The notes under the pieces were generated by a model that saw nothing but the letters and a program-made list of their open reading frames with translations, searched no databases and was not told the DNA's origin. Position numbers and translations under genes: made by a program. Below, piece after piece: positions 1-64,000 of a stretch of 64,000 nucleotides of DNA (position 1 is its first letter; each line of letters begins with the position of its first letter). Source of the DNA: Microbulbifer celer (GTDB lineage: Bacteria; Pseudomonadota; Gammaproteobacteria; Pseudomonadales; Cellvibrionaceae); NCBI RefSeq assembly GCF_020991125.1, contig NZ_CP087715.1, positions 124,001 to 188,000 on the forward strand, written 5' to 3'.

Positions 1-596
1 AAGCGCGGGTGGATTACACTTACAGTAAGCTACAAGGCAACACGGAAGGACAGGTCAAGTCCGAGTTCGGTCAAGACAGTATCTCCAAAACCCAAGACTG
101 GGATGCGGCGGAACTGATGGAATTTTCCAATGGCTACTTGGCTAATGACCGCCGTCATCAGCTGAAAATTCGCGGTAGCTACGCGCTAACCGAGGAATTG
201 CTGCTCAGTGCTAATGCGCGTGTCCTATCGGGTATGCCGGTAAGCTGTCTTGGTTACTACAACCCCAATGGCGAAGTCGACGAAGCATCACCAGCAGGTG
301 ACCCTCTTGGATATCGTGCTAGCTATCACACCTGTTTTGGTGACGTAGCACAGCCGGGTAAAGAGCGTACCCCGTGGACTCGCACCATTGATATGGGCTT
401 GACGTATACGCCGGCTTTCATGGATCAAAAGCTGCGCTTGAGTATGAACGTGTTTAACTTGCTGAACGAAACCAAAGCAACACAAGTGGATGTGACCTCA
501 GAAGATGCGCCTTACACCGTTAGCAATACTTACAATGTACCTCTGGCTTACCAGACACCCCGTTATGTGATGTTGACGGCATCTTACGACTTCTGA
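1..596 (+). CDS. TonB-dependent receptor, C-terminal part (truncated by window edge)
   Basis: The reading frame is open from the first bases of the window, so the gene starts upstream. The visible 195 or so residues are the last strands of an outer-membrane beta barrel: alternating hydrophobic and polar residues, a stretch NVFNLLNETKA typical of the penultimate strands of TonB-dependent receptors, and a terminal aromatic residue (ASYDF), the usual outer-membrane assembly signal. Such receptors import iron chelates, vitamins or oligosaccharides using TonB energy. Plug and TonB box are outside the window, so the substrate cannot be judged. Two extracellular-loop cysteines (near SCLGYY and HTCFGD) may form a disulphide. 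A terminator follows. Confidence 0.85.
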   Translation, partial: ARVDYTYSKLQGNTEGQVKSEFGQDSISKTQDWDAAELMEFSNGYLANDRRHQLKIRGSYALTEELLLSANARVLSGMPVSCLGYYNPNGEVDEASPAGDPLGYRASYHTCFGDVAQPGKERTPWTRTIDMGLTYTPAFMDQKLRLSMNVFNLLNETKATQVDVTSEDAPYTVSNTYNVPLAYQTPRYVMLTASYDF

Positions 597-662
597 TAGG
601 CATCAATTTTGTCGAATAAAGACCGGTTTCCTTTGGAGCCGGCTTTTAAATTTAGTAGATTT

Positions 663-691
663 AGCCTCGACCATCAGGTCGGGGCTTTTTT
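663..691 (+). terminator. Rho-independent terminator after the TonB receptor
   Basis: A nine-base-pair stem (GCCTCGACC / GGTCGGGGC, with one T-G pair) around an ATCA loop is followed by six T residues. It lies about 70 bp after the receptor stop codon. Confidence 0.8.
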
Positions 692-755
692 CGTTTTGAT
701 TTGATTTGGGATCTTAAGTTGAAAGTGATAAAGCTGGAGCTCCGCGGCTTCGGGC

Positions 756-783
756 AAAAAAAAGCCCGCAAAAATGCGGGCTT
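756..783 (-). terminator. Rho-independent terminator of ettA
   Basis: On the minus strand the perfect stem AAGCCCGCA / TGCGGGCTT is followed by a run of eight T. It lies about 25 bp downstream of the ettA stop codon and faces the terminator of the receptor. Confidence 0.85.
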
Positions 784-806
784 CTGTATTCGATGACTGA
801 TAAAAA

Positions 807-2471
807 TCAGGTCTTGATCTTCTTGTACTGCATCCGGTGCGGCGTGGCATTTTCACCGTTGCGCGCCACGAAATCCTCGTGGTACTCGGTGTAGTTGCCC
901 TCAAAGAACACCACGTTGCTGTCGCCTTCATAGGCCAGGATGTGGGTCGCTACCCGGTCCAGGAACCAGCGGTCATGCGAAATCACCATGGCACAGCCGG
1001 GGAAGCTCAGCAGAGCTTCTTCCAGGGCGCGCAGGGTTTCGATATCCAGGTCGTTGGACGGTTCGTCCAGCAGCAGTACGTTGGCGCCCTGTTTCAGGGT
1101 GTAGGCCAGGTGCAGGCGGCCGCGCTCACCACCGGAGAGTTCTCCTACGCGTTTCTGCTGATCGCTGCCCTTGAAGTTGAAGCGGCCGATATAGTTGCGC
1201 GAGCCCACTTCGTAGTTGTTGATCTTGAGCATGTCGTGACCGTCGGACACGGCTTCCCACACGGTCTTGTTATCGTCCAGGTTTTCACGGCTCTGGTCGA
1301 CGCTGGCGATCTGTACGGTTTCACCAATTTTGATCTCGCCGGAGTCCGGCTTTTCGGTGCCGTTGATCATGCGGAACAGGGTGGATTTACCGGCGCCGTT
1401 ACCGCCTACGATGCCGACAATAGCCCCTTTGGGGACACGGAACGACAGGTCGTCGATCAATACGCGATCGCCGAACGCCTTGCTCACATTGATCAGCTCG
1501 ATCACGTTGTCACCCAGGCGCTCGCCGGGCGGAATGTAGATCTCGTTGGTTTCGTTGCGGGCCTGGAATTCCTGAGACTGCATTTCTTCCAGGCGGGACA
1601 GGCGCGCCTTGTTCTTGGACTGGCGGCCTTTCGGGTTCTGGCGGGCCCATTCCAGTTCTTTCTGCATCGCTTTGGCGCGGGCCTGCTCGCCTTTCTGCTC
1701 TTGCTCAAGGCGTTTTTCTTTCTGTTCCAGCCATGTGGTGTAGTTGCCTTCCCAGGGGATGCCGTGGCCGCGGTCCAGTTCCAGAATCCAGCCGGCCACA
1801 TTGTCGAGGAAGTAGCGATCGTGGGTAATGGCTACCACGGTGCCGTCGAAGTCGTGCAGGAAGCGTTCGAGCCAGTACACACTCTCGGCGTCGAGGTGGT
1901 TGGTGGGCTCGTCCAGCAGCAGCATGTCCGGGCGGGACAGCAGCAGGCGGCACAGGGCCACGCGGCGTTTCTCACCACCGGACAGGTTGTTCACATCCGC
2001 GTCCCACGGCGGCAGACGCAGGGCGTCGGCGGCCACCTCTAAACGGTGCTCCAGGTTGTGGGCGTCCCAGGCCTGGATGACGTCTTCGAACTGCTGCTGC
2101 TTCTTGGCCAGGGCGTCGAAGTCGGCGTCGGGTTCGGCGTAGTCGGCGTAGACCTGTTCCAGGCCGGCGAGGGCGTCGATGGCTTCGCGCATGCCGTCTT
2201 CGACGTTGCCACGTACGTTCTTGGCCGGGTCCAGCTGCGGTTCCTGGGGCAGGTAGCCGACCTTGATGCCGGGCATGGCACGGGCTTCGCCATTATAGTC
2301 CTGATCGACCCCGGCCATGATGCGCAGCAGGGTGGATTTGCCGGCACCGTTCAGGCCGAGTACGCCGATTTTGGCGCCAGGGAAGAAGGACAGGGAAATA
2401 TCTTTCAGGATCTCACGCTTGGGCGGAACAACCTTGCCCACGCGGTTCATTGTGTATACGTATTCAGCCAT
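807..2471 (-). CDS. ettA: Energy-dependent translational throttle protein EttA (ABC-F ATPase)
   Basis: This 554-residue protein has the length and order of EttA: two ABC ATPase domains on one chain and no membrane segments. Walker A motifs are GLNGAGKST (near residue 40) and GGNGAGKST in the second half. Both LSGGE signatures and both LLLDEP Walker B motifs are present, with the charged inter-domain linker after the first domain. EttA binds the ribosomal E site and restrains the first elongation step when ADP is high. The frame is open 29 codons further upstream, but the start at 2471 gives MAEYVYTMNRVGK, the conserved N terminus. The region upstream holds a GGA-hairpin palindrome that would lie in the leader if the promoter is beyond it. 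Confidence 0.95.
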   Translation of the reverse strand: MAEYVYTMNRVGKVVPPKREILKDISLSFFPGAKIGVLGLNGAGKSTLLRIMAGVDQDYNGEARAMPGIKVGYLPQEPQLDPAKNVRGNVEDGMREAIDALAGLEQVYADYAEPDADFDALAKKQQQFEDVIQAWDAHNLEHRLEVAADALRLPPWDADVNNLSGGEKRRVALCRLLLSRPDMLLLDEPTNHLDAESVYWLERFLHDFDGTVVAITHDRYFLDNVAGWILELDRGHGIPWEGNYTTWLEQKEKRLEQEQKGEQARAKAMQKELEWARQNPKGRQSKNKARLSRLEEMQSQEFQARNETNEIYIPPGERLGDNVIELINVSKAFGDRVLIDDLSFRVPKGAIVGIVGGNGAGKSTLFRMINGTEKPDSGEIKIGETVQIASVDQSRENLDDNKTVWEAVSDGHDMLKINNYEVGSRNYIGRFNFKGSDQQKRVGELSGGERGRLHLAYTLKQGANVLLLDEPSNDLDIETLRALEEALLSFPGCAMVISHDRWFLDRVATHILAYEGDSNVVFFEGNYTEYHEDFVARNGENATPHRMQYKKIKT

Positions 2472-2581
2472 TAGAGCATCATTCCAGTCGGTCAGAATTT
2501 GCGCGCAAGTTAGCAGGTTGGTAGGAAAGTTCAACCTACGGTTGGAGGATAGTTCCACGGTAGTTTTCGGGACGGTTTAGT

Positions 2582-2716
2582 GGTGGCGCTGCTACCGGTA
2601 AACCCCATGCGAGACACGAGCTAGGCGCCCCCCCTCAACCCATCCATGGGGGCTCTTCTAAAACGTCCATGTTTTAGAAGGTCTCGCATGGGGTTTCCCG
2701 GTATCAGCGCCTTCGC
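2582..2716 (-). repeat. GGA-hairpin palindrome, copy 1
   Basis: The outer arms (GGCGCT..TACCGG..AACCCCATGCGAGAC and its complement) enclose two hairpins. Read on the minus strand, hairpin B is a ten-base-pair stem CTTCTAAAAC / GTTTTAGAAG with loop ATGGAC, and hairpin A is CCCA-TGGA-TGGG. The constant side carries the variant motif GAGCTAGGCGC instead of GCCGTGAA. It occupies the ettA / hydrolase divergent intergenic region of about 360 bp, which otherwise shows no gene. The GGA strand is the sense strand of ettA. Confidence 0.85.
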
Positions 2717-2831
2717 TTTGGATTCTGTAGTTTGTACTTACTTTCGCGATGCCGAGTACGAAGCTCCGGGTAATGCCAGTGCGCGCCCATCTATGTTTAA
2801 CTTTGCCCAAACAGAACTAGCGGGAACCAGT

Positions 2832-3938
2832 ATGACCCAGGAATCACCTCTCATCGTCGAACGTCAGGGCCCCATCGGCAAGTTGACGCTCAATCTGCCC
2901 AAAGCCCACAACGCCCTCAACCTCGAGATGATCGACTTGATGGCCGTCCAGCTGGATGAATGGGAAGCAGATGACAGTGTCGCCTGTATCTGGATTGAAG
3001 GCGCCGGGGAAAAAGCCCTGTGTGCGGGTGGCGATGTGGTGGCGCTGCACAAAGCCTCCGGTAGCTACGGGGAACAGGGGGCCGGTCAGTTTGTGGAAGA
3101 CTTCTTCACCCGGGAATACCGTCTCGACTACCGGATTCACACCTATCCCAAACCCATCGTGGTGTGGGGCAACGGTATCGTCATGGGCGGCGGTATCGGC
3201 ATCATGAGTGGTGCCAGCCACCGTATCGTCACCGAAACCACACGCATGGCCATGCCGGAGATCACCATCGGCCTGTTCCCCGATGTGGGCGGCAGCTGGT
3301 TTTTGAACCGTATGCCCGGCCGTACCGGCCTGTTCCTCGGCCTCACCGGGGCCCAGTTCAACGGCACCGATGCGCTCTACTGCGGGATGGCCGACCGTCT
3401 GCTGCCGAGCGACCAGAAAGAAGCATTGCTCGCGGATCTGGCGGCCACCGAATTTACTTCGGACCCCGAGCAGCGCCATATTCTGGTGAGTAAAGCCGTG
3501 CAGAGCCTGGAAATGTCCGCCGGAGAGCCGCCGGCCCCGAACCTGCGCACCCACTACGACGCGATTCAGGCGCTGACCGATGGCGCCACCTTGCCGGATG
3601 TCTACCACACCATTGCCAGCTACGATGGCGACGATAAATGGCTGCAACGCGCTTCTGCCACCATGAAAGCGGGCTGCCCGCTGACGGCGTGGATTGTATG
3701 GGAGCAGCTGCGCCGCGCCCGTCATATGTCCCTGGCGGATGTGTTGCGTATGGAGCTGGCATTGGCGGTGAACATGTGTAGCAACGGCCAGGTAAAAGAA
3801 GGGGTGCGAGCACTGTTGATCGACAAGGACAAAAATCCGCAGTGGCAGCCGGCGCGATTGGAAGATGTTAAAACGGAGCTGGTGGAGGCCTGCTTCAGGG
3901 CGCCGTGGGCTGAAAGTCCGCTGTCGGACCTTAACTGA
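2832..3938 (+). CDS. 3-hydroxyisobutyryl-CoA hydrolase (crotonase superfamily)
   Basis: The 368-residue protein has a crotonase fold throughout: an oxyanion-hole segment AGEKALCAGGDV near residue 65, then GNGIVMGGGIGIMSGASHR and the EITIGLFPDVGGSWFLNR block that is diagnostic for the hydrolase (HIBCH) branch rather than ordinary enoyl-CoA hydratases. It would hydrolyse 3-hydroxyisobutyryl-CoA in valine breakdown. The next gene encodes the following enzyme of that path, 3-hydroxyisobutyrate dehydrogenase. The ATG at 2832 starts at MTQESPLIVERQG and has GGGAA upstream. The open frame extends back to 2646, but that part runs through a repeat element and is not coding. A plain enoyl-CoA hydratase is the less likely alternative. 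Confidence 0.88.
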   Translation: MTQESPLIVERQGPIGKLTLNLPKAHNALNLEMIDLMAVQLDEWEADDSVACIWIEGAGEKALCAGGDVVALHKASGSYGEQGAGQFVEDFFTREYRLDYRIHTYPKPIVVWGNGIVMGGGIGIMSGASHRIVTETTRMAMPEITIGLFPDVGGSWFLNRMPGRTGLFLGLTGAQFNGTDALYCGMADRLLPSDQKEALLADLAATEFTSDPEQRHILVSKAVQSLEMSAGEPPAPNLRTHYDAIQALTDGATLPDVYHTIASYDGDDKWLQRASATMKAGCPLTAWIVWEQLRRARHMSLADVLRMELALAVNMCSNGQVKEGVRALLIDKDKNPQWQPARLEDVKTELVEACFRAPWAESPLSDLN

Positions 3939-4017
3939 GTCGGTGGATGCGCTGCGCTTATCCCCCTACGGTGGTCACGCAATTTTGTGGGGTGGGTAAG
4001 CTTGCGCATGCACCAAC
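3939..4017. repeat. REP-like inverted pair
   Basis: Directly after the hydrolase stop lies GGTGGATGCGCTGCGCTTATCC followed by CCTACG, and about 40 bp on a degenerate inverted copy (GTGGGGTGGGTAAGC..GCGCATGCACC). This motif family, a GTAGGGTGGATAAGCG-type palindrome, is widespread between genes of gammaproteobacteria. It is unrelated to the GGA-hairpin palindromes elsewhere in the window. Confidence 0.6.
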
Positions 4018-4069
4018 CAAGATCCACCATCCAACCCTGGAAAAATAATAAATACATGGAGTTAAACCA

Positions 4070-4978
4070 ATGAACCCGATCAAAAACATCGCCTTTATCG
4101 GCCTCGGCAATATGGGTGGGCCGATGGCGGCCAATCTGGTGCAGAAAGGATTTTCGGTCACCGCGTTTGATCTGTCACAACCGAGCCTGGATCAGGCAGC
4201 GTCCAATGGCTGTGAAAAAGCGGCGAGTGCCGGGAGTGCGGTGCAAGGCGCGGACGCGGTAGTGTCCATGTTGCCCAGCGGCGAAGCGGTACGTGGATTG
4301 TACCTGGGCGAGGGCGGTTTGTTGCAGGTCATGGATCCGCACACCCTGTTAATCGATTGCTCCACGATTGCTGCGGACGACGCCCGACAGGTCATTGCCG
4401 CCGCCACCGATCGCGGTATCCACGCGCTGGATGCGCCGGTATCCGGCGGTACCGCGGCGGCAGCGGCGGGGACCCTGTCATTTATGTGTGGCGGTGAGGA
4501 CAGTGCGGTGGATCGTGCGCGGCCGGTGCTCGCGGCCATGGGGGCGAATATCTTTCACGCCGGCGCGGCAGGTAGTGGCCAGGTGGCCAAGATCTGCAAC
4601 AACATGTTGTTGGCGATTCATATGATCGGCACCGCCGAGGCGCTGCAGCTCGGGGTGGATAATGGCTTGGATCCGGGTGTGCTCTCCGAGATCATGCGCG
4701 CGAGTTCCGGCGGCAACTGGTCACTGGAAAAGTACAACCCCTACCCCGGAGTGATGGAAGATGTCCCCGCCGCGCGGGATTATGCCGGGGGATTTTCCGT
4801 GGCATTGATGTTGAAAGATCTCGGACTTGCGATGGATACGGCAGCAGGCAGCGCCTCTTCGACGCCGTTTGGTGCGCTGGCGAAAAACCTCTATCAGCTC
4901 CACGGCGGCGATCCCGATATACGCGCACTGGACTTCTCCAGCATCCAGAACCTGTTCCGGCGTCCCGTGGGCAACTGA
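4070..4978 (+). CDS. mmsB: 3-hydroxyisobutyrate dehydrogenase
   Basis: At 302 residues this is full length for the family. The N terminus IAFIGLGNMGGPMAANLVQKG is the NAD-binding Rossmann motif of beta-hydroxyacid dehydrogenases. DAPVSGGTAAAAAGTLSFMCGG is the substrate-binding signature (near residue 120), and GQVAKICNNMLLAIHMIG carries the catalytic lysine (near residue 170). It oxidises 3-hydroxyisobutyrate to methylmalonate semialdehyde in valine degradation, in the cytoplasm. It follows the hydrolase gene on the same strand after 130 bp containing a REP-like pair. GGAG 8 bp before the ATG serves as ribosome binding site. Confidence 0.92.
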   Translation: MNPIKNIAFIGLGNMGGPMAANLVQKGFSVTAFDLSQPSLDQAASNGCEKAASAGSAVQGADAVVSMLPSGEAVRGLYLGEGGLLQVMDPHTLLIDCSTIAADDARQVIAAATDRGIHALDAPVSGGTAAAAAGTLSFMCGGEDSAVDRARPVLAAMGANIFHAGAAGSGQVAKICNNMLLAIHMIGTAEALQLGVDNGLDPGVLSEIMRASSGGNWSLEKYNPYPGVMEDVPAARDYAGGFSVALMLKDLGLAMDTAAGSASSTPFGALAKNLYQLHGGDPDIRALDFSSIQNLFRRPVGN

Positions 4979-4995
4979 GGCCGAAGCTGCGTCAG

Positions 4996-5009
4996 TTGAC
5001 CTGGATCAA
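4996..5009. promoter_or_regulatory. FNR/Anr box upstream of hemN
   Basis: TTGACCTGGATCAA matches the FNR/Anr consensus TTGAT-N4-ATCAA with one mismatch. It lies about 70-85 bp before the hemN start. Oxygen-independent haem synthesis is a classic target, and the next gene downstream encodes the matching regulator. Confidence 0.75.
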
Positions 5010-5080
5010 TTGGCGCTAACCCCGGGCAGTGTACTGTCTCGTCATTCGAAAGTGGCGAGACAAAGAACGAGGGCACAATC

Positions 5081-6487
5081 ATGGGGCTCAATCAGGAAGT
5101 CGGTGATGCCGGCGCGGCGCAAAGTATAAATGCATCGCTCTCTCCCGAACTGTTGGGCCGTTATGCGGGCCCCTGTCCGCGCTACACTTCTTACCCCACC
5201 GCAGATCGATTTACCGCATTAGCGGGCGCGGAGCCCTGGTCCTCACTGCAACAGGTGGATTCACTTTCCTTATATGTACACATCCCGTTTTGCCGTTCGC
5301 TGTGTTATTTCTGTGCTTGCAATAAGGTCATCACCCGCCAGTATGGTCTGGCTTCCAGCTACTTGAGTAATCTGCTGCAGGAAGCGCAGTGGTATCGGGA
5401 CCGAGTGGCCGCGGTGCCGGTAGTGCAATTGCATCTCGGCGGCGGCACGCCCACCTTCTTCAGCGATTCGGATCTGGAACGTTTGCTTGCGGGGCTTGGC
5501 GAGATCTTTGATCTGCGCGCGGGCAGCGACGTGGAATACAGTATCGAGGCAGACCCGCGCACCCTGGAGTTGGAAACTCTGGGTACACTGCAGCGCCTCG
5601 GGTTCAACCGGCTCAGCATGGGGATTCAGGATTTCAATCCGGCAGTGCAGCAGGCCATCAACCGTATCTGCAACCCGGAACAGGTGCGGACGCTCACTGA
5701 GCGGGCCCGCGAGCGCGGGTTTGAATCTATCTCCTACGATCTGATCTACGGGCTGCCGGGGCAGAATGTGGACAGTCTCGAGCGGACTATCGATACCGTG
5801 CTGGCGCTGGCACCGGACCGGATCGCGCTGTATCACTACGCCCATCTGCCAGACCGCTTCAAGGCTCAGCGCCTGATCAGCTGCGACCTGATCCCGTCGC
5901 CGATGGAGAAGATCGCCATGCAGTTGACTGCGGCGAGGCGGCTGACCGATGCCGGCTACCAGTTTCTCGGCATGGATCATTTCGCGCGCCCGGAGGATGG
6001 CCTGGCGGTAGCGGCGCGGGAGGGGCGCCTCGCACGTAATTTCCAGGGATATACCCTGATGCCCGCTGACGCACTGGTGGGGCTGGGTGCTTCGGCGATC
6101 AGTTACAGCCGCGATGGCTACTGGCAGAACGCGCACCGCCTGAAGGAATACGCCGCGGCGATCTCGGCGCGGGGCCAGGCAATCCATCGCGGCTGGCAGC
6201 TGTCCGCGGACGACCGGCTGCGCCGGTGGTTGATCATGGAGCTGATGTGCCACCTGCGCGTGAGCAAGGGCGAGCTCTCACAACGCACCGCGGTGCCATT
6301 CACACAGTACTTCCGTGCGGATCTTGCCCGGCTGCAACCGTTGATTGCCGATGGCCTGGTGGAAGAGACCCAGACTGACTTTGTCGTCACCGAGCGCGGG
6401 CGCTGGTTCCTGCGCAATATCGCCGCGTCCTTTGACACCCATCTGCATGGTGCGTGCTCGGACGCCCGCTACTCGCGGGTGCTATAA
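5081..6487 (+). CDS. hemN: Oxygen-independent coproporphyrinogen III oxidase (radical SAM)
   Basis: This 468-residue enzyme decarboxylates coproporphyrinogen III to protoporphyrinogen IX without oxygen. The radical-SAM cysteine motif sits in PFCRSLCYFCACNKV (near residue 68; CxxxCxxC plus the extra HemN cysteine). It is followed by HLGGGTPTFFSDSDLERL for SAM binding and the C-terminal HemN domain with the winged-helix-like RWLIMELMCHLRVSKGEL. Start at ATG 5081, with GAGGG upstream. An FNR-type box precedes it and anr follows after 77 bp, the same pairing seen in Pseudomonas. Confidence 0.95.
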   Translation: MGLNQEVGDAGAAQSINASLSPELLGRYAGPCPRYTSYPTADRFTALAGAEPWSSLQQVDSLSLYVHIPFCRSLCYFCACNKVITRQYGLASSYLSNLLQEAQWYRDRVAAVPVVQLHLGGGTPTFFSDSDLERLLAGLGEIFDLRAGSDVEYSIEADPRTLELETLGTLQRLGFNRLSMGIQDFNPAVQQAINRICNPEQVRTLTERARERGFESISYDLIYGLPGQNVDSLERTIDTVLALAPDRIALYHYAHLPDRFKAQRLISCDLIPSPMEKIAMQLTAARRLTDAGYQFLGMDHFARPEDGLAVAAREGRLARNFQGYTLMPADALVGLGASAISYSRDGYWQNAHRLKEYAAAISARGQAIHRGWQLSADDRLRRWLIMELMCHLRVSKGELSQRTAVPFTQYFRADLARLQPLIADGLVEETQTDFVVTERGRWFLRNIAASFDTHLHGACSDARYSRVL

Positions 6488-6564
6488 GCGCCGGTTGCAG
6501 ATACAATTCTGAACACACCAATAGAACAACCACCAGTAGAACATTGACCCCGCGTGATTTGACT

Positions 6565-7290
6565 ATGAAAAACCCGTCTCCAGCGGTTAGTTGCGGCAGT
6601 TGTTCGGTCCGGAAACTCTGCTTGCCCACCGGGTTGGCAGATGAAGAGGTCGAGCAGCTCGAACAGATCACCCGCAACAAGAAAACCTTGAAAACGGGGG
6701 ACCTGCTGTTCCGCGCCGGAGATCCATTTTCCTGCCTGTATGCCATCCGTTCCGGCAGCTTCAAGTCTGCGGTGATTGGTGCCGATGGGGATTCCCAGAT
6801 CACGCACTTTGCCTTGCCGGGAGAGCTGTTGGGCCTGGATGGTTACAGTGGCAGTGAGCACCCGAGCTACGCGGAAGCACTGGAAGACAGTAGCGTGTGC
6901 ATATTGCCATTCACCCAGCTGGAAGGGTTGGCGCAGAAGGTGCCAGCGCTGCAGAAGCAGATCTACACCATCTTTTCAGAAGAGCTCAAGCAGGAAAATG
7001 ATGTACTGCTGCTACTGGGCAAGCGTTCCGCGGAGATGCGCCTGGCGGCACTGTTGCTGAATATCTCCAGCCGCTATGCGCGCCGGGGGTATTCCGCCTG
7101 TGAGTTTGTTCTCTCCATGGCACGCATGGATATCGCCAACTATCTTGGACTGACCGCCGAGACCGTCAGCCGCCTGTTCTCCCGTTTCCAGAAACAGGGA
7201 CTGATCGATGTACGGGGGCGTGCGGTTGCCATTATTGATCTGGTGGCGCTCAGCGAGCTCGCCGGTACCCACTGCAGCTACGAAAGTTAA
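6565..7290 (+). CDS. anr: Anr/FNR-type oxygen-sensing transcription regulator
   Basis: The 241-residue protein has the FNR layout. The N-terminal cysteine cluster CGSCSVRKLC (C-x2-C-x5-C) and a distal cysteine in SSVCILPF together would hold a 4Fe-4S cluster that dimerises the protein without oxygen. A cyclic-nucleotide-binding-like beta roll follows, then a DNA-recognition helix ETVSRLFSRFQ identical in character to FNR. All four cluster cysteines are present. The ATG at 6565 gives the conserved start MKNPSP; the frame is open upstream but runs into the hemN end. It probably activates hemN through the box at 4996. Confidence 0.93.
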   Translation: MKNPSPAVSCGSCSVRKLCLPTGLADEEVEQLEQITRNKKTLKTGDLLFRAGDPFSCLYAIRSGSFKSAVIGADGDSQITHFALPGELLGLDGYSGSEHPSYAEALEDSSVCILPFTQLEGLAQKVPALQKQIYTIFSEELKQENDVLLLLGKRSAEMRLAALLLNISSRYARRGYSACEFVLSMARMDIANYLGLTAETVSRLFSRFQKQGLIDVRGRAVAIIDLVALSELAGTHCSYES

Positions 7291-7294
7291 AAAG

Positions 7295-7864
7295 TTAGCC
7301 AGTCTGAAGCTTTTCTTCTGAGCTGCCTTGTGGCGCTTTTTCTCTGTGGCCATCTTTCAGGTGCAGCGCCACCTGCTTTTCCAGCCCTTCCAGCGCGTAA
7401 GCCTGGCCGAAGCCTTTGACGTAGCGACCGCCGCTGGGCTTCAGCTCAAACAGGTGAAAATCCTCCAGGTCTTTGAGGTGATCTATCACAGGGCCAAATT
7501 TTTCCCGCAGCTGTTCGATACGCTGTTGCCACAAGGGCTGTTCGCGATCAATTATCGCCGCATCCACATTGAAAGTAACCCGCAGTCGGGCAAACGCCTG
7601 CTTGGTATCCGCCTCATCTGCATTGAATATCACCGACGCCTTGTTGTTGGCCTTCAAGTTGGCGGCGTGCTCGGAGAGATCGGAAATAAACAGGTAAAAA
7701 TTACCATCCGCGGCGAGAAATGGCGCGGTGCTGGCGTGGGGGTGGTTGTCGGCTGTAAGACTCGCCAGATTCAGCAGCTTGCGGGTGGCAATAAAATCGC
7801 GCACCTCGGCGACAAGATCTGCGCCGTCATTGGTTTTGGATGTGGACTTGTTTTGTTCACTCAT
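7295..7864 (-). CDS. hutZ: Haem-degrading/utilisation protein HutZ (pyridoxamine-phosphate-oxidase-like fold)
   Basis: This 189-residue protein has the split-barrel flavin-like fold of the HugZ/HutZ family: VRDFIATRKLLNLASLTADNHPHAS near the N terminus, then FLAADGNFYLFIS, and ending in the haem-contacting LKPSGGRYVKGFGQAY. HutZ proteins bind haem in the cytoplasm and open the porphyrin ring to free iron. It is the last gene of the minus-strand receptor-hutX-hutZ set, 15 bp after hutX, and converges on anr with only 4 bp between. Confidence 0.85.
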   Translation of the reverse strand: MSEQNKSTSKTNDGADLVAEVRDFIATRKLLNLASLTADNHPHASTAPFLAADGNFYLFISDLSEHAANLKANNKASVIFNADEADTKQAFARLRVTFNVDAAIIDREQPLWQQRIEQLREKFGPVIDHLKDLEDFHLFELKPSGGRYVKGFGQAYALEGLEKQVALHLKDGHREKAPQGSSEEKLQTG

Positions 7865-7879
7865 GGGTTTATCCCCAGG

Positions 7880-8392
7880 TTAAGAATTGTCTGCAGTTGT
7901 TACTGCCAACTGCTGTTTTAGTTGTTGGAAGCGTTTGACCTGTTCCGGGATCAATTTGCGCTCGGCATCCCGCCCGAGGAAGACTTTGAATACGCAGTTT
8001 CCACTGGGTGCCAGAAATACCATGGAGTGGCTTTCAGCCCCCCGGTGGGGTTTGCTCACCAACGCCACTTCCACCAGGCCGTCTACCAGCAGGTGGCCAT
8101 GGAAGGGGTTTTTGTGATGCATAAAGTTGTAGTAACCTCGGGCAATACTGCCTTTCGGAAATTCACCTTTGAATTCAAATACCGAGCCCTCGCTCTGCAC
8201 GATGACCGTAACTTTGCCCCAGGTAGGCAGCTCTTCGATCAGTTGCCACACCGCGTTGTTGTCAGCGAGGGTGGCCATTTCCGCCGGCAGGTTGGCAATG
8301 ATTTCCCGCACACTGGTGTCGAGCACCTTCGCCATCTGTTCCAGGGTGTAGCCGGATTCACTGGCGAGTAGTTGCTGTACTTTTGCTTGCAT
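7880..8392 (-). CDS. hutX: Intracellular haem carrier protein HutX
   Basis: The 170-residue protein matches HutX/HuvX. It has an N-terminal helical segment (QQLLASESGYTLEQMAKVLDTSVREI), then VTVIVQSEGSVFEFKGEFPKG and GYYNFMHHKNPFHGHLLVDGL, whose histidines and tyrosine are haem ligands in the family. HutX passes haem to HutZ. The start was placed at 8392 (MQAKVQQLL), which has AGGAAA upstream; the longer open frame begins at 8452 near a repeat. It lies between the receptor and hutZ on the same strand, with a GGA-hairpin palindrome in the 200 bp before it. Confidence 0.85.
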   Translation of the reverse strand: MQAKVQQLLASESGYTLEQMAKVLDTSVREIIANLPAEMATLADNNAVWQLIEELPTWGKVTVIVQSEGSVFEFKGEFPKGSIARGYYNFMHHKNPFHGHLLVDGLVEVALVSKPHRGAESHSMVFLAPSGNCVFKVFLGRDAERKLIPEQVKRFQQLKQQLAVTTADNS

Positions 8393-8460
8393 AACATTTC
8401 CTGAGCAATTCTTTTGGGCACTGGAAGAGAGTTGGTGTTTAGAAAAGCCCATTGTGAAGG

Positions 8461-8576
8461 GGCCGCTACCGGGTGCAGCTTTGTGAGACCTTCAAAAACA
8501 TGGATGTTTTTGCAGAGCCCCCAAGGATGGGTTTACGGCGTGTCTCACAAAGCTGCACCCGGTAGCGGTACCGCCA
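8461..8576 (+). repeat. GGA-hairpin palindrome, copy 2
   Basis: The outer stem (CCGCTACC..GGGTGCAGCTTTGTGAGAC and its perfect complement) is about 27 bp. On the plus strand hairpin B is CAAAAACA-TGGA-TGTTTTTG and hairpin A is CCCA-AGGA-TGGG. It sits between the haem receptor and hutX, so the GGA strand is antisense to that operon. The 3' flank ends in CCGCCAC, as in other copies. Confidence 0.88.
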
Positions 8577-8598
8577 CAAAACTATTTAAAATCCAGTG

Positions 8599-10677
8599 TC
8601 AGAAACGGTAGCTCGCAGACAGTTTAATGTTGCGGCCGGGCATATACAGTTCCTGGAAGGCCACGCGATATTCCTCATCGGTCAGGTTGTCCAGGGCCAG
8701 ACCCAGCTTGAGGCCGTTCAGGTTGCCGGTAGCCGGTTCCCAGGTCACGTAGGCATCTGCCAGGGTGTAACTGTCGAATGTGCGGGTTTCTTCCGACGGT
8801 AATTCGTCCTGGGCGGAAACCACCGAAGTGCGCAGGCCGGTTTTAACGTCGCGCTGCAGGAAGTAGTAACCCAGGTCCAATACCCATTTGTCTGCAGGAA
8901 TATTACTCAGATAGCTCCCGTCACTCAGGTCCTTACCCTCGGTCTGGCCGTAGCTCAGGCCCAGCGCCAGATCGTTGACCCGATAATTGGCTCCTAACTC
9001 GAATCCCTTGAGTTCCGCCTCGTCCACATTCTGGTAAGTCGTGTTCATGGGGAAAAAGAAATTCGGGTGCGGATTTACTACCAGCTGCTCGATAAAGTTG
9101 TCCACCTTATTGCGGAATACGGTGGCACTGGCGGTCAGCTGATCGCTCTCGGTGACTAGGCCGCTGAAAGAAAAGTCCGCGCGAAGTTCGGAGTTCTGCG
9201 CTTCTTCCGCTGCCAGATCCGGGTTGGGAACAAATGTGTTGCAGACGCCCGGGAAATAACAGAAATGTGTACCCTGAGTGTACATCTCGTCAGTACCCGG
9301 CGCGCGGAAGGCACGCGCGTAGCTGGCGGTGAGGGTCATCCACTCGGCGGCTTTGACTGACGCGGCGAAGGATGGGGAAACCGCGCTATCGTCGCGGGCG
9401 GAATCCGTCAGTTGGTCGCTTTCCGCCTCGAAGCGGTCGTAGCGCACGCCGGGGGTCAGGGTCAGTACATCGGCAAACGTGAAATCCGCCTGCGCGTAGA
9501 GACCCAGTACATCGGTATCGGCGTTCATGTCAGCGGGGCGATTGTCGCCATCGCGCACGGTGGTCACGTCGTCCTGATACCAATCGAGGCCATACACCCA
9601 TTGGGCGCCCAGGCCCTCGGTGGCATTGGTAACGGCAATGCCGGTGGTGTTGATCTCAGTACTGTCATTTTGACCGTCGACTCCCATGGTGGGGCGGAAT
9701 TCGTCGAACTGGGTCTCGTTGCGGTACAGGGTTATCTTGGTGGTGTGGCTGGCGGCACCGCTGGTGTACTTGCTTTTACCGGCTTGTATCAGATAGTTCG
9801 CGGTCACATTCTGGTCGGTGATATCGCGCTCCACCAGCGGTGAACTGCTACCTACATTCGTGTTGGGGTTGGAGGGAACGCCTTCCTCGCGGTTGCTGTG
9901 ACGCAGGGCAATATCGAAACGCTGGTTGTCGCTGATCTGGAAGCCGCCGCGAGCGAGCAGTGCGGTGTTTTCACTGGCGCTGTTTTCCAGTGTTTCGCCG
10001 CCGCCGATTTCAACATGGTCGTTTTCTGAAACAGAGCCGTTTACCAGGTAATCGAAGTCGCCAGACTTGCCATAGACAGCTGCGGTGGTCTCGGTGGAGT
10101 CACCATTGGTGCCCAGTTCTTCTTTCAGGTAACCGCCGACGGCCTGGCCGTTTTTCAGCAGATCGCCGGCATTTTTGGTAGTCAGAGCCACCACGCCGCC
10201 AATGGCGCCGGAACCCCACAGGCTGGACGCCGGGCCTTTCTTCACTTCTACCTGCTTGAGCAGTTCCGGGTCCAGTTGATAGGTACCGCGGTGGCCGGAA
10301 TTGAAGTTCTGGCGCGCACCGTCGATGGTCTGCAGCACGCGTACACCGGACAGGCCGCGAATGTTCGGGGCCTGGTTCGAGTAGCGGGGCCCGCCTACCA
10401 CTTCGATATTCGGTTCATATTTCAGCGCCTGGGCAATGGATTCCGGCTGTTGCTCTTCCAGCTGCACGCGCTCAACGACAACGGTGCTTTCATCCTTTTC
10501 TTTCGCAGCTGGGTTGCGGTCTGCGGCGACCAGTACTTCGCCAAACTGGATAACCGGTTGATCGTCGCTATTGCTGTCCTGTGCCAGGGCGCCTGAGGCG
10601 CCCAGTGCCAGTACGGCTGCTGCCAGCGGATTGAGTGTCAGTGTATTACCTGCGCGTGCTGCCTTGAATTGGCCCAT
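8599..10677 (-). CDS. TonB-dependent haem/haemoglobin outer-membrane receptor
   Basis: This 692-residue receptor has a signal peptide ending at ALAQ (near residue 33), a TonB-dependent plug with GGPRYSNQAPNIRGLSGVRV and KGPASSLWGSGAIGG, and a 22-strand barrel ending in SASYRF. The barrel carries FRAP (near residue 500) followed by a loop and NPDL, the FRAP/NPNL pair that marks haem and haemoglobin receptors. Cysteines in HFCYFPGVCN probably form a loop disulphide. It shares a strand with hutX and hutZ, and the divergent tonB-exbBD-hmuTUV operon completes the uptake system. Fur-like sequence lies in the shared upstream region. Whether it takes free haem or a haem protein cannot be told from sequence. 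Confidence 0.93.
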   Translation of the reverse strand: MGQFKAARAGNTLTLNPLAAAVLALGASGALAQDSNSDDQPVIQFGEVLVAADRNPAAKEKDESTVVVERVQLEEQQPESIAQALKYEPNIEVVGGPRYSNQAPNIRGLSGVRVLQTIDGARQNFNSGHRGTYQLDPELLKQVEVKKGPASSLWGSGAIGGVVALTTKNAGDLLKNGQAVGGYLKEELGTNGDSTETTAAVYGKSGDFDYLVNGSVSENDHVEIGGGETLENSASENTALLARGGFQISDNQRFDIALRHSNREEGVPSNPNTNVGSSSPLVERDITDQNVTANYLIQAGKSKYTSGAASHTTKITLYRNETQFDEFRPTMGVDGQNDSTEINTTGIAVTNATEGLGAQWVYGLDWYQDDVTTVRDGDNRPADMNADTDVLGLYAQADFTFADVLTLTPGVRYDRFEAESDQLTDSARDDSAVSPSFAASVKAAEWMTLTASYARAFRAPGTDEMYTQGTHFCYFPGVCNTFVPNPDLAAEEAQNSELRADFSFSGLVTESDQLTASATVFRNKVDNFIEQLVVNPHPNFFFPMNTTYQNVDEAELKGFELGANYRVNDLALGLSYGQTEGKDLSDGSYLSNIPADKWVLDLGYYFLQRDVKTGLRTSVVSAQDELPSEETRTFDSYTLADAYVTWEPATGNLNGLKLGLALDNLTDEEYRVAFQELYMPGRNIKLSASYRF

Positions 10678-10769
10678 GTCGGTGCCCCCTTTTTGATGAT
10701 TCCTGTCGATGCGGTGCGCCCGGCGCCAGTCATGTTCGTTTTATGCACTGGCGGCCTGGTACGTCTGTG

Positions 10770-10826
10770 CCGAATGATAGTGCTGGATATCGATATTGTA
10801 AATACGAACTATTATCGTTTGATATT
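10770..10826. promoter_or_regulatory. Probable Fur-binding region between receptor and tonB
   Basis: The 311 bp between the divergent haem genes holds an AT-rich patch unlike its surroundings. Within it 10798-10816 (GTAAATACGAACTATTATC) matches 12 of 19 positions of the Fur consensus GATAATGATAATCATTATC, and a weaker GATATCGATATTGTAAATA overlaps it. Overlapping partial sites are usual for Fur. The rest of the gap shows no gene or other element. Confidence 0.5.
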
Positions 10827-10988
10827 GTATCTGCAGGTTGCTAACCTTCGTTGCGCACTCTGGCAGTTGGGGCTGGGGTGCTTGTAGCGGGCCTTATGGC
10901 AGGGGATGCATAAAGCAAGGCGAGCAGGTAATCACCACCGAACAGACGTACACAGGCTGATTCCCAGAGAGACTGATACAAAGAGAGA

Positions 10989-11717
10989 GTGGCTACTTTC
11001 GTGAAAGCCCGGTTGTCCATCATGTTGTTCATCTCGCTGGCCCTGCATGGCTGGTTGTTGTGGGCTGCGCCTGCGCCGGAAATGAAGGCGCCCGGCGGTG
11101 CCGTGGCACTGAAGCTGGGGCAACTACGCCTGGCGGCATCGCACATGGCCGCCGTGGCACCGACGGAAAGCGCGTTGGCGGAGCCAGCTTCCCACGCTGT
11201 ACCAGAAAAACAGCAGCCGTCAGAAAAACCGAAAGCGCACAAGCCGCGCCAGAACGTGGTGAAAAACCAGAAAACAGCGCAAAAACAGCCGCGTAAAGAA
11301 CAGCCCCCGAAGTCCACTAGGCCCGTACCGCCGGCGAGCGAGTCTGTGCCGGAAGCAGACGTCGATCCGCCGTCGGATTCGCAGTCGTCCCCGGCTGCGA
11401 GTGCACGGCAGAACACGCAGCTGAGTGTGAGCGACGAGCCCGTGCTGGTAGAGCGCCCGGCGTTTGCCAGCCCGCCCGCCGCACCGGCGTATCCGGAGCT
11501 GGCGCGACAGCGTCGACAGCAGGGCACGGTGGTGGTGGAAGTTCAGCTGGACCGCAATGGTGCGCAGGTGATGCGCAGCCTGTTGCAATCTTCCGGGATC
11601 GACAGCCTGGATGAGGCGGCGTTGACGGCGGTAAAGAACTGGGAGTTTCTGCCTTATCGGGAAAACGGTCGCACGCGCTTGTCGCGGGTGCGCCTGCCGA
11701 TCCGGTTTTCCCTGTGA
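10989..11717 (+). CDS. tonB: TonB energy transducer
   Basis: The 242-residue protein has one N-terminal membrane anchor (LSIMLFISLALHGWLLWAAP), a long periplasmic Pro/Lys/Glu-rich spacer (roughly residues 75-160), and a C-terminal TonB domain with APAYPELARQRRQQGTVVVEV and the conserved AVKNWEFLPY. The anchor carries the SxxxH motif (SLALH) needed to work with ExbB/ExbD. The start is a GTG at 10989; a second GTG at 11001 is an alternative. It opens the operon tonB-exbB-exbD-hmuT-hmuU-hmuV and probably serves the haem receptor across the intergenic region. Confidence 0.92.
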   Translation: MATFVKARLSIMLFISLALHGWLLWAAPAPEMKAPGGAVALKLGQLRLAASHMAAVAPTESALAEPASHAVPEKQQPSEKPKAHKPRQNVVKNQKTAQKQPRKEQPPKSTRPVPPASESVPEADVDPPSDSQSSPAASARQNTQLSVSDEPVLVERPAFASPPAAPAYPELARQRRQQGTVVVEVQLDRNGAQVMRSLLQSSGIDSLDEAALTAVKNWEFLPYRENGRTRLSRVRLPIRFSL

Positions 11718-11752
11718 CCACTTGCCAGTAGATAGAGTTGGAAAAGCAAATT

Positions 11753-12451
11753 ATGTTCGAACATCAAAACTGGTCTGAATTCTTTGTCCAGCTGGGCCCC
11801 ATGGGGTGGCCGCTGCTGATCCTCTCCGCGCTCACCGTGGCGCTGCTGGGCGAGCGCCTGTGGTTCCTGGTATCTACCGGGCACCGGGGCATCACCGGCG
11901 CTTTCAGGCGTCTCCAGTGCACCGGGGAGGCCGGGCTGGATCGCCTCGGTGAGCAGTGCAGCAATGAGCGTGCGCTGGCGAGCCGCGCCACCGCTTTGTT
12001 GTTGCAGCATCGCAATGCGGAGAAGGTGCAGCGGGAAGAAGTGGCCGCCGTCTGGCTGCAGGATCAGCGCCGCCAGTTGCACAGTGGTCTGCGCCTGTTG
12101 ATGGTGGTCGGTATCGTCAGCCCGCTGGTGGGGCTGCTGGGTACGGTACTGGGCCTGATCGGCATGTTTGCGGGTCTTTCCGGCAGCAACGATCCGGTCA
12201 CTCCGGCGCTGTTGGCCGACGGCCTGGGGATGGCGATGAACACCACCGCCGCGGGCCTGATCGTGGCGCTGCCGGCGATCTCCGGCGCGCACCTGCTGGC
12301 CATGTGGAGTGACCGCACCGTGGCGGATCTCGAGCACCTGTTCAATCGCGGCAACCTGTGGCTGGAAGGGCTCGACCCCTGTGCCTGCAGGCGCGAACTG
12401 GCGGTGCAGAAACGCCGTCGGGACTGTGAACTGGCAGTGTCCGCGTCGTGA
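11753..12451 (+). CDS. exbB: ExbB-type proton channel subunit
   Basis: At 232 residues this is a MotA/TolQ/ExbB family protein: a first membrane helix (MGWPLLILSALTVALLGERLW), a cytoplasmic loop, and the paired helices LLMVVGIVSPLVGLLGTVLGLIGMF and MAMNTTAAGLIVALPAISGAHLL. These carry the conserved GLLGTVLG and the NTTAAGLIVALPA threonine/alanine cluster lining the proton path. It forms the inner-membrane motor with ExbD and TonB. ATG 11753 was preferred over the upstream in-frame TTG at 11738. Confidence 0.92.
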   Translation: MFEHQNWSEFFVQLGPMGWPLLILSALTVALLGERLWFLVSTGHRGITGAFRRLQCTGEAGLDRLGEQCSNERALASRATALLLQHRNAEKVQREEVAAVWLQDQRRQLHSGLRLLMVVGIVSPLVGLLGTVLGLIGMFAGLSGSNDPVTPALLADGLGMAMNTTAAGLIVALPAISGAHLLAMWSDRTVADLEHLFNRGNLWLEGLDPCACRRELAVQKRRRDCELAVSAS

Positions 12452-12903
12452 TCAATATCAATCCCCCCGATCGACGGGAGTTTTCCCTGGCTAACCTGGC
12501 ACCGGACCTGACGCCGCTGCTGGATATCATCTTTATCGTGCTGGTATTTCTGCTGTTGACCGCCAATATGCGGTTTTCCTCGCTGCCCATGGATCTCCCG
12601 GCCAGCGAGCGTGTATCAGAAGCCATGCCCACAGATCCGCTGACCATTTCCCTGTCCAATCGCGGCCCCGACCTGTGGGGACTGGGGGATCGGGGCTACA
12701 GTGATCGGGAAACTTTTGAGCGGGCATTGACGGCGGCACTGGTAGCAGACCCGACGCGGCCGGTGGCGCTCGCCAGCGACCGCAACGTGCCGGTACAGCG
12801 CATGCTCGACCTGTTTGCGCTGCTGCAGGAGCAGGGCGTGGAAGTGGCCGAAATCGCGCTACAGTCCACTGCATCGAATACGTCAACTGCAAACGGGCAA
12901 TAG
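12448..12903 (+). CDS. exbD: ExbD-type motor subunit
   Basis: This 151-residue protein has the single ExbD membrane helix (LTPLLDIIFIVLVFLLLTANM) with the essential aspartate in LLDIIF, and a periplasmic domain that would contact TonB. The GTG start at 12448 overlaps the exbB stop codon by four bases, indicating translational coupling. Together with ExbB it turns proton flow into movement of TonB. Confidence 0.92.
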   Translation: MININPPDRREFSLANLAPDLTPLLDIIFIVLVFLLLTANMRFSSLPMDLPASERVSEAMPTDPLTISLSNRGPDLWGLGDRGYSDRETFERALTAALVADPTRPVALASDRNVPVQRMLDLFALLQEQGVEVAEIALQSTASNTSTANGQ

Positions 12904-12962
12904 CGCCAAACCGACAATAGAAAGAAGCTACTGGAATCAAATCACTCGACCGGATTCACACC

Positions 12963-13859
12963 ATGACTCGACTTAACAGACGCGCCTTTGCACGAATCTT
13001 CCAGACTCAAAATATCCACACTCAAATCATCCGGCAATGTATCGCGATTGTCGCGTTGCTGTTTTCCTGCAGTGCCAGCGCGACAGCGCCCGAGCGGGTG
13101 ATCAGTGCAGGTCATTCGATTACCGAGCTGGTACTGGCGCTGGGTAGTGGCGACAGCCTGATTGCGGTGGACTCTTCCACCCGCCTGCCGGCGGATTTCA
13201 AGAAAGTGCCTGTTGTGGGCTACTACCGGCAGTTGCCGGTGGAGGGGCTGCTGGCGCAGAACCCGCAACTGCTGATTGGCGGCGAGCATATGGGCCCACC
13301 CAATACGCTCACGCTGCTGGAAAATTCCGGCGTAAAAATCCTGCAATTGCCGGAGGCGGAAAACGGCGCACAGTTGCTGTCGAATATCGATCGACTCTCC
13401 GCGGTGCTGGAAAAACCGGCGGCGGATATCAAGCAGCGGGTAGCCGCGCAATTGGCGTCCCTGAAGCAAGCGCGCGCGGCGCTGGGTAAGCCGCCGCGGA
13501 TTCTGTTTGTGCGTGCGCAGCAGGGGCGCGGTGTGAAGGCGGCCGGTACCGGCACCAGTCCGGATAGCCTGATCCGGCTGGCGGGCGGTGTGAATGCGGT
13601 GGAGTTCGCCGGCTATAAACAACTGTCCGATGAGGCGCTGTTAGAACTGCGTCCGGACTGGATTCTGTTTTCCAGTGATCAGGCGGCGCAGTTGAAAGGG
13701 GGGGCGGCGTTGTTGGAGTGGCAGCCCTTGTTGAAGCTGACCCCGGCAGGTAAACAATCTGCCTTCTTTTCTGTTGATGGATATGCGCTGCTGGGTGGTA
13801 TCGGTCTCGCCAGCCTGGATGAGGCGAAAAAGCTGAATAAAAAATTTGCCGGTCAGTAA
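12963..13859 (+). CDS. hmuT: Haem ABC transporter periplasmic binding protein
   Basis: This 298-residue cluster A-II binding protein has a signal sequence near residues 20-42 (IAIVALLFSCSASATA), then ERVISAGHSITELVLALGSGDSLIAVDSSTRLP, the family start with the haem-ligand segment, and VGYYRQLPVEGLLAQNPQLLI with the conserved tyrosine. QGRGVKAAGTGTSPDSLIRLAGGVNA is the second-lobe signature. It receives haem from the receptor in the periplasm and delivers it to HmuUV. It follows exbD after 59 bp and precedes hmuU by 23 bp. Confidence 0.9.
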   Translation: MTRLNRRAFARIFQTQNIHTQIIRQCIAIVALLFSCSASATAPERVISAGHSITELVLALGSGDSLIAVDSSTRLPADFKKVPVVGYYRQLPVEGLLAQNPQLLIGGEHMGPPNTLTLLENSGVKILQLPEAENGAQLLSNIDRLSAVLEKPAADIKQRVAAQLASLKQARAALGKPPRILFVRAQQGRGVKAAGTGTSPDSLIRLAGGVNAVEFAGYKQLSDEALLELRPDWILFSSDQAAQLKGGAALLEWQPLLKLTPAGKQSAFFSVDGYALLGGIGLASLDEAKKLNKKFAGQ

Positions 13860-13882
13860 TGGCAATTTGTTGAGGTAACCCA

Positions 13883-14950
13883 GTGGAATTTCGCCTGAGT
13901 GATAAAAGCCTGCTACCGACGCTGGTCGCCCTGCTGTTGATAGGAAGCTGTGTTTCTCTCGGTATCGGTGCCATGACGATCAGCTGGCGGGATGTTCTTG
14001 CCGGTTTGATGGAGTGGAGCTGGCCCGGGCTGTTGAGTGTGGATGTGCCGGAACAGTACGCGCTGGTGCTCGGTGAGATTCGCCTGCCGCGATTGTTGTT
14101 GGGGTTGATTGTGGGCGGCACCCTCGGGGTCTGTGGCGCGGTGTTGCAGGGCATGTTCCGCAACCCCTTGGCGGAGCCAGGCATTATCGGTATTTCCTCC
14201 GGTGCGGCGGTGGGCGCGAGCATTGTACTGGTGTTCGGTAGTGTACTTACGGGTGTTCTCGGTGCGTGGATGGGAGGTTTTTTCGGAAAAATCCAGTGGC
14301 TGTTGCTGCCGGCCTTCGCCAGCTTTGGCGCCATTTTCGCTACTTGGCTGGTGTACGTTTTGGGTGACCGCGGACGCTCCGTGGTGATGATGTTGCTGGC
14401 GGGTATCGCGATCACCGCCCTGGCCGGAGCCACCCTCGGCATGTTTGCCTACGTGGCCACCGATACCGCGTTGCGGGATATGACCATGTGGCAGTTGGGC
14501 TCCCTATCTGGCGCTACATGGACCGGTGTGCTGGTGTCCGGAATTATTTTCGCCATCTGCGGTGGCCTGCTCTGGTCCCGGGCCAGCGATCTGAACGCGC
14601 TGTTGCTGGGGGAGTCGGAAGCCCGCCATCTGGGGGTGGATGTGGTCGGCCTCAAGCGACAGATCATCGTACTGAATGGTATTGCCATGGGCGCTGCGGT
14701 TTCCGTGTCGGGGGTTATCGGGTTTGTGGGATTGGTTGTGCCGCATATCGTGCGCCTGCTACGTGGGCCAGATCACCGTTTTCTGATTCCCTACAGCGCA
14801 CTGCTCGGCGGATTGTTGCTGACGGTGGCAGACACCATTGCGCGTAGCGCTTTTGCACCAGCGGAAATGCCGGTGGGCATCGTCACCGCGCTGCTCGGTG
14901 CGCCTTTCTTCTTGTTCCTGCTGTGGCAACAGCGTCGACAGATTTTCTGA
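13883..14950 (+). CDS. hmuU: Haem ABC transporter permease (FecCD family)
   Basis: The 355-residue protein has about ten hydrophobic helices and the FecCD hallmarks: RLPRLLLGLIVGGTLGVCGAVLQGMFRNPLAEPGIIGISSGAA near residues 70-115, the cytoplasmic EARHLGVDV coupling helix that contacts the ATPase, and GFVGLVVPHIVRLLRGPDHRFLIP near the C-terminal end. It forms the haem channel in the inner membrane. The start is GTG at 13883, following GAGG. Confidence 0.93.
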   Translation: MEFRLSDKSLLPTLVALLLIGSCVSLGIGAMTISWRDVLAGLMEWSWPGLLSVDVPEQYALVLGEIRLPRLLLGLIVGGTLGVCGAVLQGMFRNPLAEPGIIGISSGAAVGASIVLVFGSVLTGVLGAWMGGFFGKIQWLLLPAFASFGAIFATWLVYVLGDRGRSVVMMLLAGIAITALAGATLGMFAYVATDTALRDMTMWQLGSLSGATWTGVLVSGIIFAICGGLLWSRASDLNALLLGESEARHLGVDVVGLKRQIIVLNGIAMGAAVSVSGVIGFVGLVVPHIVRLLRGPDHRFLIPYSALLGGLLLTVADTIARSAFAPAEMPVGIVTALLGAPFFLFLLWQQRRQIF

Positions 14951-14976
14951 GCGGCGTGTTGAGTGAGAATGTGCCA

Positions 14977-15759
14977 ATGCTGATTCGAATCTCCAATCTC
15001 TGCATCACCTATCCCCGAGCGCCGTCGCCGCTGCTGCAGGATATCAATCTGGGGTTCGCCGCCGGCCAGGTTACCGCGCTGCTCGGCCCCAATGGCTGCG
15101 GCAAAACCTCACTGCTGCGCGCCATCAGCGGCGAGTTGCCTCATAGCGGCAGTATCCAGCTGTTCGGCCGCCCCCAGGAAGCGTGGTATCGCACCCAGAA
15201 GGAGCACCGGCAATTGGCGCGTCGCTACGGATTGCTGCCTCAGCACTCCAATCTCAGTTTCGCGTTTACCTGTCGCGAAGTCGTGCAACTGGGCCTGGCG
15301 CCCGGCAGCCTGTCGGTGCGGGAGCAGGGGGAGCGTATCGAGCACTTCATGCAGCGTGCAGACGTCTGGCACCTGCGCGACCGCCTGTTTCCCAGCCTGT
15401 CCGGCGGCGAAAAACAGCGCGTGCAATTGGCTCGTGTACTTTCCCAGTTGAGCCTGGCGGAGCGCGGCGATGAAAAAATCCTGTTGTTGGACGAACCCAC
15501 CTCGGCGCTGGATCTCAAGCATCAGCACCAGGTATTGGCACTGGCCCGGGCAATCGCCGGCGAAAACACCGCCGTTGTGGCGGTGCTGCACGATCTCAAT
15601 CTCGCCGCCCGCTACGCCGACCGGATGGTGATGCTGGCAGAGGGCCGAGTGCAGGCCGATGGCACCCCGACAGAGTTGCTGCAGCCGGAGCTGGTGGAGC
15701 AGGTTTACGGCTACCGTGGACAGCTGGTGGATGTGGCTGGTTATCGCGCATTGCTGTGA
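14977..15759 (+). CDS. hmuV: Haem ABC transporter ATP-binding protein
   Basis: The 260-residue ATPase contains Walker A GPNGCGKTS (near residue 36), signature LSGGEKQRVQLARVL, Walker B ILLLDEPTSALD and the H-loop histidine in VAVLHDLNLAARYADR. It powers HmuTU haem import. ATG 14977 gives MLIRISNLCITY, the usual start just before the first strand; the frame is open upstream into hmuU. It is the last gene of the operon. Confidence 0.93.
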   Translation: MLIRISNLCITYPRAPSPLLQDINLGFAAGQVTALLGPNGCGKTSLLRAISGELPHSGSIQLFGRPQEAWYRTQKEHRQLARRYGLLPQHSNLSFAFTCREVVQLGLAPGSLSVREQGERIEHFMQRADVWHLRDRLFPSLSGGEKQRVQLARVLSQLSLAERGDEKILLLDEPTSALDLKHQHQVLALARAIAGENTAVVAVLHDLNLAARYADRMVMLAEGRVQADGTPTELLQPELVEQVYGYRGQLVDVAGYRALL

Positions 15760-15782
15760 TGGGGAATGTGGGTGAAGGTGAC

Positions 15783-15865
15783 GATGCCGGGTACAGTCTT
15801 GTGAGACGTTGACTCGGGGCAAGCCCCGCACCCTTCGGGCGCGGCGACCACCAGGCCGCCGCAGG
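15783..15865. repeat. Degenerate GGA-hairpin palindrome remnant (left arm)
   Basis: GCCGGGTACAGTCTTGTGAGAC at 15785-15806 resembles the left outer arm of copies 2 and 4, but no matching right arm follows. The following sequence folds as CGGGGC-AAG-CCCCG and related hairpins without GGA loops. I read it as a decayed copy in the 288 bp gap between hmuV and glyA. Confidence 0.45.
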
Positions 15866-15917
15866 TCCAACTTGAATAAAGAGGGGCGCTGAATTGAATT
15901 TGTTTCATGTGCACCCT

Positions 15918-15948
15918 TTGCACCGACGCCGCTCCGTTGGTGTACAAT
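15918..15948 (+). promoter_or_regulatory. Possible sigma-70 promoter of glyA
   Basis: TTGCAC and TACAAT are separated by 19 bp, longer than ideal, about 100 bp before the glyA start. No riboswitch-like structure is evident in the leader. Confidence 0.35.
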
Positions 15949-16047
15949 GCGCCGCTTTCTGGGGCGGGCCGGTCACAAACGGGTCGGGATTTGCCCTTGT
16001 CGAGATTATGCTTGCGCGACCCGCGCCTTATCATCCGAGGGAATACC

Positions 16048-17313
16048 ATGTTTGATAAATCCGTCACCCTTTCTTCTTACGATCCGGATGTATGGTCCGC
16101 CATTCAGGACGAAGACCGTCGCCAGGAAGAACACATCGAGCTGATTGCCTCGGAAAACTACACCAGCCCGGCGGTGATGGAAGCCCAGGGTACCAGCCTG
16201 ACCAATAAATACGCCGAAGGTTACCCGGGTAAGCGTTACTATGGTGGCTGTGAATATGTGGACAAGGTTGAGGCGCTGGCCATTGAGCGCGCCAAGGAAC
16301 TGTTCGGCGCCGACTACGCGAACGTTCAGCCCCACTCCGGCTCCCAGGCCAACGCCGCGGTCTACCAGGCCCTGTGCGCCCCGGGCGACACCGTACTGGG
16401 TATGAGTCTGGCCCACGGCGGCCACCTGACCCACGGTGCCAAGGTCAACTTCTCCGGCAAGATGTACAACGCGGTGCAGTACGGCCTGAACCCGGAAACC
16501 GGCGAAGTGGACTACGAGGAAGTGGAGCGGCTGGCGCTGGAGTACAAGCCGAAGATGATCGTCGCCGGCTTCTCCGCCTACAGCCGCATTATGGACTGGG
16601 GTAAATTCCGTGAGATCGCCGACAAAGTAGGCGCCTACCTGATGGTGGACATGGCTCACGTGGCCGGTCTGGTTGCCGCGGGTGAGTACCCGACGCCGGT
16701 ACCGCACGCGGACGTGGTCACCTCCACCACCCACAAAACCCTGCGCGGTCCCCGTGGTGGTCTGATCATTGCCAAGGCCAATGAAGAGATCGAGAAGAAG
16801 CTGAACAGCGCGGTATTCCCCGGTGGTCAGGGTGGCCCGCTGATGCACGTGATCGCGGCCAAGGCGGTTTCCTTCAAGGAAGCCATGACCCCGGAATACA
16901 AGGCCTACCAGAAAAAAGTGGTCGAGAACGCCCGCGCCATGGCGGAGACCTTCCTCGATCGCGGTATCAACATCGTCTCTGGCGGTACCGACGACCACCT
17001 GATGCTGGTGGATCTGATCGGCAAGGAATACACCGGTAAAGATGCGGATGCAGCCCTGGGCAACGCCAATATCACCGTGAACAAGAACGCGGTCCCCAAC
17101 GACCCGCGCTCCCCGTTTATCACCAGCGGTCTGCGTGTGGGTACCCCCGCCATCACAACCCGCGGTTTCGGTGTGGAAGAGACCAAGCAGCTCACCCACT
17201 GGATCTGCGACGTGCTGGATGCACTGGAAAAGGGCGACGCGGATGCCACCATTGCCGAGGTAAAAGCCAAGGTGCTGGAAATCTGCGCCAAGTTCCCCGT
17301 CTACAAGGGGTGA
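16048..17313 (+). CDS. glyA: Serine hydroxymethyltransferase
   Basis: This 421-residue PLP enzyme interconverts serine and glycine and supplies one-carbon units as methylene-tetrahydrofolate. Visible hallmarks are [19 protein letters not shown] at the N terminus, the [20 protein letters not shown] block, [11 protein letters not shown], and [16 protein letters not shown] with the PLP-binding lysine (near residue 230). The ATG at 16048 has GAGGGAAT upstream and gives MFDKSVTL. The upstream open frame crosses a non-coding leader. A terminator follows. Confidence 0.97.
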
Positions 17314-17373
17314 GCTGAGAGGCCGGCTATTCGTCGGCTGCCATATCGACCCGGCGACAGTCGGATTCGACAG

Positions 17374-17403
17374 AAACGGTCCCTTTATAGGGGCCGTTTT
17401 TTG
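17374..17403 (+). terminator. Rho-independent terminator after glyA
   Basis: Stem AACGG-T-CCC / GGGG-CCGTT with loop TTTATA, followed by a T run, 61 bp after the glyA stop. Confidence 0.85.
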
Positions 17404-17722
17404 TTTGTGCTGTATCCAATATGGAAAGTTGTTCTCGGTTCTGTGAAATGACTGGTGGTTTCTGTTTTAATACGCGGCCTTGAAAACCGAATTCGAATTC
17501 AGTTCTTGTTTTATTCGGGAGCGGAGCGAGGTCGGCCGGGCTCGGATTTTGCACCCGGATTCAGCAGCACGAGGGATTTGTTGCTCATTGGCGGTTCGCG
17601 CAAGCGGCCGGTACTTTCGGGTCCAAGCGGTTTCAGGATTCGATGCTTTTCGCCAGTCGCTGGAATGCACGGTGATCAGCTTTGAATAACCGCGCAGCAC
17701 GGCTGCGGAGCGAGGGTAGAGT
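17404..17722. other. Gene-free stretch between glyA and the binding-protein gene
   Basis: About 320 bp. No ORF here has plausible protein character, and no hairpin is followed by a T run. The last 20 bp hold the ribosome binding site GAGGGTAGA of the next gene. I see no recognisable operator. Confidence 0.5.
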
Positions 17723-18820
17723 ATGCGTCCAGTATTCAATCTATTGGTCATTCTGACCGTTGTTTTCGGGTTTGCGTTTGGGGCGCAGGCGAGAGAGCTC
17801 CATTTCGCCAACTGGTCCGAGTCCATCGCCGACGACACCATCGCCAACTTTGAAGCAGCCACCGGCATTGAGGTGCACTATTTCGAGTTCGACGATATCG
17901 AAGAGTTGGAGCAGGTATGGCTGGAAGAGGGGCGAAGCTTCGACGTGATCGTCCCCGGCTCCAATAACATCCCCAAATACATTACCGCCGGACAGCTGCA
18001 GAAGCTGGATCGCAGCCGGATCACCAACTGGTCCAACAACGACCCCAACTTCATGCAGCGCCTGGCCGTGTTTGACCCGGACAATGCATACGCCTTCCCG
18101 TACCTGTGGGGCACCGTGGGTATTGGCTATAACGTGCAGGCGGTGCGCAAGGCCTTTGGCGGCCAGTTGCCGGACGACAGCTGGGATCTGCTGTTTGACC
18201 CGGAAAACCTCGGCAAACTCGATCACTGCAATGCCACCCTGATGCGCTCGCCGGAGGAAATTTTTGATGTGGCGCTCAAGTATCTGGGCAAAGAGCCCAA
18301 CTCCATGAGCATGGCGCACCAGTTCATGGTGGCCAACCTGCTGTCGAAGGTGCGCCTGCATGTCACCGATTTCGACTCCGGTGAATATGTGGAAGACCTG
18401 GCCAGCGGCAAGCGCTGTATTGCTCACGCCTGGAGCGGCGATGTGCTGGTGGCGCAGCAGATGGCAAAAGAGGCCGGCAAGCCGTTTGATATCCGCTATG
18501 TGATGCCGAAAGAGGGCTTTCCGCTGTGGATCGATGTGGTGTCGATCCCCTCGGCCGCGAGTAACATTGATGAAGCCTATGAGTTCCTCAATTACCTGAT
18601 GCGCCCGGACGTGATTGCCGGCATCAGCAACGAGACCCAGTACGCCAACGCCAATATGGATGCCCAGGACCTGGTGGACCCGGCACTGCGCAGCAACCCC
18701 ATTGTCTACCCGAGCCCGGAAGTGCTGGAGCGCACGTGGATCCCAGCGGCCACCGAGCCGCGTATCCTGGCCCTGCGCCACAAGCTGTGGCAGCGGATTA
18801 TCGAGCGGGAAGATATTTAA
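17723..18820 (+). CDS. PotF/SpuD-like periplasmic polyamine-binding protein (orphan)
   Basis: The 365-residue protein has a signal peptide ending at AQARE and the spermidine/putrescine-binding fold: LHFANWSESIADDTIANFEAATGIEV, then FDVIVPGSNNIPKYITAGQLQKLDRS, YLWGTVGIGYN, and the polyamine pocket segment AHAWSGDVLVAQQMA, followed by MPKEGFPLWIDVVSIP. Aromatic and acidic pocket residues appear retained. No permease or ATPase genes are adjacent: glyA lies upstream and nrdR downstream. It may serve a transporter encoded elsewhere or act as a sensor subunit like NspS of Vibrio. The polyamine bound cannot be told from sequence. Confidence 0.85.
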   Translation: MRPVFNLLVILTVVFGFAFGAQARELHFANWSESIADDTIANFEAATGIEVHYFEFDDIEELEQVWLEEGRSFDVIVPGSNNIPKYITAGQLQKLDRSRITNWSNNDPNFMQRLAVFDPDNAYAFPYLWGTVGIGYNVQAVRKAFGGQLPDDSWDLLFDPENLGKLDHCNATLMRSPEEIFDVALKYLGKEPNSMSMAHQFMVANLLSKVRLHVTDFDSGEYVEDLASGKRCIAHAWSGDVLVAQQMAKEAGKPFDIRYVMPKEGFPLWIDVVSIPSAASNIDEAYEFLNYLMRPDVIAGISNETQYANANMDAQDLVDPALRSNPIVYPSPEVLERTWIPAATEPRILALRHKLWQRIIEREDI

Positions 18821-18915
18821 CCGCGCAGCGCTGTCCGCTGTGCGGTGCGCAGTTCAGGCCTAAATCGTTGTCGTGTGGTAAACTGCCGCGCATTTTCTGA
18901 TAGGGCCCACTCTCC

Positions 18916-19401
18916 ATGCACTGTCCCTTCTGCAGCGCAGATGAAACCAAAGTCGTAGACTCCCGCCTGGTAGCCGATGGCGACCAGGTGCGCCGTCGGC
19001 GCGAGTGCCTGCAATGTCACGAGCGGTTCACCACCTTCGAGACCGCCGAGCTGGTCCTGCCCCGGGTCGTCAAACAGAACGGTCAGCGTGAGCCCTTCAA
19101 CGAAGACAAGCTCCGCGCCGGTATCCAGCGTGCGGTCGAGAAACGCCCGGTCAGCACCGAGCGGGTGGAAGCCGCCGTGGCCCAGATCAAACACGCCCTA
19201 CAGGCCACCGGCGAGCGCGAGCTCCCGGCCATGCATATCGGCGAACTAGTGATGGAGCAGCTGCGCGAGCTGGATCAGGTGGCGTTTGTCCGTTTTGCCT
19301 CCGTGTACCGCCGCTTTGAAGACGTCAGCGACTTCAGTGATGAGATCGAGCGTCTCAATACCCGCGGTAAATCTTCCGGCGAGTCCGGAGGTGCCCAGTG
19401 A
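18916..19401 (+). CDS. nrdR: Transcriptional repressor NrdR
   Basis: This 161-residue protein is full length. The zinc ribbon [34 protein letters not shown] (residues 1-40, with CxxC twice) precedes an ATP-cone domain ([23 protein letters not shown]) ending near [16 protein letters not shown]. NrdR represses ribonucleotide reductase genes according to bound ATP or dATP. It overlaps ribD by four bases, the conserved start of the riboflavin cluster. Confidence 0.96.
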
Positions 19402-20525
19402 CCCCGAGAGAGCTGATGGCCCGCGCCATTCAACTGGCTGAGCGCGGTACCTATACCACCATGCCCAATCCCCGCGTCGGCTGTGTGATTGCCGATAGCA
19501 ACGGTAATATCGTCGGTGAAGGCTGGCACAAGCGCGCCGGAGAAGGGCACGCGGAGGTGAAAGCCCTGCAAGATGCCGGAGAGAAAGCGCGTGGCAATAT
19601 TGCCTATGTCACCTTGGAACCCTGTAGTCACAGCGGCAAGACCGGCCCCTGCGCCGACGCCCTGATCGCCGCCGGTGTCGCCAAGGTCGTTTTCGGCATG
19701 CAAGACCCCAACCCCAGTGTCAGCGGCAATGGGTTACAGAAACTGCGCGATGCGGACATTGAAGTGGAAGGCCCGTTGCTGGAAGAATCCTGTCGGGCGC
19801 TGAACCCCGGGTTTATCAAGCGCATGACTCTCGGTCTGCCCCTGGTACGGACCAAGTCCGCCATGAGTATCGATGGCCGCACCGCGATGGCCAGCGGCGA
19901 GTCGAAGTGGGTCACCGGCCCCGCCGCCCGCGCCGATGTGCAGAACCTGCGCGCGCGCAGCTGCGCCATTGTCACTGGCGTGGATACCGTGCGCGACGAC
20001 AACCCGAATATGAATGTGCGTCCGGAAGAATTGGCGCTGCCCGAGGCGGAAGCAGCAGACGCGGCAGAAAAGCAGCCCCTGCGGGTGATTGTGGACAGCA
20101 AACTGCGCACGCCGGCGAAAGCCTTTATTTTGCAGGGCATCGCCCCCACATTGGTGGTCACGACATCTGCCGCCGATAGCGAGCGGCGCGCGCGGCTGGA
20201 AAAAGCCGGCGCCGAGGTGCTGGAGCTGCCCGCGGACAAAAACGGCCGGGTACACCTGGGTGAACTGTTGAAAGAACTGGCCCGTCGCGAATGCAACGAA
20301 GTACTGGTGGAGAGCGGTGCAACCCTCTCCGGTGAATTTATGTACCAGGGCCATGTGGATGAAATCATCGTCTACATGGCGCCCAAGATTCTCGGCTCCA
20401 GCGCCAGACCGCTGTTCGAGCTGCCGATCGCCCGCATGGGTTCCATGCTGCCGATCACCATTACCGACATGCGCGCAGTCGGCCACGACTGGCGCATTAC
20501 GGCAACGACTGACATTGAGCGCTAA
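19398..20525 (+). CDS. ribD: Bifunctional riboflavin deaminase/reductase RibD
   Basis: The 375-residue protein has two domains. The N-terminal deaminase has the zinc motif HAEVKAL and [16 protein letters not shown] (His-Ala-Glu and two cysteines). The C-terminal reductase begins near residue 145 ([25 protein letters not shown]) and has a NADPH-binding [11 protein letters not shown]. It carries out the second and third steps of riboflavin synthesis. The start is GTG at 19398, overlapping the nrdR stop. Confidence 0.95.
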
Positions 20526-20537
20526 CAGGTTCCATTT

Positions 20538-21200
20538 ATGTTCACAGGAATCGTAGAAGCCGTTGGAGAAATCACCGCACTGCAACCCAGTGGCGGCGAC
20601 CTGCGTGTACGGATCAAAACCGGCAAGCTGGATCTCTCCGACGTAAAGCTGGGCGACAGTATCGCCACCAACGGCGTCTGCCTGACCGTGGTGGATCTGC
20701 CCGGCGATGGCTACTGGGCGGACGTCTCCGCGGAGACCCTCGCCGTCGCCACCGTGGGCAACTGGAAGCAGGGCGACAGGGTCAATCTGGAAAAGGCATT
20801 GACGCCACAGACCCGCCTCGGCGGCCATATGGTCAGCGGCCACGTGGACGGCATCGGCGAAGTGGTGTGGCGCAAATCCACCGCCCGCGCGGAACAGTTC
20901 CGCCTGCGCGCCCCGGATGAGCTGGCCAAGTACATCGCCCACAAGGGCTCGATCACCATCGACGGCACCAGCCTGACGGTGAACGCGGTAGACGGCGCGG
21001 AGTTTGAACTCACCATCGTGCCGCACACCATCGCCGAAACCGTGATCGGCGGCTATCAGGCGGGCACCCGGGTGAACCTGGAAGTGGACCTGATTGCGCG
21101 CTACCTGGAACGGCTACTCTTGGGAGATGCCGCCGCCCAGTCAAAAAATGACGGGCTGACAATGGAGTTTCTGGCGCAGCACGGTTTCTACAAGGCCTGA
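20538..21200 (+). CDS. ribE: Riboflavin synthase alpha subunit
   Basis: This 220-residue protein has the internal duplication of riboflavin synthase: an N-terminal barrel starting MFTGIVEAVGEI with GVCLTVVDL, and a second one from MVSGHVDGIGEV with GTSLTVNAV. The C-terminal trimerisation helix is YLERLLLG. It converts two lumazines to riboflavin. It follows ribD by 12 bp. The 332 bp after it hold a small palindrome remnant and a full GGA-hairpin element before ribBX. Confidence 0.95.
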   Translation: MFTGIVEAVGEITALQPSGGDLRVRIKTGKLDLSDVKLGDSIATNGVCLTVVDLPGDGYWADVSAETLAVATVGNWKQGDRVNLEKALTPQTRLGGHMVSGHVDGIGEVVWRKSTARAEQFRLRAPDELAKYIAHKGSITIDGTSLTVNAVDGAEFELTIVPHTIAETVIGGYQAGTRVNLEVDLIARYLERLLLGDAAAQSKNDGLTMEFLAQHGFYKA

Positions 21201-21231
21201 ACACCGAGTTTGATAGGTGACTTTTATCCAT

Positions 21232-21266
21232 CGGGGTGGCGGTCCTGCCCAGCGACAGGACCTTCG
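21232..21266. repeat. Internally deleted GGA-hairpin palindrome (ends only)
   Basis: GGTGGCGGTCCTG, 8 bp, then CAGGACCTTCGC. These are exactly the outer ends seen at 26847-26970 (GGTGGCGGTCCTG ... AGAACCTTCGC), with everything between removed. It suggests loss of the core by deletion across the stem. Confidence 0.55.
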
Positions 21267-21303
21267 CATCAGAAAGTGGTGCAAGTTGAGAAGTTTGAAT
21301 TGA

Positions 21304-21420
21304 AGCGGCTGCTATCGGGTAAAGCTTTGCGAGACCTTCCGCGAGAGGGACCTCGCGGAAGAGCCCCCATGGATGGGTTCACGGCGTGTCTCGCAAAGCT
21401 TTACCCGGTAGTAGGCGCGC
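21304..21420 (+). repeat. GGA-hairpin palindrome, copy 4 (between ribE and ribBX)
   Basis: The outer stem CTATCGGGTAAAGCTTTGCGAGAC pairs with GTCTCGCAAAGCTTTACCCGGTAG. On the plus strand hairpin B is CTTCCGCGAG-AGGGAC-CTCGCGGAAG and hairpin A is CCCA-TGGA-TGGG. The GGA strand is the sense strand of the rib genes, so the element would be in their mRNA, about 110 nt before the ribBX start. Confidence 0.9.
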
Positions 21421-21532
21421 CACGGATCTGGCTACGAAGTGATTTCGGACTGTTGGCTTCGCATCGAAGAACGGTGCAACTTGAGACATTTGTGATCGAC
21501 CAAGCAGGTAGATCGAAAAGACCAGAGGTTTT

Positions 21533-22648
21533 ATGGAACTGAATAGCGTTGAAGAACTGATCGACGATATCCGTCAGGGCAAAATGGTCATCCTGATGGA
21601 CGACGAAGATCGTGAAAACGAGGGTGACCTCGTGATCGCAGCCGAGCAGGTCCGGCCCGAAGATATCAACTTCATGGCCACCCACGCCCGCGGTCTCATC
21701 TGCCTGACCCTCACCGCCGAGCGCTGTGAACAGCTCGACCTGCCGCTGATGTCTCGCGACAACGGCGCCCAGTTCAGCACCAACTTCACCGTCTCCATCG
21801 AAGCCGCCGAAGGCGTCACCACCGGCATCTCCGCCGCCGACCGCGCCCGCACCATTCGCGCCGCCGTCGCTCGCAACGCCAAACCCGCCGACATCGTCCA
21901 GCCCGGCCACATCTTCCCGATCAAGGCCCAGGCCGGCGGCGTACTGAGCCGCGCCGGCCATACCGAAGCCGGCTGTGATCTCGCGCGTTTGGCCGGGTTC
22001 GAAGGCGCCGCCGCCATCGTCGAAATCATGAATGAAGACGGCACCATGGCCCGCCGCCCGGACCTGGAAAAATTCGCCAAAACGCACAATCTCAAGATCG
22101 GCACCATCGCCGATCTGATCACCTATCGCGCGCTAAACGAGAAAACCGTCGAATGCGTCAATGAGCGCAAAGTGCATACCGAATTCGGCGAATTCAGCCT
22201 GCGCACCTATCTAGACAAAGCCCGCCGCGAACGCCACTTCGCCTTCTCCCTGGGGGAGTTTCACCCGGAAGAGCCGACCCTGGTGCGCGTTCATGTCGCC
22301 AGCACCCTGCGCGACGTCTTCAGCCTGCGCCGTGGCGACGAGAAGTATGAACCCTGGACCTTCCGCAACGCCCTGAAAAAAGTGGCGGAAGAGGGCAAGG
22401 GCGTCGTAGTGGTGATCTGCCACAACGAAACTACCGAGGAAATTGAAGAGAGTATCGACTGGCTGATCAGCGGCAAACAGCAGCGCCCCAGCCAGGATCA
22501 GGTGTACAAGCAGGTGGGCACCGGCTCACAGATTCTGCGCGACCTGAAAGTGCGCAAAATGCGTTTGATGAGTGCACCGTTCCGGTTCAGCGCCATCTCT
22601 GGCTTTGATCTGGAAGTGGAAGAATATCTGAACGCAGATGAGATCTGA
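21533..22648 (+). CDS. ribB: 3,4-dihydroxy-2-butanone-4-phosphate synthase with degenerate GTP-cyclohydrolase-II-like domain (RibBX)
   Basis: This 371-residue protein has an intact N-terminal RibB domain (residues 1-205): MDDEDRENEGDLVIAAEQV, then FMATHARGLICLTLT, and AGHTEAGCDLARLAGFEGAAAIVEIM. It makes the four-carbon riboflavin precursor from ribulose 5-phosphate. The C-terminal half has the length of GTP cyclohydrolase II but lacks the zinc cysteine motif (SECLTGD..LRCDCG) that is present in the separate RibA at 26019. It should therefore be inactive as a cyclohydrolase. Such RibBX proteins are known. The start is ATG 21533. I see no FMN riboswitch upstream; that space holds a palindrome. 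Confidence 0.92.
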   Translation: MELNSVEELIDDIRQGKMVILMDDEDRENEGDLVIAAEQVRPEDINFMATHARGLICLTLTAERCEQLDLPLMSRDNGAQFSTNFTVSIEAAEGVTTGISAADRARTIRAAVARNAKPADIVQPGHIFPIKAQAGGVLSRAGHTEAGCDLARLAGFEGAAAIVEIMNEDGTMARRPDLEKFAKTHNLKIGTIADLITYRALNEKTVECVNERKVHTEFGEFSLRTYLDKARRERHFAFSLGEFHPEEPTLVRVHVASTLRDVFSLRRGDEKYEPWTFRNALKKVAEEGKGVVVVICHNETTEEIEESIDWLISGKQQRPSQDQVYKQVGTGSQILRDLKVRKMRLMSAPFRFSAISGFDLEVEEYLNADEI

Positions 22649-22681
22649 CCGGTAAGTAAGAACTCAAAACCTTGAATTGAA

Positions 22682-22797
22682 GGCGGAGTGCCGGGTATGC
22701 GTTTTCAGGAGCGTCGCAAACAGGATGTTTGCGCCGCAGCGCCCAAGGATGGGTTTACAGCGGTCCTGAAAACGCATCCCTGGTGCTCCGCCGCCAC
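22682..22797 (+). repeat. GGA-hairpin palindrome, copy 5 (between ribBX and ribH)
   Basis: Outer arms GGCGGAG..CGGG..ATGCGTTTTCAGGA and the complement ending CTCCGCC, then CGCCAC. On the plus strand hairpin B is CGCAAACA-GGA-TGTTTGCG and hairpin A is CCCA-AGGA-TGGG. Both GGA loops are on the sense strand of the operon, about 65-150 nt before ribH. Confidence 0.9.
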
Positions 22798-22859
22798 TAA
22801 AAGCGGGCCGAAGCTCTAAAAAGGCCCGAAGTGGAAAAAACAGAAAACGGAAAAAGATC

Positions 22860-23330
22860 ATGAGCAATATCAAAGTCATCGAAGGGGATTTCATCGGCAG
22901 CACCGGTAAATATGCACTGCTGGTCAGCCGCTGGAACAGCTTCGTGGTAGAGAGCCTCAAAGACGGCGCGCTGGATACCCTGCGTCGCAAAGGCATCAAA
23001 GACGAAGACATCACCATCTACTACGCCCCCGGCGCCTTCGAGTTCCCACTGGCCGCGCAGAAACTCGCCGAAAGCAAAAAGTTCGATGCCATCATCGCAC
23101 TGGGTGCCGTCATCCGCGGTGGCACCCCGCACTTTGAATACGTCGCCGGCGAATGCACCAAAGGTCTTGCCCAGGTTTCCATGAACACCGGCATCCCTGT
23201 GACCTTCGGCGTACTCACCGTAGACTCCATCGAACAGGCCATCGAACGCTCCGGCACCAAAGCCGGCAACAAAGGCTGCGAAGCCGCAGAAACCGCCCTC
23301 GAAATGGTCTCCCTGCTGGGCAAAATCTGA
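22860..23330 (+). CDS. ribH: 6,7-dimethyl-8-ribityllumazine synthase
   Basis: The 156-residue protein is full length: [16 protein letters not shown] near the N terminus with the substrate-binding tryptophan, [33 protein letters not shown] with the catalytic histidine, and TPVTFGVLT-like [21 protein letters not shown]. It condenses the products of RibB and RibD into lumazine. It precedes nusB by 16 bp. Confidence 0.96.
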
Positions 23331-23346
23331 ACCGGACTGAATTGAA

Positions 23347-23787
23347 ATGACCGTAACCGCATCCGCCCGCCGCAAGGCCCGTCACTACGCCATGCAGGCC
23401 CTGTATCAATGGCAGATTGCCGGCGCCAGCCTGAACACCATCGAAGCCGAGTTTCATGCCGACAACGACATGAGCAAAACCGACGTCGACTACTTTCGCG
23501 ATCTGTTCCACGGCGTAGCGAAAAACCTCGATGACGTCGAAGGCACCTACGCCGCCTTCCTCGACCGCGGTGTCGAAGAACTGGACCCGGTATCCCGCGC
23601 CCTGCTGCGCATGTCCACCTACGAACTGCAAAACCGCATCGACGTCCCCTACAAAGTCGTGATCAACGAAGCGGTCGCGCTGGCGAAAAAATTCGGCCCC
23701 ACCGACGCGTTCAAATACATCAACGGCATCCTCGACAAAGTGGCTGTCCAAGTGCGCAGCGCCGAAGTCCAGGCCGACAAAGGCTGA
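23347..23787 (+). CDS. nusB: Transcription antitermination factor NusB
   Basis: This 146-residue all-helical protein starts with ARRKARHYAMQALYQWQIAG and contains RALLRMSTYEL, then VPYKVVINEAVALAKKFG and KYINGILDKVA, the conserved NusB blocks. It binds boxA with S10 in rRNA antitermination. Its place after ribH and before thiL is the usual gammaproteobacterial order. Confidence 0.96.
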   Translation: MTVTASARRKARHYAMQALYQWQIAGASLNTIEAEFHADNDMSKTDVDYFRDLFHGVAKNLDDVEGTYAAFLDRGVEELDPVSRALLRMSTYELQNRIDVPYKVVINEAVALAKKFGPTDAFKYINGILDKVAVQVRSAEVQADKG

Positions 23788-23796
23788 TGCCCGCCC

Positions 23797-24798
23797 ATGT
23801 CCGGCCCCGGTGAATTTGAACTGATTCGGGAGTACTTTGCCTCCCGTATTCAGGCAGGTGAACCGGGCAGTGGTGCTGCCAGGAGTGTGGAATTGGGCAT
23901 CGGCGACGACTGTGCCCTGCTGAACCCACCCGCTGGCAAAATGCTCGCCACCAGTGTCGATACCCTGGTGGCCGACGTGCACTTTCCCGCGGACGCCGAT
24001 CCCTACAAAATCGCCAGCCGCGCCCTGCGGGTCAACCTCTCCGACCTCGCCGCCATGAACGCCACACCTTTGTGGTTTACCCTCGCCCTGACGTTACCGG
24101 AAAACAGCGCCGAATGGCTGGAGCCATTCGCCCGCGGGCTCGCGGATACCGCCAGACAGCATGGGATTACCCTGGTAGGCGGCGACACGACAAAGGGCCC
24201 GCTGTCCATCACCATCCAGGTCACCGGTACCTGCGAGCGACCGCTGCGGCGCGACGGTGCCGGTGCCGGCGATCATATCTTCGTCTCCGGCCCTCTCGGC
24301 GCCGCCACCGCCGCGTTGCCCATTGTCACCGGCAAAGAACCGGTGAGTAATGAACAGCGGCAGCAGGCGGACGCCGCTTACTATTTCCCCGAGCCGCAAT
24401 TCGAGATTGCGCACCTGATTGGCGACTATGCTTCGGCCGCGCTGGATATCTCCGACGGCTTGCTTGGAGACCTGGGGCATATCTGTGAAGCCAGCGATCT
24501 CGGCGCCGAGCTGACTACTGAGCAGGTGCCGGTGGCGGCGCTGGTAGAGACGATGCTGAGGAAGCAGGGCGAAGAGGATATGCCTACCCGTGCGCTGGAA
24601 ACCGCGTTGACGGGCGGCGATGACTACCAGCTCTGTTTCACCGTGCCGGAGCAGCATCTGCAGGCGGTTTTTGATACCGGAGCGGCCCATGGTCTGCCGA
24701 TCACCGCGATTGGTAGAATGACCGCGGAAAAGGGCATACGCCTGCTGCGCAGTGGCAGCCCCTGGCAACCCGAACACACCGGCTACCGGCACTTCTGA
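23797..24798 (+). CDS. thiL: Thiamine-monophosphate kinase
   Basis: The 333-residue kinase has GEFELIREYFA at the N terminus, the ATP/Mg segment GIGDDCALLNPPAGKMLATSVDTLVADVHF, then LVGGDTTKGPLSITIQVTG, and the AIR-synthase-like ISDGLLGDLGHI plus ALTGGDDYQLCFT. It phosphorylates thiamine monophosphate to the active diphosphate. It starts 9 bp after nusB. Confidence 0.95.
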   Translation: MSGPGEFELIREYFASRIQAGEPGSGAARSVELGIGDDCALLNPPAGKMLATSVDTLVADVHFPADADPYKIASRALRVNLSDLAAMNATPLWFTLALTLPENSAEWLEPFARGLADTARQHGITLVGGDTTKGPLSITIQVTGTCERPLRRDGAGAGDHIFVSGPLGAATAALPIVTGKEPVSNEQRQQADAAYYFPEPQFEIAHLIGDYASAALDISDGLLGDLGHICEASDLGAELTTEQVPVAALVETMLRKQGEEDMPTRALETALTGGDDYQLCFTVPEQHLQAVFDTGAAHGLPITAIGRMTAEKGIRLLRSGSPWQPEHTGYRHF

Positions 24799-24817
24799 AC
24801 GGCAGGATAACGAAAAG

Positions 24818-25300
24818 ATGACCCCGACTTTCTCTCAGCTCATGCGCAGTCCGGTACTGTTTCTCGCCTTCGGCTTCGGATCTGGTCTGGCGAAAAAGGC
24901 CCCGGGCACCTTCGGAACTGTGGCCGCAGTCCCGATCTGGTATGGATTGCAGTTTCTGTCCGCGCCCGCCTATATGGCGGTCATCGTGGTCACGTTTATT
25001 CTCGGCTGCTACCTGTGTGGTGCCGCCTCGAAAAAGCTTGGAGTACACGATCACGGCGGCATCGTGTGGGATGAATTTGTCGGTTACTGGCTCACCATGT
25101 TTATGGCGCCCGCCGGCTGGCTGTGGGCCCTGTACGGATTTGTACTGTTCCGCATTTTCGATATCGCCAAACCCCCGCCCATCGGCTGGGTCGACCGCCG
25201 GGTTCACGGTGGTCTCGGGATCATGCTGGACGATATACTCGCCGGTATCTACGCCGCGCTGGTGTTACAGGGCACGGTCTATCTATTAACCACTTTCTGA
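24818..25300 (+). CDS. pgpA: Phosphatidylglycerophosphatase A
   Basis: This 160-residue membrane protein has about four hydrophobic stretches and the PgpA motifs FGSGLAKKAPGTFGTVAAVP, DHGGIVWDEFVGYWLTM and FRIFDIAKPPPIGWVDRRVHGGLGIMLDD, which hold the acidic metal ligands. It removes the phosphate from phosphatidylglycerophosphate in phospholipid synthesis. ATG 24818 (MTPTFSQLM) was chosen over an earlier in-frame ATG inside thiL. Confidence 0.95.
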   Translation: MTPTFSQLMRSPVLFLAFGFGSGLAKKAPGTFGTVAAVPIWYGLQFLSAPAYMAVIVVTFILGCYLCGAASKKLGVHDHGGIVWDEFVGYWLTMFMAPAGWLWALYGFVLFRIFDIAKPPPIGWVDRRVHGGLGIMLDDILAGIYAALVLQGTVYLLTTF

Positions 25301-25312
25301 GGCAGGACGCCG

Positions 25313-25987
25313 ATGAGTAAAGGGATTGAAGAGCGTAATCGTGGAGTCAGAAGAGGGCTTGGAATTGTCCTTGCGGGATTCTTTCTGATACCACTGCAAA
25401 CCATCGCGCAGGATGTGCGTCTGCAGGCGATCTTTGGCAGCAGTGCCATGTTCGAGATTGAGGGCAATAAGCGCTTGTTGAAGTCCGGCAAGACCTCCCC
25501 CGAGGGAGTGAAACTGGTCTCGGTCACCAGCGATTATGCGTTGATCGAAATGAATGGCCGCGAGCAGCGGCTTTCCCTGGCAGCACCGGTGGCCGCCAGT
25601 TATGCCAAAGTAAGCAAAGCGGAAGTCCGCTTGAACCCGGACAGCCGTGGCCATTACAGCACCACCGCGTGGATCAACGGCCGACGGGTGCCGGTGATGG
25701 TGGATACCGGTGCGACCAGCATTGCCCTGAACTATCCCATGGCAAAAAGTCTGGGGCTCGATCTGAGCCGTGCAAAACCGGTGACTGTTTCCACTGCCAG
25801 CGGCGTGGAACAGGCGTATCATATTCAGTTGAGCAGCGTCACCATCGGTGGCATCACTGTCCACAATGTGGAAGCCACGGTATTGGGGAGTGACTTTCCC
25901 CGCGTGACGTTGCTGGGTAACAGTTTTTTGAGCCGTGTGGATATGCAGCAGCAGGATGGCCTGTTGTTGCTCCGTGCGCGCAATTGA
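25313..25987 (+). CDS. Membrane-anchored retropepsin-like aspartic protease (TIGR02281 type)
   Basis: The 224-residue protein has an N-terminal hydrophobic segment ([19 protein letters not shown], near residues 13-32), a spacer, and a single retropepsin domain with the catalytic motif [25 protein letters not shown] (near residue 130) and a closing [11 protein letters not shown]. One aspartate per chain means it must work as a dimer. It would face the periplasm. Substrates of this family are unknown. It lies 12 bp after pgpA and 31 bp before the ribA start, so probably in the same transcript. Confidence 0.85.
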
Positions 25988-26018
25988 TGACGATTTTGAT
26001 GGATCGCGAGGTATCAGT

Positions 26019-26627
26019 TTGACCATTCGCTATGTGGAATCCTCCAAGCTGCCCACGTCGTGGGGTATGTTTGAGATGCATGGTTTTGAGGAGGTGGAAA
26101 CCGGTAAGGAGCATGTTGCCCTGACCATGGGTGACCTGGATACCGATGCGCCGGTGCTGGCCCGTATTCACTCTGAGTGCCTGACGGGAGATGCGCTGTT
26201 CTCTCTACGCTGTGATTGCGGTGCGCAGTTGCAGTATGCGTTGCATCGGATTGCGACGGAGGGGCGCGGTGTGGTGTTTTACCTGCGCCAGGAGGGCCGT
26301 GGTATCGGTCTGCTGAACAAGATCCGTGCGTACAAGTTGCAGGATTGTGGGGCGGATACGGTGGAGGCCAATGAGCGTTTGGGCTTTGGTGCGGATATGC
26401 GGGATTATTCGATCCTGAAGCCGATGATCGATCATCTGGGTATTCAGTCGATTCGTTTGATGACCAATAACCCGCGCAAGGTGAAGGCGCTGGAAGACCT
26501 GGGCGTGACGGTTACCGAGCGCCTTCCACATCAGTCTGGCCGTAACCCCCACAACCTGAATTACCTGTCCACCAAAAAGGGCAAGCTGGGCCATCTCTTC
26601 GATGATGATGAGAACTCCGAAAAGTAA
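26019..26627 (+). CDS. ribA: GTP cyclohydrolase II
   Basis: At 202 residues this matches stand-alone RibA. It has [24 protein letters not shown] with the three zinc cysteines, [22 protein letters not shown], then [17 protein letters not shown], and [15 protein letters not shown]. It opens GTP to start riboflavin synthesis, supplying the activity missing from RibBX. No in-frame ATG is placed correctly; TTG at 26019, following GAGGTATCAG, gives [15 protein letters not shown], the expected N terminus. Two GGA-hairpin palindromes follow. Confidence 0.93.
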
Positions 26628-26678
26628 TTTATTTTCTGACCACTGAAGGTCCTCAAGAACCTATAACGACGATGTGAA

Positions 26679-26795
26679 GGCCCCGCTGCAGGGAAGCGTT
26701 TCCGGGACCGTCTGCGGCCAGGACGGCCGCAGCCGAGCCCCCAGGGATGGGTTTACGGCGTGTCCCGGAAACGCTTCCCTGCAGCGGGGCCGCCA
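26679..26795 (+). repeat. GGA-hairpin palindrome, copy 6 (3' of ribA)
   Basis: The outer stem is a perfect 30 bp: GGCCCCGCTGCAGGGAAGCG then TTTCCGGGAC, with its exact complement. On the plus strand hairpin B is CTGCGGCC-AGGAC-GGCCGCAG and hairpin A is CCCA-GGGA-TGGG. It lies 50 bp after the ribA stop, sense to ribA. Confidence 0.92.
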
Positions 26796-26846
26796 CCACC
26801 TCCTCTACGAAGCTCCCGAGGTCCATCGCTCGCACAGAACTTCTAT

Positions 26847-26970
26847 GGTGGCGGTCCTGTTACCGGTGATTGCCTTGCGAGACACGCCGTGAACCCATCC
26901 ATGGGGGCTCTTCTAAAACATCCCTGTTTTAGAAGGTCTCGCAAGGCAATCCCCGGTAGCAGAACCTTCG
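26847..26970 (-). repeat. GGA-hairpin palindrome, copy 7 (3' of pullulanase)
   Basis: Outer arms GGTCCTG..TACCGG..ATTGCCTTGCGAGAC and complement. On the minus strand hairpin B is CTTCTAAAACA-GGGA-TGTTTTAGAAG, 11 bp, in which 11 of 12 bases fit the CsrA consensus; hairpin A is CCCA-TGGA-TGGG. It lies just past the pullulanase stop, sense to that gene and in opposite orientation to copy 6. Confidence 0.92.
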
Positions 26971-26998
26971 CTTCGGCTGCTTTGCTTCGTTTAAGGCT

Positions 26999-29900
26999 TT
27001 AGGAGAAAAGCGATTTAAGAAAATCGAAGACGCTCTGTAGCTTTTCCTTGTTTTCCTGTTTTATTTCTTCGACTTTCTCTTTCAGCTTTTCTTTCTTGGC
27101 TGCATGGCGGCTTTCCACAAACACAGCAGTAGCACGGCCCGGTAGAGTGAAGGTGCCGGTGTTGCGATTGAAATCTGCATGGCGCAGTGCCGGGTCCGCA
27201 GAGTGGCGTTGCATTGGGTGCAGTTTCAGGTGCGAGCCTGCAAGAGTGTCATTGGAAAAGGTGACACCTTCCTTGTCGCCATTGAACAGCACCACAATAC
27301 GTCCGTACCGGCGGTCGATCTTACCATCGGCGTCCTCCAACTGCATCGCAATCAAACCCGGCACCTGCTCGGGGCCGGTATTCAGGAAGCTGACGTGATC
27401 CTGGATTTCATCGGCGGTGGTCAACCGGAACAACGGAGAGCTGTTGCGGATGGCCAGTTGCTCGCGAAAGATCGCTGCAGTGAATTCACGATGGTCCTTT
27501 TGTGGCGCCAGGTCCGGATTGGCCAGCAATGGCTGCATGATCCACCAGCTGTCTTTGTTTTTGTCTGCCACCGGCAGGCCTTTGCCCCAGTTGCCATTCT
27601 CAAAACTGAAGTCCAGCGCATTGAACCAGTCACCGGAATTGTAACTGTCGCGGTCCATGGACTTGGAGCGCAGGAAATCCTGGCCGGCGTGAATAAATGG
27701 TACGCCCTGGGCGAACAGGACCAGTGAATTACTGAAGGCCTGGATACGCGCGCGATCTTCAATGGTTGCGGTGCTGTTGGCCTTGATCTGGATACCATCG
27801 AACAGGGTTTCATTGTCGTGGGCGGCAATGTAGTTGATGGATTCCTGCGGGTCGCCGGTGTAGCCAGTAGGCTGGCCGTTGTAGACCAGCTCGGCACCGG
27901 TGGTTTCACTGCCGTAGGAATCGATGAAACGATAGTCGCGCAGGTTACCGGCGAGGGAAACGCGGACCTTGTCCGCCAGTGTCAGCAGTGTCTGACGCTC
28001 ATCCTCACCAGCCCCGTTGTCATTAAATCGGCCGTTGCTGTCGGTAAACAACCCGGTACCAAAACCCTGTTCCTCAAAGCCGCCAAAGGGATTACCGCCG
28101 CGCACGCTGTCCCGCAGGCGATCGTTAAACGTACCTACGCCGGAGCCTGCCATATTGCCCTGGCGCGCCTGTTCGAAGCGCGCGTCGTTGGCGACTTCAC
28201 CGAAGTTCCAGCCCTCGCCATAGAGGTAAATGTCATTGCCATCCACGCCGGCATTACGTGGGGTGAGGGCGTCGAGCATGGCGCGGGTTTTAAGGATGTT
28301 GTCGAGGCTGTGATGGCCCATCAGGTCGAAGCGGAAGCCGTCCACCTTGTAGTCCCTGGCCCAGATTTCCATCGAGTCCAGCATCAGCTTTTCCATCATG
28401 CGATGTTCGCTGGCGGTATTGGCGCAGCAGCTGCTCATTTCCACGCCGCCGTCATTGTTGCGACGGTGATAATAGCCGGGGACGATTTTATCCAACACCG
28501 AATTCTGGTACTGGCCGTAGGAGCTGGTGTGGTTGTAGACCACATCCATCACCACGCGCAGGCCGGAGCGGGAGAGTCCCTGTACCATTTCGCGGAATTC
28601 GCGTATACGTTGTGGACCGTTGGCGTCGGTGGCATAGCTGCCTTCGGGCACGGTGAAGTGCAGCGGGTCGTAGCCCCAGTTGAAGCCGTCGCTGTCGCGG
28701 ATACTGCTGATGGCCGCCTGCTGTTCCGGGCTGTCGGGTGCGTAGACAGAAAGATCTTGCGGCACTACCTGCTGATTTTTGTCTTCATTCACCGTGGCGA
28801 AGTCGAATGCCGGCAACAGGTGAATGTGTGTCATGCCCGCGTGGGCGAGCTTTTTCAGGTGGCGCATGCCATCGCTGCGGTGCCGGGCGAAGGCCTTGAA
28901 CGTGCCGCGCTCTGGTTCCGGAACGGTTGTATCGGCGATGGAGAAATCGCGCACGTGTAGCTCGTATACGGAAATATCTTCCGGGTTTCCCAGCCTGGGT
29001 TTGCGCACATGGCGCCAGCCGCGGGGCTGCAGGTCGCGATCGTCCAGGTTGATGATCTGGCTCTTGCCGCTGTTGATGGACAGGCTCAGGGAGTAGGGAT
29101 CGGTCACCAGGTTGGTTTCCAACGCGTCGGAGAAGTAGGAGTAGACCTCCACTTCGTACAGGTAATAGGCGCGGTCCCACTCTTTGCCGATGCTTGCCTG
29201 CCAGGCGCCGTCCAGCTGCGCCATGTCCACCACCATATCCGCGGTTTCAGCAGTGGCATCGCTGAACAGGTGCAGTTTTACCGAGCGTGCCGTGGGTGCC
29301 CACAGGGCGACGTCGATAGTGTTGTCCCCCACCGTCGCGCCGAGCTTCCCATCATAGTAAAACTGATCATCCAGCAGGCCGGCAAACTGGATGCCGGTGG
29401 CATCTTTCAGGTTGCCGTCGCTGTCGTACAGGGCGAGGGCGAGCTGTCCGCTAACCAACGCGTGCAGGTCAACTTCCTGGTTCAGGACAAAACCAGACTG
29501 GCCGGCAAGGTGGGGGAATTTCTGCTGCAGTTTCGCCGGCAGTCCGCCGGTTTGCTGCAGGTTATAGCTGCTGTCGGCATCGATGCCGTCCGGCGTGATC
29601 TGCAGTGTGCCGTCGGCACTGTGCAACAGTTTGACCTGGTCGCCCTCTGCGGGGTTGATATCCCACGCAAACTGATCGGCGCTGATCCAGTGGGCTTTTT
29701 CCTGGGTGAGATCGCCGCGGGGAATACCGTTGGTGCTGACGGTGACGTGCTTGCTGTCAGCATCAAAGGCGAAATAGATTTCGTCACCGGCTTCCGCCAC
29801 GGTGAAAGGAATATTTGCCCCGTTATTACCGTAACTCTCACTCCAGCCTTCGTTGAGCGCCACCTTGAATTCGTAAGAGCCCGCAGGAATTTCGCTGGTC

Positions 29901-30439
29901 AGGAAGGTGTAGAGTCCGTCACCATCGCTGTCCTGCATCCAGCTTCGCAGGCAGCCCGGTTGCCAGTCACCGGAACAGCCGAGTGCGCCCTGGAAACTGC
30001 CCGTCACAGTAGCGATGGTGCTGTTGGCATTGCTGGTGATCCAGTGGGTTTGGTGATCGTAGTAGAACTGCACTGTACGGATTTCATCCAGCTGCAGTCC
30101 GACATTGGCACCACTGCGGACGCCGCCTGCGCCGTAATTTTCATCCCAGCTGTTGTTGAGGGCGGCTTTGTATTCCCAGTTGCCGGCGGGGACGGTGAAG
30201 GTGCCCTGCCATTTGTCGTCGCCGGCGTCATAGGTGAGCTGGGTGGCCGCGCACTCCGGCTGCCAGTCCCCCGGGCAGCCAAGGGCGGTCTGCATACTAC
30301 CGGGAATACTGACTGAGCTCGGGTCCGGGGTATCGGCGGCCTGGGTGCGGGTGGCATGGAAGACCGATAGGGATAGTACGCTCGCGGCCAGCAACAGGCT
30401 GGTGGATGCGGGAGTGGTTGCGGAATTGGTTGCTCGCAT
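26999..30439 (-). CDS. Secreted pullulanase-type alpha-1,6-glucosidase (GH13)
   Basis: The 1146-residue enzyme has a signal peptide ending near TQAAD (residue 35) and two tandem X25-type starch-binding modules, each starting ALGCPGDWQPEC or ALGCSGDWQPGC and ending in a KxALNxxWxExYG block (residues 45-110 and 145-215). N-terminal pullulanase domains and a GH13 catalytic domain follow, with FNWGYDPLHFTVPEGSY, DVVYNHT, GFRFDLMGHH (nucleophile Asp), YLYGEGWNFGE (acid/base Glu) and AAHDNETLFD. It would cut alpha-1,6 branches of pullulan, starch or glycogen outside the cytoplasm. The last 35 residues are an unusual Lys/Glu-rich helix ending FDFLKSLFS. No other starch genes are adjacent. Confidence 0.93.
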   Translation of the reverse strand: MRATNSATTPASTSLLLAASVLSLSVFHATRTQAADTPDPSSVSIPGSMQTALGCPGDWQPECAATQLTYDAGDDKWQGTFTVPAGNWEYKAALNNSWDENYGAGGVRSGANVGLQLDEIRTVQFYYDHQTHWITSNANSTIATVTGSFQGALGCSGDWQPGCLRSWMQDSDGDGLYTFLTSEIPAGSYEFKVALNEGWSESYGNNGANIPFTVAEAGDEIYFAFDADSKHVTVSTNGIPRGDLTQEKAHWISADQFAWDINPAEGDQVKLLHSADGTLQITPDGIDADSSYNLQQTGGLPAKLQQKFPHLAGQSGFVLNQEVDLHALVSGQLALALYDSDGNLKDATGIQFAGLLDDQFYYDGKLGATVGDNTIDVALWAPTARSVKLHLFSDATAETADMVVDMAQLDGAWQASIGKEWDRAYYLYEVEVYSYFSDALETNLVTDPYSLSLSINSGKSQIINLDDRDLQPRGWRHVRKPRLGNPEDISVYELHVRDFSIADTTVPEPERGTFKAFARHRSDGMRHLKKLAHAGMTHIHLLPAFDFATVNEDKNQQVVPQDLSVYAPDSPEQQAAISSIRDSDGFNWGYDPLHFTVPEGSYATDANGPQRIREFREMVQGLSRSGLRVVMDVVYNHTSSYGQYQNSVLDKIVPGYYHRRNNDGGVEMSSCCANTASEHRMMEKLMLDSMEIWARDYKVDGFRFDLMGHHSLDNILKTRAMLDALTPRNAGVDGNDIYLYGEGWNFGEVANDARFEQARQGNMAGSGVGTFNDRLRDSVRGGNPFGGFEEQGFGTGLFTDSNGRFNDNGAGEDERQTLLTLADKVRVSLAGNLRDYRFIDSYGSETTGAELVYNGQPTGYTGDPQESINYIAAHDNETLFDGIQIKANSTATIEDRARIQAFSNSLVLFAQGVPFIHAGQDFLRSKSMDRDSYNSGDWFNALDFSFENGNWGKGLPVADKNKDSWWIMQPLLANPDLAPQKDHREFTAAIFREQLAIRNSSPLFRLTTADEIQDHVSFLNTGPEQVPGLIAMQLEDADGKIDRRYGRIVVLFNGDKEGVTFSNDTLAGSHLKLHPMQRHSADPALRHADFNRNTGTFTLPGRATAVFVESRHAAKKEKLKEKVEEIKQENKEKLQSVFDFLKSLFS

Positions 30440-30606
30440 TGGGATTCTCTCTGGGCTGATTGTTGTTATTGCATTCGAGACGGGGCATCGCTTCCCCGGT
30501 ACCCATTGGATGCAAGTTTGCCCGGCTCTGCCTCCTCCCCTGGGGGAGGCTGAATGAAAACTGCGACACAGTCGCTCATCGGCCGGTGGCTGTGAGCGGG
30601 CCTCTC

Positions 30607-30624
30607 TGTAACAAACCCTTCACA
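30607..30624 (+). promoter_or_regulatory. Imperfect GacA-box-like palindrome
   Basis: TGTAAC-AAACCC-TTCACA matches 9 of 12 defined positions of the GacA upstream activating sequence TGTAAG-N6-CTTACA. Its centre is about 67 bp before the start expected from a -10-like TAAGAT at 30671-30676, the spacing typical of rsmY/rsmZ promoters. The two inner mismatched positions are usually conserved, so this is tentative. Confidence 0.4.
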
Positions 30625-30682
30625 AAATCTTCATGTGAACGAAACCTGATCACGCCATTCTGTGCACGAGTAAGATGCAGAT

Positions 30683-30841
30683 CTCGCGAAGTGCTCAGGA
30701 AGAGCAGATCAGTCACGGAAGGGGAAGCGGGATCGGGAAGGGCGTCTATACTCAAGACATCAGATTGCTGCGGGTCGAGAAAGGTGATGTACCGGCAGCT
30801 CTCCGATATAAGAGGCCGGCTTATGCCGGCTTTTTCTTTTT
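30683..30841 (+). ncRNA. Candidate RsmY/RsmZ-like CsrA-sequestering small RNA (second candidate)
   Basis: From the predicted start to a strong terminator is about 159 nt with no good ORF. Five GGA motifs fall within 41 nt (30698-30738: AGGA, CGGA, GGGGA, GGGA, GGGA). The first is in the loop of TGCTC-AGGAA-GAGCA. GGA in loops or single strands is how Rsm-type RNAs titrate CsrA/RsmA. The start is estimated from the -10-like TAAGAT; no good -35 is seen, as is normal for activator-dependent promoters. Confidence 0.5.
30811..30841 (+). terminator. Rho-independent terminator of the candidate small RNA
   Basis: GGCCGGC-TTAT-GCCGGC followed by TTTTTCTTTTT, far from any protein-gene stop. Its presence shows that the region upstream is transcribed on the plus strand. 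Confidence 0.85.
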
Positions 30842-30851
30842 ATGTGCCGGA

Positions 30852-30935
30852 ATTGAAAATGACGTCCATGTCGTTTTCAAATCCGACGCAGGCGAAAACA
30901 CTGGCACAGAGGCGTGACTCTGCTGGGTTTTCGCC
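30852..30935 (-). repeat. Two adjacent hairpins, one with a GGA loop
   Basis: 30852-30880, read on the minus strand, has arms TTGAAAACGAC / GTCATTTTCAA around ATGGAC, the same loop as hairpin B of copy 1. 30891-30935 is a second imperfect hairpin with arms GGCGAAAAC / GTTTTCGCC. Neither is followed by a T run. They probably belong with copy 8. Confidence 0.55.
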
Positions 30936-30985
30936 TGCTTGCTCCGGCCTTCGGCCGCGAGGAGCGCCGTATAAAGTTCGGTGAC

Positions 30986-31085
30986 GGCAAATCACAGGGG
31001 GAACGGTTTTGGAACCGAGCTAGGCGCTCCCCTGTGGATACATCCCTGTACGCTCTGTCGGAAACCATTCCCCCGGCGCTTTGCC
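30986..31085 (-). repeat. GGA-hairpin palindrome, copy 8
   Basis: The outer arms are imperfect (GGCAAA..GGGGGAAcGGTTT and its near complement). On the minus strand 31051-31040 reads GTACAGGGATGT, an exact 12/12 match to the CsrA SELEX consensus RUACARGGAUGU, folded as TACA-GGGA-TGTA. The left side carries the GAGCTAGGCGC variant motif. Confidence 0.75.
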
Positions 31086-31133
31086 TTCAGCTCAACCCGT
31101 AGAGCACTGAACAGCGATTTTGTTTACCATTCA

Positions 31134-31271
31134 GTTGCCTAGGGGACATTTCACTGTTAATGTGCAAAATTACACCAGCGGAGGATGATTGATGATTGTT
31201 TCCAATCCCCGCCGGGTCAGCCGCGACGTCTGAATCGCTTCCTGCCCGGCAAGTTTCTTCTTGTCGGGTTT
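31134..31271 (+). promoter_or_regulatory. Leader of the RsgA-type gene with short ORF and hairpin
   Basis: A possible promoter (TTGCCT, 17 bp, TAATGT ending at 31162) is followed by GGAGG and a 13-codon ORF at 31192-31233 (MIVSNPRRVSRDV). Next is a nine-base-pair hairpin CCCGGCAAG / CTTGTCGGG at 31245-31268 with only TTT behind it. The arrangement resembles a leader peptide with attenuator, but neither the peptide nor the hairpin is recognised. Confidence 0.3.
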
Positions 31272-31380
31272 CCCCTCTATTGGAAACCCTTTCAATGACT
31301 GCCCAGACTTGAGTCTGCGGCAATGAAATCGTGTGTCTGCGTGAATGACCAATCGCGCGGCACCCTGAGGGTTTGGAACA

Positions 31381-32502
31381 TTGAGTAAATCTTTGATCTC
31401 ACGCCGCCCGGCATTCCGCCGCGGCGCGGCAGCGGGCGGTATTGCCCGCGGCACAGAATCTCCCTTGAACAAGTTGGGCTGGAAGCCATTTTTTCAGCAG
31501 CAGCTATCTCTGGATGAACTGACCGACTGTGATCCGGTACGGGTCGTAGCGGTGCACCGCAGTCAGATTGACGTGACAGGTGAAGCGGGGGAGGAGCCGG
31601 TACGGGTCTCTGGCCCCCTGTTTGAAGACGCACTGAAAAAGCCCACTGTGGGTGACTGGTTGCTACTGGCGCGAGACAGCCGTAAACCGCTGCGCCGACT
31701 GGACCGCAGTAGCCTGTTCAAGCGTATGGCACCGGGTGCAAAGCAGGCGCAGTTGATTGCGGCGAATGTCGATAACGTACTGATCGTGTCTTCCTGCAAT
31801 CACGACTTTAACCTGTCGCGGGTGGAGCGTTATCTCGCGCTGGTCAAGGAGGCGGGCTGCCGTGCCTGCCTGGTGCTGACCAAGGCAGATATGAGTGATG
31901 ACCACGAGCAATATCGAGAGGTATTGAAGGCCTATCGCGACCTGCCGGTGGTTCTGGTGAATGCGCTGGATAGCGAGAGCGTAGTTGCATTGAGGGAATA
32001 CTGCGAAAGCGGTGAAACCCTCGCGCTCCTGGGTTCCTCCGGTGTAGGGAAATCTACGCTTCTGAACAGCCTCGCCGGCAGCGAACTGGCTGCGACTTCG
32101 GGTATTCGCGAAGACGACAGCAAGGGCCGCCACACCACCCGTCATCGGGCGCTGTACACCATTCCCGATGGCGGCCTGTTACTGGACAGCCCCGGTATGC
32201 GCGAGCTGGGGCTCGCGGATGTCAGTGCAGGATTGTCTGCAACTTTCTCTGATATTGAAGCGCTGGCCTCTCTGTGTCGCTTTGGCGATTGCGCCCACGA
32301 TGCGGAGCCGGGATGTGCGGTGCAGGCGGCGATCGAGTCTGAAGAGCTGGACGAGCGCCGCCTGCGCAACTGGCGCAAGCTGGAGCGGGAGGTGGCGCGT
32401 AACAGTAAAACGTTGGCAGAATCTCGTGCAGACGAGCGGGCCTTTACGAAACTGGTGCACCATGCGTTGAAGCATTCGCGTTCGCGCAAAAACAAAACTT
32501 GA
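31381..32502 (+). CDS. rsgA: RsgA/YjeQ-type circularly permuted GTPase
   Basis: The 373-residue protein has an OB-fold-like N-terminal part, a GTPase domain with motifs in permuted order (G4 LTKAD near residue 165, then G1 GSSGVGKST near residue 220, then G3 DSPGMRELG) and a C-terminal zinc site LCRFGDCAHDAEPGCAV. RsgA-type GTPases finish 30S ribosome maturation. The divergent N terminus (LNKLGWKPFFQQQL) suggests a paralogue of the main RsgA. No ATG is near the start. TTG 31381 has a weak site; TTG 31465 would begin exactly at LNKLGW and is a real alternative. A terminator follows. Confidence 0.85.
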   Translation: MSKSLISRRPAFRRGAAAGGIARGTESPLNKLGWKPFFQQQLSLDELTDCDPVRVVAVHRSQIDVTGEAGEEPVRVSGPLFEDALKKPTVGDWLLLARDSRKPLRRLDRSSLFKRMAPGAKQAQLIAANVDNVLIVSSCNHDFNLSRVERYLALVKEAGCRACLVLTKADMSDDHEQYREVLKAYRDLPVVLVNALDSESVVALREYCESGETLALLGSSGVGKSTLLNSLAGSELAATSGIREDDSKGRHTTRHRALYTIPDGGLLLDSPGMRELGLADVSAGLSATFSDIEALASLCRFGDCAHDAEPGCAVQAAIESEELDERRLRNWRKLEREVARNSKTLAESRADERAFTKLVHHALKHSRSRKNKT

Positions 32503-32531
32503 TGGGTCGGTAAAATCCGCTCCCCCACTCT

Positions 32532-32576
32532 CCCGGAGGCCGAATATGCTCACCGTATTCGCCCTCCGGGTATTTT
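32532..32576 (+). terminator. Rho-independent terminator after the RsgA-type gene
   Basis: A 15-base arm CCCGGAGGCCGAATA at 32532 pairs with TATTCGCCCTCCGGG at 32556 (one mismatch region), followed by TATTTT. Confidence 0.8.
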
Positions 32577-32632
32577 CGCTGGAGTTTTGGTAGTCTGCCC
32601 GGCAGTTAATCGATTCTCTCCAGTATGACCGC

Positions 32633-33328
32633 ATGACTCCCAACCCCTCTTCCTGCCGCATCCTGATCGCCGAAGACGATGCCGAGCTGAATCAGCAGAT
32701 CACCACCATGATGGACGATGCGGGCTACCAGACCGGCAGTTGTCTGGATGGTGAAGCGGTGCTGGAAGCGGTTGCCAGGCAGCCCTATCAGCTGATCCTG
32801 CTGGATCTGATGCTGCCCAAACTGGATGGTATCTCCGTACTTCGCCTGTTGCGTAAATCCAGCCGGATTCCGGTGATCGTCGTCACCGCCAAAGGGGCGG
32901 AAGAAGAGCGGATTACCGGTCTGCGTCACGGAGCGGATGACTATATTTCCAAACCGTTTAACCAGGTGGAACTGCTGTTGCGGGTCGAGGCGCTGTTGCG
33001 TCGCGCCCAGCCGATGGTGGTGGAGAAACCGGAAGCCCTGGAAATCGACCAGTTGACCCTGAAACTCTCTGACCTGCAGGCCAGGGTGGGAGCCGAGGAC
33101 CTGGAACTCACCGCGATCCAGTTCAATTTGCTGTGGGAGTTGGCGGCAAATCGTGGAGACGTGCTCAGCAAGGCCTACCTTTCCCGCGAGGTGCTGAACC
33201 GTCCCCTCGGGGCCTATGACCGCAGCCTGGATATGCACCTGAGTCGGGTGCGGCGAAAACTCTCCCGGGCCGGCTGGCGCGGAGAGCGGTTACAGACGGT
33301 ACGGGGAAAGGGGTACTGCCTGAAATGA
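32633..33328 (+). CDS. OmpR-family response regulator
   Basis: The 231-residue regulator has a receiver domain (RILIAEDDAELNQQI with the acidic pair; phospho-acceptor Asp in LILLDLMLPKLDG near residue 57; switch Thr in VVTAKG; Lys in YISKPFN) and a winged-helix DNA-binding domain ending YDRSLDMHLSRVRRKL..VRGKGYCLK, closest in character to CpxR/PfeR types. All phosphorylation residues are intact. It overlaps the sensor kinase gene by four bases. The pair sits directly upstream of a TonB receptor, as in pfeRS-pfeA of Pseudomonas, suggesting that it controls that receptor. Confidence 0.93.
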   Translation: MTPNPSSCRILIAEDDAELNQQITTMMDDAGYQTGSCLDGEAVLEAVARQPYQLILLDLMLPKLDGISVLRLLRKSSRIPVIVVTAKGAEEERITGLRHGADDYISKPFNQVELLLRVEALLRRAQPMVVEKPEALEIDQLTLKLSDLQARVGAEDLELTAIQFNLLWELAANRGDVLSKAYLSREVLNRPLGAYDRSLDMHLSRVRRKLSRAGWRGERLQTVRGKGYCLK

Positions 33329-34701
33329 ATCGCCGCCTGTTGTGGAAACTGATCCTGCTGATCACCGCCGGCATCGTCGCCATGTTCTATCTGATCAATT
33401 ACGTCACCGTACGTGCGGAAGAAGAGATGAGCATGCTGAGCCAGGCCCACCGCGACGAGCTGCGCGACTGGGGAAAGCAGGCGGAGGCGCTGTATTTTGC
33501 CGGCGACAGGTCATCCCTGGAGCGCTGGCTCACGGAGCTGCAGGCGCGGGAGGACACTTTCGCCGCGGTGGTGGGTTATGAAATTCGGCATGTGGCCGGC
33601 AGTCGCGGGCTGGAAGAGCGCTACAGCGGAAATAAGCTGGGGCGGGATGTGGAGTGGAAAATCCATCTGTACTTTGAAAATAATCCGGTAATGGAAATCC
33701 CGTTTGAGCAGTCGGATACCAGCTTCCTGGTGCTGCTCCCAGACCGCATGCGCCCCGGCAGTTACTGGCAGACAACGCGTCTGCTGCTGCAGATTTTCCT
33801 GCCGGCGCTGATTCTGGCCATTTTATCCGTGCTGTTGTACCGCCATATTATGCAGCCGCTGATCAGCCTGCAGCGCGCCACCCGGGAGTTCAGCCGAGGA
33901 GATTTTTGCGTGCGCGTGCGGCCGCAACTGGGGGCGCGCAAGGACGAGTTCAGCGAACTCGCGACTGCTTTCGATCAGATGGCGGCACGTATCGGTGAGC
34001 AGCTGGTCAACCAACGCCAGTTGATTGCCGACTTTTCCCATGAATTGAGAACGCCGCTGACGCGGTTGGAGATTGCCATCGGCAGTCTCGGTAAAACCTA
34101 TCCCGATGACCCGAACGTGCAGCGATTGCGACGGGAAGCCAACCACTTCCGCAAACTGACGGAAGATACCCTGGCGCTGGCCTGGCTGGACAATGAACAG
34201 CCGAGGCTGCAACAGGAGACCCTGGACCTGGTGGATCTGATCGACGTGATTGTCGAAGACGCCCGCTTTGAGTTCCCCGACCGGGTGATACAGACCCAAC
34301 TGCCGGATTCCGCTGAGTTGAAAAACAGCAGCCATCAGGCCGTGGGGCAGGCGCTGGAGAATATCCTGCGCAATGCGCTGCGCTACACCCCGGCGGGCGA
34401 GACGGTGGACGTTGCGCTGCTCGCGTGTCGGACAAAAGCCGGAGTGCCCGAATTCCAGGTGACCGTCAAAGATCGCGGCTCCGGTGTGCCGGATGCACTA
34501 TTGGAAACCATTTTCCGCCCCTTCTACCAGACCGATCCCTCGCGCAGTGCAGGCGGTGTGGGCAACGGTAAGTCGGGCGGCGTCGGTCTCGGCCTGGCAC
34601 TGGCCCGCCGTCAACTCACCGCTGTGGGTGGCCAGGTGGTTGCCCGCAACCGGGCAAAAGGTGGGCTGTGTATGACCATTTCCCTGCCAGCAGCCTGCTA
34701 A
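33325..34701 (+). CDS. Membrane sensor histidine kinase paired with the preceding regulator
   Basis: This 458-residue kinase has two membrane helices (LILLITAGIVAMFYLINYVTV near residue 12, and LLLQIFLPALILAILSVLLY near residue 160) bracketing a periplasmic sensor of about 125 residues. A HAMP domain follows, then the phospho-acceptor histidine in IADFSHELRTPLTRLEI, N box NILRNALRYTP, and G boxes DRGSGVP and GVGLGLALARR. The periplasmic domain matches nothing I recognise. It overlaps the regulator by ATGA. Confidence 0.93.
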   Translation: MNRRLLWKLILLITAGIVAMFYLINYVTVRAEEEMSMLSQAHRDELRDWGKQAEALYFAGDRSSLERWLTELQAREDTFAAVVGYEIRHVAGSRGLEERYSGNKLGRDVEWKIHLYFENNPVMEIPFEQSDTSFLVLLPDRMRPGSYWQTTRLLLQIFLPALILAILSVLLYRHIMQPLISLQRATREFSRGDFCVRVRPQLGARKDEFSELATAFDQMAARIGEQLVNQRQLIADFSHELRTPLTRLEIAIGSLGKTYPDDPNVQRLRREANHFRKLTEDTLALAWLDNEQPRLQQETLDLVDLIDVIVEDARFEFPDRVIQTQLPDSAELKNSSHQAVGQALENILRNALRYTPAGETVDVALLACRTKAGVPEFQVTVKDRGSGVPDALLETIFRPFYQTDPSRSAGGVGNGKSGGVGLGLALARRQLTAVGGQVVARNRAKGGLCMTISLPAAC

Positions 34702-34807
34702 ACCGCTCTGTTTTTCGGCGGATTGTTTCCGTTAGTGCGGCCCCGGATACTGGAACGCAATGTAACAAATGCAACAGCGCTGTACTTTGAAAGGGTTAAT
34801 AGGAATA

Positions 34808-34849
34808 ATTCGCGTTTGCATAAATGCTGAAAGCAAAGCAAACGCGAAT
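34808..34849. promoter_or_regulatory. Twelve-base inverted repeat before the TonB receptor
   Basis: ATTCGCGTTTGC at 34808-34819 and its exact complement GCAAACGCGAAT at 34838-34849 are separated by 18 bp, ending 20 bp before the receptor start. It could be a regulator operator or an mRNA hairpin just 5' of the ribosome binding site (GGAAGGAAAG). A direct repeat TGTAAC-AAA-TGCAAC lies about 40 bp upstream of it. Confidence 0.6.
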
Positions 34850-34869
34850 CCATCCGGAAGGAAAGCCCA

Positions 34870-36849
34870 ATGTCGAATAAATCCCTACTCAACCACTGTG
34901 CGCTGCTGCCACTGCTTGCCACCGGCGCATTCACCGCAGCCCCGGCCTTCGCCGAGGAGAAGCCCGATCGGGAATCCCTGGAAACGGTCGTGGTTGTAGG
35001 TGTTGCCACCGATACTGAAATCACTCCGGAGCAACTGGAAAAGCAGCAGGCCAATGACCTGAGCGACGTGTTCCGCCATATCCCGTCTGTATCCGTGGGT
35101 GGCTCCCTGGGTATGGCGCAGAAGATCTATATCCGCGGTATGGAAGACACCCTGCTCAACGTCACCGTGGACGGTGCACCGCAGACCGGCACCCTGTTCC
35201 ACCATATCGGCCGCGTTTCCATCGAGCCCGAATTGCTGGAGCGGGTGGAAGTGCAGTCCGGTGCCGGTGAAGCCACCAGCGGCCCCGGTGCTATCGGCGG
35301 TGCCATCCGCTTCAAAACCAAGGATGCCAATGACCTGCTCGCCAGTGGTGAACAGCTGGGAGCGCGGGTCAAGGGCGGTTATTTCAGTAACGATGGTACA
35401 AAGGGCAGCGCTTCCGTTTACGGCAAACTGGGTGAGCACTGGGGCGTGGTTGGTTCTTTTGTCCAGGTCGATCGCAACAATATGCAGGATGGCGACGGCA
35501 GCGAAGTTCTGGCCACGGCTTCCGACCAGAGCCTGGCATTTATCAAAGTCAGTGGCGATGTCGCCGACAACCAGAAACTGACCTTCAGTTATGAGAAACG
35601 GGAAGAGTCCGGTGAGTTGGGGCGCAGGCCCAACTGGTTTGTGCTGGAAGGTGACCCCCTCTTCCCGATGGATGCAGAGCGCGAGACCCTGGTAGCCAAC
35701 TACAGCGCCAACCTGAGCGAAGCGGTTAATCTGGAATTTACTGCCTACGATACCAACTCGGACATGGTGCAGGATGGCCCCTGGGGGCTTTATGGCGGCA
35801 ATACCCAGTCCATCGGTTTTGATATCCGCAACACCAGCTACTTCGGCCAGCACAAGCTCACCTACGGTATTGAGCGCCGCAATGAAAAAGTGGTTGCCGG
35901 TGGGCGCGAAGTGGATTCCTCATCGAGTCTTTTCGAGAGTGGGCGGGTGCAGGGCGTATATGTTCAGGATCACTGGCAGGTAACCGCGCCACTGCTGGTC
36001 AGTTTCGGCGTGCGTTACGACACCTACGATCTGGAGCAAAGCAAGTTCGATGGTGAATTCAGCAGTGACGACGTCAGCCCGAATATCGGCTTCAACTATG
36101 CGTTGAACGACGCCTGGACCCTGACTGCGGGCCACGCACAGGCCGTGCGCGGCAAGGAAATCGGCGATGCCTTCACCATTGACGTCGCCACCATCGCCCC
36201 GCAACTGCAGGCCGAGTCCGTGGCCAACAATGAACTGGCCCTGGAATACAGTGCCGATAGCCTGGCCGTAAAAGCCGCGGTCTACCAGAGCACCATCGAC
36301 GACGTGATCTACGATGAAGATGGGTTTGAGAATATCGGCGAGCTGGCGTCCGACGGTTTTGAACTGAGCGCGGCGTACGGTATCGACAGCTGGTATTTCT
36401 CCGCCGCCTACAGTCACAATGATTCCACCCTGAACGGCGATGAGATCGAAGGCTACGAATACAACGGGCTGGGTAACACCCGTGGCGATACCCTCACCCT
36501 GGCTGCGGACTACGCCCTGTCTGAGCAACTGGAGTTGGGCTGGAACTTCACCCACGTGCAGGATTTGAATAACATTGAAGTGCTGCAGCGCTCCGTCGAG
36601 CTTGGTTGGATCGACAGTGTGCAGACCGTGGACAAGCCCGGTTATCAGGTACACGATATTTACCTGCGCTGGCAGCCGTTGCAGGACGACAGCCTGGCGG
36701 TCAACTTCGCGGTACAGAACCTGTTTGACGAGCACTATCGCGACCATTCCAGTGTTGCCGACTACTCCGATATTCCCGGTTGGGAAATTGTGTCGGGCAT
36801 CTATGAAGCCGGACGCGATGTCCGCCTTTCCGTAGATTATCGATTCTGA
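34870..36849 (+). CDS. TonB-dependent outer-membrane receptor linked to a two-component system
   Basis: The 659-residue receptor has a signal peptide ending at AFAEE (near residue 28), a TonB-box-like ETVVVVGVA, and a plug with QKIYIRGMEDTLLNVTVDGAPQTG and EVQSGAGEATSGPGAIGGAIRF. The barrel ends in LSVDYRF. The plug resembles haem/catecholate-type receptors, but the FRAP/NPNL pair is missing; the corresponding segment reads AQAVRGKEIGDAF. The substrate is therefore unknown. It is preceded by the regulator-kinase pair and a 12-base inverted repeat, and followed by a bidirectional terminator. Confidence 0.9.
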   Translation: MSNKSLLNHCALLPLLATGAFTAAPAFAEEKPDRESLETVVVVGVATDTEITPEQLEKQQANDLSDVFRHIPSVSVGGSLGMAQKIYIRGMEDTLLNVTVDGAPQTGTLFHHIGRVSIEPELLERVEVQSGAGEATSGPGAIGGAIRFKTKDANDLLASGEQLGARVKGGYFSNDGTKGSASVYGKLGEHWGVVGSFVQVDRNNMQDGDGSEVLATASDQSLAFIKVSGDVADNQKLTFSYEKREESGELGRRPNWFVLEGDPLFPMDAERETLVANYSANLSEAVNLEFTAYDTNSDMVQDGPWGLYGGNTQSIGFDIRNTSYFGQHKLTYGIERRNEKVVAGGREVDSSSSLFESGRVQGVYVQDHWQVTAPLLVSFGVRYDTYDLEQSKFDGEFSSDDVSPNIGFNYALNDAWTLTAGHAQAVRGKEIGDAFTIDVATIAPQLQAESVANNELALEYSADSLAVKAAVYQSTIDDVIYDEDGFENIGELASDGFELSAAYGIDSWYFSAAYSHNDSTLNGDEIEGYEYNGLGNTRGDTLTLAADYALSEQLELGWNFTHVQDLNNIEVLQRSVELGWIDSVQTVDKPGYQVHDIYLRWQPLQDDSLAVNFAVQNLFDEHYRDHSSVADYSDIPGWEIVSGIYEAGRDVRLSVDYRF

Positions 36850-36872
36850 TAATTTACGGGCGGTAAAACAAA

Positions 36873-36902
36873 GGCGCGGTGTGCAAACACCGCGCCTTTT
36901 TT
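36873..36902. terminator. Bidirectional Rho-independent terminator
   Basis: GGCGCGGTG-TGCAAA-CACCGCGCC, a perfect nine-base-pair stem with T run on the plus side and a shorter T-rich tail on the minus side. It lies between the convergent receptor and DUF885 genes and can serve both. Confidence 0.88.
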
Positions 36903-36933
36903 AGTGGAGGAGACACTAGTTCGTTACACCACA

Positions 36934-38817
36934 CTAGTTCAAGGCTGCCTGCCCGGCCGCCTCCGCTACAGGAGGAGCACCACTGATCTTCCCGCCCTGG
37001 GCGTCAATCCAGCCGTTCATGCGCTGCTCGAGGACATTCAGCGGCAGAGCGCCGGCACCCAGCAGTGCGTCGTGGAACTGGCGAATATTGAAGTTGTTTC
37101 CCAGTGCCTCTTCTGCCCGCGCCCGGATTTCCTGAATTTGCATCTGCCCCACCTTGTACGCCAGTGCCTGACCGGGCCAGACCAGGTAGCGGTCGATCTC
37201 CACCACAATATCGTGCTCCGGCTTGGCGCTGTTGTTCTTGAAGTACGCAATCGCCTCGTCGCGGCTCCAGCCCAACTGATGCATCCCGGTGTCCACCACC
37301 AGGCGCACTGCACGCCACATATCATAGGTCAGTGCACCAAACTCGTTGTAGGGATCTTTATACAGTCCGAGATCGTAACCCAGGCTTTCGGAGTACAAGC
37401 CCCAGCCCTCCACAAACGCGGTATACATGGTATTGCGACGCAGCGGGTGAATATCCTTCTGCTCCTGCGCCAGTGCAATCTGCAGGTGATGACCCGGCAT
37501 CGCCTCGTGCACGGTCAGCGCTTCCATTTCCCATGTCGGGCGGCTCTTCAGGTTGTAGGTGTTGGCATAAAACACCCCGGCACGGCCCGCCTCATTAGAG
37601 CCCGGCTGGTAGTAAGCGGTCGTCTGGGACTTTTCCGCGTAGCTCGGAATCGGTTTTACTCCGTACGGTAGACGGGGGAGGGTGGCGAACAGTTTGGGCA
37701 GTTCGCCATCGATGCGCTTGGCGATATCCCGATAGTTTTTCAGTAGTTCTTCTTTACTGTCAAAATAGAATTGCGGGTCGGTACGCAGGAATTCCGTGAA
37801 CGCTTTGAAGTCGCCATCAAAGCCGGTCTTCCTGATGATCGCATCCATTTCATTGCGGATTCGACGCACCTCTTGCAGGCCAATACGGTGAATCTCTTCC
37901 GGGCTCAGGTCGGTGGTGGTCTGTTCGCCGACCTTGTGGGCATACCAGCGGATACCGTCAGTATTTTTGGTAAATGCGGTTTCGGTGGTGGCGTTGGGAA
38001 CGTATTCCCGCTCCACAAATTCTGCGAATGCCTGCCAGGCGGGTTTCAGGGACTTTTCATAGATGCTCTGCGCGCGGCTCTGGAGACGTTTTTGTTGGCT
38101 GGCCGAAATACTGCCCGGCATATCGTAGAAGGCTTTCAACAACGGGCTCTGTTTGGGTTCAGCGGGGATTAGCGCGCGAATCTGGCCGGGCAGATCGCGC
38201 AGGGTAATCTGTGGTGGTGTCAGTTTCTGTTCCAGCCCGCGCTCCATCAGGCCCTGGGTCTGCTCGATCAGTTCGGGCAGTTTTTCCAGGCGCTCGAGAA
38301 TATGGTCATAGTCTGAGGCGTTGTTTTTGGGCATGGCGTTGAGTACGCCGGGCACGCTGCGCTGGATGCCGCTCATATGGTTGACGGGCAGCAGGTGATC
38401 GGGGAACTGGTAACCTTTTACGTCCTCCAGCAGGTCCTGGTACAGGAGTTGGTAGTCGAGCTGCTGGTCGTCATTCAGTTTGTTTTTGTTGAGGTGGCGG
38501 CTGGCGGCGAGCAGGTCGCGCACCTGGCCTTTGCGGCGTTCGATGCCTTTGCTGGATTGATCGGTCCAGTTTTCTTCCATACCCGGGTATCCGCGATAGG
38601 TGGCGGATTCGGGGTAGCTTTCCATCAGCCAGCGGTAACGCAGATCCTGCAGGGCGATCAGCTGTTCGCTGGCGTCGCCTTTGGGCAGTTCTTTCATGGC
38701 TTGCTTGAATGCTTTGTGATCCATGGCCTGAGTGTTGAGGCTTAGGGCCATTACCGCAGCGGCGATACAGGTCACTTTAGGATTCAGGATTTTTTTTATC
38801 GAAGTGGAAAAGGACAT
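36934..38817 (-). CDS. DUF885 family exported protein (putative metallopeptidase)
   Basis: The 627-residue protein starts with a signal peptide (PKVTCIAAAVMALSLNTQAMD), and the rest is DUF885. A histidine motif TVHEAMPGHHLQIALAQE (HExxxxH, near residue 435) and the later FVEGWGLYSESLGYDLGLY block are the conserved metal-site features of this family, likened to M3-type zinc peptidases. Biochemical function is not established for most members. The start was set at 38817 (MSFSTSIKK) behind AGGAAG; the frame is open to 39270 but runs through two repeat elements. It does not overlap dxs once trimmed. Confidence 0.85.
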   Translation of the reverse strand: MSFSTSIKKILNPKVTCIAAAVMALSLNTQAMDHKAFKQAMKELPKGDASEQLIALQDLRYRWLMESYPESATYRGYPGMEENWTDQSSKGIERRKGQVRDLLAASRHLNKNKLNDDQQLDYQLLYQDLLEDVKGYQFPDHLLPVNHMSGIQRSVPGVLNAMPKNNASDYDHILERLEKLPELIEQTQGLMERGLEQKLTPPQITLRDLPGQIRALIPAEPKQSPLLKAFYDMPGSISASQQKRLQSRAQSIYEKSLKPAWQAFAEFVEREYVPNATTETAFTKNTDGIRWYAHKVGEQTTTDLSPEEIHRIGLQEVRRIRNEMDAIIRKTGFDGDFKAFTEFLRTDPQFYFDSKEELLKNYRDIAKRIDGELPKLFATLPRLPYGVKPIPSYAEKSQTTAYYQPGSNEAGRAGVFYANTYNLKSRPTWEMEALTVHEAMPGHHLQIALAQEQKDIHPLRRNTMYTAFVEGWGLYSESLGYDLGLYKDPYNEFGALTYDMWRAVRLVVDTGMHQLGWSRDEAIAYFKNNSAKPEHDIVVEIDRYLVWPGQALAYKVGQMQIQEIRARAEEALGNNFNIRQFHDALLGAGALPLNVLEQRMNGWIDAQGGKISGAPPVAEAAGQAALN

Positions 38818-38887
38818 CGTACTTCCTGTCTCTGATTTATATTTGTGTAACGAAATTGATTCGAAGCGCATATGGTGAATGCGAAGG

Positions 38888-39038
38888 CGGGACGCAGGGG
38901 AAGGCTTTTCGGAACCGTCGGCAACAGGGGCCGAAGGCGCCGTGAATGCCTGGAGCGGCCGGGCCACGTTGCCGACGGAGCGTACAGGGATGTATTCAGA
39001 GCGGTTCCGAAAAGCCTTCCCCTGTGGCCCGGCGCCAC
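38888..39038 (+). repeat. GGA-hairpin palindrome, copy 9 (long variant)
   Basis: The outer stem is a perfect 23 bp from CAGGGGAAGGC at 38895. The inner arm CGTCGGCAAC pairs with GTTGCCGACG around a 40-base insert. 38982-38993 reads GTACAGGGATGT, an exact 12/12 match to the CsrA SELEX consensus, folded TACA-GGGA-TGTA. The GGA strand is antisense to the flanking minus-strand genes. Confidence 0.85.
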
Positions 39039-39084
39039 TGTTACCGATTTCGGAGTCCGGTGACGGAGTTCTGTTCGGAGTGCA

Positions 39085-39200
39085 GTGGCGGCTGGGCACC
39101 GGGCGCGGGTTTTCAGGACCGCTGTGAACCCATCCCTGGGCGCTTCGGCGCAAACATCCTGTTTGCGACGATCCTGAAAACCCGCGCCCGCCACCCAGCC
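39085..39200 (-). repeat. GGA-hairpin palindrome, copy 10 (3' of dxs)
   Basis: Outer arms GGCTGGG..GCGCGGGTTTTCAGGA and complement ending CCCAGCC. On the minus strand hairpin B is CGCAAACA-GGA-TGTTTGCG (the same as copy 5) and hairpin A is CCCA-GGGA-TGGG. It begins about 40 bp past the dxs stop, sense to dxs, head-to-head with copy 9. Together the two fill the 422 bp gap. Confidence 0.9.
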
Positions 39201-39239
39201 TTCGCTTCGAGTTTTTGTGCCTGGTATCAGGGCGCTTTT

Positions 39240-41171
39240 TTAAAGCGCAGCGGTTTGTCCGTTCGCCCATTTGTTTTGCTCGGACATCGCATCAATTCGC
39301 TTGCGAATCTGCTCTTCGATACCTTCGGCATCAAGGCCGATCTCCGCCAGTAACTTCTGGTGCTTGCCGTGTTCAATGGTGGTATCCGGCAGGCCGAGCT
39401 GCAACAGCGGAACCGGGGTGGCGCGGCGGTTGAGGTATTCGGCCACCGCACTGCCCGCACCGCCGGCAATGGTGTTTTCTTCCAGGGTGACCAGCAGCGA
39501 GTGACTGTCGGCCAACTCGTCGATCAACGCCTCGTCCAGCGGTTTCACCCAGCGCATATCCACCACGGTCGCCCCCAGCTTTTCCGCCGCCTCGCGGGCC
39601 GGGGCCAGCAGGGTGCCGAAGTTCAGGATCGCGATGTCCTTGCCTTCGCGGACCGTGCGGCCTTTGCCCACCGGCAGTTCGGTCATGGTCTGTTCGATTT
39701 CCACTCCGGGACCGGTGCCGCGGGGGTAGCGGACTGCAGCGGGGCCCGCATGCTGGTAGGCGGTGTACAGCAGCTGTCGGCATTCATTTTCGTCGCTGGG
39801 GGCGGCGATCACCATGTTCGGCAGACACCGCATAAATGTGAGGTCGAAGCTGCCCGCGTGGGTGGGGCCGTCTTCGCCGACGAGGCCGGCGCGGTCGATG
39901 GCGAAGGTGACGTCCAGGTTCTGGATCGCCACGTCGTGCACCAGCTGGTCGTAGCCCCGTTGCAGGAAGGTGGAATAGATGGCGACTACCGGTTTCTGAC
40001 CTTCACAGGCGAGGCCCGCGCCCAAGGTCACCGCGTGCTGTTCGGCGATGGCGACGTCGTGAAAGCGCTCCGGGAAGCGCTCTGCGAAATCGACCATACC
40101 GGAGCCTTCGCACATGGCCGGGGTGATGCCGATGAGTTTGTCGTCCTGCTCAGCCATGTCGCACAGCCACTGGCCGAAGATGCTCTGGTATTTGGGGCTT
40201 CTTTTCTTCGGTGTTTTCTCGGCGGGCACTGCCACCTGCACCTTGGGTTCCGGCTCGAGCTTGTTCAGCGCGTGGTAGCCCACCGGGTCTTCTTCCGCGG
40301 GGCCGAAGCCTTTGCCCTTGGTGGTGACGATATGCAATAGCTGCGGGCCGCGCTGATTACGCAGGTTGCGCAGGGTGTGCACCATGTCGTGCATGTTATG
40401 GCCGTCGATCGGGCCCACGTAGTTGAACCCCAGCTCCTCGAACAGGGTGCCAGGGGTGATCATGCCCTTGACGTGCTCTTCGGTGCGTCGCGCCAGTGCC
40501 CACGCTTTGGGGATCGCGGACAGGATCTTGCGGCTGCCTTCGCGCATGGACAGGTAGGTTTTGCTGGCGAGGATTTTGGCGAAGTAAGTCGCCAGACCAC
40601 CCACGTTGCGGCCGATGGACATGCGGTTGTCGTTCAGTACCACCAGCATGTCTTTGCCGGTGTGGGCGGCGTGGTTCAGGGCTTCGAAGGCCATGCCGGC
40701 GGTCATGGCGCCATCGCCGATTACAGCGACCACTCTGCGCTCGTCCGGCGACCCCAGGGCCATGCCCAGGGCGGCGCTGATGGAGGTGCTGGAATGCCCC
40801 ACGCCGAAGGTGTCGTAGGCGCTTTCGCTGCGCTTGGGAAAGCCGGACAGGCCCCCCTGCTGGCGCATGGTGAGCATCTGCTCGCGGCGGCCGGTGAGGA
40901 TCTTGTGGGGGTAAGTCTGGTGGCCCACATCCCACACCAGGCGGTCTTCCGGGGTGTTGTAGATGTAGTGCAGGGCGATGGTGAGCTCGACCACGCCGAG
41001 GCCGGCACCGAAGTGGCCACCGGTCTGGCCGACGCAGTAGAGCAGGTATTCGCGCAACTGTTCTGCCAGTTCTGGCAGTTGTTTTTCCGGCAGGGCGCGC
41101 AGTTGGGCCGGGTCGTCGATCTGGTCGAGCAGCGGTGTGTGTGGGCGCTGGCGGGGTATCTGGTCGAACAT
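39240..41171 (-). CDS. dxs: 1-deoxy-D-xylulose-5-phosphate synthase
   Basis: At 643 residues this is full length. It has the thiamine-diphosphate motif [21 protein letters not shown] (near residue 150), the N-terminal [20 protein letters not shown] with the proton-relay histidine, and a transketolase-like second domain with [16 protein letters not shown]. It makes the first intermediate of the non-mevalonate isoprenoid pathway from pyruvate and glyceraldehyde 3-phosphate. In many relatives it follows xseB-ispA. Here those two are 9 kb away with the antiporter operon between. Confidence 0.96.
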
Positions 41172-41359
41172 CTAGGGTCCTGAATTCGGGCATTCGGGCC
41201 CGGTTTCGGGTGCCGCTTTCGGGGAAAAGCGGCGTCGGGCCCAAAGTATCAATTGCAACTGATAGATGTTGGGGATTGTATGCCCACAGGCGGGATATTG
41301 CATCCCGCTCGGTCCGGTTTGGGCTGGCTCAGCGGTCTTTCGGGTCGATTGTAGGGGGA

Positions 41360-43087
41360 TCAAAGGCTTCCCAGTACCAGGTAGATCCCCAATAGCAGTA
41401 CCACCCCGGCCACCATGCTGCCGGTCAGCCAGTTGCGGGCCATGATGCCGTCGGCGCGGTGGTGGTCCGCCACACCGCCGACCAGGCGCTCGATGCCGCG
41501 GATGGCCCCGGCGCGCAGGCGCTGGTCCAGGGCGAACAGGCGGTTGGCCAGGCCGCGGACGGCATCCGGCAGCAGTCGGCGGTAGATCCAGTCCACATCC
41601 AGGTTCACCGACGGCAACTCCGGCGGATACAGGTGGCGCAGGTTGAGCCACACAAACGCCAATGCAGAGAAGAACAGCAGCTGCAACTGGGTGAGCACAT
41701 GGGTGACGTCATACGGGGTGTAGGCCATCTCGAACGGCAACAGACTGTACAGGGCCTGGGGATAGATCCCCACGGTCAGGCACAGGGCCGCAGCGATGCT
41801 CATGGCCACCAGCATGTTCACTGGTGGCTCCCGCGCCGGGAGCTTGGCGTCATGGGCGAAGAAGGCAAAGTAGGGGATCTTGATCCCCGCGTGGTGGAAC
41901 ACGCCGGCGGAGGCGAACAGCAGGATCAGCCATACGCTGTCATAGCCGTTCTTGATCGCTGCACTCATCACCATGGATTTACTGACAAAGCCACTGAACA
42001 GCGGGAAGGCGGAGATCGACGCGGCGCCGATGATGCACAGTACCGTGGTTTTGGGCATTTTCTTGTACAGCCCGCCCAGCTCGGAGCCGTTGATCTTGCC
42101 GGTGACGTGCAGCACCGCGCCCATGGACATGAACAGCAGCCCCTTGAAGATCACATCGTTGAAGGCGTGTGCCACGGCGCCATTGATCGCCAGCGAGGTG
42201 CCGATACCGATCCCCACCACCATAAAGCCCAGCTGGTTGATCAGGCTGTAGGCCAGCACCCGGCGCAGGTCGTTCTCGATCACCGCGTAAAAGATCGGGA
42301 AGCAGGCCATGGTGGCGCCGATATAGACCAGTAGTTCGGTACCGGGAAAGGCGCGGGCCATGGCGTAGATGGCCACCTTGGTGGTGAACGCGCTCAGGAA
42401 TATGGTGCCGGTGGGGGTGGATTCCGGGTAGGCGTCGGTGAGCCAGCCGTGGAAGAAGGGGAAGCCACACTTGATGCCGAAGGCGAGGAAGATCAGCCAG
42501 CCGGCGGGATTGTCGAGCGGGCTGCCCTCGAGGCCGATAAAACCGAATGCCAGCGAGCTGTGGACCTGGCTGTAGAAAATGATCCCGCCCAGCAACAGCA
42601 GCCCGGACAGGATATGCAGGGTGAAATAGCGCAACCCTGCCGCATAGGCGCGGTCATTGCGCCGCGCCCACACCAGGAACACCGAGGTCAGCGCCAGCAG
42701 CTCCCAGAAAATAAACAGCGTCAGCAGGTCGCCGGCGAACACGGCCCCCAGGGCACTGCCCGCATACAGTAAGCTCGCCACCTGTTGCAGGGTATCGCGT
42801 ACGTGCAGGGCGTAAATCACCGCAATCAGCGCGGCGACATGGAACAGGTAACCGAACAGCAGGCTCAGCTTGTCGGCTTTAAACAGGACTAAATTGAAAT
42901 CGAGAATCCCGTAATGGCCGAAGTAGAGGCCGGATTCGGCGCTGGAGTTTCCCGATCCCAGTAGCCACAGGTTTACAAGTCCCAGAACCGGCACGGCAAT
43001 AAATAACAGCGACCGTGCCCAGCCGCGCAGAAACAAGCCCAGCGCGGCGGCGATAAAGAACGGGATAAACGGTGCTACCTCAAACAT
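41360..43087 (-). CDS. Mrp/Mnh antiporter NuoM/NuoN-like subunit (third D-type)
   Basis: The 575-residue membrane protein has about 14 helices and the proton-translocating transporter core: FIFWELLALTSVFLVW with the helix-5 glutamate, GIKCGFPFFHGWLTDAYPESTPTGTIFLSAFTTKVAIY with helix-7 and helix-8 lysines, and AYSLINQLGFMVVGIGIG. A C-terminal extension of about 100 residues carries one more helix. It is one of three D-type subunits in this operon. ATG 43087 has GGAGG eight bases upstream and was preferred to the GTG at 43093. Last gene of the operon. Confidence 0.88.
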   Translation of the reverse strand: MFEVAPFIPFFIAAALGLFLRGWARSLLFIAVPVLGLVNLWLLGSGNSSAESGLYFGHYGILDFNLVLFKADKLSLLFGYLFHVAALIAVIYALHVRDTLQQVASLLYAGSALGAVFAGDLLTLFIFWELLALTSVFLVWARRNDRAYAAGLRYFTLHILSGLLLLGGIIFYSQVHSSLAFGFIGLEGSPLDNPAGWLIFLAFGIKCGFPFFHGWLTDAYPESTPTGTIFLSAFTTKVAIYAMARAFPGTELLVYIGATMACFPIFYAVIENDLRRVLAYSLINQLGFMVVGIGIGTSLAINGAVAHAFNDVIFKGLLFMSMGAVLHVTGKINGSELGGLYKKMPKTTVLCIIGAASISAFPLFSGFVSKSMVMSAAIKNGYDSVWLILLFASAGVFHHAGIKIPYFAFFAHDAKLPAREPPVNMLVAMSIAAALCLTVGIYPQALYSLLPFEMAYTPYDVTHVLTQLQLLFFSALAFVWLNLRHLYPPELPSVNLDVDWIYRRLLPDAVRGLANRLFALDQRLRAGAIRGIERLVGGVADHHRADGIMARNWLTGSMVAGVVLLLGIYLVLGSL

Positions 43088-43412
43088 CCGCACTGCCTCC
43101 CTTTACTGGCGTTACCGGGGCCTGATGCGGTGTTTCGCGGTCGCCGGCGGAGTCACTCAGTTCCCGTTGATCGTAATAGTCCTCCGGGCGCATCAGGAAA
43201 GTGCGCATCCACTTTGCGGCAAACACCAGAATCACACAGCCCACAAAACCGTAGACAGGATAAAACCCCGGCAGGCCCTCCCAGCGGAATTCGGTATGGC
43301 GGTGCACCATAAAATCCAGTGCGACGAGCAAGATGCAGAGGCCGTAAAACACGCGCAGCATGCGTCGGATGTTGTCCGGGTTATCAAAGAATGCCTGTTT
43401 TTCGCCACTCAT
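43080..43412 (-). CDS. Small two-helix membrane protein in the antiporter operon
   Basis: This 110-residue protein has two predicted membrane helices (VFYGLCILLVALDFMVH, and YPVYGFVGCVILVFAAKWM) and a polar C-terminal tail. I do not recognise a domain. It overlaps the next gene by eight bases and starts one base after the preceding D-type gene, so it is translated as part of the complex operon. It is probably an accessory subunit of the antiporter. Confidence 0.8.
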   Translation of the reverse strand: MSGEKQAFFDNPDNIRRMLRVFYGLCILLVALDFMVHRHTEFRWEGLPGFYPVYGFVGCVILVFAAKWMRTFLMRPEDYYDQRELSDSAGDRETPHQAPVTPVKGGSADV

Positions 43413-43413
43413 A

Positions 43414-44889
43414 TCAGATTCCGGCCTTGATCAACTGGTAAAACGCATTGGGGAACAGCAACAGATAAATACAGCCCGCAGCGGTCACGCCGAGGGCAAT
43501 CAGGGACGGCAGCGGAGCCTCCTTGATGACCGTGGCCCCGTCGCTTGTCGGCGTATTCTGCAGATCCGGATTACGCGAGAAAAATGCCCGCAGTGGAATC
43601 GGCAGCAGGTAGGCGATGCTCAACAGGGAGCTCACCATCAGCAATGCCATCAGGATCCACTGTTCGGCCTCGAAAGTGCCCAGCATCAGGTACCACTTGC
43701 TCCAGGTGCCGCCCGTCGGCGGGATGCCGATAATGCACAGGCTGGCGACAAAAAACGCAGTCATGGTCACCGGCATCTGTCGGCCCAGACCGCGCAGCTC
43801 GCCCACTTCGGTCTTGTGTGCAGCCACCAGAATCGCGCCCGCACAGAAAAACAGGGTGATCTTACCGAAGGCGTGCATCACGATATGCAGGGCACTGCCG
43901 GTCATGCCCGCGCTGGTGGCCAGCAGCGCACCCAGGGTGATGTAACCCAGCTGGCTGACGGTGGAGTAGGCCAGGCGCTTTTTCAGATTCTGCTGGCGCA
44001 GGGCGACAATGGAGGCGAGCAGAATGGAGGCACCCGCCAGATACAGCAGCCACTCGGTGGCGGGAATGCTCTTGAGGGTATCGATACCAAAAATCAGCAG
44101 GCAGACTTTCAGCAGCACAAACACCCCGGCCTTCACCACCGCCACCGCGTGCAGCAGTGCGCTCACCGGCGTGGGTGCCACCATGGCAGCGGGCAGCCAG
44201 CGGTGGAAGGGCATGATCGCCGCCTTGCCCACACCGAACACAAACAGCACCAGTAATACCGACAACAGCGCGACAGAAGTTTCCGGCGAAAATATGCCGC
44301 CCGGTTGAAAGGACAGGGTGCCCGCCAGCAGCCAGGTGGCGACAATAGCCAGCAGGAAAAAGCCCACCGAAGTCCCCAGCAGGATACTCAGATAAACCCG
44401 CCCACCCTGTCGGGCCTTGTCGGTTCCGGCATGGGTCACCAGCGGATAGGTGCACAGAGTGAGGATTTCGTAGAACACGAACAGGGTAAACAGGTTCTCG
44501 GCAAACGCGATGCCCATCACCGCGGCAATGGACAGGGCAAACAGGCTGAAAAAGCGTGTCTGGTTCCGCTCACCGTGGCCGCGCATATAACCGATGGCGT
44601 AGAGCGTGGTGACGATCCACAGGAAGCTCGCCACCAGCGCAAACATCAGTCCCAACGGTTCAACCCGAAAAGCCAGTGCCAGACCGGGCAGTACATCGAT
44701 CCAGTGCACGGCAATGGTCTGTCCTGCCAGTAGCGGTTGGTACAGCTGGGCGACCACCACAAACAGGGCACTGGCGGCAACCAGGGATACCGCCTCGCGC
44801 AGGTTTTCCCGGCGGGCAGTGAACTGGATGCCCACCAGTGCCAGCAGTGGCAACAACAGGCTCAGTTGTAACAGGTTGGCATCACTCAT
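43414..44889 (-). CDS. Mrp/Mnh antiporter D-type subunit (second)
   Basis: The 491-residue NuoN/MnhD-like protein has LFTLFVFYEILTLCTYPLV with the helix-5 glutamate, then VGKAAIMPFHRWLPAAMVAPTPVSALLHAVAVVKAGVF with the conserved lysines, and AYSTVSQLGYITLGALLA. It would form one proton or cation pathway. Its ATG overlaps the stop of the preceding D-type gene (ATGA). It is clearly diverged from the other two D-type subunits, so this is not a recent duplication. Confidence 0.9.
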   Translation of the reverse strand: MSDANLLQLSLLLPLLALVGIQFTARRENLREAVSLVAASALFVVVAQLYQPLLAGQTIAVHWIDVLPGLALAFRVEPLGLMFALVASFLWIVTTLYAIGYMRGHGERNQTRFFSLFALSIAAVMGIAFAENLFTLFVFYEILTLCTYPLVTHAGTDKARQGGRVYLSILLGTSVGFFLLAIVATWLLAGTLSFQPGGIFSPETSVALLSVLLVLFVFGVGKAAIMPFHRWLPAAMVAPTPVSALLHAVAVVKAGVFVLLKVCLLIFGIDTLKSIPATEWLLYLAGASILLASIVALRQQNLKKRLAYSTVSQLGYITLGALLATSAGMTGSALHIVMHAFGKITLFFCAGAILVAAHKTEVGELRGLGRQMPVTMTAFFVASLCIIGIPPTGGTWSKWYLMLGTFEAEQWILMALLMVSSLLSIAYLLPIPLRAFFSRNPDLQNTPTSDGATVIKEAPLPSLIALGVTAAGCIYLLLFPNAFYQLIKAGI

Positions 44890-46376
44890 TGTGCAGCGCC
44901 TCCTAGCAGAAATTGCGAGGCTGCAGAGGTCACTTCGACCGGCAGGCGGGTATCGATACCGAAATAAATGTTGGCCGCAATCAGCAGCCAGGCCGGCAAC
45001 AGGATACCCGGCGGGGCTTCATTGGAGGTGTCGTTTTTGGGCCTGGCGTTGTCCGGGGCCTGGAAGTAGGCCGCTTCCACCAACCGCCAGATATAGGCTA
45101 CTGCGAGCAGTGACCCCAGTACCACCAGTACCGCAACCCACCAAAGCTGTTGCTCCAGGGCGGCGGCAATCAGATACCATTTGCTGACAAAACCCACGGT
45201 AAGTGGCATGCCGATCAGGCTGACACCGCCGACCACAATCGCCGCCATGGTCCACGGCATGGTGCGCCCGAGGCCGCGGAAATGTTCGATCCGGCAACCG
45301 CCCAGCTGATACACCAGCCCCGCCAGGGCCAGAAACAGCCCGCCTTTCATCAGTGCGTGATTGAACAGGTGCAGCAGGGTCGCCTGTAGTGCCGTGGCGG
45401 TGCCGATACCGATCCCCACCACCATATAACCCACCTGCGCCAAGCTGGAAAACGCCAGCATGCGTTTGATATTGGCCTGGTAGATGGCCACCGCGGAAGC
45501 GGCAAACACGCCCACCAGCCCGAGCCCGATCAGCAGTGTATCCAGCGGCAGGTGCGACAGTGAGAAATCCACCCCGAATACCGTGAAGGTGAATCGCAAT
45601 AACAGATACAGCGCAACCTTGGTGGCGGTGGCGGCGAGAAAGGCGGTGACGATGGACGGCGCACAGCTGTAGGCATTGGGCAGCCACAGATGCAGCGGAA
45701 AGAGTGCGAGCTTGAGGCAGATGCCGATAAAAATAAAGGCAAATGCCGCAAGCACCGTGGTGGACTCACTGAGGGCGGGAATGCGCGCGGCCAGGTCCGC
45801 CATATTCAGGGTGCCGGTCATCATATAGAGAAAACCGATCCCGATCAGAATAAACGTGGCACCGATGGTCCCCATGATCAGGTACTGGAAAGCCGCCCAC
45901 AGTGCGCGCCGGTCTTTGCCCAGCGCAATCAGTGCATATGTGGACAGGGAAGAAATCTCCAGGAACACAAACACATTGAATACATCGCCGGTGGCGACGA
46001 TCCCCAGCAATCCGGCAAAGCACAGCAGATACAGGGTGTAGAAAATGGTCTGGCGGTTGTGCTCCAGCTCTTTTGACACACTGGCGTGGGCGGCCGTCAA
46101 AACGATACTGCTGAGTGCGGATACGATAAACAGCACCCAGGCGTTGAGCAGGTCGATACGGTATTCGATCCCCCAGGGCGCGTTCCATCCCCCGAGCTGA
46201 TAGCTGATGGGGCCGCCCGCATAGACCTGTTGCAGCAACAGAACGCTGACGGTCATCGCGGCAAAGCTGACCAGCAGTGTGAACAGCCATACCAAGGTGG
46301 ATTTGCGGATAATCAGACATGAGGGGGCCGCCACCAGTGGCAGAATCACCTGAAGAATCGGGAGGTGCGCCAGCAT
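44886..46376 (-). CDS. mnhD: Mrp/Mnh antiporter D-type subunit (first)
   Basis: This 496-residue subunit is the closest of the three to canonical MnhD/MrpD: GDVFNVFVFLEISSLSTYALIALG with the essential glutamate, then GICLKLALFPLHLWLPNAYSCAPSIVTAFLAATATKVALYLLLR, and AFSSLAQVGYMVVGIGIG. It follows the C-type gene by one base, the usual C-D order. Cation specificity (Na+, K+ or Li+) cannot be predicted. Confidence 0.92.
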   Translation of the reverse strand: MLAHLPILQVILPLVAAPSCLIIRKSTLVWLFTLLVSFAAMTVSVLLLQQVYAGGPISYQLGGWNAPWGIEYRIDLLNAWVLFIVSALSSIVLTAAHASVSKELEHNRQTIFYTLYLLCFAGLLGIVATGDVFNVFVFLEISSLSTYALIALGKDRRALWAAFQYLIMGTIGATFILIGIGFLYMMTGTLNMADLAARIPALSESTTVLAAFAFIFIGICLKLALFPLHLWLPNAYSCAPSIVTAFLAATATKVALYLLLRFTFTVFGVDFSLSHLPLDTLLIGLGLVGVFAASAVAIYQANIKRMLAFSSLAQVGYMVVGIGIGTATALQATLLHLFNHALMKGGLFLALAGLVYQLGGCRIEHFRGLGRTMPWTMAAIVVGGVSLIGMPLTVGFVSKWYLIAAALEQQLWWVAVLVVLGSLLAVAYIWRLVEAAYFQAPDNARPKNDTSNEAPPGILLPAWLLIAANIYFGIDTRLPVEVTSAASQFLLGGAAQ

Positions 46377-46377
46377 G

Positions 46378-46794
46378 TTATTGCTCCTTCCTTTCTTGCC
46401 GGCCGTCGTGCTGCCCGCTACGCGGCGGTGTCAGCGCGCGCTCGTGCAGATCTTCTGCGACCTGGATATCGCGTTCTTCGATGGAACCGTAGGCGCGTTT
46501 GATGCGAATTGTCAGCGCCAGTGCCAGTGCGGTGGTGGCAATGCCCACCACGATTGCGGTCAGGATCAAAACGTGGGGCAGGGGATTGGAGTAGAGACTG
46601 TCGCTTTCGGACAGGATGGGCGCAGCGGCGCCATTCACCTTGCCAACACTGATATAAAAAATAAAAACAGAAGTCTGGAAGATATTCAGGCCGATGATTT
46701 TTTTCACCAGATTGCCCTGGGCAATGACCATATACAGGCCGATCATCATCAGCGCGATCACAATCCAGTAATTGTAGTGCGATGCCAGTAACAC
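46378..46794 (-). CDS. mnhC: Mrp/Mnh antiporter subunit C (NuoK-like)
   Basis: The 138-residue protein has three hydrophobic helices: YWIVIALMMIGLYMVIAQGNLVKKIIGLNIFQTSVFIFYI, and the last one ILTAIVVGIATTALALALTIRI. NuoK-like glutamate and lysine positions are partly replaced, as in MnhC. Start GTG at 46794. A charged C-terminal tail of about 40 residues is longer than usual. Confidence 0.9.
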   Translation of the reverse strand: MLLASHYNYWIVIALMMIGLYMVIAQGNLVKKIIGLNIFQTSVFIFYISVGKVNGAAAPILSESDSLYSNPLPHVLILTAIVVGIATTALALALTIRIKRAYGSIEERDIQVAEDLHERALTPPRSGQHDGRQERKEQ

Positions 46795-46795
46795 C

Positions 46796-47875
46796 TTATC
46801 CGGCCCCCTGTTCTATGGAAGGCGTGTCGACAGTGATCGGTGTAAGCGTCTCTCTTTGGCCGCTTGCCGCCGCGGGTACGTCTTGAGCGCTTTGACGCAT
46901 TTGTGCGGAAAACAGATAGAACACCATGATCATCACCGAAGCGACGGTAATACCAACCCCGAGTTCGATGGCAATGATGCCGATGTGCTGCCCGCCGATG
47001 GGATCGCTCGCCAGCGCGCTGTAATCCAGGAAATTTTTGCCGTTGGCCAGGCTCAACAGGCCAACGCTGCCGTATATCAACACACCGACGGCAGACAGAA
47101 ACTGCACCAGGCCGTGGCTGGCCACGCGGGTCACCGCGTCGAGGCCGAACGCCAGACCATACAGAATGAATCCCACCGCAAAAATCACCCCCGCTTGAAA
47201 GCCACCGCCGGGGCCGTATTCGCCGTGGAATTGCACATACAGCGCATACAGCATGATTGGTGCGATCAATACCTTGGCGACCACGCGCAGCACAATATCC
47301 CGCGATTGTGCGGCGGATGCTGCTGGTATTGTTTGCAAGGCTGGAGAGCCAGCGTGCTGTGAGGTTTGTAAAAGGGAAAGCACACCGAGACCGGCGGTGA
47401 AAATCACCACAACTTCCCCCAGAGTATCGAAACCACGATAGCTGGCCAACACCGAGGTGACGATATTGGGGATGCCGATCTCCGCCATCGACTGGCGAAT
47501 ATAGTGCGGTGCCACATGCAGTTGCGCCGGTGCGTCGGCGGCACCGAACGCGGGCATATCGTGGGTGGCGACCATCAACAGCGCGCCCACCGGAATCACC
47601 AGTAGCAGTGTCAGCATGGCTCGTTTGGCATCGCCGCGCTGATATCTGCCGCACAGGGCCAGAGTCAGCATGATCAGCAGCGGAGAAATACCGGCGCCCA
47701 CCGCGGCCTCGGTAAAGGCCACATCCACGGCACCCATGGTCATGAAAAAACCCGCCGACAGAAGGCCGTAAATACCGGCCAGCATCGCGGCTGCAAGCAG
47801 GTCTTTGATCCACGCAATCGACACTGCGGTGATCAGAAGCATAGCCAGTAGTGCGATATCCAGTAACAGCTCCAT
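46796..47875 (-). CDS. Fused DUF4040 (MrpA C-terminal-like) and MnhB subunit
   Basis: The 359-residue protein joins two modules. Residues 1-100 (LLAAAMLAGIYGLLSAGFFMTMGAVDVAFTEAAVGAGISPLLIM) match the DUF4040/MnhA-tail domain. The part after about residue 190 (LIAPIMLYALYVQFHGEYGPGGGFQAGVIFAVGFILYGLAFG) is MnhB with its GEYGPGGGFQ signature. The start was placed at ATG 47875, which forms TGATG with the mnhG stop; an in-frame GTG at 47884 is the alternative. In canonical Mrp, DUF4040 is the tail of the large MrpA subunit, which has no single counterpart here. Confidence 0.88.
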   Translation of the reverse strand: MELLLDIALLAMLLITAVSIAWIKDLLAAAMLAGIYGLLSAGFFMTMGAVDVAFTEAAVGAGISPLLIMLTLALCGRYQRGDAKRAMLTLLLVIPVGALLMVATHDMPAFGAADAPAQLHVAPHYIRQSMAEIGIPNIVTSVLASYRGFDTLGEVVVIFTAGLGVLSLLQTSQHAGSPALQTIPAASAAQSRDIVLRVVAKVLIAPIMLYALYVQFHGEYGPGGGFQAGVIFAVGFILYGLAFGLDAVTRVASHGLVQFLSAVGVLIYGSVGLLSLANGKNFLDYSALASDPIGGQHIGIIAIELGVGITVASVMIMVFYLFSAQMRQSAQDVPAAASGQRETLTPITVDTPSIEQGAG

Positions 47876-48210
47876 CAATCGCACTCCGTGATTGTAGGTT
47901 GATCGCCTTTCCGCGGTAACTTCAAGTCGCAGTGTTGCGCGGAGCGAGCCAGAGCGTGGCTGGCAGTGGGGCTGGTAAAGAAAATAAACAGCAGGATAAG
48001 CCCGAGCTTGAACAGCGCCAGGCTCCAGCCGGCCACCAGCATCAGGCCGCTGATGGTCAGGAAGGTGGCCAGGGTATCGGTCACACCCGCCGCGTGCATG
48101 CGCGAATAAAAATCCGGAAAACGCAATACGCCGATAGCCCCGGTCAGCATGAAAAAACAGCCCAGTGCGAGTAGCAGTCCGCTGAGCATCGAGATAATTG
48201 AATCAATCAC
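47875..48210 (-). CDS. mnhG: Mrp/Mnh antiporter subunit G
   Basis: The 111-residue protein has three helices with the MnhG pattern LALGCFFMLTGAIGVLRFPDFYSRMHAAGVTDTLATFL (FPDxYSRxHAxG is the family signature). The start is GTG at 48210, overlapping mnhF by eight bases, and its stop overlaps the next start as TGATG. Confidence 0.93.
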   Translation of the reverse strand: MIDSIISMLSGLLLALGCFFMLTGAIGVLRFPDFYSRMHAAGVTDTLATFLTISGLMLVAGWSLALFKLGLILLFIFFTSPTASHALARSAQHCDLKLPRKGDQPTITECD

Positions 48211-48487
48211 CGCTCACCTCCGCTGTGCGGTCGGTTACCCGGGTGCGGAACTCAAAATAACGCAGCACACCGATCACACTGATGAAATTGATCAACGCGT
48301 AAACCAGAGCAATATCGAGAAATTCCGGCTTGCCGAGAGTGAAACAGATCACGGCAATCAGCAGGACCGTTTTGGTGCCAAACATGTTGACTGCGAGAAT
48401 CCGGTCGTGAATGCTGGGGCCGAGTACCGCCCGTACCAACGCCAGCGCCATCACTGCCAACAAAGCAATCAGTGTCGCACTCAGCAT
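48203..48487 (-). CDS. mnhF: Mrp/Mnh antiporter subunit F
   Basis: At 94 residues with three helices it matches MnhF, including ALVRAVLGPSIHDRILAVNMFGTKTVLLIAVICF and the C-terminal FLDIALVYALINFISVIGVLRYFE. It overlaps mnhE by seven bases. Confidence 0.93.
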   Translation of the reverse strand: MLSATLIALLAVMALALVRAVLGPSIHDRILAVNMFGTKTVLLIAVICFTLGKPEFLDIALVYALINFISVIGVLRYFEFRTRVTDRTAEVSGD

Positions 48488-49056
48488 GTTGTCTCCTGCT
48501 CAAACGGTTCCTGACGTTGTTGTTCGCGCTGGTCTTCCGGGGGGGACTGCTCCGATAACTCTTCCTCGGTCAGCCGTTTGACCCGTCGCTCCATCTCACC
48601 CTCGCGCAACTCAGCCAGACCGTCCCCGGTAAGTGCGTGCACCAGTACCGACGAACCGTCGATATCGATCGCCACGGTGCCGGGGGTCAGGGTAATGGAG
48701 TTTGCGTACATAGCCTTCCCAAGATCCGTACGCAGTACGGTGGGCAAGCGCGCGCTGGCGGGAGTGATGGATTGTTCAATGGAACCCGTTCCGGGAAGCA
48801 GTCCGCTCCACACGCACCGGGTGACTTCAAGATTGCTCGCGACAATCTTTTTGAACAGCCATAGATAATAAGTGGGCAGGGTGGACCACAGTTGCAGCGG
48901 CAGGGATTCACCATCGACCAGTTTCATTCGCCGTGCGACCAACACCACGAAAAACACCGAAAGCAGGCCAAAGCCCAGAATCAGGGGTGTGTAATGGCCG
49001 GAGTTGGCCAGCCAGATAAATGCCAGAACGGCTACAAGACACAGGGTGTAACGCAT
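48481..49056 (-). CDS. mnhE: Mrp/Mnh antiporter subunit E
   Basis: The 191-residue protein is MnhE-like: N-terminal helices (YTLCLVAVLAFIWLANSG, ILGFGLLSVFFVVLVARR) and the soluble part with TDLGKAMYANSITLTPGTVAIDIDGSSVLVHAL. The C-terminal 35 residues are highly charged and low in complexity (Glu/Gln/Arg). It is the first gene of the nine-gene operon, so the promoter should be in the 75 bp before it or further upstream through the Rap1a-type gene. Confidence 0.92.
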   Translation of the reverse strand: MRYTLCLVAVLAFIWLANSGHYTPLILGFGLLSVFFVVLVARRMKLVDGESLPLQLWSTLPTYYLWLFKKIVASNLEVTRCVWSGLLPGTGSIEQSITPASARLPTVLRTDLGKAMYANSITLTPGTVAIDIDGSSVLVHALTGDGLAELREGEMERRVKRLTEEELSEQSPPEDQREQQRQEPFEQETTC

Positions 49057-49131
49057 GAATGGATACTACTCAGCCTAAACCGGAATACCGGCAGTGTTGC
49101 TTACAACAAATGGCAGAACCAAGCCAAAAGG

Positions 49132-49608
49132 TTACTTTTTCAAAACGTCCTCGCAGCGGTAATGGCTTTCCAGTACCTGGACGATCACGGACTCGGCCGT
49201 TTCATTTTCTGCAAACGGCTGCGAAATATTTGCCACCTTGGCAATCAGGACATCAACGGACTCGGATTTAGGCAGACAGTAACGGCTGCTGAGCCGCTGC
49301 TCGGCTTCTTCTGAAAAACGGCTGGTGCGGGTGCGCATGGCGCGGGTAACAAATGCCGATGGACGGTCTTCCTCGTCCACAATTTCGGTGCTGGCAGAAA
49401 CGTACCCCTGAATGAATCCCTTGCAACTGGATGCTCCAGCATTTTCCGTATTTGTTTTTGATGCTCCACCTGCCTGATACGCCTTGCAGGCCGCCACCAG
49501 TTCCGGCGCGGTCAGTGGCTCCATTGCGACCGTTGGGATGACTACGGTCATCGCAGCAAAAGCTGCAGGTACGAGGGCGGAACACAGGACGCTTCTTATT
49601 CTCTGCAT
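49132..49608 (-). CDS. Exported protein, Rap1a/Tai-type immunity-like domain
   Basis: This 158-residue protein has a signal peptide (ending near VAME) and a small domain with LVAACKAYQ, then SCKGFIQGYVSAS, RYCLPKSESVDVLIAKVANIS and ESHYRCEDVL. Cysteine spacing and the CxGFIxGY block resemble the Rap1a/Tai family, whose founders are type VI secretion immunity proteins. No toxin or secretion gene is adjacent, so a housekeeping periplasmic role is as likely. It lies 75 bp upstream of mnhE on the same strand. Confidence 0.6.
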   Translation of the reverse strand: MQRIRSVLCSALVPAAFAAMTVVIPTVAMEPLTAPELVAACKAYQAGGASKTNTENAGASSCKGFIQGYVSASTEIVDEEDRPSAFVTRAMRTRTSRFSEEAEQRLSSRYCLPKSESVDVLIAKVANISQPFAENETAESVIVQVLESHYRCEDVLKK

Positions 49609-49782
49609 AGCTATTTTCTCGACATTGTTATTATCGTTTTGTTGTGAGTTTTTAGTTTTCCATTTACTTTGGCACTTAAGTTGTGCGGAAGATTGCTAAA
49701 AATGTGAAAAAGTGTGTGCGTTAGTGTGAATTTTGCACAAATGGCGGGTAATTGGTTTTAATGAACAAACAACAGGTGTCGA

Positions 49783-50508
49783 ATGGAATCAGCCGGGGCG
49801 CCGAAGGCCCGAGTACTCGTTGTTGACGGTGACCCGGAGGCGGGAGACCAGCTAGTGGCCCTCCTCGAGGGAGAAGGCTTCGAAGTCACTTTACTGAATG
49901 CCGGGGAGCAGCTGCTCAGCCACCTGGCTGGGCACACTGTGGACCTGATCCTGATGGAAGCTGCGTTGCCGGGAGCCGACGGATTTGAAGTGTGCCGCCA
50001 CCTGTGCAGCGACGACACCGCGCCGCCGGTGATCTTTGTCTCCAGCAAGGGCGATGAAGTGGATCGTGTGGTGGGGCTGGAGCTGGGCGCGGATGATTAC
50101 ATCGTCAAACCCTTCAGCCAGCGCGAGATGCTGGCGCGGGTAAAGGCTGTATTGCGCCGGGCCCAGCGCGCGTCACACAGCGGCAAGACCGGACGATACC
50201 GCTTCGCCGATTGGACCTTCTGCCCCGCACAGATGGAGCTGACCGCACCCGGGGGCAATGCGATACCGCTCTCTTCCAGCGAAAGTGAATTGCTGCTCGC
50301 CTTCGTCCAGTTCCCCCAGGAACCCCTGTCCCGGGATCGTTTGCTGGACCTGACCAAAGGGCGTGAAAGCTTCCCGTTCGACCGCAGCATCGACTCCCAT
50401 GTCAGCCGCCTGCGGCGCAAGTTGGGGGACGATGCCAAGCACCCGGAGATCATCAAGACCGCCTGGGGTACCGGGTATATCTTTACGTATGGCGTTGAGG
50501 CTGAGTAA
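49783..50508 (+). CDS. OmpR-family regulator with Glu in place of the phospho-acceptor Asp (orphan)
   Basis: The 241-residue protein has a receiver domain and a winged-helix domain (FDRSIDSHVSRLRRKLGDD..TAWGTGYIFTYG). In the receiver, the acidic cluster reads VLVVDGDPEAG rather than VDDD, and the acceptor strand reads VDLILMEAALPGADG, aligning Glu with the usual Asp of LLDxMLPGxDG. The switch Ser (FVSSKGDE) and Lys (YIVKPFS) remain. It may thus be locked in an active-like state and not take phosphate. No kinase gene is adjacent. The 174 bp before it are AT-rich, with no recognisable operator. Confidence 0.88.
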   Translation: MESAGAPKARVLVVDGDPEAGDQLVALLEGEGFEVTLLNAGEQLLSHLAGHTVDLILMEAALPGADGFEVCRHLCSDDTAPPVIFVSSKGDEVDRVVGLELGADDYIVKPFSQREMLARVKAVLRRAQRASHSGKTGRYRFADWTFCPAQMELTAPGGNAIPLSSSESELLLAFVQFPQEPLSRDRLLDLTKGRESFPFDRSIDSHVSRLRRKLGDDAKHPEIIKTAWGTGYIFTYGVEAE

Positions 50509-50523
50509 TTGGCAATAGCAGTT

Positions 50524-50560
50524 GGGGCGAAGGCCCCACCCGGTAGCGGCACCGCCACAG
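50524..50560. repeat. GGA-hairpin palindrome remnant (right end)
   Basis: A hairpin GGGGC-GAAG-GCCCC followed by CCCGGTAGCGGCACCGCCAC, the typical right end of the family (compare 8559-8576). No left arm or GGA hairpins remain. Confidence 0.5.
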
Positions 50561-50578
50561 AGAGCAATTCAATAATAA

Positions 50579-51502
50579 TCAGTGGGTACGAGCCACCACA
50601 TAGTCCGCGAGCTGCTGCAGCACCTGAACATCCACCGCACCGCCGGCGGCGATTCTATCCAGCGCCCGGCTGGCTTCCTCATGCAGTTCCCGCGCCTTGT
50701 CCCGGGCCCCTTCCAGCCCCAGCAGCGACACATAGGTCGGTTTGTTGCGGGCGGCATCCGCACCCTGGGCCTTGCCCAGCACCCGGGTATCCGCAATCAC
50801 ATCCAGAATGTCATCCTGTACCTGAAAGGCCAGCCCGATCGCCTCCGCATAGCGGGTGATCGCATCCAGCTGAGGAATCGTCGCGCCACCGATCTGTGCA
50901 CCGATGCGCGCACTGGCGGTAATCAGGGCGCCGGTCTTCAGGCGATGCATCCGTCTCAGCTCTTCCAGTGACAGGGCGCGGTCCACCGCCGCAAGATCTA
51001 CCGCTTGTCCCGCCACCATCCCGCGGGCACCGGAAGCCTTCGCCAGCTCACCGATCAGGCGCAGACGCAGGTCCGCATCCAGCGGTGCCGCCACCAGTAA
51101 TTCAAATGCCTGGGTCTGCAGCGCATCACCGGCGAGAATCGCCGTCGCTTCATCAAACTGGATATGACAGGTTGGACGCCCGCGGCGCAGGTCGTCGTCG
51201 TCCATTGCCGGCAGGTCATCGTGGACCAGGGAATAGGCGTGAATACATTCCAGTGCCGCCGCCGCGCGATCACATTTGGGCAGGATATCGTAGCCCGCCA
51301 GCGCGCTGGCACTGGCGTAAACCAGCGCGGGGCGCAGGCGCTTGCCGGGACCGAGGGCGGCATAATTCATTGCCTCGAGCAGCGTTTCCGCCGGGGAGTG
51401 GTCCGCGAGGGCAACTTTCAGGGTGTGTTCCACCCGCGCAGAGGTGGCGCGCAGGAAGTCCTGCAGGCCAGCGGGCATGGCCGCAGTTGTGGAAGTGCTC
51501 AC
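50579..51502 (-). CDS. ispA: Farnesyl diphosphate synthase (geranyltranstransferase)
   Basis: The 307-residue prenyl synthase has GPGKRLRPALVYASA, the first aspartate-rich motif in HDDLPAMDDDDLRRGRP (near residue 97) and the second in FQVQDDILDVIADT (near residue 237). It builds C15 farnesyl diphosphate. It starts with GTG at 51502 immediately after the xseB stop, so the two are co-translated. Confidence 0.95.
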   Translation of the reverse strand: MSTSTTAAMPAGLQDFLRATSARVEHTLKVALADHSPAETLLEAMNYAALGPGKRLRPALVYASASALAGYDILPKCDRAAAALECIHAYSLVHDDLPAMDDDDLRRGRPTCHIQFDEATAILAGDALQTQAFELLVAAPLDADLRLRLIGELAKASGARGMVAGQAVDLAAVDRALSLEELRRMHRLKTGALITASARIGAQIGGATIPQLDAITRYAEAIGLAFQVQDDILDVIADTRVLGKAQGADAARNKPTYVSLLGLEGARDKARELHEEASRALDRIAAGGAVDVQVLQQLADYVVARTH

Positions 51503-51760
51503 TTACCCGGCATCTCCGGTAAGGTCTTCATCGGTATCGAAGGGCAGCTCCTGCACCTGGCCATTCTCCTCCATCAATATTTTCACTTTCTGCTCGGCGT
51601 TGGCCAGTTTCTTCTGACACTCCCGGGTCAGTTTGACCCCGCGCTCAAAGTCCGCCAGTGCCTCATCCAGGGGGAGATCGCCACTTTCCAGGCGCTCTAC
51701 CAGCTGTTCCAGCTCTTCCAGTGCGCTTTCGAAGGTTGCCGCTTTCTTCTTTGCTGCCAT
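51503..51760 (-). CDS. xseB: Exodeoxyribonuclease VII small subunit
   Basis: This 85-residue protein shows the XseB pattern [53 protein letters not shown], a two-helix coiled structure that binds XseA. It precedes ispA with no gap. The acidic tail is typical. Confidence 0.95.
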
Positions 51761-51787
51761 GACCGTGCCTCTTCACCGTGACTCTAC

Positions 51788-51839
51788 GGGAGCCTACTTA
51801 CTTAAGGGAACCTACTTCTTAGGGGAGCCTACCTGTTGC
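51788..51839. repeat. Three 17-bp direct repeats upstream of the TonB receptor
   Basis: GGGAGCCTACTTACTTAA, GGGAACCTACTTCTTAG and GGGAGCCTACCTGTTGC follow each other without gaps (consensus GGGARCCTACYT). They lie 28 bp before xseB and about 165 bp before the receptor start. The spacing, a little over one and a half helical turns, suits tandem regulator binding. The rest of this 243 bp gap shows nothing else. Confidence 0.6.
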
Positions 51840-52003
51840 GCCGCAACCTTAGCCGCTGGCACCGAAACGGTCAATTGGCGGTCGGGGCCGTTGGTGGTTG
51901 GCACAGCCTGCGACAATATGGCGCACTTGCGCGGCGCGTTTTTTCGTTAGCATTTCCTGGGTGCAAATAATCACCGATAACGCAGCCAAGCAAGGAAGAT
52001 ACC

Positions 52004-54160
52004 GTGCCCAGCCGATTTGCCCTCCGTCCTTTATTGACCCGTTCCTGTCTCCTGCTGCCAGTGTCGTTTGCCCCCGGTTTGGTCGCGTCCGGTGCGCTAG
52101 CCGAAGCCCCCCTGCACGTCGACAACGCCCTGGAACAGGTTATCGTCACTGCCACCCGCGAGGCCAAGGCCCGCTCGGAACTGGCGGAATCCGTGGGCGT
52201 GATCAGTGAGGCGCAGCTGGAAGATATCGCCCCCGCGCACCCGGCGGATGCGCTCAATCGGGTGGCCGGGGTGCACGTGAACAATCTGGGCGGGGAGGGG
52301 CATATGACCTCGATCCGTCAGCCCATCTCCACTGCCGGGGTCTATCTGTTCCTGGAAGACGGCATCCCCACCCGGCCTACCGGTTTCTTCAATCACAACG
52401 GCCTGTACGAAATCAATGTCCCCCAGAGCGCCCAGCTGGAAGTCACCAAAGGCCCGGCGTCCGCACTCTATGGCAGTGATGCCATTGGCGGTGTGATCAA
52501 CGCCGTCACCAAAGCGGCGCCGGAATCCGCCGAATTGCGCTTGAACGGAGAGTTCGGCGCCAACGGCTGGCGGCGGGCGCTGATTTCCGGGGGCAACAGC
52601 GTGGGTGAGAACACCGCCATCCGCATGGATCTCAACAGCACCGCCAGCGAGGGCTTTCGCGATGCCGCGGACTATACCCGCACCTCCTTCAGCAGCCGGC
52701 TGGACAGCCAGTTTGCCGAGGGCTGGGACAGCAAGACCGTGCTGTCCTATTCCACCATCGACCAGAGTGGTGTCTCCGGTCTGGAGGAAGCGGACTACCG
52801 CCACAAAGCGGAAAAGAATCTGTACCAGGGAGATATTGGCAATCGGGAGGTGGAGGCATTCCGTCTGTCATCTGAACTGGCCTACACCCCGAACGAGACC
52901 AGCCTGATTACCGCCACCCCGTTTGTGCGCCACAACACCATGTCGATGATGCCCAGCTGGATGGTGACCTACGACCCGAATATCCGCGATACCAAGTTCA
53001 GCTCCTACGGCCTGCTGCTGAAGTACCGCCGGGATTTCGATCGCGGCGAAGTGATCGTGGGAGTGGATGCGGATTACACTCCGTCGGAATACCGCGAGGA
53101 GCGCATCGAGGTCACTCAGGAAGGAGATTACTTTACGGACTTCGTGCGCACCGGCGAGCGCACCTATCACTTTGAAGCCGAGCAGACTTCCGTATCGCCC
53201 TACCTGCACGCAGAGTTCGCCCCCAGCGAGCGCTGGCGCCTGAGCGCCGGGGTGCGCTATGACGTGTTCGAGGTCGATTACGACGATCAGCTGGGTACGC
53301 CCAACACCGACTCTGCGCATTTCCGCCCCGCGTCCCAGTCCCGCGACTACGACAACCTGAGCCCGAAACTGGGCGCGGTGTACAAAATCACCGACAACCA
53401 CCAGCTTTACGCCAGTTACCGTCACGCCTTCCGCGCCCCCACCGTCGGCACCCTGTTCCGTCCCGGCTCCTCGGAGGGCACCACCGAGCTGGACCCGGTC
53501 ACCAGTGTCAGCCAGGAGATCGGCCTGCGCGGTATTGTCGGTGACGCGGTGAACTACGAGGTGGCGGTGTATGACATGACCACCGAGAACGACATCGTCA
53601 GTTTTATCTCCAATACCGACGAAGGCAGTGATCGCAAGACCACCAACGCCGGCGAAACCCGCCACCAGGGCGTGGAAGTCTCGGTGCGGGCGCCCGTGGG
53701 CGAGCATTGGGAGCTGGCCGTCTCCTATGCTGCCATGCGCCAGGAGTACAGAGACTTCTCCTACATCTACGGCCACTACGATTTCGTGCTGGGCCGCTAT
53801 GTACAGGAAAACCTCAACTTTGCCGGCAACGATATCAGCCGCGCGCCGGAGTCCCTGGGCAACATCACCCTGGCCTACACCCCCGGCTGGCTTACCGGCC
53901 TGCGCGCGGAGCTGGAGTGGTCCCACTTGGGCAGCTACTACACCGATGAGACCAACACCCGGCAATACGCCGGCCACGAACTGCTGAACCTGCGCGCCAG
54001 CCACGACTTTGGCGACAATCTCTCGCTCTATACGCGCCTGTTCAATCTCACCGACGCGCGCTATTCCACCTACACCGCCAATCAGGTGGGCGACGAAGAC
54101 CTGAGCTACCGCCCGGGCCTGCCGCGCTCCCTGTTTGCCGGCGTGCGCTACCGTTTCTGA
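52004..54160 (+). CDS. TonB-dependent receptor of a PepSY/RegBA-linked cassette
   Basis: The 718-residue receptor has a signal peptide ending at ALAEA (near residue 34), TonB box LEQVIVTATR, and plug with GEGHMTSIRQPISTAGVYLFLEDGIPTRPTGFFNHNGLYEIN and EVTKGPASALYGSDAIGG. The barrel contains FRAPTVGTLFRPG and ends AGVRYRF. The NPDL part of haem receptors is absent. The plug block GVYLFLEDGIPTRPTGFFNHN is distinctive. It is followed after 21 bp by a PepSY membrane protein and then a redox-type two-component system, implying import of a metal complex that is reduced. The start is GTG at 52004, after AGGAAG. Substrate unknown. Confidence 0.9.
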   Translation: MPSRFALRPLLTRSCLLLPVSFAPGLVASGALAEAPLHVDNALEQVIVTATREAKARSELAESVGVISEAQLEDIAPAHPADALNRVAGVHVNNLGGEGHMTSIRQPISTAGVYLFLEDGIPTRPTGFFNHNGLYEINVPQSAQLEVTKGPASALYGSDAIGGVINAVTKAAPESAELRLNGEFGANGWRRALISGGNSVGENTAIRMDLNSTASEGFRDAADYTRTSFSSRLDSQFAEGWDSKTVLSYSTIDQSGVSGLEEADYRHKAEKNLYQGDIGNREVEAFRLSSELAYTPNETSLITATPFVRHNTMSMMPSWMVTYDPNIRDTKFSSYGLLLKYRRDFDRGEVIVGVDADYTPSEYREERIEVTQEGDYFTDFVRTGERTYHFEAEQTSVSPYLHAEFAPSERWRLSAGVRYDVFEVDYDDQLGTPNTDSAHFRPASQSRDYDNLSPKLGAVYKITDNHQLYASYRHAFRAPTVGTLFRPGSSEGTTELDPVTSVSQEIGLRGIVGDAVNYEVAVYDMTTENDIVSFISNTDEGSDRKTTNAGETRHQGVEVSVRAPVGEHWELAVSYAAMRQEYRDFSYIYGHYDFVLGRYVQENLNFAGNDISRAPESLGNITLAYTPGWLTGLRAELEWSHLGSYYTDETNTRQYAGHELLNLRASHDFGDNLSLYTRLFNLTDARYSTYTANQVGDEDLSYRPGLPRSLFAGVRYRF

Positions 54161-54181
54161 GCCCTGACGACGAGATAAGAC

Positions 54182-55741
54182 ATGAACCTGAGAAAACAGT
54201 GGCTGCAGTGGCACAATCGGCTGGGCTGGTATGCGCTGGCGGGCATCCTGGTATGGGCGATCTCTGGTATCTCCCACCCGATGATGGCCTGGTTCGGGCC
54301 TTCGGCGGCCAAGTTCTTTCCCCCTTCCATGACCCTGTCTCAGGGAGCAGTGGGGCGGCTACCGGACCTGCTGGCAGATCCTGCCATCACCGCTGATGCG
54401 CGGGTGATCAAACTGGTGCCCTCGGCACAGGGAGCGCTGTTACAGATCACCCGCAATGAGCGGGATGCGCGCAGTTATTATCGCCTCGACGAGCATCCGG
54501 GCAGCACCGCGCCGGTGACCGACGGAGATCTGCAGCAGGCCCGCTGGCTGGCGGCCTATTACAGCGGTCGACCGACGGAAGAGATCGCCGATATCCAGCT
54601 GCAGACCCGCTTTGACAATGCGTACCCCTCGGTTAACCGTTTGTTACCGGTTTACCGGGTACGCTTTGCCGGTGACGATCGCCTGACGCTGTTTGTCCAT
54701 ACCGAGACCGCCGCCCTGGCCTCCATGACCGATGCCAGCAAAACCCTGTTGCAGGGCGTATTCCGACAGTTGCATACCTTCGCCTGGTTGGACGAGCTGG
54801 AATACGGGCGGTTGATGCTGATCGGCCTGCTGATGCTCACCCTCGCGGTATTCGCCACCACCGGGCTGGCGCTGGTGTTTGCGTTGAAAAGCAGAAAAAT
54901 CACAGACGGTAAGCGCCGCTATCATCGCTGGCTGGGCTACGCGCTGTGGTTGCCGCTGCTGGGCTGGTCCGCCAGTGGGTTCTACCATCTGCTGCAGTCG
55001 TCACTGGTGGAGCCGGTGGAGGGATTACGCCTCGGCGAGACTGTGGTCAGCGTGGAGCTGAGTGGTGACTTCACCTGGCTGTCAGAGCTCGATGGGCGCG
55101 CCTTCAACAGCGTCTCCCTGATTGCCGGCGACGGCGGCGAGCCGCTGTATCGAATAGGTCTGGCACCGGAGGCTGGCACCGCGCCCGGCAGCCGCAACCA
55201 GCGTTTCGACGGCCGCCCCAGCGAGGGCGGGGCCCTGTTCGTCAACGCGCGCACCGGGCGGTTGTTACAGGACTACAGCGATCGACAGCAGGCGCAGTTG
55301 CTGGCCGGCCGTTTTGCCGGTGCAGCGGTCACCATTACCGACACCGAGCTGGTGACCCGTTACGGGCCGGACTACGACTTCCGCAACAAGCGCCTGCCGG
55401 TGTGGCGGGTCACGGTGGATGACGGCCGGGGCACCATGCTGTTTGTGGACCCGGTGACCGGCGTGCTGGTGGATCAGTCCCGTCGTATTGATCGCAGCGA
55501 GCGTCTCTCGTTCTCGTTGTTGCACAAATGGAGTCATCTCACCCCATTTACCGGGCGACAGGTTCGGGACGTGATGATCGTGGCGACGTTGATGCTATTG
55601 CTGACCATCAGCGCGCTGGGGGCGATACTGCTGCTCGGGCGCAACAAGCGCCGCCGCCGGACTGCGGTGCCCGGTGCTCCGGTGGCGTCGCCGGTGCAAA
55701 CCCCGGACTCGGCCCCGCAGCCGGCCCCGGCCAATAGCTGA
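54182..55741 (+). CDS. PepSY-associated transmembrane protein (PiuB/FpvG-like)
   Basis: The 519-residue inner-membrane protein has helices near residues 15-40 (LGWYALAGILVWAISGISHPMMAW), 215-245 (LMLIGLLMLTLAVFATTGLALVFAL), 255-280 and 465-490, with two periplasmic PepSY-like regions between them. Histidines in WHNRLGW and YHRWLGYALWLPLLGWSASGFYHLL are positioned to bind haem, as in PepSY oxidoreductases such as FpvG, which reduces siderophore-bound iron. It lies between a receptor and a RegB-type kinase. The C terminus is Pro/Ala-rich. Confidence 0.85.
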   Translation: MNLRKQWLQWHNRLGWYALAGILVWAISGISHPMMAWFGPSAAKFFPPSMTLSQGAVGRLPDLLADPAITADARVIKLVPSAQGALLQITRNERDARSYYRLDEHPGSTAPVTDGDLQQARWLAAYYSGRPTEEIADIQLQTRFDNAYPSVNRLLPVYRVRFAGDDRLTLFVHTETAALASMTDASKTLLQGVFRQLHTFAWLDELEYGRLMLIGLLMLTLAVFATTGLALVFALKSRKITDGKRRYHRWLGYALWLPLLGWSASGFYHLLQSSLVEPVEGLRLGETVVSVELSGDFTWLSELDGRAFNSVSLIAGDGGEPLYRIGLAPEAGTAPGSRNQRFDGRPSEGGALFVNARTGRLLQDYSDRQQAQLLAGRFAGAAVTITDTELVTRYGPDYDFRNKRLPVWRVTVDDGRGTMLFVDPVTGVLVDQSRRIDRSERLSFSLLHKWSHLTPFTGRQVRDVMIVATLMLLLTISALGAILLLGRNKRRRRTAVPGAPVASPVQTPDSAPQPAPANS

Positions 55742-55846
55742 TCGCTACAGTTGGTGACAGCGCGCGCTCCGGCGGGAGAAAATAGCGTCAGTCATCCCAC
55801 AGCCGGGACGTCTCGGTACGCTCCGGCGATTCTCACTGACAGGACC

Positions 55847-57130
55847 ATGCAGGCTCAACAGCACACCGCCATTACCAATTTGCGCCGGCTCACCGCACTG
55901 CGGGCGATCGCCCTCGGCGGCTATATCGCCGCCAGCGTGTTGCTCGGGGATACCCTGAGTACACCGGCGCTGGCTTTTGTCGGCCTGGGGGCCGTTACCA
56001 CGGTGATCAGCGGCTGGCGCGGCCGTCGCCAGAGTCTGCAGCAACTGGAGTTTTTCGGCCACCTGCTGATGGACTGGCTGTGGCTGCCGCCACTGCTGGC
56101 GTTCAGCGGCGGCGCCGCCAACCCATTTGTGACCTACCTGCTGGTGCCCCTCACCATTGCCGCGGCCACACTGCCGCGCACTTACAGCTGGTTGATGGCG
56201 ATTCTGAGCATTGCCATTTACACCGGCCTGATGGTGATGTTCCCCGGTGCCGAATCCAGCGCACACGGTCCTCACGGAGGGCATGTCAATGGCGCAGCGA
56301 CCGGGATGGATTTCTACCGTCACCTGTTGGGTATGTGGGCGACCTTTGTTTTCTCCGCGCTGCTGATTGCCGGCTTCGTCAATCGCATGGCGGAAACCCT
56401 GCGCCAGCGGGACCGCCACCTGCACCAGTTGCGTCAGGAGCAGGCGCGGCGCGAACAGATACTCTCTCTCGGTACGCTGGCGGCGGGCACCGCTCATGAA
56501 CTGGCGTCACCGTTGCAGACCATTGCACTGCTGGTAGAGGAGTTGCAGGCGCGTCAGGAGAATTCGTCTGCGTTGAATGAAGATCTGACGCTACTGCAGC
56601 AACAGGTCAACCTGTGCAAAGAGGCGCTGGCACAGCTGCGTGAACGGGCCAGGGATCCGGAGCAGAGTGAAGAGGTCCAGCCCGTATCCGCGTTTATTGC
56701 GCGCTGTTTGGAGCGCTGGCAGCTGCTGCGGCCGGATGCCCGGTTCAGGCTCCAGTGTGACGGGCCGGCGGATACCCAGGCCTGCCTGCCACTGACGCTG
56801 GAGCAGGCGCTGATCAATCTGCTCAATAATGCCGCCGATGCCTGCCGGGAGCCGGTTTCGATTGCGGCCCAGTGGGACGTGCGACAGCTGGAAATTGCGG
56901 TGACCGATCGCGGCCCGGGGGTGAATCCCGCCCGTGCCGGTGAATCCCGCGGCTTCGGCATTGGTCTAATTCTGGGTGAAGCGGCGCTGGCCCAGCTGGG
57001 AGGGGCATTGACTGTGAACGATGCGGAGCCCGGGCGCGGAAGCGGGACGGTCGCCCGTATCCGGCTGCCGATCCGGTTGCCGAACAATCCCTCTGAGAGC
57101 GCGTCGGGTACAGAGGGAGAGCTATCGTGA
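55847..57130 (+). CDS. RegB/PrrB/ActS-type redox-sensing histidine kinase
   Basis: The 427-residue kinase has about six N-terminal helices. Between helices is the RegB quinone motif GGAANPF (GGxxNPF). The phospho-acceptor box LGTLAAGTAHELASPLQTIALL is RegB-like, and a cysteine in QQVNLCKEALAQL sits where the redox-active Cys of RegB is found. ATP-binding blocks are LINLLNNAADACRE, TDRGPGVNP and GFGIGLILGEAAL. It should sense quinone or redox state. ATG 55847, behind AGGA, was preferred to the open frame from a TTG at 55751. It overlaps the regulator gene by four bases. Confidence 0.9.
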   Translation: MQAQQHTAITNLRRLTALRAIALGGYIAASVLLGDTLSTPALAFVGLGAVTTVISGWRGRRQSLQQLEFFGHLLMDWLWLPPLLAFSGGAANPFVTYLLVPLTIAAATLPRTYSWLMAILSIAIYTGLMVMFPGAESSAHGPHGGHVNGAATGMDFYRHLLGMWATFVFSALLIAGFVNRMAETLRQRDRHLHQLRQEQARREQILSLGTLAAGTAHELASPLQTIALLVEELQARQENSSALNEDLTLLQQQVNLCKEALAQLRERARDPEQSEEVQPVSAFIARCLERWQLLRPDARFRLQCDGPADTQACLPLTLEQALINLLNNAADACREPVSIAAQWDVRQLEIAVTDRGPGVNPARAGESRGFGIGLILGEAALAQLGGALTVNDAEPGRGSGTVARIRLPIRLPNNPSESASGTEGELS

Positions 57131-57666
57131 AGCGCCGGCTGTTGATCGTCGACGACGAAACCAGCACCCGCGATATGCTCTGTCGGGTGCTGTCGCGACA
57201 CGGTTTTGATACGGTGAGCGCGGCCACAGTGGCGGAGGCGCTCGGGATGATCGAGCGCGAGCAGTTTGATGGCGCGCTGGTGGATCTGAAAATTGGTGCA
57301 GACAGTGGCCTGGAGCTGATCGGGCCGCTGCGCGCGGCCAATCCCCGAGCGCGCATTGTTCTACTCACGGGCTATTCGAGTATTTCCACTGCCGTGGCGG
57401 CGATCAAGTTGGGGGCGGACGATTACCTGTGCAAACCGGCCAGTGGCGCGCAGTTGCTGGCGGCGCTGGACCTCGGTACGGAATCTGAGGTGCAGCCACT
57501 GCCGGCGGTGCCGGAGCGGCCGCCGTCGGTAAATCGCCTGGCGTGGGAGCATATCCAGCGGGTACTGGCGGAACACGATGGCAATATTTCTGCTACCGCG
57601 CGGGCCCTGGGCATGCACCGCAGGACGCTGCAAAGAAAACTACAGAAGCGCCCGAAGGGGCAATGA
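57127..57666 (+). CDS. RegA/PrrA/ActR-type response regulator
   Basis: This 179-residue regulator has a receiver domain (LLIVDDETSTRDML; acceptor Asp in GALVDLKIGADSG near residue 55; LTGYSS; YLCKPA) and a Fis-type helix-turn-helix, AWEHIQRVLAEHDGNISATARALGMHRRTLQRKLQKR, which is the invariant RegA output domain. It pairs with the overlapping RegB-type kinase. In other bacteria RegA controls respiration and redox genes. Here it may also control the receptor-PepSY pair upstream. Start GTG at 57127. Confidence 0.93.
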   Translation: MKRRLLIVDDETSTRDMLCRVLSRHGFDTVSAATVAEALGMIEREQFDGALVDLKIGADSGLELIGPLRAANPRARIVLLTGYSSISTAVAAIKLGADDYLCKPASGAQLLAALDLGTESEVQPLPAVPERPPSVNRLAWEHIQRVLAEHDGNISATARALGMHRRTLQRKLQKRPKGQ

Positions 57667-57777
57667 TTCTGTTGGGGCTCAGTGGCGGTGGAGCAGCGGG
57701 GACCTTCACGTCTTACGGTATGACGCTGTCCGAACCGCTGCGTATCGATCATTTTGTCACCGCAAGAAATTCTCTCG

Positions 57778-59361
57778 CTACTGCTCGCTTGCCTCGATTT
57801 CCCGTGCCATCAAAAAATGCGCCAGCGCGCGCTTCTGGCTGTTGCTGAAGCCGTAATTGGGCATGGGCGGGGTGGGGGTGTCGAAGGTGTCGGCCAATTG
57901 CTTGAGGGTGTATTTGCGGCTCAGGTCCCGCAGGGGCAGGTAGCGGTGGCAGCGCGCGCAGTTGCGTTGGCGATAGATTTTTTCCCCCTGGCGGGCGGCG
58001 CTGCGGTCGATGGCCAGCGGTTTTTTGGGGCCGCTGAAGTGCGGTGTGGCTACGGTGGTGTCCTGTGCGGATTCTCCGGGCTGTACACGGTAGATAGCCC
58101 CTGCATAGTCGTCGGAAATGTAGATATTGCCGCGGATGTCTTCGGCAATGGCCGCCGGGCGGCCGTAGACAGTATCGGTTTGCGGATCGAGGAACCCCCA
58201 CAGGAAATCGTGGGCGATGATGTCGCCGTGTTCGTCCCAGTGCAGGGAAATCACTTTGTATCCATCTTTCTTGTCGCGGTTCCAGGAGCCGTGCAGGGCA
58301 ACCAGTGCCGCTTCGTGGTAGTAAATGGGCTGTTCCTGGCTGCGCAGGAATTGAATACCGAGCGGTGCATTGTGGGCGCGGAAACGGAATACCGGCACTT
58401 CGGAGTTGGCGATCTTCTGCTGGACTTCCGGCGGCGCATCGACGCCGAAGTCCGGGTCCGGTACGCGGTTGCCGTTGGCATAGGGCCAGCCGTAAAACTC
58501 GCCCTGCTCGATCCGGTTCAGCTCACAAGGTGGGAAGTTGTTGCCGAGCCAGTCGCGGCCGTTATCGGTGGCGTAGAGGGCGCCGTCTTTGGGGGACCAG
58601 TCGAAGCCGACGCTGTTGCGCAGGCCGGTGGCGTAAATTTCCAGATTGCTGCCGTCGGGACGGAACCGCATGATGGTGGCGCGTTGCGGATCCGTTTCTT
58701 CACACACGTTGCAGGTGGAGCCGCTGGAGAGATACATCCAGCCATCGGGACCCATGGCGATGGTTTTGGTCCAGTGGTTGCCATCGTCGCCGAGGTTGTT
58801 GACGATCCGCTGGTAACTACCCGCCAGGCGCCCATCGGAATGATCGAACGGCACGCGACCGACACCGTTGCTTTCGGCGATGTACAGCCAGTCTTCAAAC
58901 AGCGCCAGGCTGTGGGGCCGGGTGAGGCCGTCGATCAGCACCCGCTGATCGTCCGCGGCGCCGTCGCCGTCCTGGTCCGGCTGCAACAGGCTGATCTGGC
59001 CGAGCTTGGGCTGAGCGACGAGAACGGCGCCACGGCGGGTCACTTCCATAAAGCGCGCATTGGGTACATCGTCACTGAACAGCTGCAGGCGATAACCGGG
59101 TGCCAGCTTTAATTGACCTTTTACGATTTCGGCGTTGGTGTTGGCGCCCAACAGTTGTCCCCAGGGGACATTGATCCCCGGGAAAAATCCACGCTCGACG
59201 GCGACGAATAATATTAAGAGGAGTACCACGACAATAGTGAGACTTGTGTAAAAAAGTGGCGCCTCTTTCGGTTTTTTGATCACTTCCTTCTTGATCCCGT
59301 AACAAAAGTAACTATAGTAATGCGCAGCCTTCAAGGGCGTACGACTGTACCAGTTTCGCAC
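57778..59361 (-). CDS. Membrane-anchored PQQ-type sugar/sorbosone dehydrogenase-like protein with C-terminal cytochrome c
   Basis: The 527-residue protein has one N-terminal anchor (LFYTSLTIVVVLLLILFVAV, near residue 40), then a six-bladed propeller of the soluble aldose/sorbosone dehydrogenase type (LTRPHSLALFEDWLYIAESNGVGRV, then GPDGWMYLSSGSTCNVCEE, GLRNSVGFDWSP, HGSWNRDKKDGYKV). A C-terminal cytochrome c domain carries the haem motif CARCH with a distal Met-type tail. It would oxidise a sugar or aldehyde in the periplasm and pass electrons to its own haem. GTG 59361 is the only long start; a GTG at 59283 is possible. A CRP-like site lies 60 bp upstream. Confidence 0.83.
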   Translation of the reverse strand: MRNWYSRTPLKAAHYYSYFCYGIKKEVIKKPKEAPLFYTSLTIVVVLLLILFVAVERGFFPGINVPWGQLLGANTNAEIVKGQLKLAPGYRLQLFSDDVPNARFMEVTRRGAVLVAQPKLGQISLLQPDQDGDGAADDQRVLIDGLTRPHSLALFEDWLYIAESNGVGRVPFDHSDGRLAGSYQRIVNNLGDDGNHWTKTIAMGPDGWMYLSSGSTCNVCEETDPQRATIMRFRPDGSNLEIYATGLRNSVGFDWSPKDGALYATDNGRDWLGNNFPPCELNRIEQGEFYGWPYANGNRVPDPDFGVDAPPEVQQKIANSEVPVFRFRAHNAPLGIQFLRSQEQPIYYHEAALVALHGSWNRDKKDGYKVISLHWDEHGDIIAHDFLWGFLDPQTDTVYGRPAAIAEDIRGNIYISDDYAGAIYRVQPGESAQDTTVATPHFSGPKKPLAIDRSAARQGEKIYRQRNCARCHRYLPLRDLSRKYTLKQLADTFDTPTPPMPNYGFSNSQKRALAHFLMAREIEASEQ

Positions 59362-59419
59362 TGGCTACCCGCTCTAAAAGTTGTCGCCTTCTCCCTCCGG
59401 GCGCCTCTTCCCTCAAAAG

Positions 59420-59435
59420 CGTGATTTTCATCACA
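59420..59435. promoter_or_regulatory. CRP/Vfr-type binding site
   Basis: CGTGATTTTCATCACA fits the CRP consensus TGTGA-N6-TCACA with one mismatch and is flanked by AAG and TCG. It lies 59 bp before the dehydrogenase start and 4 bp from the GacA box on the other side, so either or both could be controlled. Confidence 0.6.
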
Positions 59436-59439
59436 TCGA

Positions 59440-59457
59440 TGTAAGACATCTCTTACA
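59440..59457 (+). promoter_or_regulatory. Perfect GacA box (Gac/Rsm upstream activating sequence)
   Basis: TGTAAGACATCTCTTACA matches all 12 defined positions of TGTAAG-N6-CTTACA. This site is known almost only from promoters of RsmX/Y/Z and CsrB/C small RNAs. A -10 element CATAAT stands at 59501-59506, and the predicted start near 59512 is about 64 bp from the box centre, the expected distance. Confidence 0.9.
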
Positions 59458-59511
59458 ACAAGTTCAGTGATTTTCCACTACCGTTATCTTCGCCAGCGAC
59501 CATAATGTATT

Positions 59512-59647
59512 TGCAAGGACGAGATATGGACTGATCGGCGGCAAGGGACTTGGCCTCCACGGATTGGAGACCGCGCCGCCAGCCCAAAGGAGTGGGCACC
59601 ATCCTGTGAGACGCACCGCTTGGGCCGGATTGCCCAGGCGGTGTTTT
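59512..59647 (+). ncRNA. RsmY/RsmZ-type small RNA sequestering CsrA/RsmA
   Basis: About 135 nt with seven GGA motifs (59517, 59528, 59546, 59561, 59566, 59589, 59627). Predicted hairpins place GGA in loops: CAAG-GGA-CTTG (59542-59552), CTCCA-CGGAT-TGGAG (59555-59569), GCCCA-AAGGAG-TGGGC (59582-59597), and the terminator hairpin itself (TGGGC-CGGATT-GCCCA). Titrating CsrA/RsmA dimers through such loops is the established action of this RNA class. No protein gene overlaps convincingly. The 5' end is estimated from the -10 element. Primary sequence is not close to any Rsm RNA I can recall, as is usual for the class. Confidence 0.85.
59614..59647 (+). terminator. Rho-independent terminator of the Rsm-type RNA
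   Basis: CACCGC-T-TGGGC pairs with GCCCA-G-GCGGTG across loop CGGATT, a 12-base-pair stem, followed by TTTT. Confidence 0.8.
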
Positions 59648-59950
59648 ACATTTGGGCAATTGAAAATTTCCTGTCTCCGGGGCGCAGTCTGGAAAACGCC
59701 GTCGAACGGTAGTTTGCCACGTTTACGCAAAAATGTTCTCGCCTGTCTGGAAAACGTCACACTTCTCCGCTTTAATCTGCATAAAGAGGGTCAAATTTTT
59801 CTGACCGAGGAGGATGGCGCGTTCAGTAACTACCGGTTACCCCAGCATCTCAATCAGCCGCTCTGCCTGTCATGGTGGCCGGGCCTGTATCAGCCTCGGG
59901 TTTCCCTCTCTGCAAGGCCCGGTACCACGGCTTCTGACCGCCGCTCTTTC

Positions 59951-60010
59951 CATTTACACTTGGCCCATTTACACCTAGCCGATTTACACCTGCCCGATTT
60001 ATATCTACCC
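59951..60010 (+). repeat. Four 15-bp tandem repeats
   Basis: The units CATTTACACTTGGCC, CATTTACACCTAGCC, GATTTACACCTGCCC and GATTTATATCTACCC are contiguous. In one frame they would read HLHLA, HLHLA, DLHLP, DLYLP, similar to pentapeptide repeats, but the surrounding frame does not look coding. They lie in the 470 bp between the small RNA and the HNH gene, which otherwise holds only the terminator at 60017. Confidence 0.6.
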
Positions 60011-60016
60011 AACTTA

Positions 60017-60055
60017 AAAAGCCTCGCCGGACTGCCTGCGGGGCTTTGTTGTTTC
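60017..60055 (+). terminator. Terminator-like hairpin after the tandem repeats
   Basis: GCCTCGC (60021) pairs with GCGGGGC (60038) across a ten-base loop, followed by TTTGTTGTTT. It implies plus-strand transcription through the repeats and isolates the HNH gene from it. Confidence 0.6.
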
Positions 60056-60117
60056 TTGAGCCCCATTTTTGTTCCGCGCTCTGTATCCCATCTGTTTGCT
60101 GAAGGGGAGGATCACTT

Positions 60118-60690
60118 GTGCATGCGCAAATCCTGAGACTGAACCTGGCCGGGCAGCCACTGGAGTGGCTGAGCTGGGAGGAAGCGGCCTGCCTGTATGT
60201 GCGGGACCTGGTGACCTGGACGCTGGGCGGTATCGTGCAGACGGTACACGGCGGCATCAACCGACAGGGCGAGCGTTCAAAGCTGGATCTGGCGGCCATC
60301 ATTGCCTGTGGCGGTGAGCGCCTGGCGCGCCCGCGTACCCGTCCACCACTGACCAACCGCGCGCTGTTCGCCCGCGATCAGCATCTCTGCCTGTATTGTG
60401 GCAATGGCTTCCCGATTCGCGAACTGACCCGGGATCACGTCCACCCGGTATCAAAGGGCGGACGCGATATCTGGGAAAATGTGGTCACCGCCTGCCGTCG
60501 CTGCAACCAGCACAAGGGCAACCGGTTGCTGGAGAACATTGAACTGGAATTGCTGGCACTGCCGTTTGTACCCAATGCAGCGGAATACCTGGCACTCACC
60601 AACAGCGCGCGGATTCGGGGGGATCAGATGGAGTTTCTGCGCGGCCAGTTCTCCCGGCCGCGACAGGAGGGCTGGCTTCAGGCGGTCTGA
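60118..60690 (+). CDS. HNH endonuclease family protein
   Basis: The 190-residue protein ends with an HNH domain: CLYCGNGFPIRELTRDHVHPVSKGGRDIWENVVTACRRCNQHKGNRL. The two CxxC pairs hold zinc and the DHVHP / N / H residues form the nuclease site. The N-terminal 90 residues are a conserved partner region (LNLAGQPLEWLSWEEAACLYVRDLVTW). Chromosomal HNH proteins of this type are common and their role is unknown. The start is GTG at 60118, behind AGGGGAGG. It overlaps the convergent ddl gene by 13 bp. Confidence 0.88.
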   Translation: MHAQILRLNLAGQPLEWLSWEEAACLYVRDLVTWTLGGIVQTVHGGINRQGERSKLDLAAIIACGGERLARPRTRPPLTNRALFARDQHLCLYCGNGFPIRELTRDHVHPVSKGGRDIWENVVTACRRCNQHKGNRLLENIELELLALPFVPNAAEYLALTNSARIRGDQMEFLRGQFSRPRQEGWLQAV

Positions 60691-61700
60691 TTGACTGCGC
60701 TACGGATCAGATCTGCGAGGTAGACATTGAAATCGTGCCCCTGATTCTGCAGCATTTTCGGGAACATGGAGATGGGCGTCATGCCCGGGAAGGTGTTTAC
60801 CTCATTGAGGTAGATATCCCCTTCATCGGTCAGGAAAAAGTCGATTCGCGACAGATCTTTCAGTTGCAGGCCGATAAAGGCGCGTTTGGAGGCTTCGTAA
60901 ATCCAGCCCAGCTGCGCATCTGACAAGTCCTTCGCCACCACGTGGGTTTCGGCGCGGCTGTTCTCCGCGTACTTTTCTTCGTAACTGTAAAACGTATCCG
61001 CCGGCGCGCAGACTTCACCGGGAGGCGTGATGACCAACTCCCCCTTGTAGGTATAGGCGGCTACTTCCAGCTCCCGCACCGTGAGGCACTTTTCCACCAG
61101 CACGTAGGGAGAAAGGCGAAAGGCCTTATCCAGAACCTGCGCAAGCGTCGCTTCCTCCGTCACCTTGTAACAGCCCACGGAGGAGCCCTGGTTGGAAGCC
61201 TTGATAAATATTGCACCCCACCTTTTCAGCGCATCCCGCGCCTTCGCGGTCTCTTCGGCGGTATTGGCGCACAGGAAACGATAGGGCGTATTGTCGATAC
61301 CGAGCGCGCTCAGCCACAGTTTGGTGGTGACCTTGTTGAAGCACAGCTTACTTGCCTCCGGTCCGCAGCCGTAATAGGGCAGGCCGAGTATCTCCAGCTG
61401 CGATTGCAGGTCGCCGGTTTCACCGGGGTAGCCGTGAATCGCCGGAATCACGTAATCCACCGGTTGCGCGCTGCCATTGCTGCTGTATAGCAGGCGATCC
61501 GAGCGCAGCTCCCGCAGCTTGCCGCTGCCGTCATGAAGCTGGCCCTCGGCACTCATGGTGACCCGGGTCAGCTGCAGGTCGCCACATTTCTGCAGTTCGC
61601 GCTCGATAAAGTCCGCGGTGCGGAGCGATACCTCGTGCTCACTGCTGCCACCACCGCAGATCAGCAGTACCTGGATGGGGTTGGATGCCTTCTGATTCAT
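60678..61700 (-). CDS. ddlA: D-alanine--D-alanine ligase (DdlA type)
   Basis: The 340-residue ATP-grasp enzyme has LLICGGGSSEHEVSLRTADF at the N terminus, then AIHGYPGETGDLQSQLEILGLPYYGCG, FIKASNQGSSVGCYKV, YVLVEKCLTVRELEVAAY, and the C-terminal NEVNTFPGMTPISMFPKML metal-binding segment. It makes D-Ala-D-Ala for peptidoglycan. The short linker lacks the extra loop of DdlB. It is not in a division cluster, so a ddlB copy may exist elsewhere. Confidence 0.92.
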   Translation of the reverse strand: MNQKASNPIQVLLICGGGSSEHEVSLRTADFIERELQKCGDLQLTRVTMSAEGQLHDGSGKLRELRSDRLLYSSNGSAQPVDYVIPAIHGYPGETGDLQSQLEILGLPYYGCGPEASKLCFNKVTTKLWLSALGIDNTPYRFLCANTAEETAKARDALKRWGAIFIKASNQGSSVGCYKVTEEATLAQVLDKAFRLSPYVLVEKCLTVRELEVAAYTYKGELVITPPGEVCAPADTFYSYEEKYAENSRAETHVVAKDLSDAQLGWIYEASKRAFIGLQLKDLSRIDFFLTDEGDIYLNEVNTFPGMTPISMFPKMLQNQGHDFNVYLADLIRSAVNQTA

Positions 61701-61847
61701 CGAGCTCTCATCTGACTGTTATACAAATTCTGGTTACTTGTTCTGGCTGCTTCTGCTGCGTCTAAATAGTGTGATCGCGCCTCAAGCACAGCCCAGGATT
61801 ACACGTTTGCTCTTTTGCTACACCCGAGCAATTTTAGCGAAGATTCT

Positions 61848-62720
61848 TTACTGCGCTTTCAGCACCTGGCGACACTGCGCAGGCATTTCTTTTTTCTTCT
61901 TCGGCTTGGTGGGTTTGCTTGGTGCAGTACCGTTAAGGATGGCGTAAAACTCGTCGCTAAACCACCAGTCCAGCCCCCCTTCACAGGGATCGCCCTTTAC
62001 CGGTGACTGTGGTTTGCAGTGTTTGTCTTCCGGCGGGCAATTCAGGCGCACATGAAAGTGGTAGTTGTGCCCCCACCAGGGGCGGACCTTGCGCAACCAT
62101 TCATTGTCGGTACCTGAAATATCGCACATTTTGCGCTTGATGGTGGGGTGTACAAAAATCCGCGCGACCCGGGGATCTTCCGAGGCGAGGCGCAGGATGC
62201 TGGGAATACGCGGATCCCAGTTTTTTTCGATCAGGCGGTGTGCGCGTTCATCGGCGAGGGGTACGGCGGAGATGTTGTCCCGTTCCCAGGACGTCAGCGG
62301 CCGTTTGGCGGCACGGTGATCCTGTGCATACCAGATATCGGCGTCCAGCCCGGTCTGATGGCTTTTGTGTCCGCCGATCAGCGGGCCGCCGCGGGCCTGG
62401 GACATATCGCCGATCTGCAGGCGGCCGAGGTCGTTTTCTTCCACGCTGTTGGAGAGGTCTTTGAGAAATTCCACCAGGTAGGGGCTGCCGTAGTGCCGGT
62501 CGCGCCCGGTGCGCACGAGCTGGAATCCTTCGCCCCGCAGTGGCATCTGTTGTGCGCCGCTGACACAGCCGTTGCTGTAGCTGCCGATGCTTTCGGGGGG
62601 TTGTTGGGAGGGGGTTTTTACTTGTCCCCAGGTGTTCTGGGCGTGTGCACTGGTTGCCACGAGCAGGGAGATGATTGTGGCGAGGGTCCATTGGCATAGG
62701 GTACGAGCGGGTGACGACAT
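61848..62720 (-). CDS. mepA: Penicillin-insensitive murein endopeptidase
   Basis: The 290-residue exported protein (signal peptide ending at AHAQN) has the MepA zinc site: GGHKSHQTGLDADIW (HxxGxxxD, near residue 125) and WWGHNYHFHVRLNCP (near residue 215). Six further cysteines match the MepA disulphides (SNGCVSGAQQMPLRGEGF at the start). It cuts D-Ala-meso-DAP cross-links in peptidoglycan. The C terminus has a Lys-rich stretch PTKPKKKKEMP. It lies beside ddlA, both acting on the cell wall, with a 147 bp gap that shows nothing. Confidence 0.93.
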   Translation of the reverse strand: MSSPARTLCQWTLATIISLLVATSAHAQNTWGQVKTPSQQPPESIGSYSNGCVSGAQQMPLRGEGFQLVRTGRDRHYGSPYLVEFLKDLSNSVEENDLGRLQIGDMSQARGGPLIGGHKSHQTGLDADIWYAQDHRAAKRPLTSWERDNISAVPLADERAHRLIEKNWDPRIPSILRLASEDPRVARIFVHPTIKRKMCDISGTDNEWLRKVRPWWGHNYHFHVRLNCPPEDKHCKPQSPVKGDPCEGGLDWWFSDEFYAILNGTAPSKPTKPKKKKEMPAQCRQVLKAQ

Positions 62721-63086
62721 GGATTTACTGCGTTGCTGTCGGTTTGTGGGTTAGATACTCGGGGAATTATAGAGGTTCCGTAGAGGGGTTCTGTGGAATG
62801 GTCCGCTTGGGCTTGATTGGGTTTGGTGGTTTTTACTTGGCTGGTTGGGTGGCGGCTCGGCTAGCCGGTATGCTCTCAGACACGAGCTAGGCGCGCCCTT
62901 CAACCTATATATGGTCTCCTCTCCGTTTGCAAGGCTCCAGGTGTTAATGGCAGGGACAGGGTTGTTCCCATATCCGGTCTGTTGTCGGAAATTGTGCTCC
63001 TGTCTCGATGAAGATCTGCGTGCACTGTCCTAATCATCCATACGGCGGCTGTGCGCGTCGGGCCACAAGCCCCAGTATTCATTGGC
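62721..63086. other. Intergenic stretch with a palindrome remnant
   Basis: About 366 bp without a gene. 62849-62916 holds the left half of a GGA-hairpin palindrome (GGGTGGCGGC..CCGGTATG..AGACACGAGCTAGGCGCGCCC), the same variant as copy 1, with no right arm. Base composition becomes AT-richer towards the right. No promoter or terminator stands out. Confidence 0.5.
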
Positions 63087-63230
63087 TTAATATGGATGTT
63101 TTGCTTTTTTTATTTCCGCGAGCGCTTTGATCACAGCTTGATTGGCTTTTGCTAAAGCGTTTTTGGGGTCTGCCTCCCCCGGTAGAACAGTAAATTGTTT
63201 TTCCCTGTCGGTTAACGGCTTATCGCTCAT
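63087..63230 (-). CDS. Small hypothetical protein, 47 residues
   Basis: An ORF starting MSDKPLTDREKQFTVLPGEA and continuing ADPKNALAKANQAVIKALAE, ending KKAKHPY. It overlaps the end of the next gene upstream by 11 bases, indicating coupled translation. It is hydrophilic and mostly helical, with no signal or membrane segment. I do not recognise it. Its base composition is AT-richer than most of the window. Confidence 0.5.
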   Translation of the reverse strand: MSDKPLTDREKQFTVLPGEADPKNALAKANQAVIKALAEIKKAKHPY

Positions 63231-63441
63231 CATCGTAATCCTCTTCTAGATCAACAGTCATTTTCCCATTCTTGTCAGTTTTGCCAGAAGCCAACCCCTT
63301 GGGCTCTTTAATTTTATCCCGGTTTGCTTCCAGCTCCTGAGCCAGCTTTTTCAATCCAGCTTTAACTCGCTCCTCTTTGGATAGGTGCTTGAGTTTCTCT
63401 TTGTGTGCAACGTCAAAATCTTTGACTTTTTTATCCGTCAT
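63220..63441 (-). CDS. Small hypothetical charged protein, 73 residues
   Basis: The protein is rich in Lys, Glu and Asp (KKVKDFDVAHKEKLKHLSKE at the start, DLEEDYDDER at the end), likely helical and partly disordered, with no cysteine or membrane segment. It overlaps the preceding GNAT-like gene by four bases and the following small gene by eleven. I do not recognise a domain. Possibly a partner or regulator of the GNAT-like protein. Confidence 0.6.
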   Translation of the reverse strand: MTDKKVKDFDVAHKEKLKHLSKEERVKAGLKKLAQELEANRDKIKEPKGLASGKTDKNGKMTVDLEEDYDDER

Positions 63442-63977
63442 ATAATCCTCCGAATACAGCTATTACTTTTCGGGTCATACTTGAAGCCTTTTTGCTCGTA
63501 ATAATCGCGAACTTCATTATTTATTGGATTCAAAATTTTAACATGTGTGGCGCCCAGTAAAGTTGCATAGGAGTAAAGGGCAAGATATGTCAAGTCCAAA
63601 TGTGGCTCATTGGCTTCAGGTGACTTTTCTATGTAATCCAGTCTCAGCCCCGTTGTCTGATATGTTGGCCGTCCCATCGCAAAACCGATTAACCGATCAC
63701 CCTTCCATGTGGCGCATTCAAAACGCTTGGGATAATTGAGCTTCCAGCTTTGCCATGAAGTTGGCCAATCCCAATCAACCCTTCTGTCGGGATGATTCTG
63801 CCAGCGTTGAAAGGCGGCATATGAGGTATGGTCAACAAGCGCGAGTCTGGTGTCAGGTACTCTTAACGCTTGATTGGCCATCTGTATAGATTGCCAGCGT
63901 AGTTGGCCATACCTACGTTCCAAATCATCTCGCATCCTTAGCTTATAGGCCGTCAAGTCAATTTCTCCTTTTGCCAT
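63438..63977 (-). CDS. GNAT-like acetyltransferase-fold protein
   Basis: The 179-residue protein has a C-terminal region resembling the acetyl-CoA-binding part of GNAT enzymes (DLTYLALYSYATLLGATHVKILNPINNEVRDYYEQKGFKYD, where the YYEQKGF motif is typical) and a family-specific N-terminal half with RRVDWDWPTSWQSWKLNYPKRFECATWKGDRLIGFAMGRPT. No clear R/Q-x-x-G-x-G/A pyrophosphate loop is visible, so it may be atypical. The start ATG 63977 lies 24 bp from the window edge without a clear ribosome site, suggesting coupling to a gene beyond. It begins the AT-rich three-gene module. Confidence 0.6.
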   Translation of the reverse strand: MAKGEIDLTAYKLRMRDDLERRYGQLRWQSIQMANQALRVPDTRLALVDHTSYAAFQRWQNHPDRRVDWDWPTSWQSWKLNYPKRFECATWKGDRLIGFAMGRPTYQTTGLRLDYIEKSPEANEPHLDLTYLALYSYATLLGATHVKILNPINNEVRDYYEQKGFKYDPKSNSCIRRII

Positions 63978-64000
63978 GGCGTAGGTAGAACAGAAGGGGG

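Follow-up and report, generated by a model that had tools for sequence, protein, structure and literature searches.

TwoAYGGAY RNA (Rfam family RF01731) was listed in 2010 (PMC2864571), and a 2014 paper, in which its function still counts as unknown, predicted that it binds CsrA (PMC4333381). RF01731 and CsrB belong to the same Rfam clan, CL00106. The CsrB/RsmZ-type small RNAs are single-locus and carry many GGA motifs. The high-affinity site of Csr/Rsm proteins is the ANGGAX hexaloop placed directly on a stem, the binding being weaker without N, and the loop bases read in the RsmE structures are A and GGA (PMC4005645). Among repeats, REP/BIME have been described as more than 100 extragenic palindromes occurring in inverted pairs, with complementary changes noted (PMC2817692, 2010).

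Here we consider a 64,000-nt stretch of the Microbulbifer celer genome (GCF_020991125.1, NZ_CP087715.1 positions 124,001–188,000; the window). A preliminary description had proposed in it at least nine intergenic elements with paired CsrA/RsmA-type GGA hairpins, and had named three observations that would speak against this: loop GGA no more constant than the stems, no strand bias towards transcripts, and the absence of a CsrA/RsmA homologue or of binding. It knew of no earlier account, whereas both the TwoAYGGAY RNA and the proposal that this RNA binds CsrA had already been published.

Elements of the window and their described relatives

The elements were placed with a covariance model, R1, whose training set includes seven out of the nine window copies, and hence the window scores locate the copies rather than test them. 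All nine proposed elements were placed on the GGA strand, eight at 84–140 bits and the ninth (copy 7) at 31.3 bits. The four proposed remnants (at 15783, 21232, 50524, and 62849) resemble, by eye, arms or arm fragments, ends, or a half, but none was scored by R1 at E≤1.

Copy 1, 2580..2717, minus strand: 119.1 bits; variant with a longer GCGCCTAGCTCG linker, in the spacer of divergent genes for an ABC-transporter ATPase (minus) and an enoyl-CoA hydratase-like protein (plus).
Copy 2, 8453..8577, plus strand: 139.6 bits; antisense to the flanking ChuX/HutX-like and TonB-dependent receptor genes.
Copy 3, 21299..21423, plus strand: 134.2 bits; 3′ of a riboflavin-synthase-like gene.
Copy 4, 22676..22797, plus strand: 90.3 bits; pentaloop in hairpin B.
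Copy 5, 26673..26796, plus strand: 125.7 bits; pentaloop in hairpin B; first member of an inverted pair, convergent genes.
Copy 6, 26848..26972, minus strand: 139.3 bits; inverted-pair partner of copy 5.
Copy 7, 30981..31091, minus strand: E = 1.3e-4; degenerate, without a normal hairpin B.
Copy 8, 38880..39038, plus strand: 84.0 bits; insert in hairpin B; antisense to both neighbor genes.
Copy 9, 39085..39206, minus strand: 98.6 bits; pentaloop in hairpin B; sense.
Remnant, 15772..15808, plus strand: lone 5′ arm.
Remnant, 21236..21262, strand not given: arm fragment with the GTGGCGG end.
Remnant, 50527..50558, plus strand: element ends without the two-hairpin core.
Remnant, 62849..62915, minus strand: degenerate half resembling copy 1.

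Hairpin A has the proposed form, CCCA-NGGA-TGGG in seven window copies and TACA-GGGA-TGTA in two. Other details had to be corrected: the hairpin B insert ascribed to copy 9 is in copy 8; copy 7 departs at hairpin B as well, rather than one copy only; and the ends, given as GTGGCGG/CCGCCAC, are unlike, the 3′ end of the GGA strand being CCGCCAC, but the 5′ end mostly GCGAAGG. Two matches to the SELEX consensus RUACARGGAUGU are indeed exact at all 12 positions, in hairpin A of copy 8 (38982–38993, plus) and of copy 7 (31040–31051, minus); the 11-out-of-12 match belongs not to the seventh copy, but to hairpin B of the sixth, AAACAGGGATGT (26918–26929, minus). With one mismatch allowed, the window thus holds three matches versus 0.41 expected, and one out of 100 shuffles reaches three.

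The elements are real, but their number had been put far too low. The search of the genome and of relatives with a covariance model, suggested earlier as a check, yielded many more copies, including ones from other species. At least 172 matches were counted in the 4.35-Mb genome, the 664 kb examined comprising the surroundings of 150 hits together with the window. Exact GAGCNNNCANGGATGNNTT occurs 87 times in the genome, and the reversed pattern, zero times.

Like TwoAYGGAY RNAs, the elements consist of two ANGGAY-loop hairpins on one strand inside an external stem of poorly conserved sequence; both occur in gamma-Proteobacteria, and for both CsrA binding has been proposed. What looks by eye like the tandem GA of one TwoAYGGAY stem was noticed in copies of some genera, namely in about 13 out of 22 other-species copies lacking a perfect hairpin B stem (e.g., at loci L305, L325, and L349), and was not seen in the window copies. 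The elements differ from TwoAYGGAY in that N is often G, not Y, so that the two-hairpin definition applies with the second base relaxed. Further differences are the invariant stretch TTYACRGCG, the copy number of at least 172, and the occurrence of inverted pairs. The RF01731 model, which has several matches per genome in some of the gammaproteobacteria examined, gives no match at the gathering score (43 bits) in the window or in 18 loci from other species that bear the element. Copies 5 and 6 stay unmatched up to E≤10, and the own genome gives no match at E≤0.1 (14 out of 97 candidates scored). Weak matches to sister copies at two loci, L331 (33.0 bits) and L339 (31.7 bits), lie on the same strand and at the same place as the element. 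Missing the gathering score, the window elements are a divergent, repeat-like variant of the TwoAYGGAY kind. No known Rfam family reaches its gathering score in the window; the looser E-value matches are mostly to microRNA families and were taken as chance matches to long hairpins.

With the CsrB/RsmZ-type RNAs, the elements have in common GGA hairpins and the idea of a CsrA sink, but there are two hairpins in each element, and many elements. With REP/BIME, as presented in the cited source, they share the count above 100, extragenic palindromes, inverted pairs, and complementary changes, whereas an element spans about 125 bp and encloses two inner GGA-loop hairpins, and a REP is a short palindrome that starts with a GTAG-type sequence. 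For the elements, no association with a RAYT gene was found. Plasmid pDCA (Ancylobacter, NZ_KU922118.1) carries an element with the same core next to the genes for an ISAs1 transposase and a haloalkane dehalogenase, with CTC-AGGGAC-GAG as hairpin A and CTGCCGCC-AGGAC-GGCGGCAG as hairpin B; in contrast to the window elements, it is found on plasmids of alphaproteobacterial hosts, in two records and at a single place in each.

Several other candidates were set aside. CsrR1 and CsrR2 of Alcanivorax, as reported, are different RNAs (PMC9788540); for the TAACTGA repeats of Beggiatoa, the author's stated judgment was that recognition by canonical CsrA is unlikely (PMC4679880); and no consistent T-run follows directly at the element ends read by eye, which argues against Rho-independent terminators. 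In the main texts of open-licence papers, six 14-base motif strings were met only in two unrelated papers on human disease, and no description of the elements as abundant repeats was found; a 2026 preprint that deals with Csr/Rsm binding across gamma-proteobacteria uses none of the words repetitive, intergenic, palindrom-, or TwoAYGGAY.

Fold, loop constancy, and the folded strand

The folds of the elements are very stable. In minimum-energy folds, exactly two hairpins, both with GGA, are formed in 125 out of 172 copies; 25 more have two or more GGA hairpins among extra hairpins, and 22 have fewer than two. Covariation was studied on the best 150 out of the 172 own-genome matches (alignment A3) and on 60 out of 91 eligible copies (alignment A4). 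The proposed test for excess compensatory changes gave 95.2% of base-paired cells versus 72.2% in shuffles, and two-sided changes are seen at nearly all pairs of the outer helix (14 out of 14 in other species, 30 out of 31 in the own genome), bearing out the covarying stems around a near-invariant GGA. The information content of the outer-stem columns 24–27 is 0.16–0.40 bits. The hairpin stems are nearly all Watson–Crick; in hairpin B, the closing pair is C–G in 56 out of 60 stems, and the remaining pairs are mostly free to vary.

The loop GGA is far more constant than the stems. In the own-genome copies, picked by a model itself built from copies, its bases are conserved in 147/150, 149/150, and 144/144 cases for hairpin A, and in 149/149, 148/149, and 146/147, for hairpin B. 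The second loop base of hairpin A varies (T in 85, G in 58, A in 5, C in 2 out of 150 copies), and the constant bases, A and GGA, are those read in the RsmE structures. Hairpin A contains CANGGAYG in 156 out of 172 copies; in these, hairpin B is a C-ANGGAY-G hexaloop in 63, a C-AGGAY-G pentaloop in 61, a G-ANGGAY-C hexaloop in 21, another form with GGA in nine, and without GGA in two. On average, ANGGAY occurs 1.53 times per copy on the GGA strand versus 0.08 on the opposite one, and the two GGA are 23–24 nt apart. In other species, where the search pattern left hairpin B free, this hairpin has GGA in 105 out of 111 scored cases (five out of 138 copies were left out due to short flanks, and 22 out of the other 133 lack a perfect 5-bp stem).

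Thus, hexaloops directly on stems do come in pairs. The pattern of constant A and GGA, free stems, and a resident csrA supports the reading of these hairpins as predicted sites of the CsrA/RsmA type, and the element likely binds CsrA. Three features sit poorly with such a role: about 40% of hairpin B (61 out of 156) are of the weaker pentaloop type, and both the GAGC and TTYACRGCG bases, constant besides the loops, and the near-perfect long outer stem are left unexplained.

A csrA gene is indeed present in the own genome (PF02599 match, 6.2e-25). The element plan, with different stems, occurs across Gammaproteobacteria, and csrA was found in 71 out of 76 element-bearing genomes versus 242 out of 293 others; for genomes at least 90% complete, the numbers are 62 out of 63 and 218 out of 251, respectively. 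In one genome, 98% complete (G248), nine matches to the element were scored, and none to csrA exceeded the cut-off. Shared ancestry may explain this association.

In a palindrome, comparison of G·T and A·C pairs indicates the strand that is folded. Wobble pairs were counted in the 94 out of 172 own copies in which the GAGC...GGAYG core is present (a palindrome in 93 of these) and in 124 out of 138 others. In the latter, G·T outnumbers A·C, 150 to 21 (per-copy sign test, 75:9). In the own genome, the states present in at least four out of 150 copies comprise nine of the G·T type and none of the A·C type (columns 14, 16, and 37 left out), the excess residing mainly in common states (29:19 for rare ones). 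By this signature, the fold kept is that of the GGA strand. The bias is alike in antisense and sense copies of other species (39:9 and 29:5) and is seen in both members of one inverted pair (antisense 11:2, sense 25:2); that antisense copies keep it as well as sense ones, and that the gene strand is not preferred (see below), weighs against the CsrA explanation. Columns 18–36, the inner portion of the outer stem, contain very little G·T for an RNA under selection for folding alone (19 out of 2818 cells), and hence arm-to-arm or copy-to-copy copying may help to keep the arms matched.

Placement, persistence, and spread

According to the preliminary description, the elements wire host transcripts into, or titrate, the Rsm system. 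The GGA strand shows no clear bias towards the gene strand. In the own genome, 74 sense and 54 antisense copies were counted (p=0.09; 53:33, p=0.04, for single copies alone), the ratio in other genomes is 30:37 (26 copies at contig edges left out, and likewise the viral loci), and the pooled numbers for codirectional contexts are 104 and 91 (p=0.39); three copies overlapping small called genes were dropped from the assignment of neighbors. This lack of bias is one of the three observations named beforehand as speaking against the proposal. A cis-acting pad on host transcripts is therefore not supported as stated, nor does the element resemble an operator at a ribosome site.

What is seen instead is a shortage of copies between divergent genes. 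Convergent and divergent spacers contain 37 and seven copies, respectively, in the own loci (background 61:63), and 30 and eight elsewhere (77:94). All 26 close pairs are inverted, with the -+ order in 21. Together with the very stable, nearly all Watson–Crick folds, these BIME-like pairs and convergent spacers are what one would expect of a DNA or RNA structure at gene ends, such as an exonuclease shield, a transcription-interfering hairpin, or a site for gyrase or a nucleoid protein, where GGA would serve folding stability or another protein. We consider this quite improbable, as stability alone needs no such constancy of the loop GGA relative to the stems, and the strand-specific wobble also speaks against it.

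At three sites, copies persist in place among diverged species: the proportion of differing positions, p, is 0.42–0.55 for the flanks, 0.18–0.29 for the arms, and 0.10–0.15 for the core. Exchange between copies may contribute to this persistence. The copy 4 site is occupied in 13 other species, and the copy 3 site, in three relatives (L403–L405) that have the inner arm in common with copy 3; the pair of copies 8 and 9, between the DXP-synthase and DUF885 genes, is also present in relatives (17 out of 30 loci searched), while no R1 element was found at the copy 2 syntenic site in 12 relatives' loci searched. Thus, orthologous sites carry the element in some relatives and lack it in others. Within one site, some species carry another hairpin type and other arms (G051, G002, and G020 in one case; L438, L442, and L448 in another), as if copies had been overwritten; there are also remnants, as well as internal deletions (L447, L422). 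Such traces could be left by functionless relics kept alike by inter-copy gene conversion and arm-to-arm templated palindrome repair. This we regard as very improbable, since it would explain neither the strand-specific G·T excess, nor free stems beside fixed loop bases, nor why one loop rule holds in many genera.

The elements had also been called mobile-like. In favor of this, they are dispersed, vary in number within the genus (scored matches in a genome range between zero and at least 92), and are present or absent at orthologous sites, but neither a transposase nor a target duplication was found. They could be nonautonomous mobile elements (REP/BIME or MITE-like), with the folded GGA strand of a single-stranded DNA or RNA intermediate read by a transposase, recombinase, or reverse transcriptase, the loops being recognition bases and CsrA irrelevant. 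The inverted pairs, the avoidance of divergent spacers irrespective of gene strand, the equal wobble bias of sense and antisense copies, the own-genome G·T excess in shared states, and the constant TTYACRGCG would all suit this reading. However, a resident enzyme has not been found: counts of Y1 transposases (the family searched) do not correlate with copy number, genomes with 51 and 43 elements (G012 and G022) have no Y1 match, and 30 searched Y1 loci contain one weak element. These counts rule against a REP/RAYT repeat and make RAYT transposase an unlikely means of spread. Matches of 3–5-mers between the flanks are no commoner than in one shuffled pairing, with one or two cases of 6–9-mers, and a Stenotrophomonas copy used as a query against plasmid and phage records gave no match. 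Moreover, copies are kept in place while divergence has scrambled their flanks, and the fit of both loops to the Csr consensus would be left unexplained. On this evidence, a mobile element that has nothing to do with CsrA is somewhat unlikely.

A putative docking module for CsrA/RsmA

We slightly favor, as a whole, the reading that the elements are repeats of the TwoAYGGAY kind that dock CsrA/RsmA dimers, behave like REP/BIME, and act on CsrA as a sink and on RNA decay. The RNA of the GGA strand would form the long self-complementary outer stem and two hairpins whose loops are typically C-A(N)GGAY-G, and each element most probably would be one docking site for a dimer. Sitting between genes, seldom divergent ones, singly or as inverted pairs, copies would multiply or be exchanged in the genome, and some would stay put, with the fold and loops kept and the stem sequence drifting. 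Read-through transcription from either side could copy the GGA strand, so that the element would bind CsrA, add to a distributed sink, and alter the decay of the carrier RNA. That the elements are transcribed and bind CsrA, what effect they have, and how they spread are inferences.

More tentatively, and on balance unlikely, selfish or domesticated repeats of Gammaproteobacteria may have spread a ready-made CsrA-dimer docking module, turning tens to hundreds of gene ends into an evolving sink and decay switch, where free stems would deter recombination and the loops contacted by CsrA would stay fixed.

Relatives of the elements have already been catalogued as TwoAYGGAY RNA, but the abundance of the elements, their changing yet self-matching stems, and their persistence in place make a role of CsrA newly testable. 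The comparison of G·T with A·C offers a simple comparative signature for which strand of a palindromic repeat acts folded. With no fewer than 172 natural variants in a single cell, in which stretches of the stems are almost random and the loops fixed, the genome offers a ready test set for Csr/Rsm recognition, and, if these variants are bound, a large share of cellular CsrA could sit on intergenic repeats.

Element copies, fold and covariation

The nine elements of the window were read, folded and aligned prior to model building. They are dispersed intergenic palindromes, in which a long outer stem of two arms encloses a core with hairpins A and B, both presenting GGA loops on one strand (the GGA strand):

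Copy 1: 2580–2717, with an alternative linker
Copy 2: 8453–8577
Copy 3: 21299–21423
Copy 4: 22676–22797
Copy 5: 26673–26796
Copy 6: 26848–26972
Copy 7: 30981–31091, degenerate, with an alternative linker
Copy 8: 38880–39038, with an insert in hairpin B
Copy 9: 39085–39206

A covariance model (R1), trained on seven of them plus additional copies from the same genome, locates the set proposed in the preliminary description, eight at 84–140 bits and copy 7 at 31.3 bits; on the complementary strand these palindromes reach 28–55 bits, so R1 alone tells the strands apart. The window occupies positions 124001–188000 of a chromosome of 4,346,001 bases, and the exact pattern GAGCNNNCANGGATGNNTT matches the genome 87 times (50 forward, 37 reverse), the reversed pattern not at all. 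All 150 candidates scored with R1, out of 2168 first-look candidates, passed, so that 150 copies are a lower bound; at least 172 pass E 1e-9 in the window and the 664 kb around the 150 matches, and three of the 172 share at least 40 bases with a gene predicted from a simple codon model. Copies of the same subfamily are present in named Microbulbifer records. This is a real and striking repeat family. Only two of the 150 matches lie strictly inside 1.60–2.14 Mb, within an element-poor half megabase (approximately 1.6–2.15 Mb of C1 in this genome, G000) that is possibly the terminus region.

In the best 150 own-genome copies, whose alignment had been fitted to the tested structure, standard pairs fill 95.2% of paired cells vs. 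72.2% after shuffling, and two-sided changes occur at 45 of 47 pairs, slid controls dropping to 38–47%. For other genomes, copies were sought with a pattern fixing the hairpin A region and leaving hairpin B and the outer stem free; in 60 copies taken from the 91 with GGA in the usual place, 89.3% of pairs are standard (vs. 59.4%), with two-sided changes at 26 of 30 pairs. Of the 172 copies, 125 take minimum-energy folds with exactly two hairpins, both GGA-bearing, and another 22 have at most one GGA hairpin.

The conserved loops and the folded strand

The loop GGA, described earlier as constant over variable stems, indeed varies little or not at all in either hairpin of the 150 copies, while outer-stem columns 24–27 are almost random (0.16–0.40 bits), yet their partners match closely. 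In these copies, base N of hairpin A is T in 85, G in 58, A in five and C in two, and the base 3′ of GGA is nearly always T or C. Hairpin A reads CANGGAYG in 156 of 172 copies, among which hairpin B is a C-ANGGAY-G hexaloop (63), a C-AGGAY-G pentaloop (61), G-ANGGAY-C (21), another GGA form (nine) or lacks GGA (two); in 144 out of 154 the two GGAs lie 23 or 24 nt apart. In other genomes, hairpin B carries GGA in 105 of 111 scored copies, and its closing pair is C–G in 56 of 60, most pairs beneath varying freely. Among 22 copies there without a perfect 5-bp hairpin B stem, approximately 13 have, judged by eye, the same loop over a stem broken by tandem GAs, and several of the others have no clear GGA hairpin. 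The element hexaloop is the ANGGAX form, which PMC4005645 gives as the high-affinity Csr/Rsm site, loops without N being weaker.

If neither strand were favoured, a single transition in the outer stem would be as likely to leave a G·T as an A·C mismatch, read on the GGA strand. When the two arms are aligned without regard to strand, the G·T:A·C ratio is 76:15 in 93 own copies (52:4 by copy); for other genomes, 124 copies give 150:21 (75:9 by copy), all these copies sharing ancestry. Thus, what has been kept is the fold of the GGA strand. Strand-specific deamination may also cause such an excess. The excess is independent of orientation (29:5 sense, 39:9 antisense), and in the spacer of copies 8 and 9 it is seen in both the antisense (11:2) and the sense copy (25:2; 13 of each scored). 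In the own genome it lies in states common to at least four copies (nine G·T-type, no A·C-type; columns 14, 16, 37 excluded), rare states giving only 29:19.

Genomic context, persistence and exchange

Around the own-genome copies, convergent and divergent contexts stand at 37:7, against a background of 61:63; the corresponding figures for other genomes are 30:8 and 77:94. Among own codirectional cases, the GGA strand runs with the gene in 74 of 128 (in 53 of 86 when single copies are taken); other genomes give 30 of 67, and the pooled set shows no preference (104/195, p 0.39). All 26 pairs spaced by less than 400 bases are inverted, with GCGAAGG ends facing each other in 21; both window pairs show the opposite order. 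These data argue against pads placed into host messages, so that the wiring of transcripts proposed in the preliminary description is not supported, and they speak for a repeat settling in spacers in either direction.

At the copy 4 site, the element is found in 14 species, own included, with per-site divergence of 0.42 and 0.46 in the flanks, 0.18 in the outer stem and 0.10 in the core; paired changes occur within a hypervariable six-base block, the arms of which are mismatched in one species (G042). Of 30 loci fetched around the spacer of copies 8 and 9, 17 were examined, the own one among them: by R1, 11 contain both copies, oriented oppositely as in the window, and four others contain one copy. 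Divergence there, based on 8 and 11 standard-length copies, is 0.46–0.55 in the flanks, 0.19–0.29 in the arms and 0.14–0.15 in the core; one of the eight, L447, resembles a fusion of both inverted copies or a recombinational deletion between them. Locus L422 keeps both arms and has lost the core. In some cases, hairpin types and arms are swapped wholesale at the same sites (G051, G002, G020 for copy 4; L438, L442, L448 for copies 8 and 9), and therefore copies also undergo gene conversion or replace one another, so that in-place conservation alone does not prove selection. At the corresponding sites, other relatives carry no element or palindromes of other kinds; a copy 2 counterpart is absent from the loci of 12 relatives.

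The GC-rich insert in hairpin B of copy 8 has close counterparts in another species (L444) and elsewhere in the own genome (L152:2672–2825), as if the insert itself were copied between elements. A GGGGGGCGCCTAGCTCG-type linker replaces CACGGCG in copies 1 and 7, in the remnant at 62849–62915 and in L404, L413 and L435; the linker type varies among copies at one orthologous site (L404 vs. L402/L403). Closely related copies in L131 and L138 have an additional inverted repeat beyond their ends (CTGTTCACTTAA ... TTAAGTGAACAG in L138), so that a longer unit may include some of the copies. The spacer orthologous to that of copy 2 in L196 holds a different long palindrome family, two palindromes in opposite orientation with unlike outer stems around a common CAAACGATTGCCGACAGGTTGTTTG-type core and no GGA loops. 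Several palindrome families whose arms vary thus seem to occupy these spacers. In other species the same spacers contain GTAGGAGCC- and GTAGGATGGGC-type palindromes (L415–L417, L421, L425, L427–L430), which resemble RAYT-linked REPs.

Relation to TwoAYGGAY and proposed CsrA binding

A lead on two-hairpin GGA RNAs pointed to TwoAYGGAY (Rfam RF01731, clan CL00106, to which CsrB belongs too). RF01731 scores 33.0 bits on an element copy of L331 and 31.7 bits on one of L339, agreeing with the pattern in place and strand, and 35.2 bits on a second two-hairpin copy of L331 that the pattern does not match. It yields no match in the own genome; at the gathering score, neither the window nor any of 18 element-bearing loci is matched, and copies 5 and 6 give no match at E ≤ 10. 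Among other gammaproteobacteria it matches in 18 of 185 genomes, 10 over the cut-off, including families with many matches. TwoAYGGAY is listed in PMC2864571, and PMC4333381 describes tandem GAs and a poorly conserved external stem for it and proposes CsrA binding. Therefore, the CsrA idea, of which the preliminary description knew no account, is already in print for this sister family; our literature search found no report of such repeats occurring by the hundred, of hypervariable stems with compensating changes or of inverted pairs that are conserved. The element family is a divergent variant of TwoAYGGAY.

The pattern matches at least 120 stretches of genome contigs, and also six viral contigs and two plasmid records of alphaproteobacterial hosts; 80 titles among the matches listed are presumably gammaproteobacterial or unassigned Proteobacteria. 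A model built from other genomes' copies (R2), run with strict filters on 12 candidates per genome, detects the element at E 1e-4 in 76 genomes out of the 369 of the class that were searched. Of the 369, 313 have csrA, as do 71 of the 76 with the element (Fisher test: p 0.019 for all genomes and 0.006 for the complete ones, kinship uncorrected); in the other five (G060, G121, G152, G248, G395; only G248 at least 90% complete), a looser search gave no csrA match above the cut-off. Judged from its anatomy, the element likely docks CsrA, and the account as a whole, a dispersed element of the TwoAYGGAY kind acting as a putative CsrA docking site, has in our estimate just over an even chance of being right.
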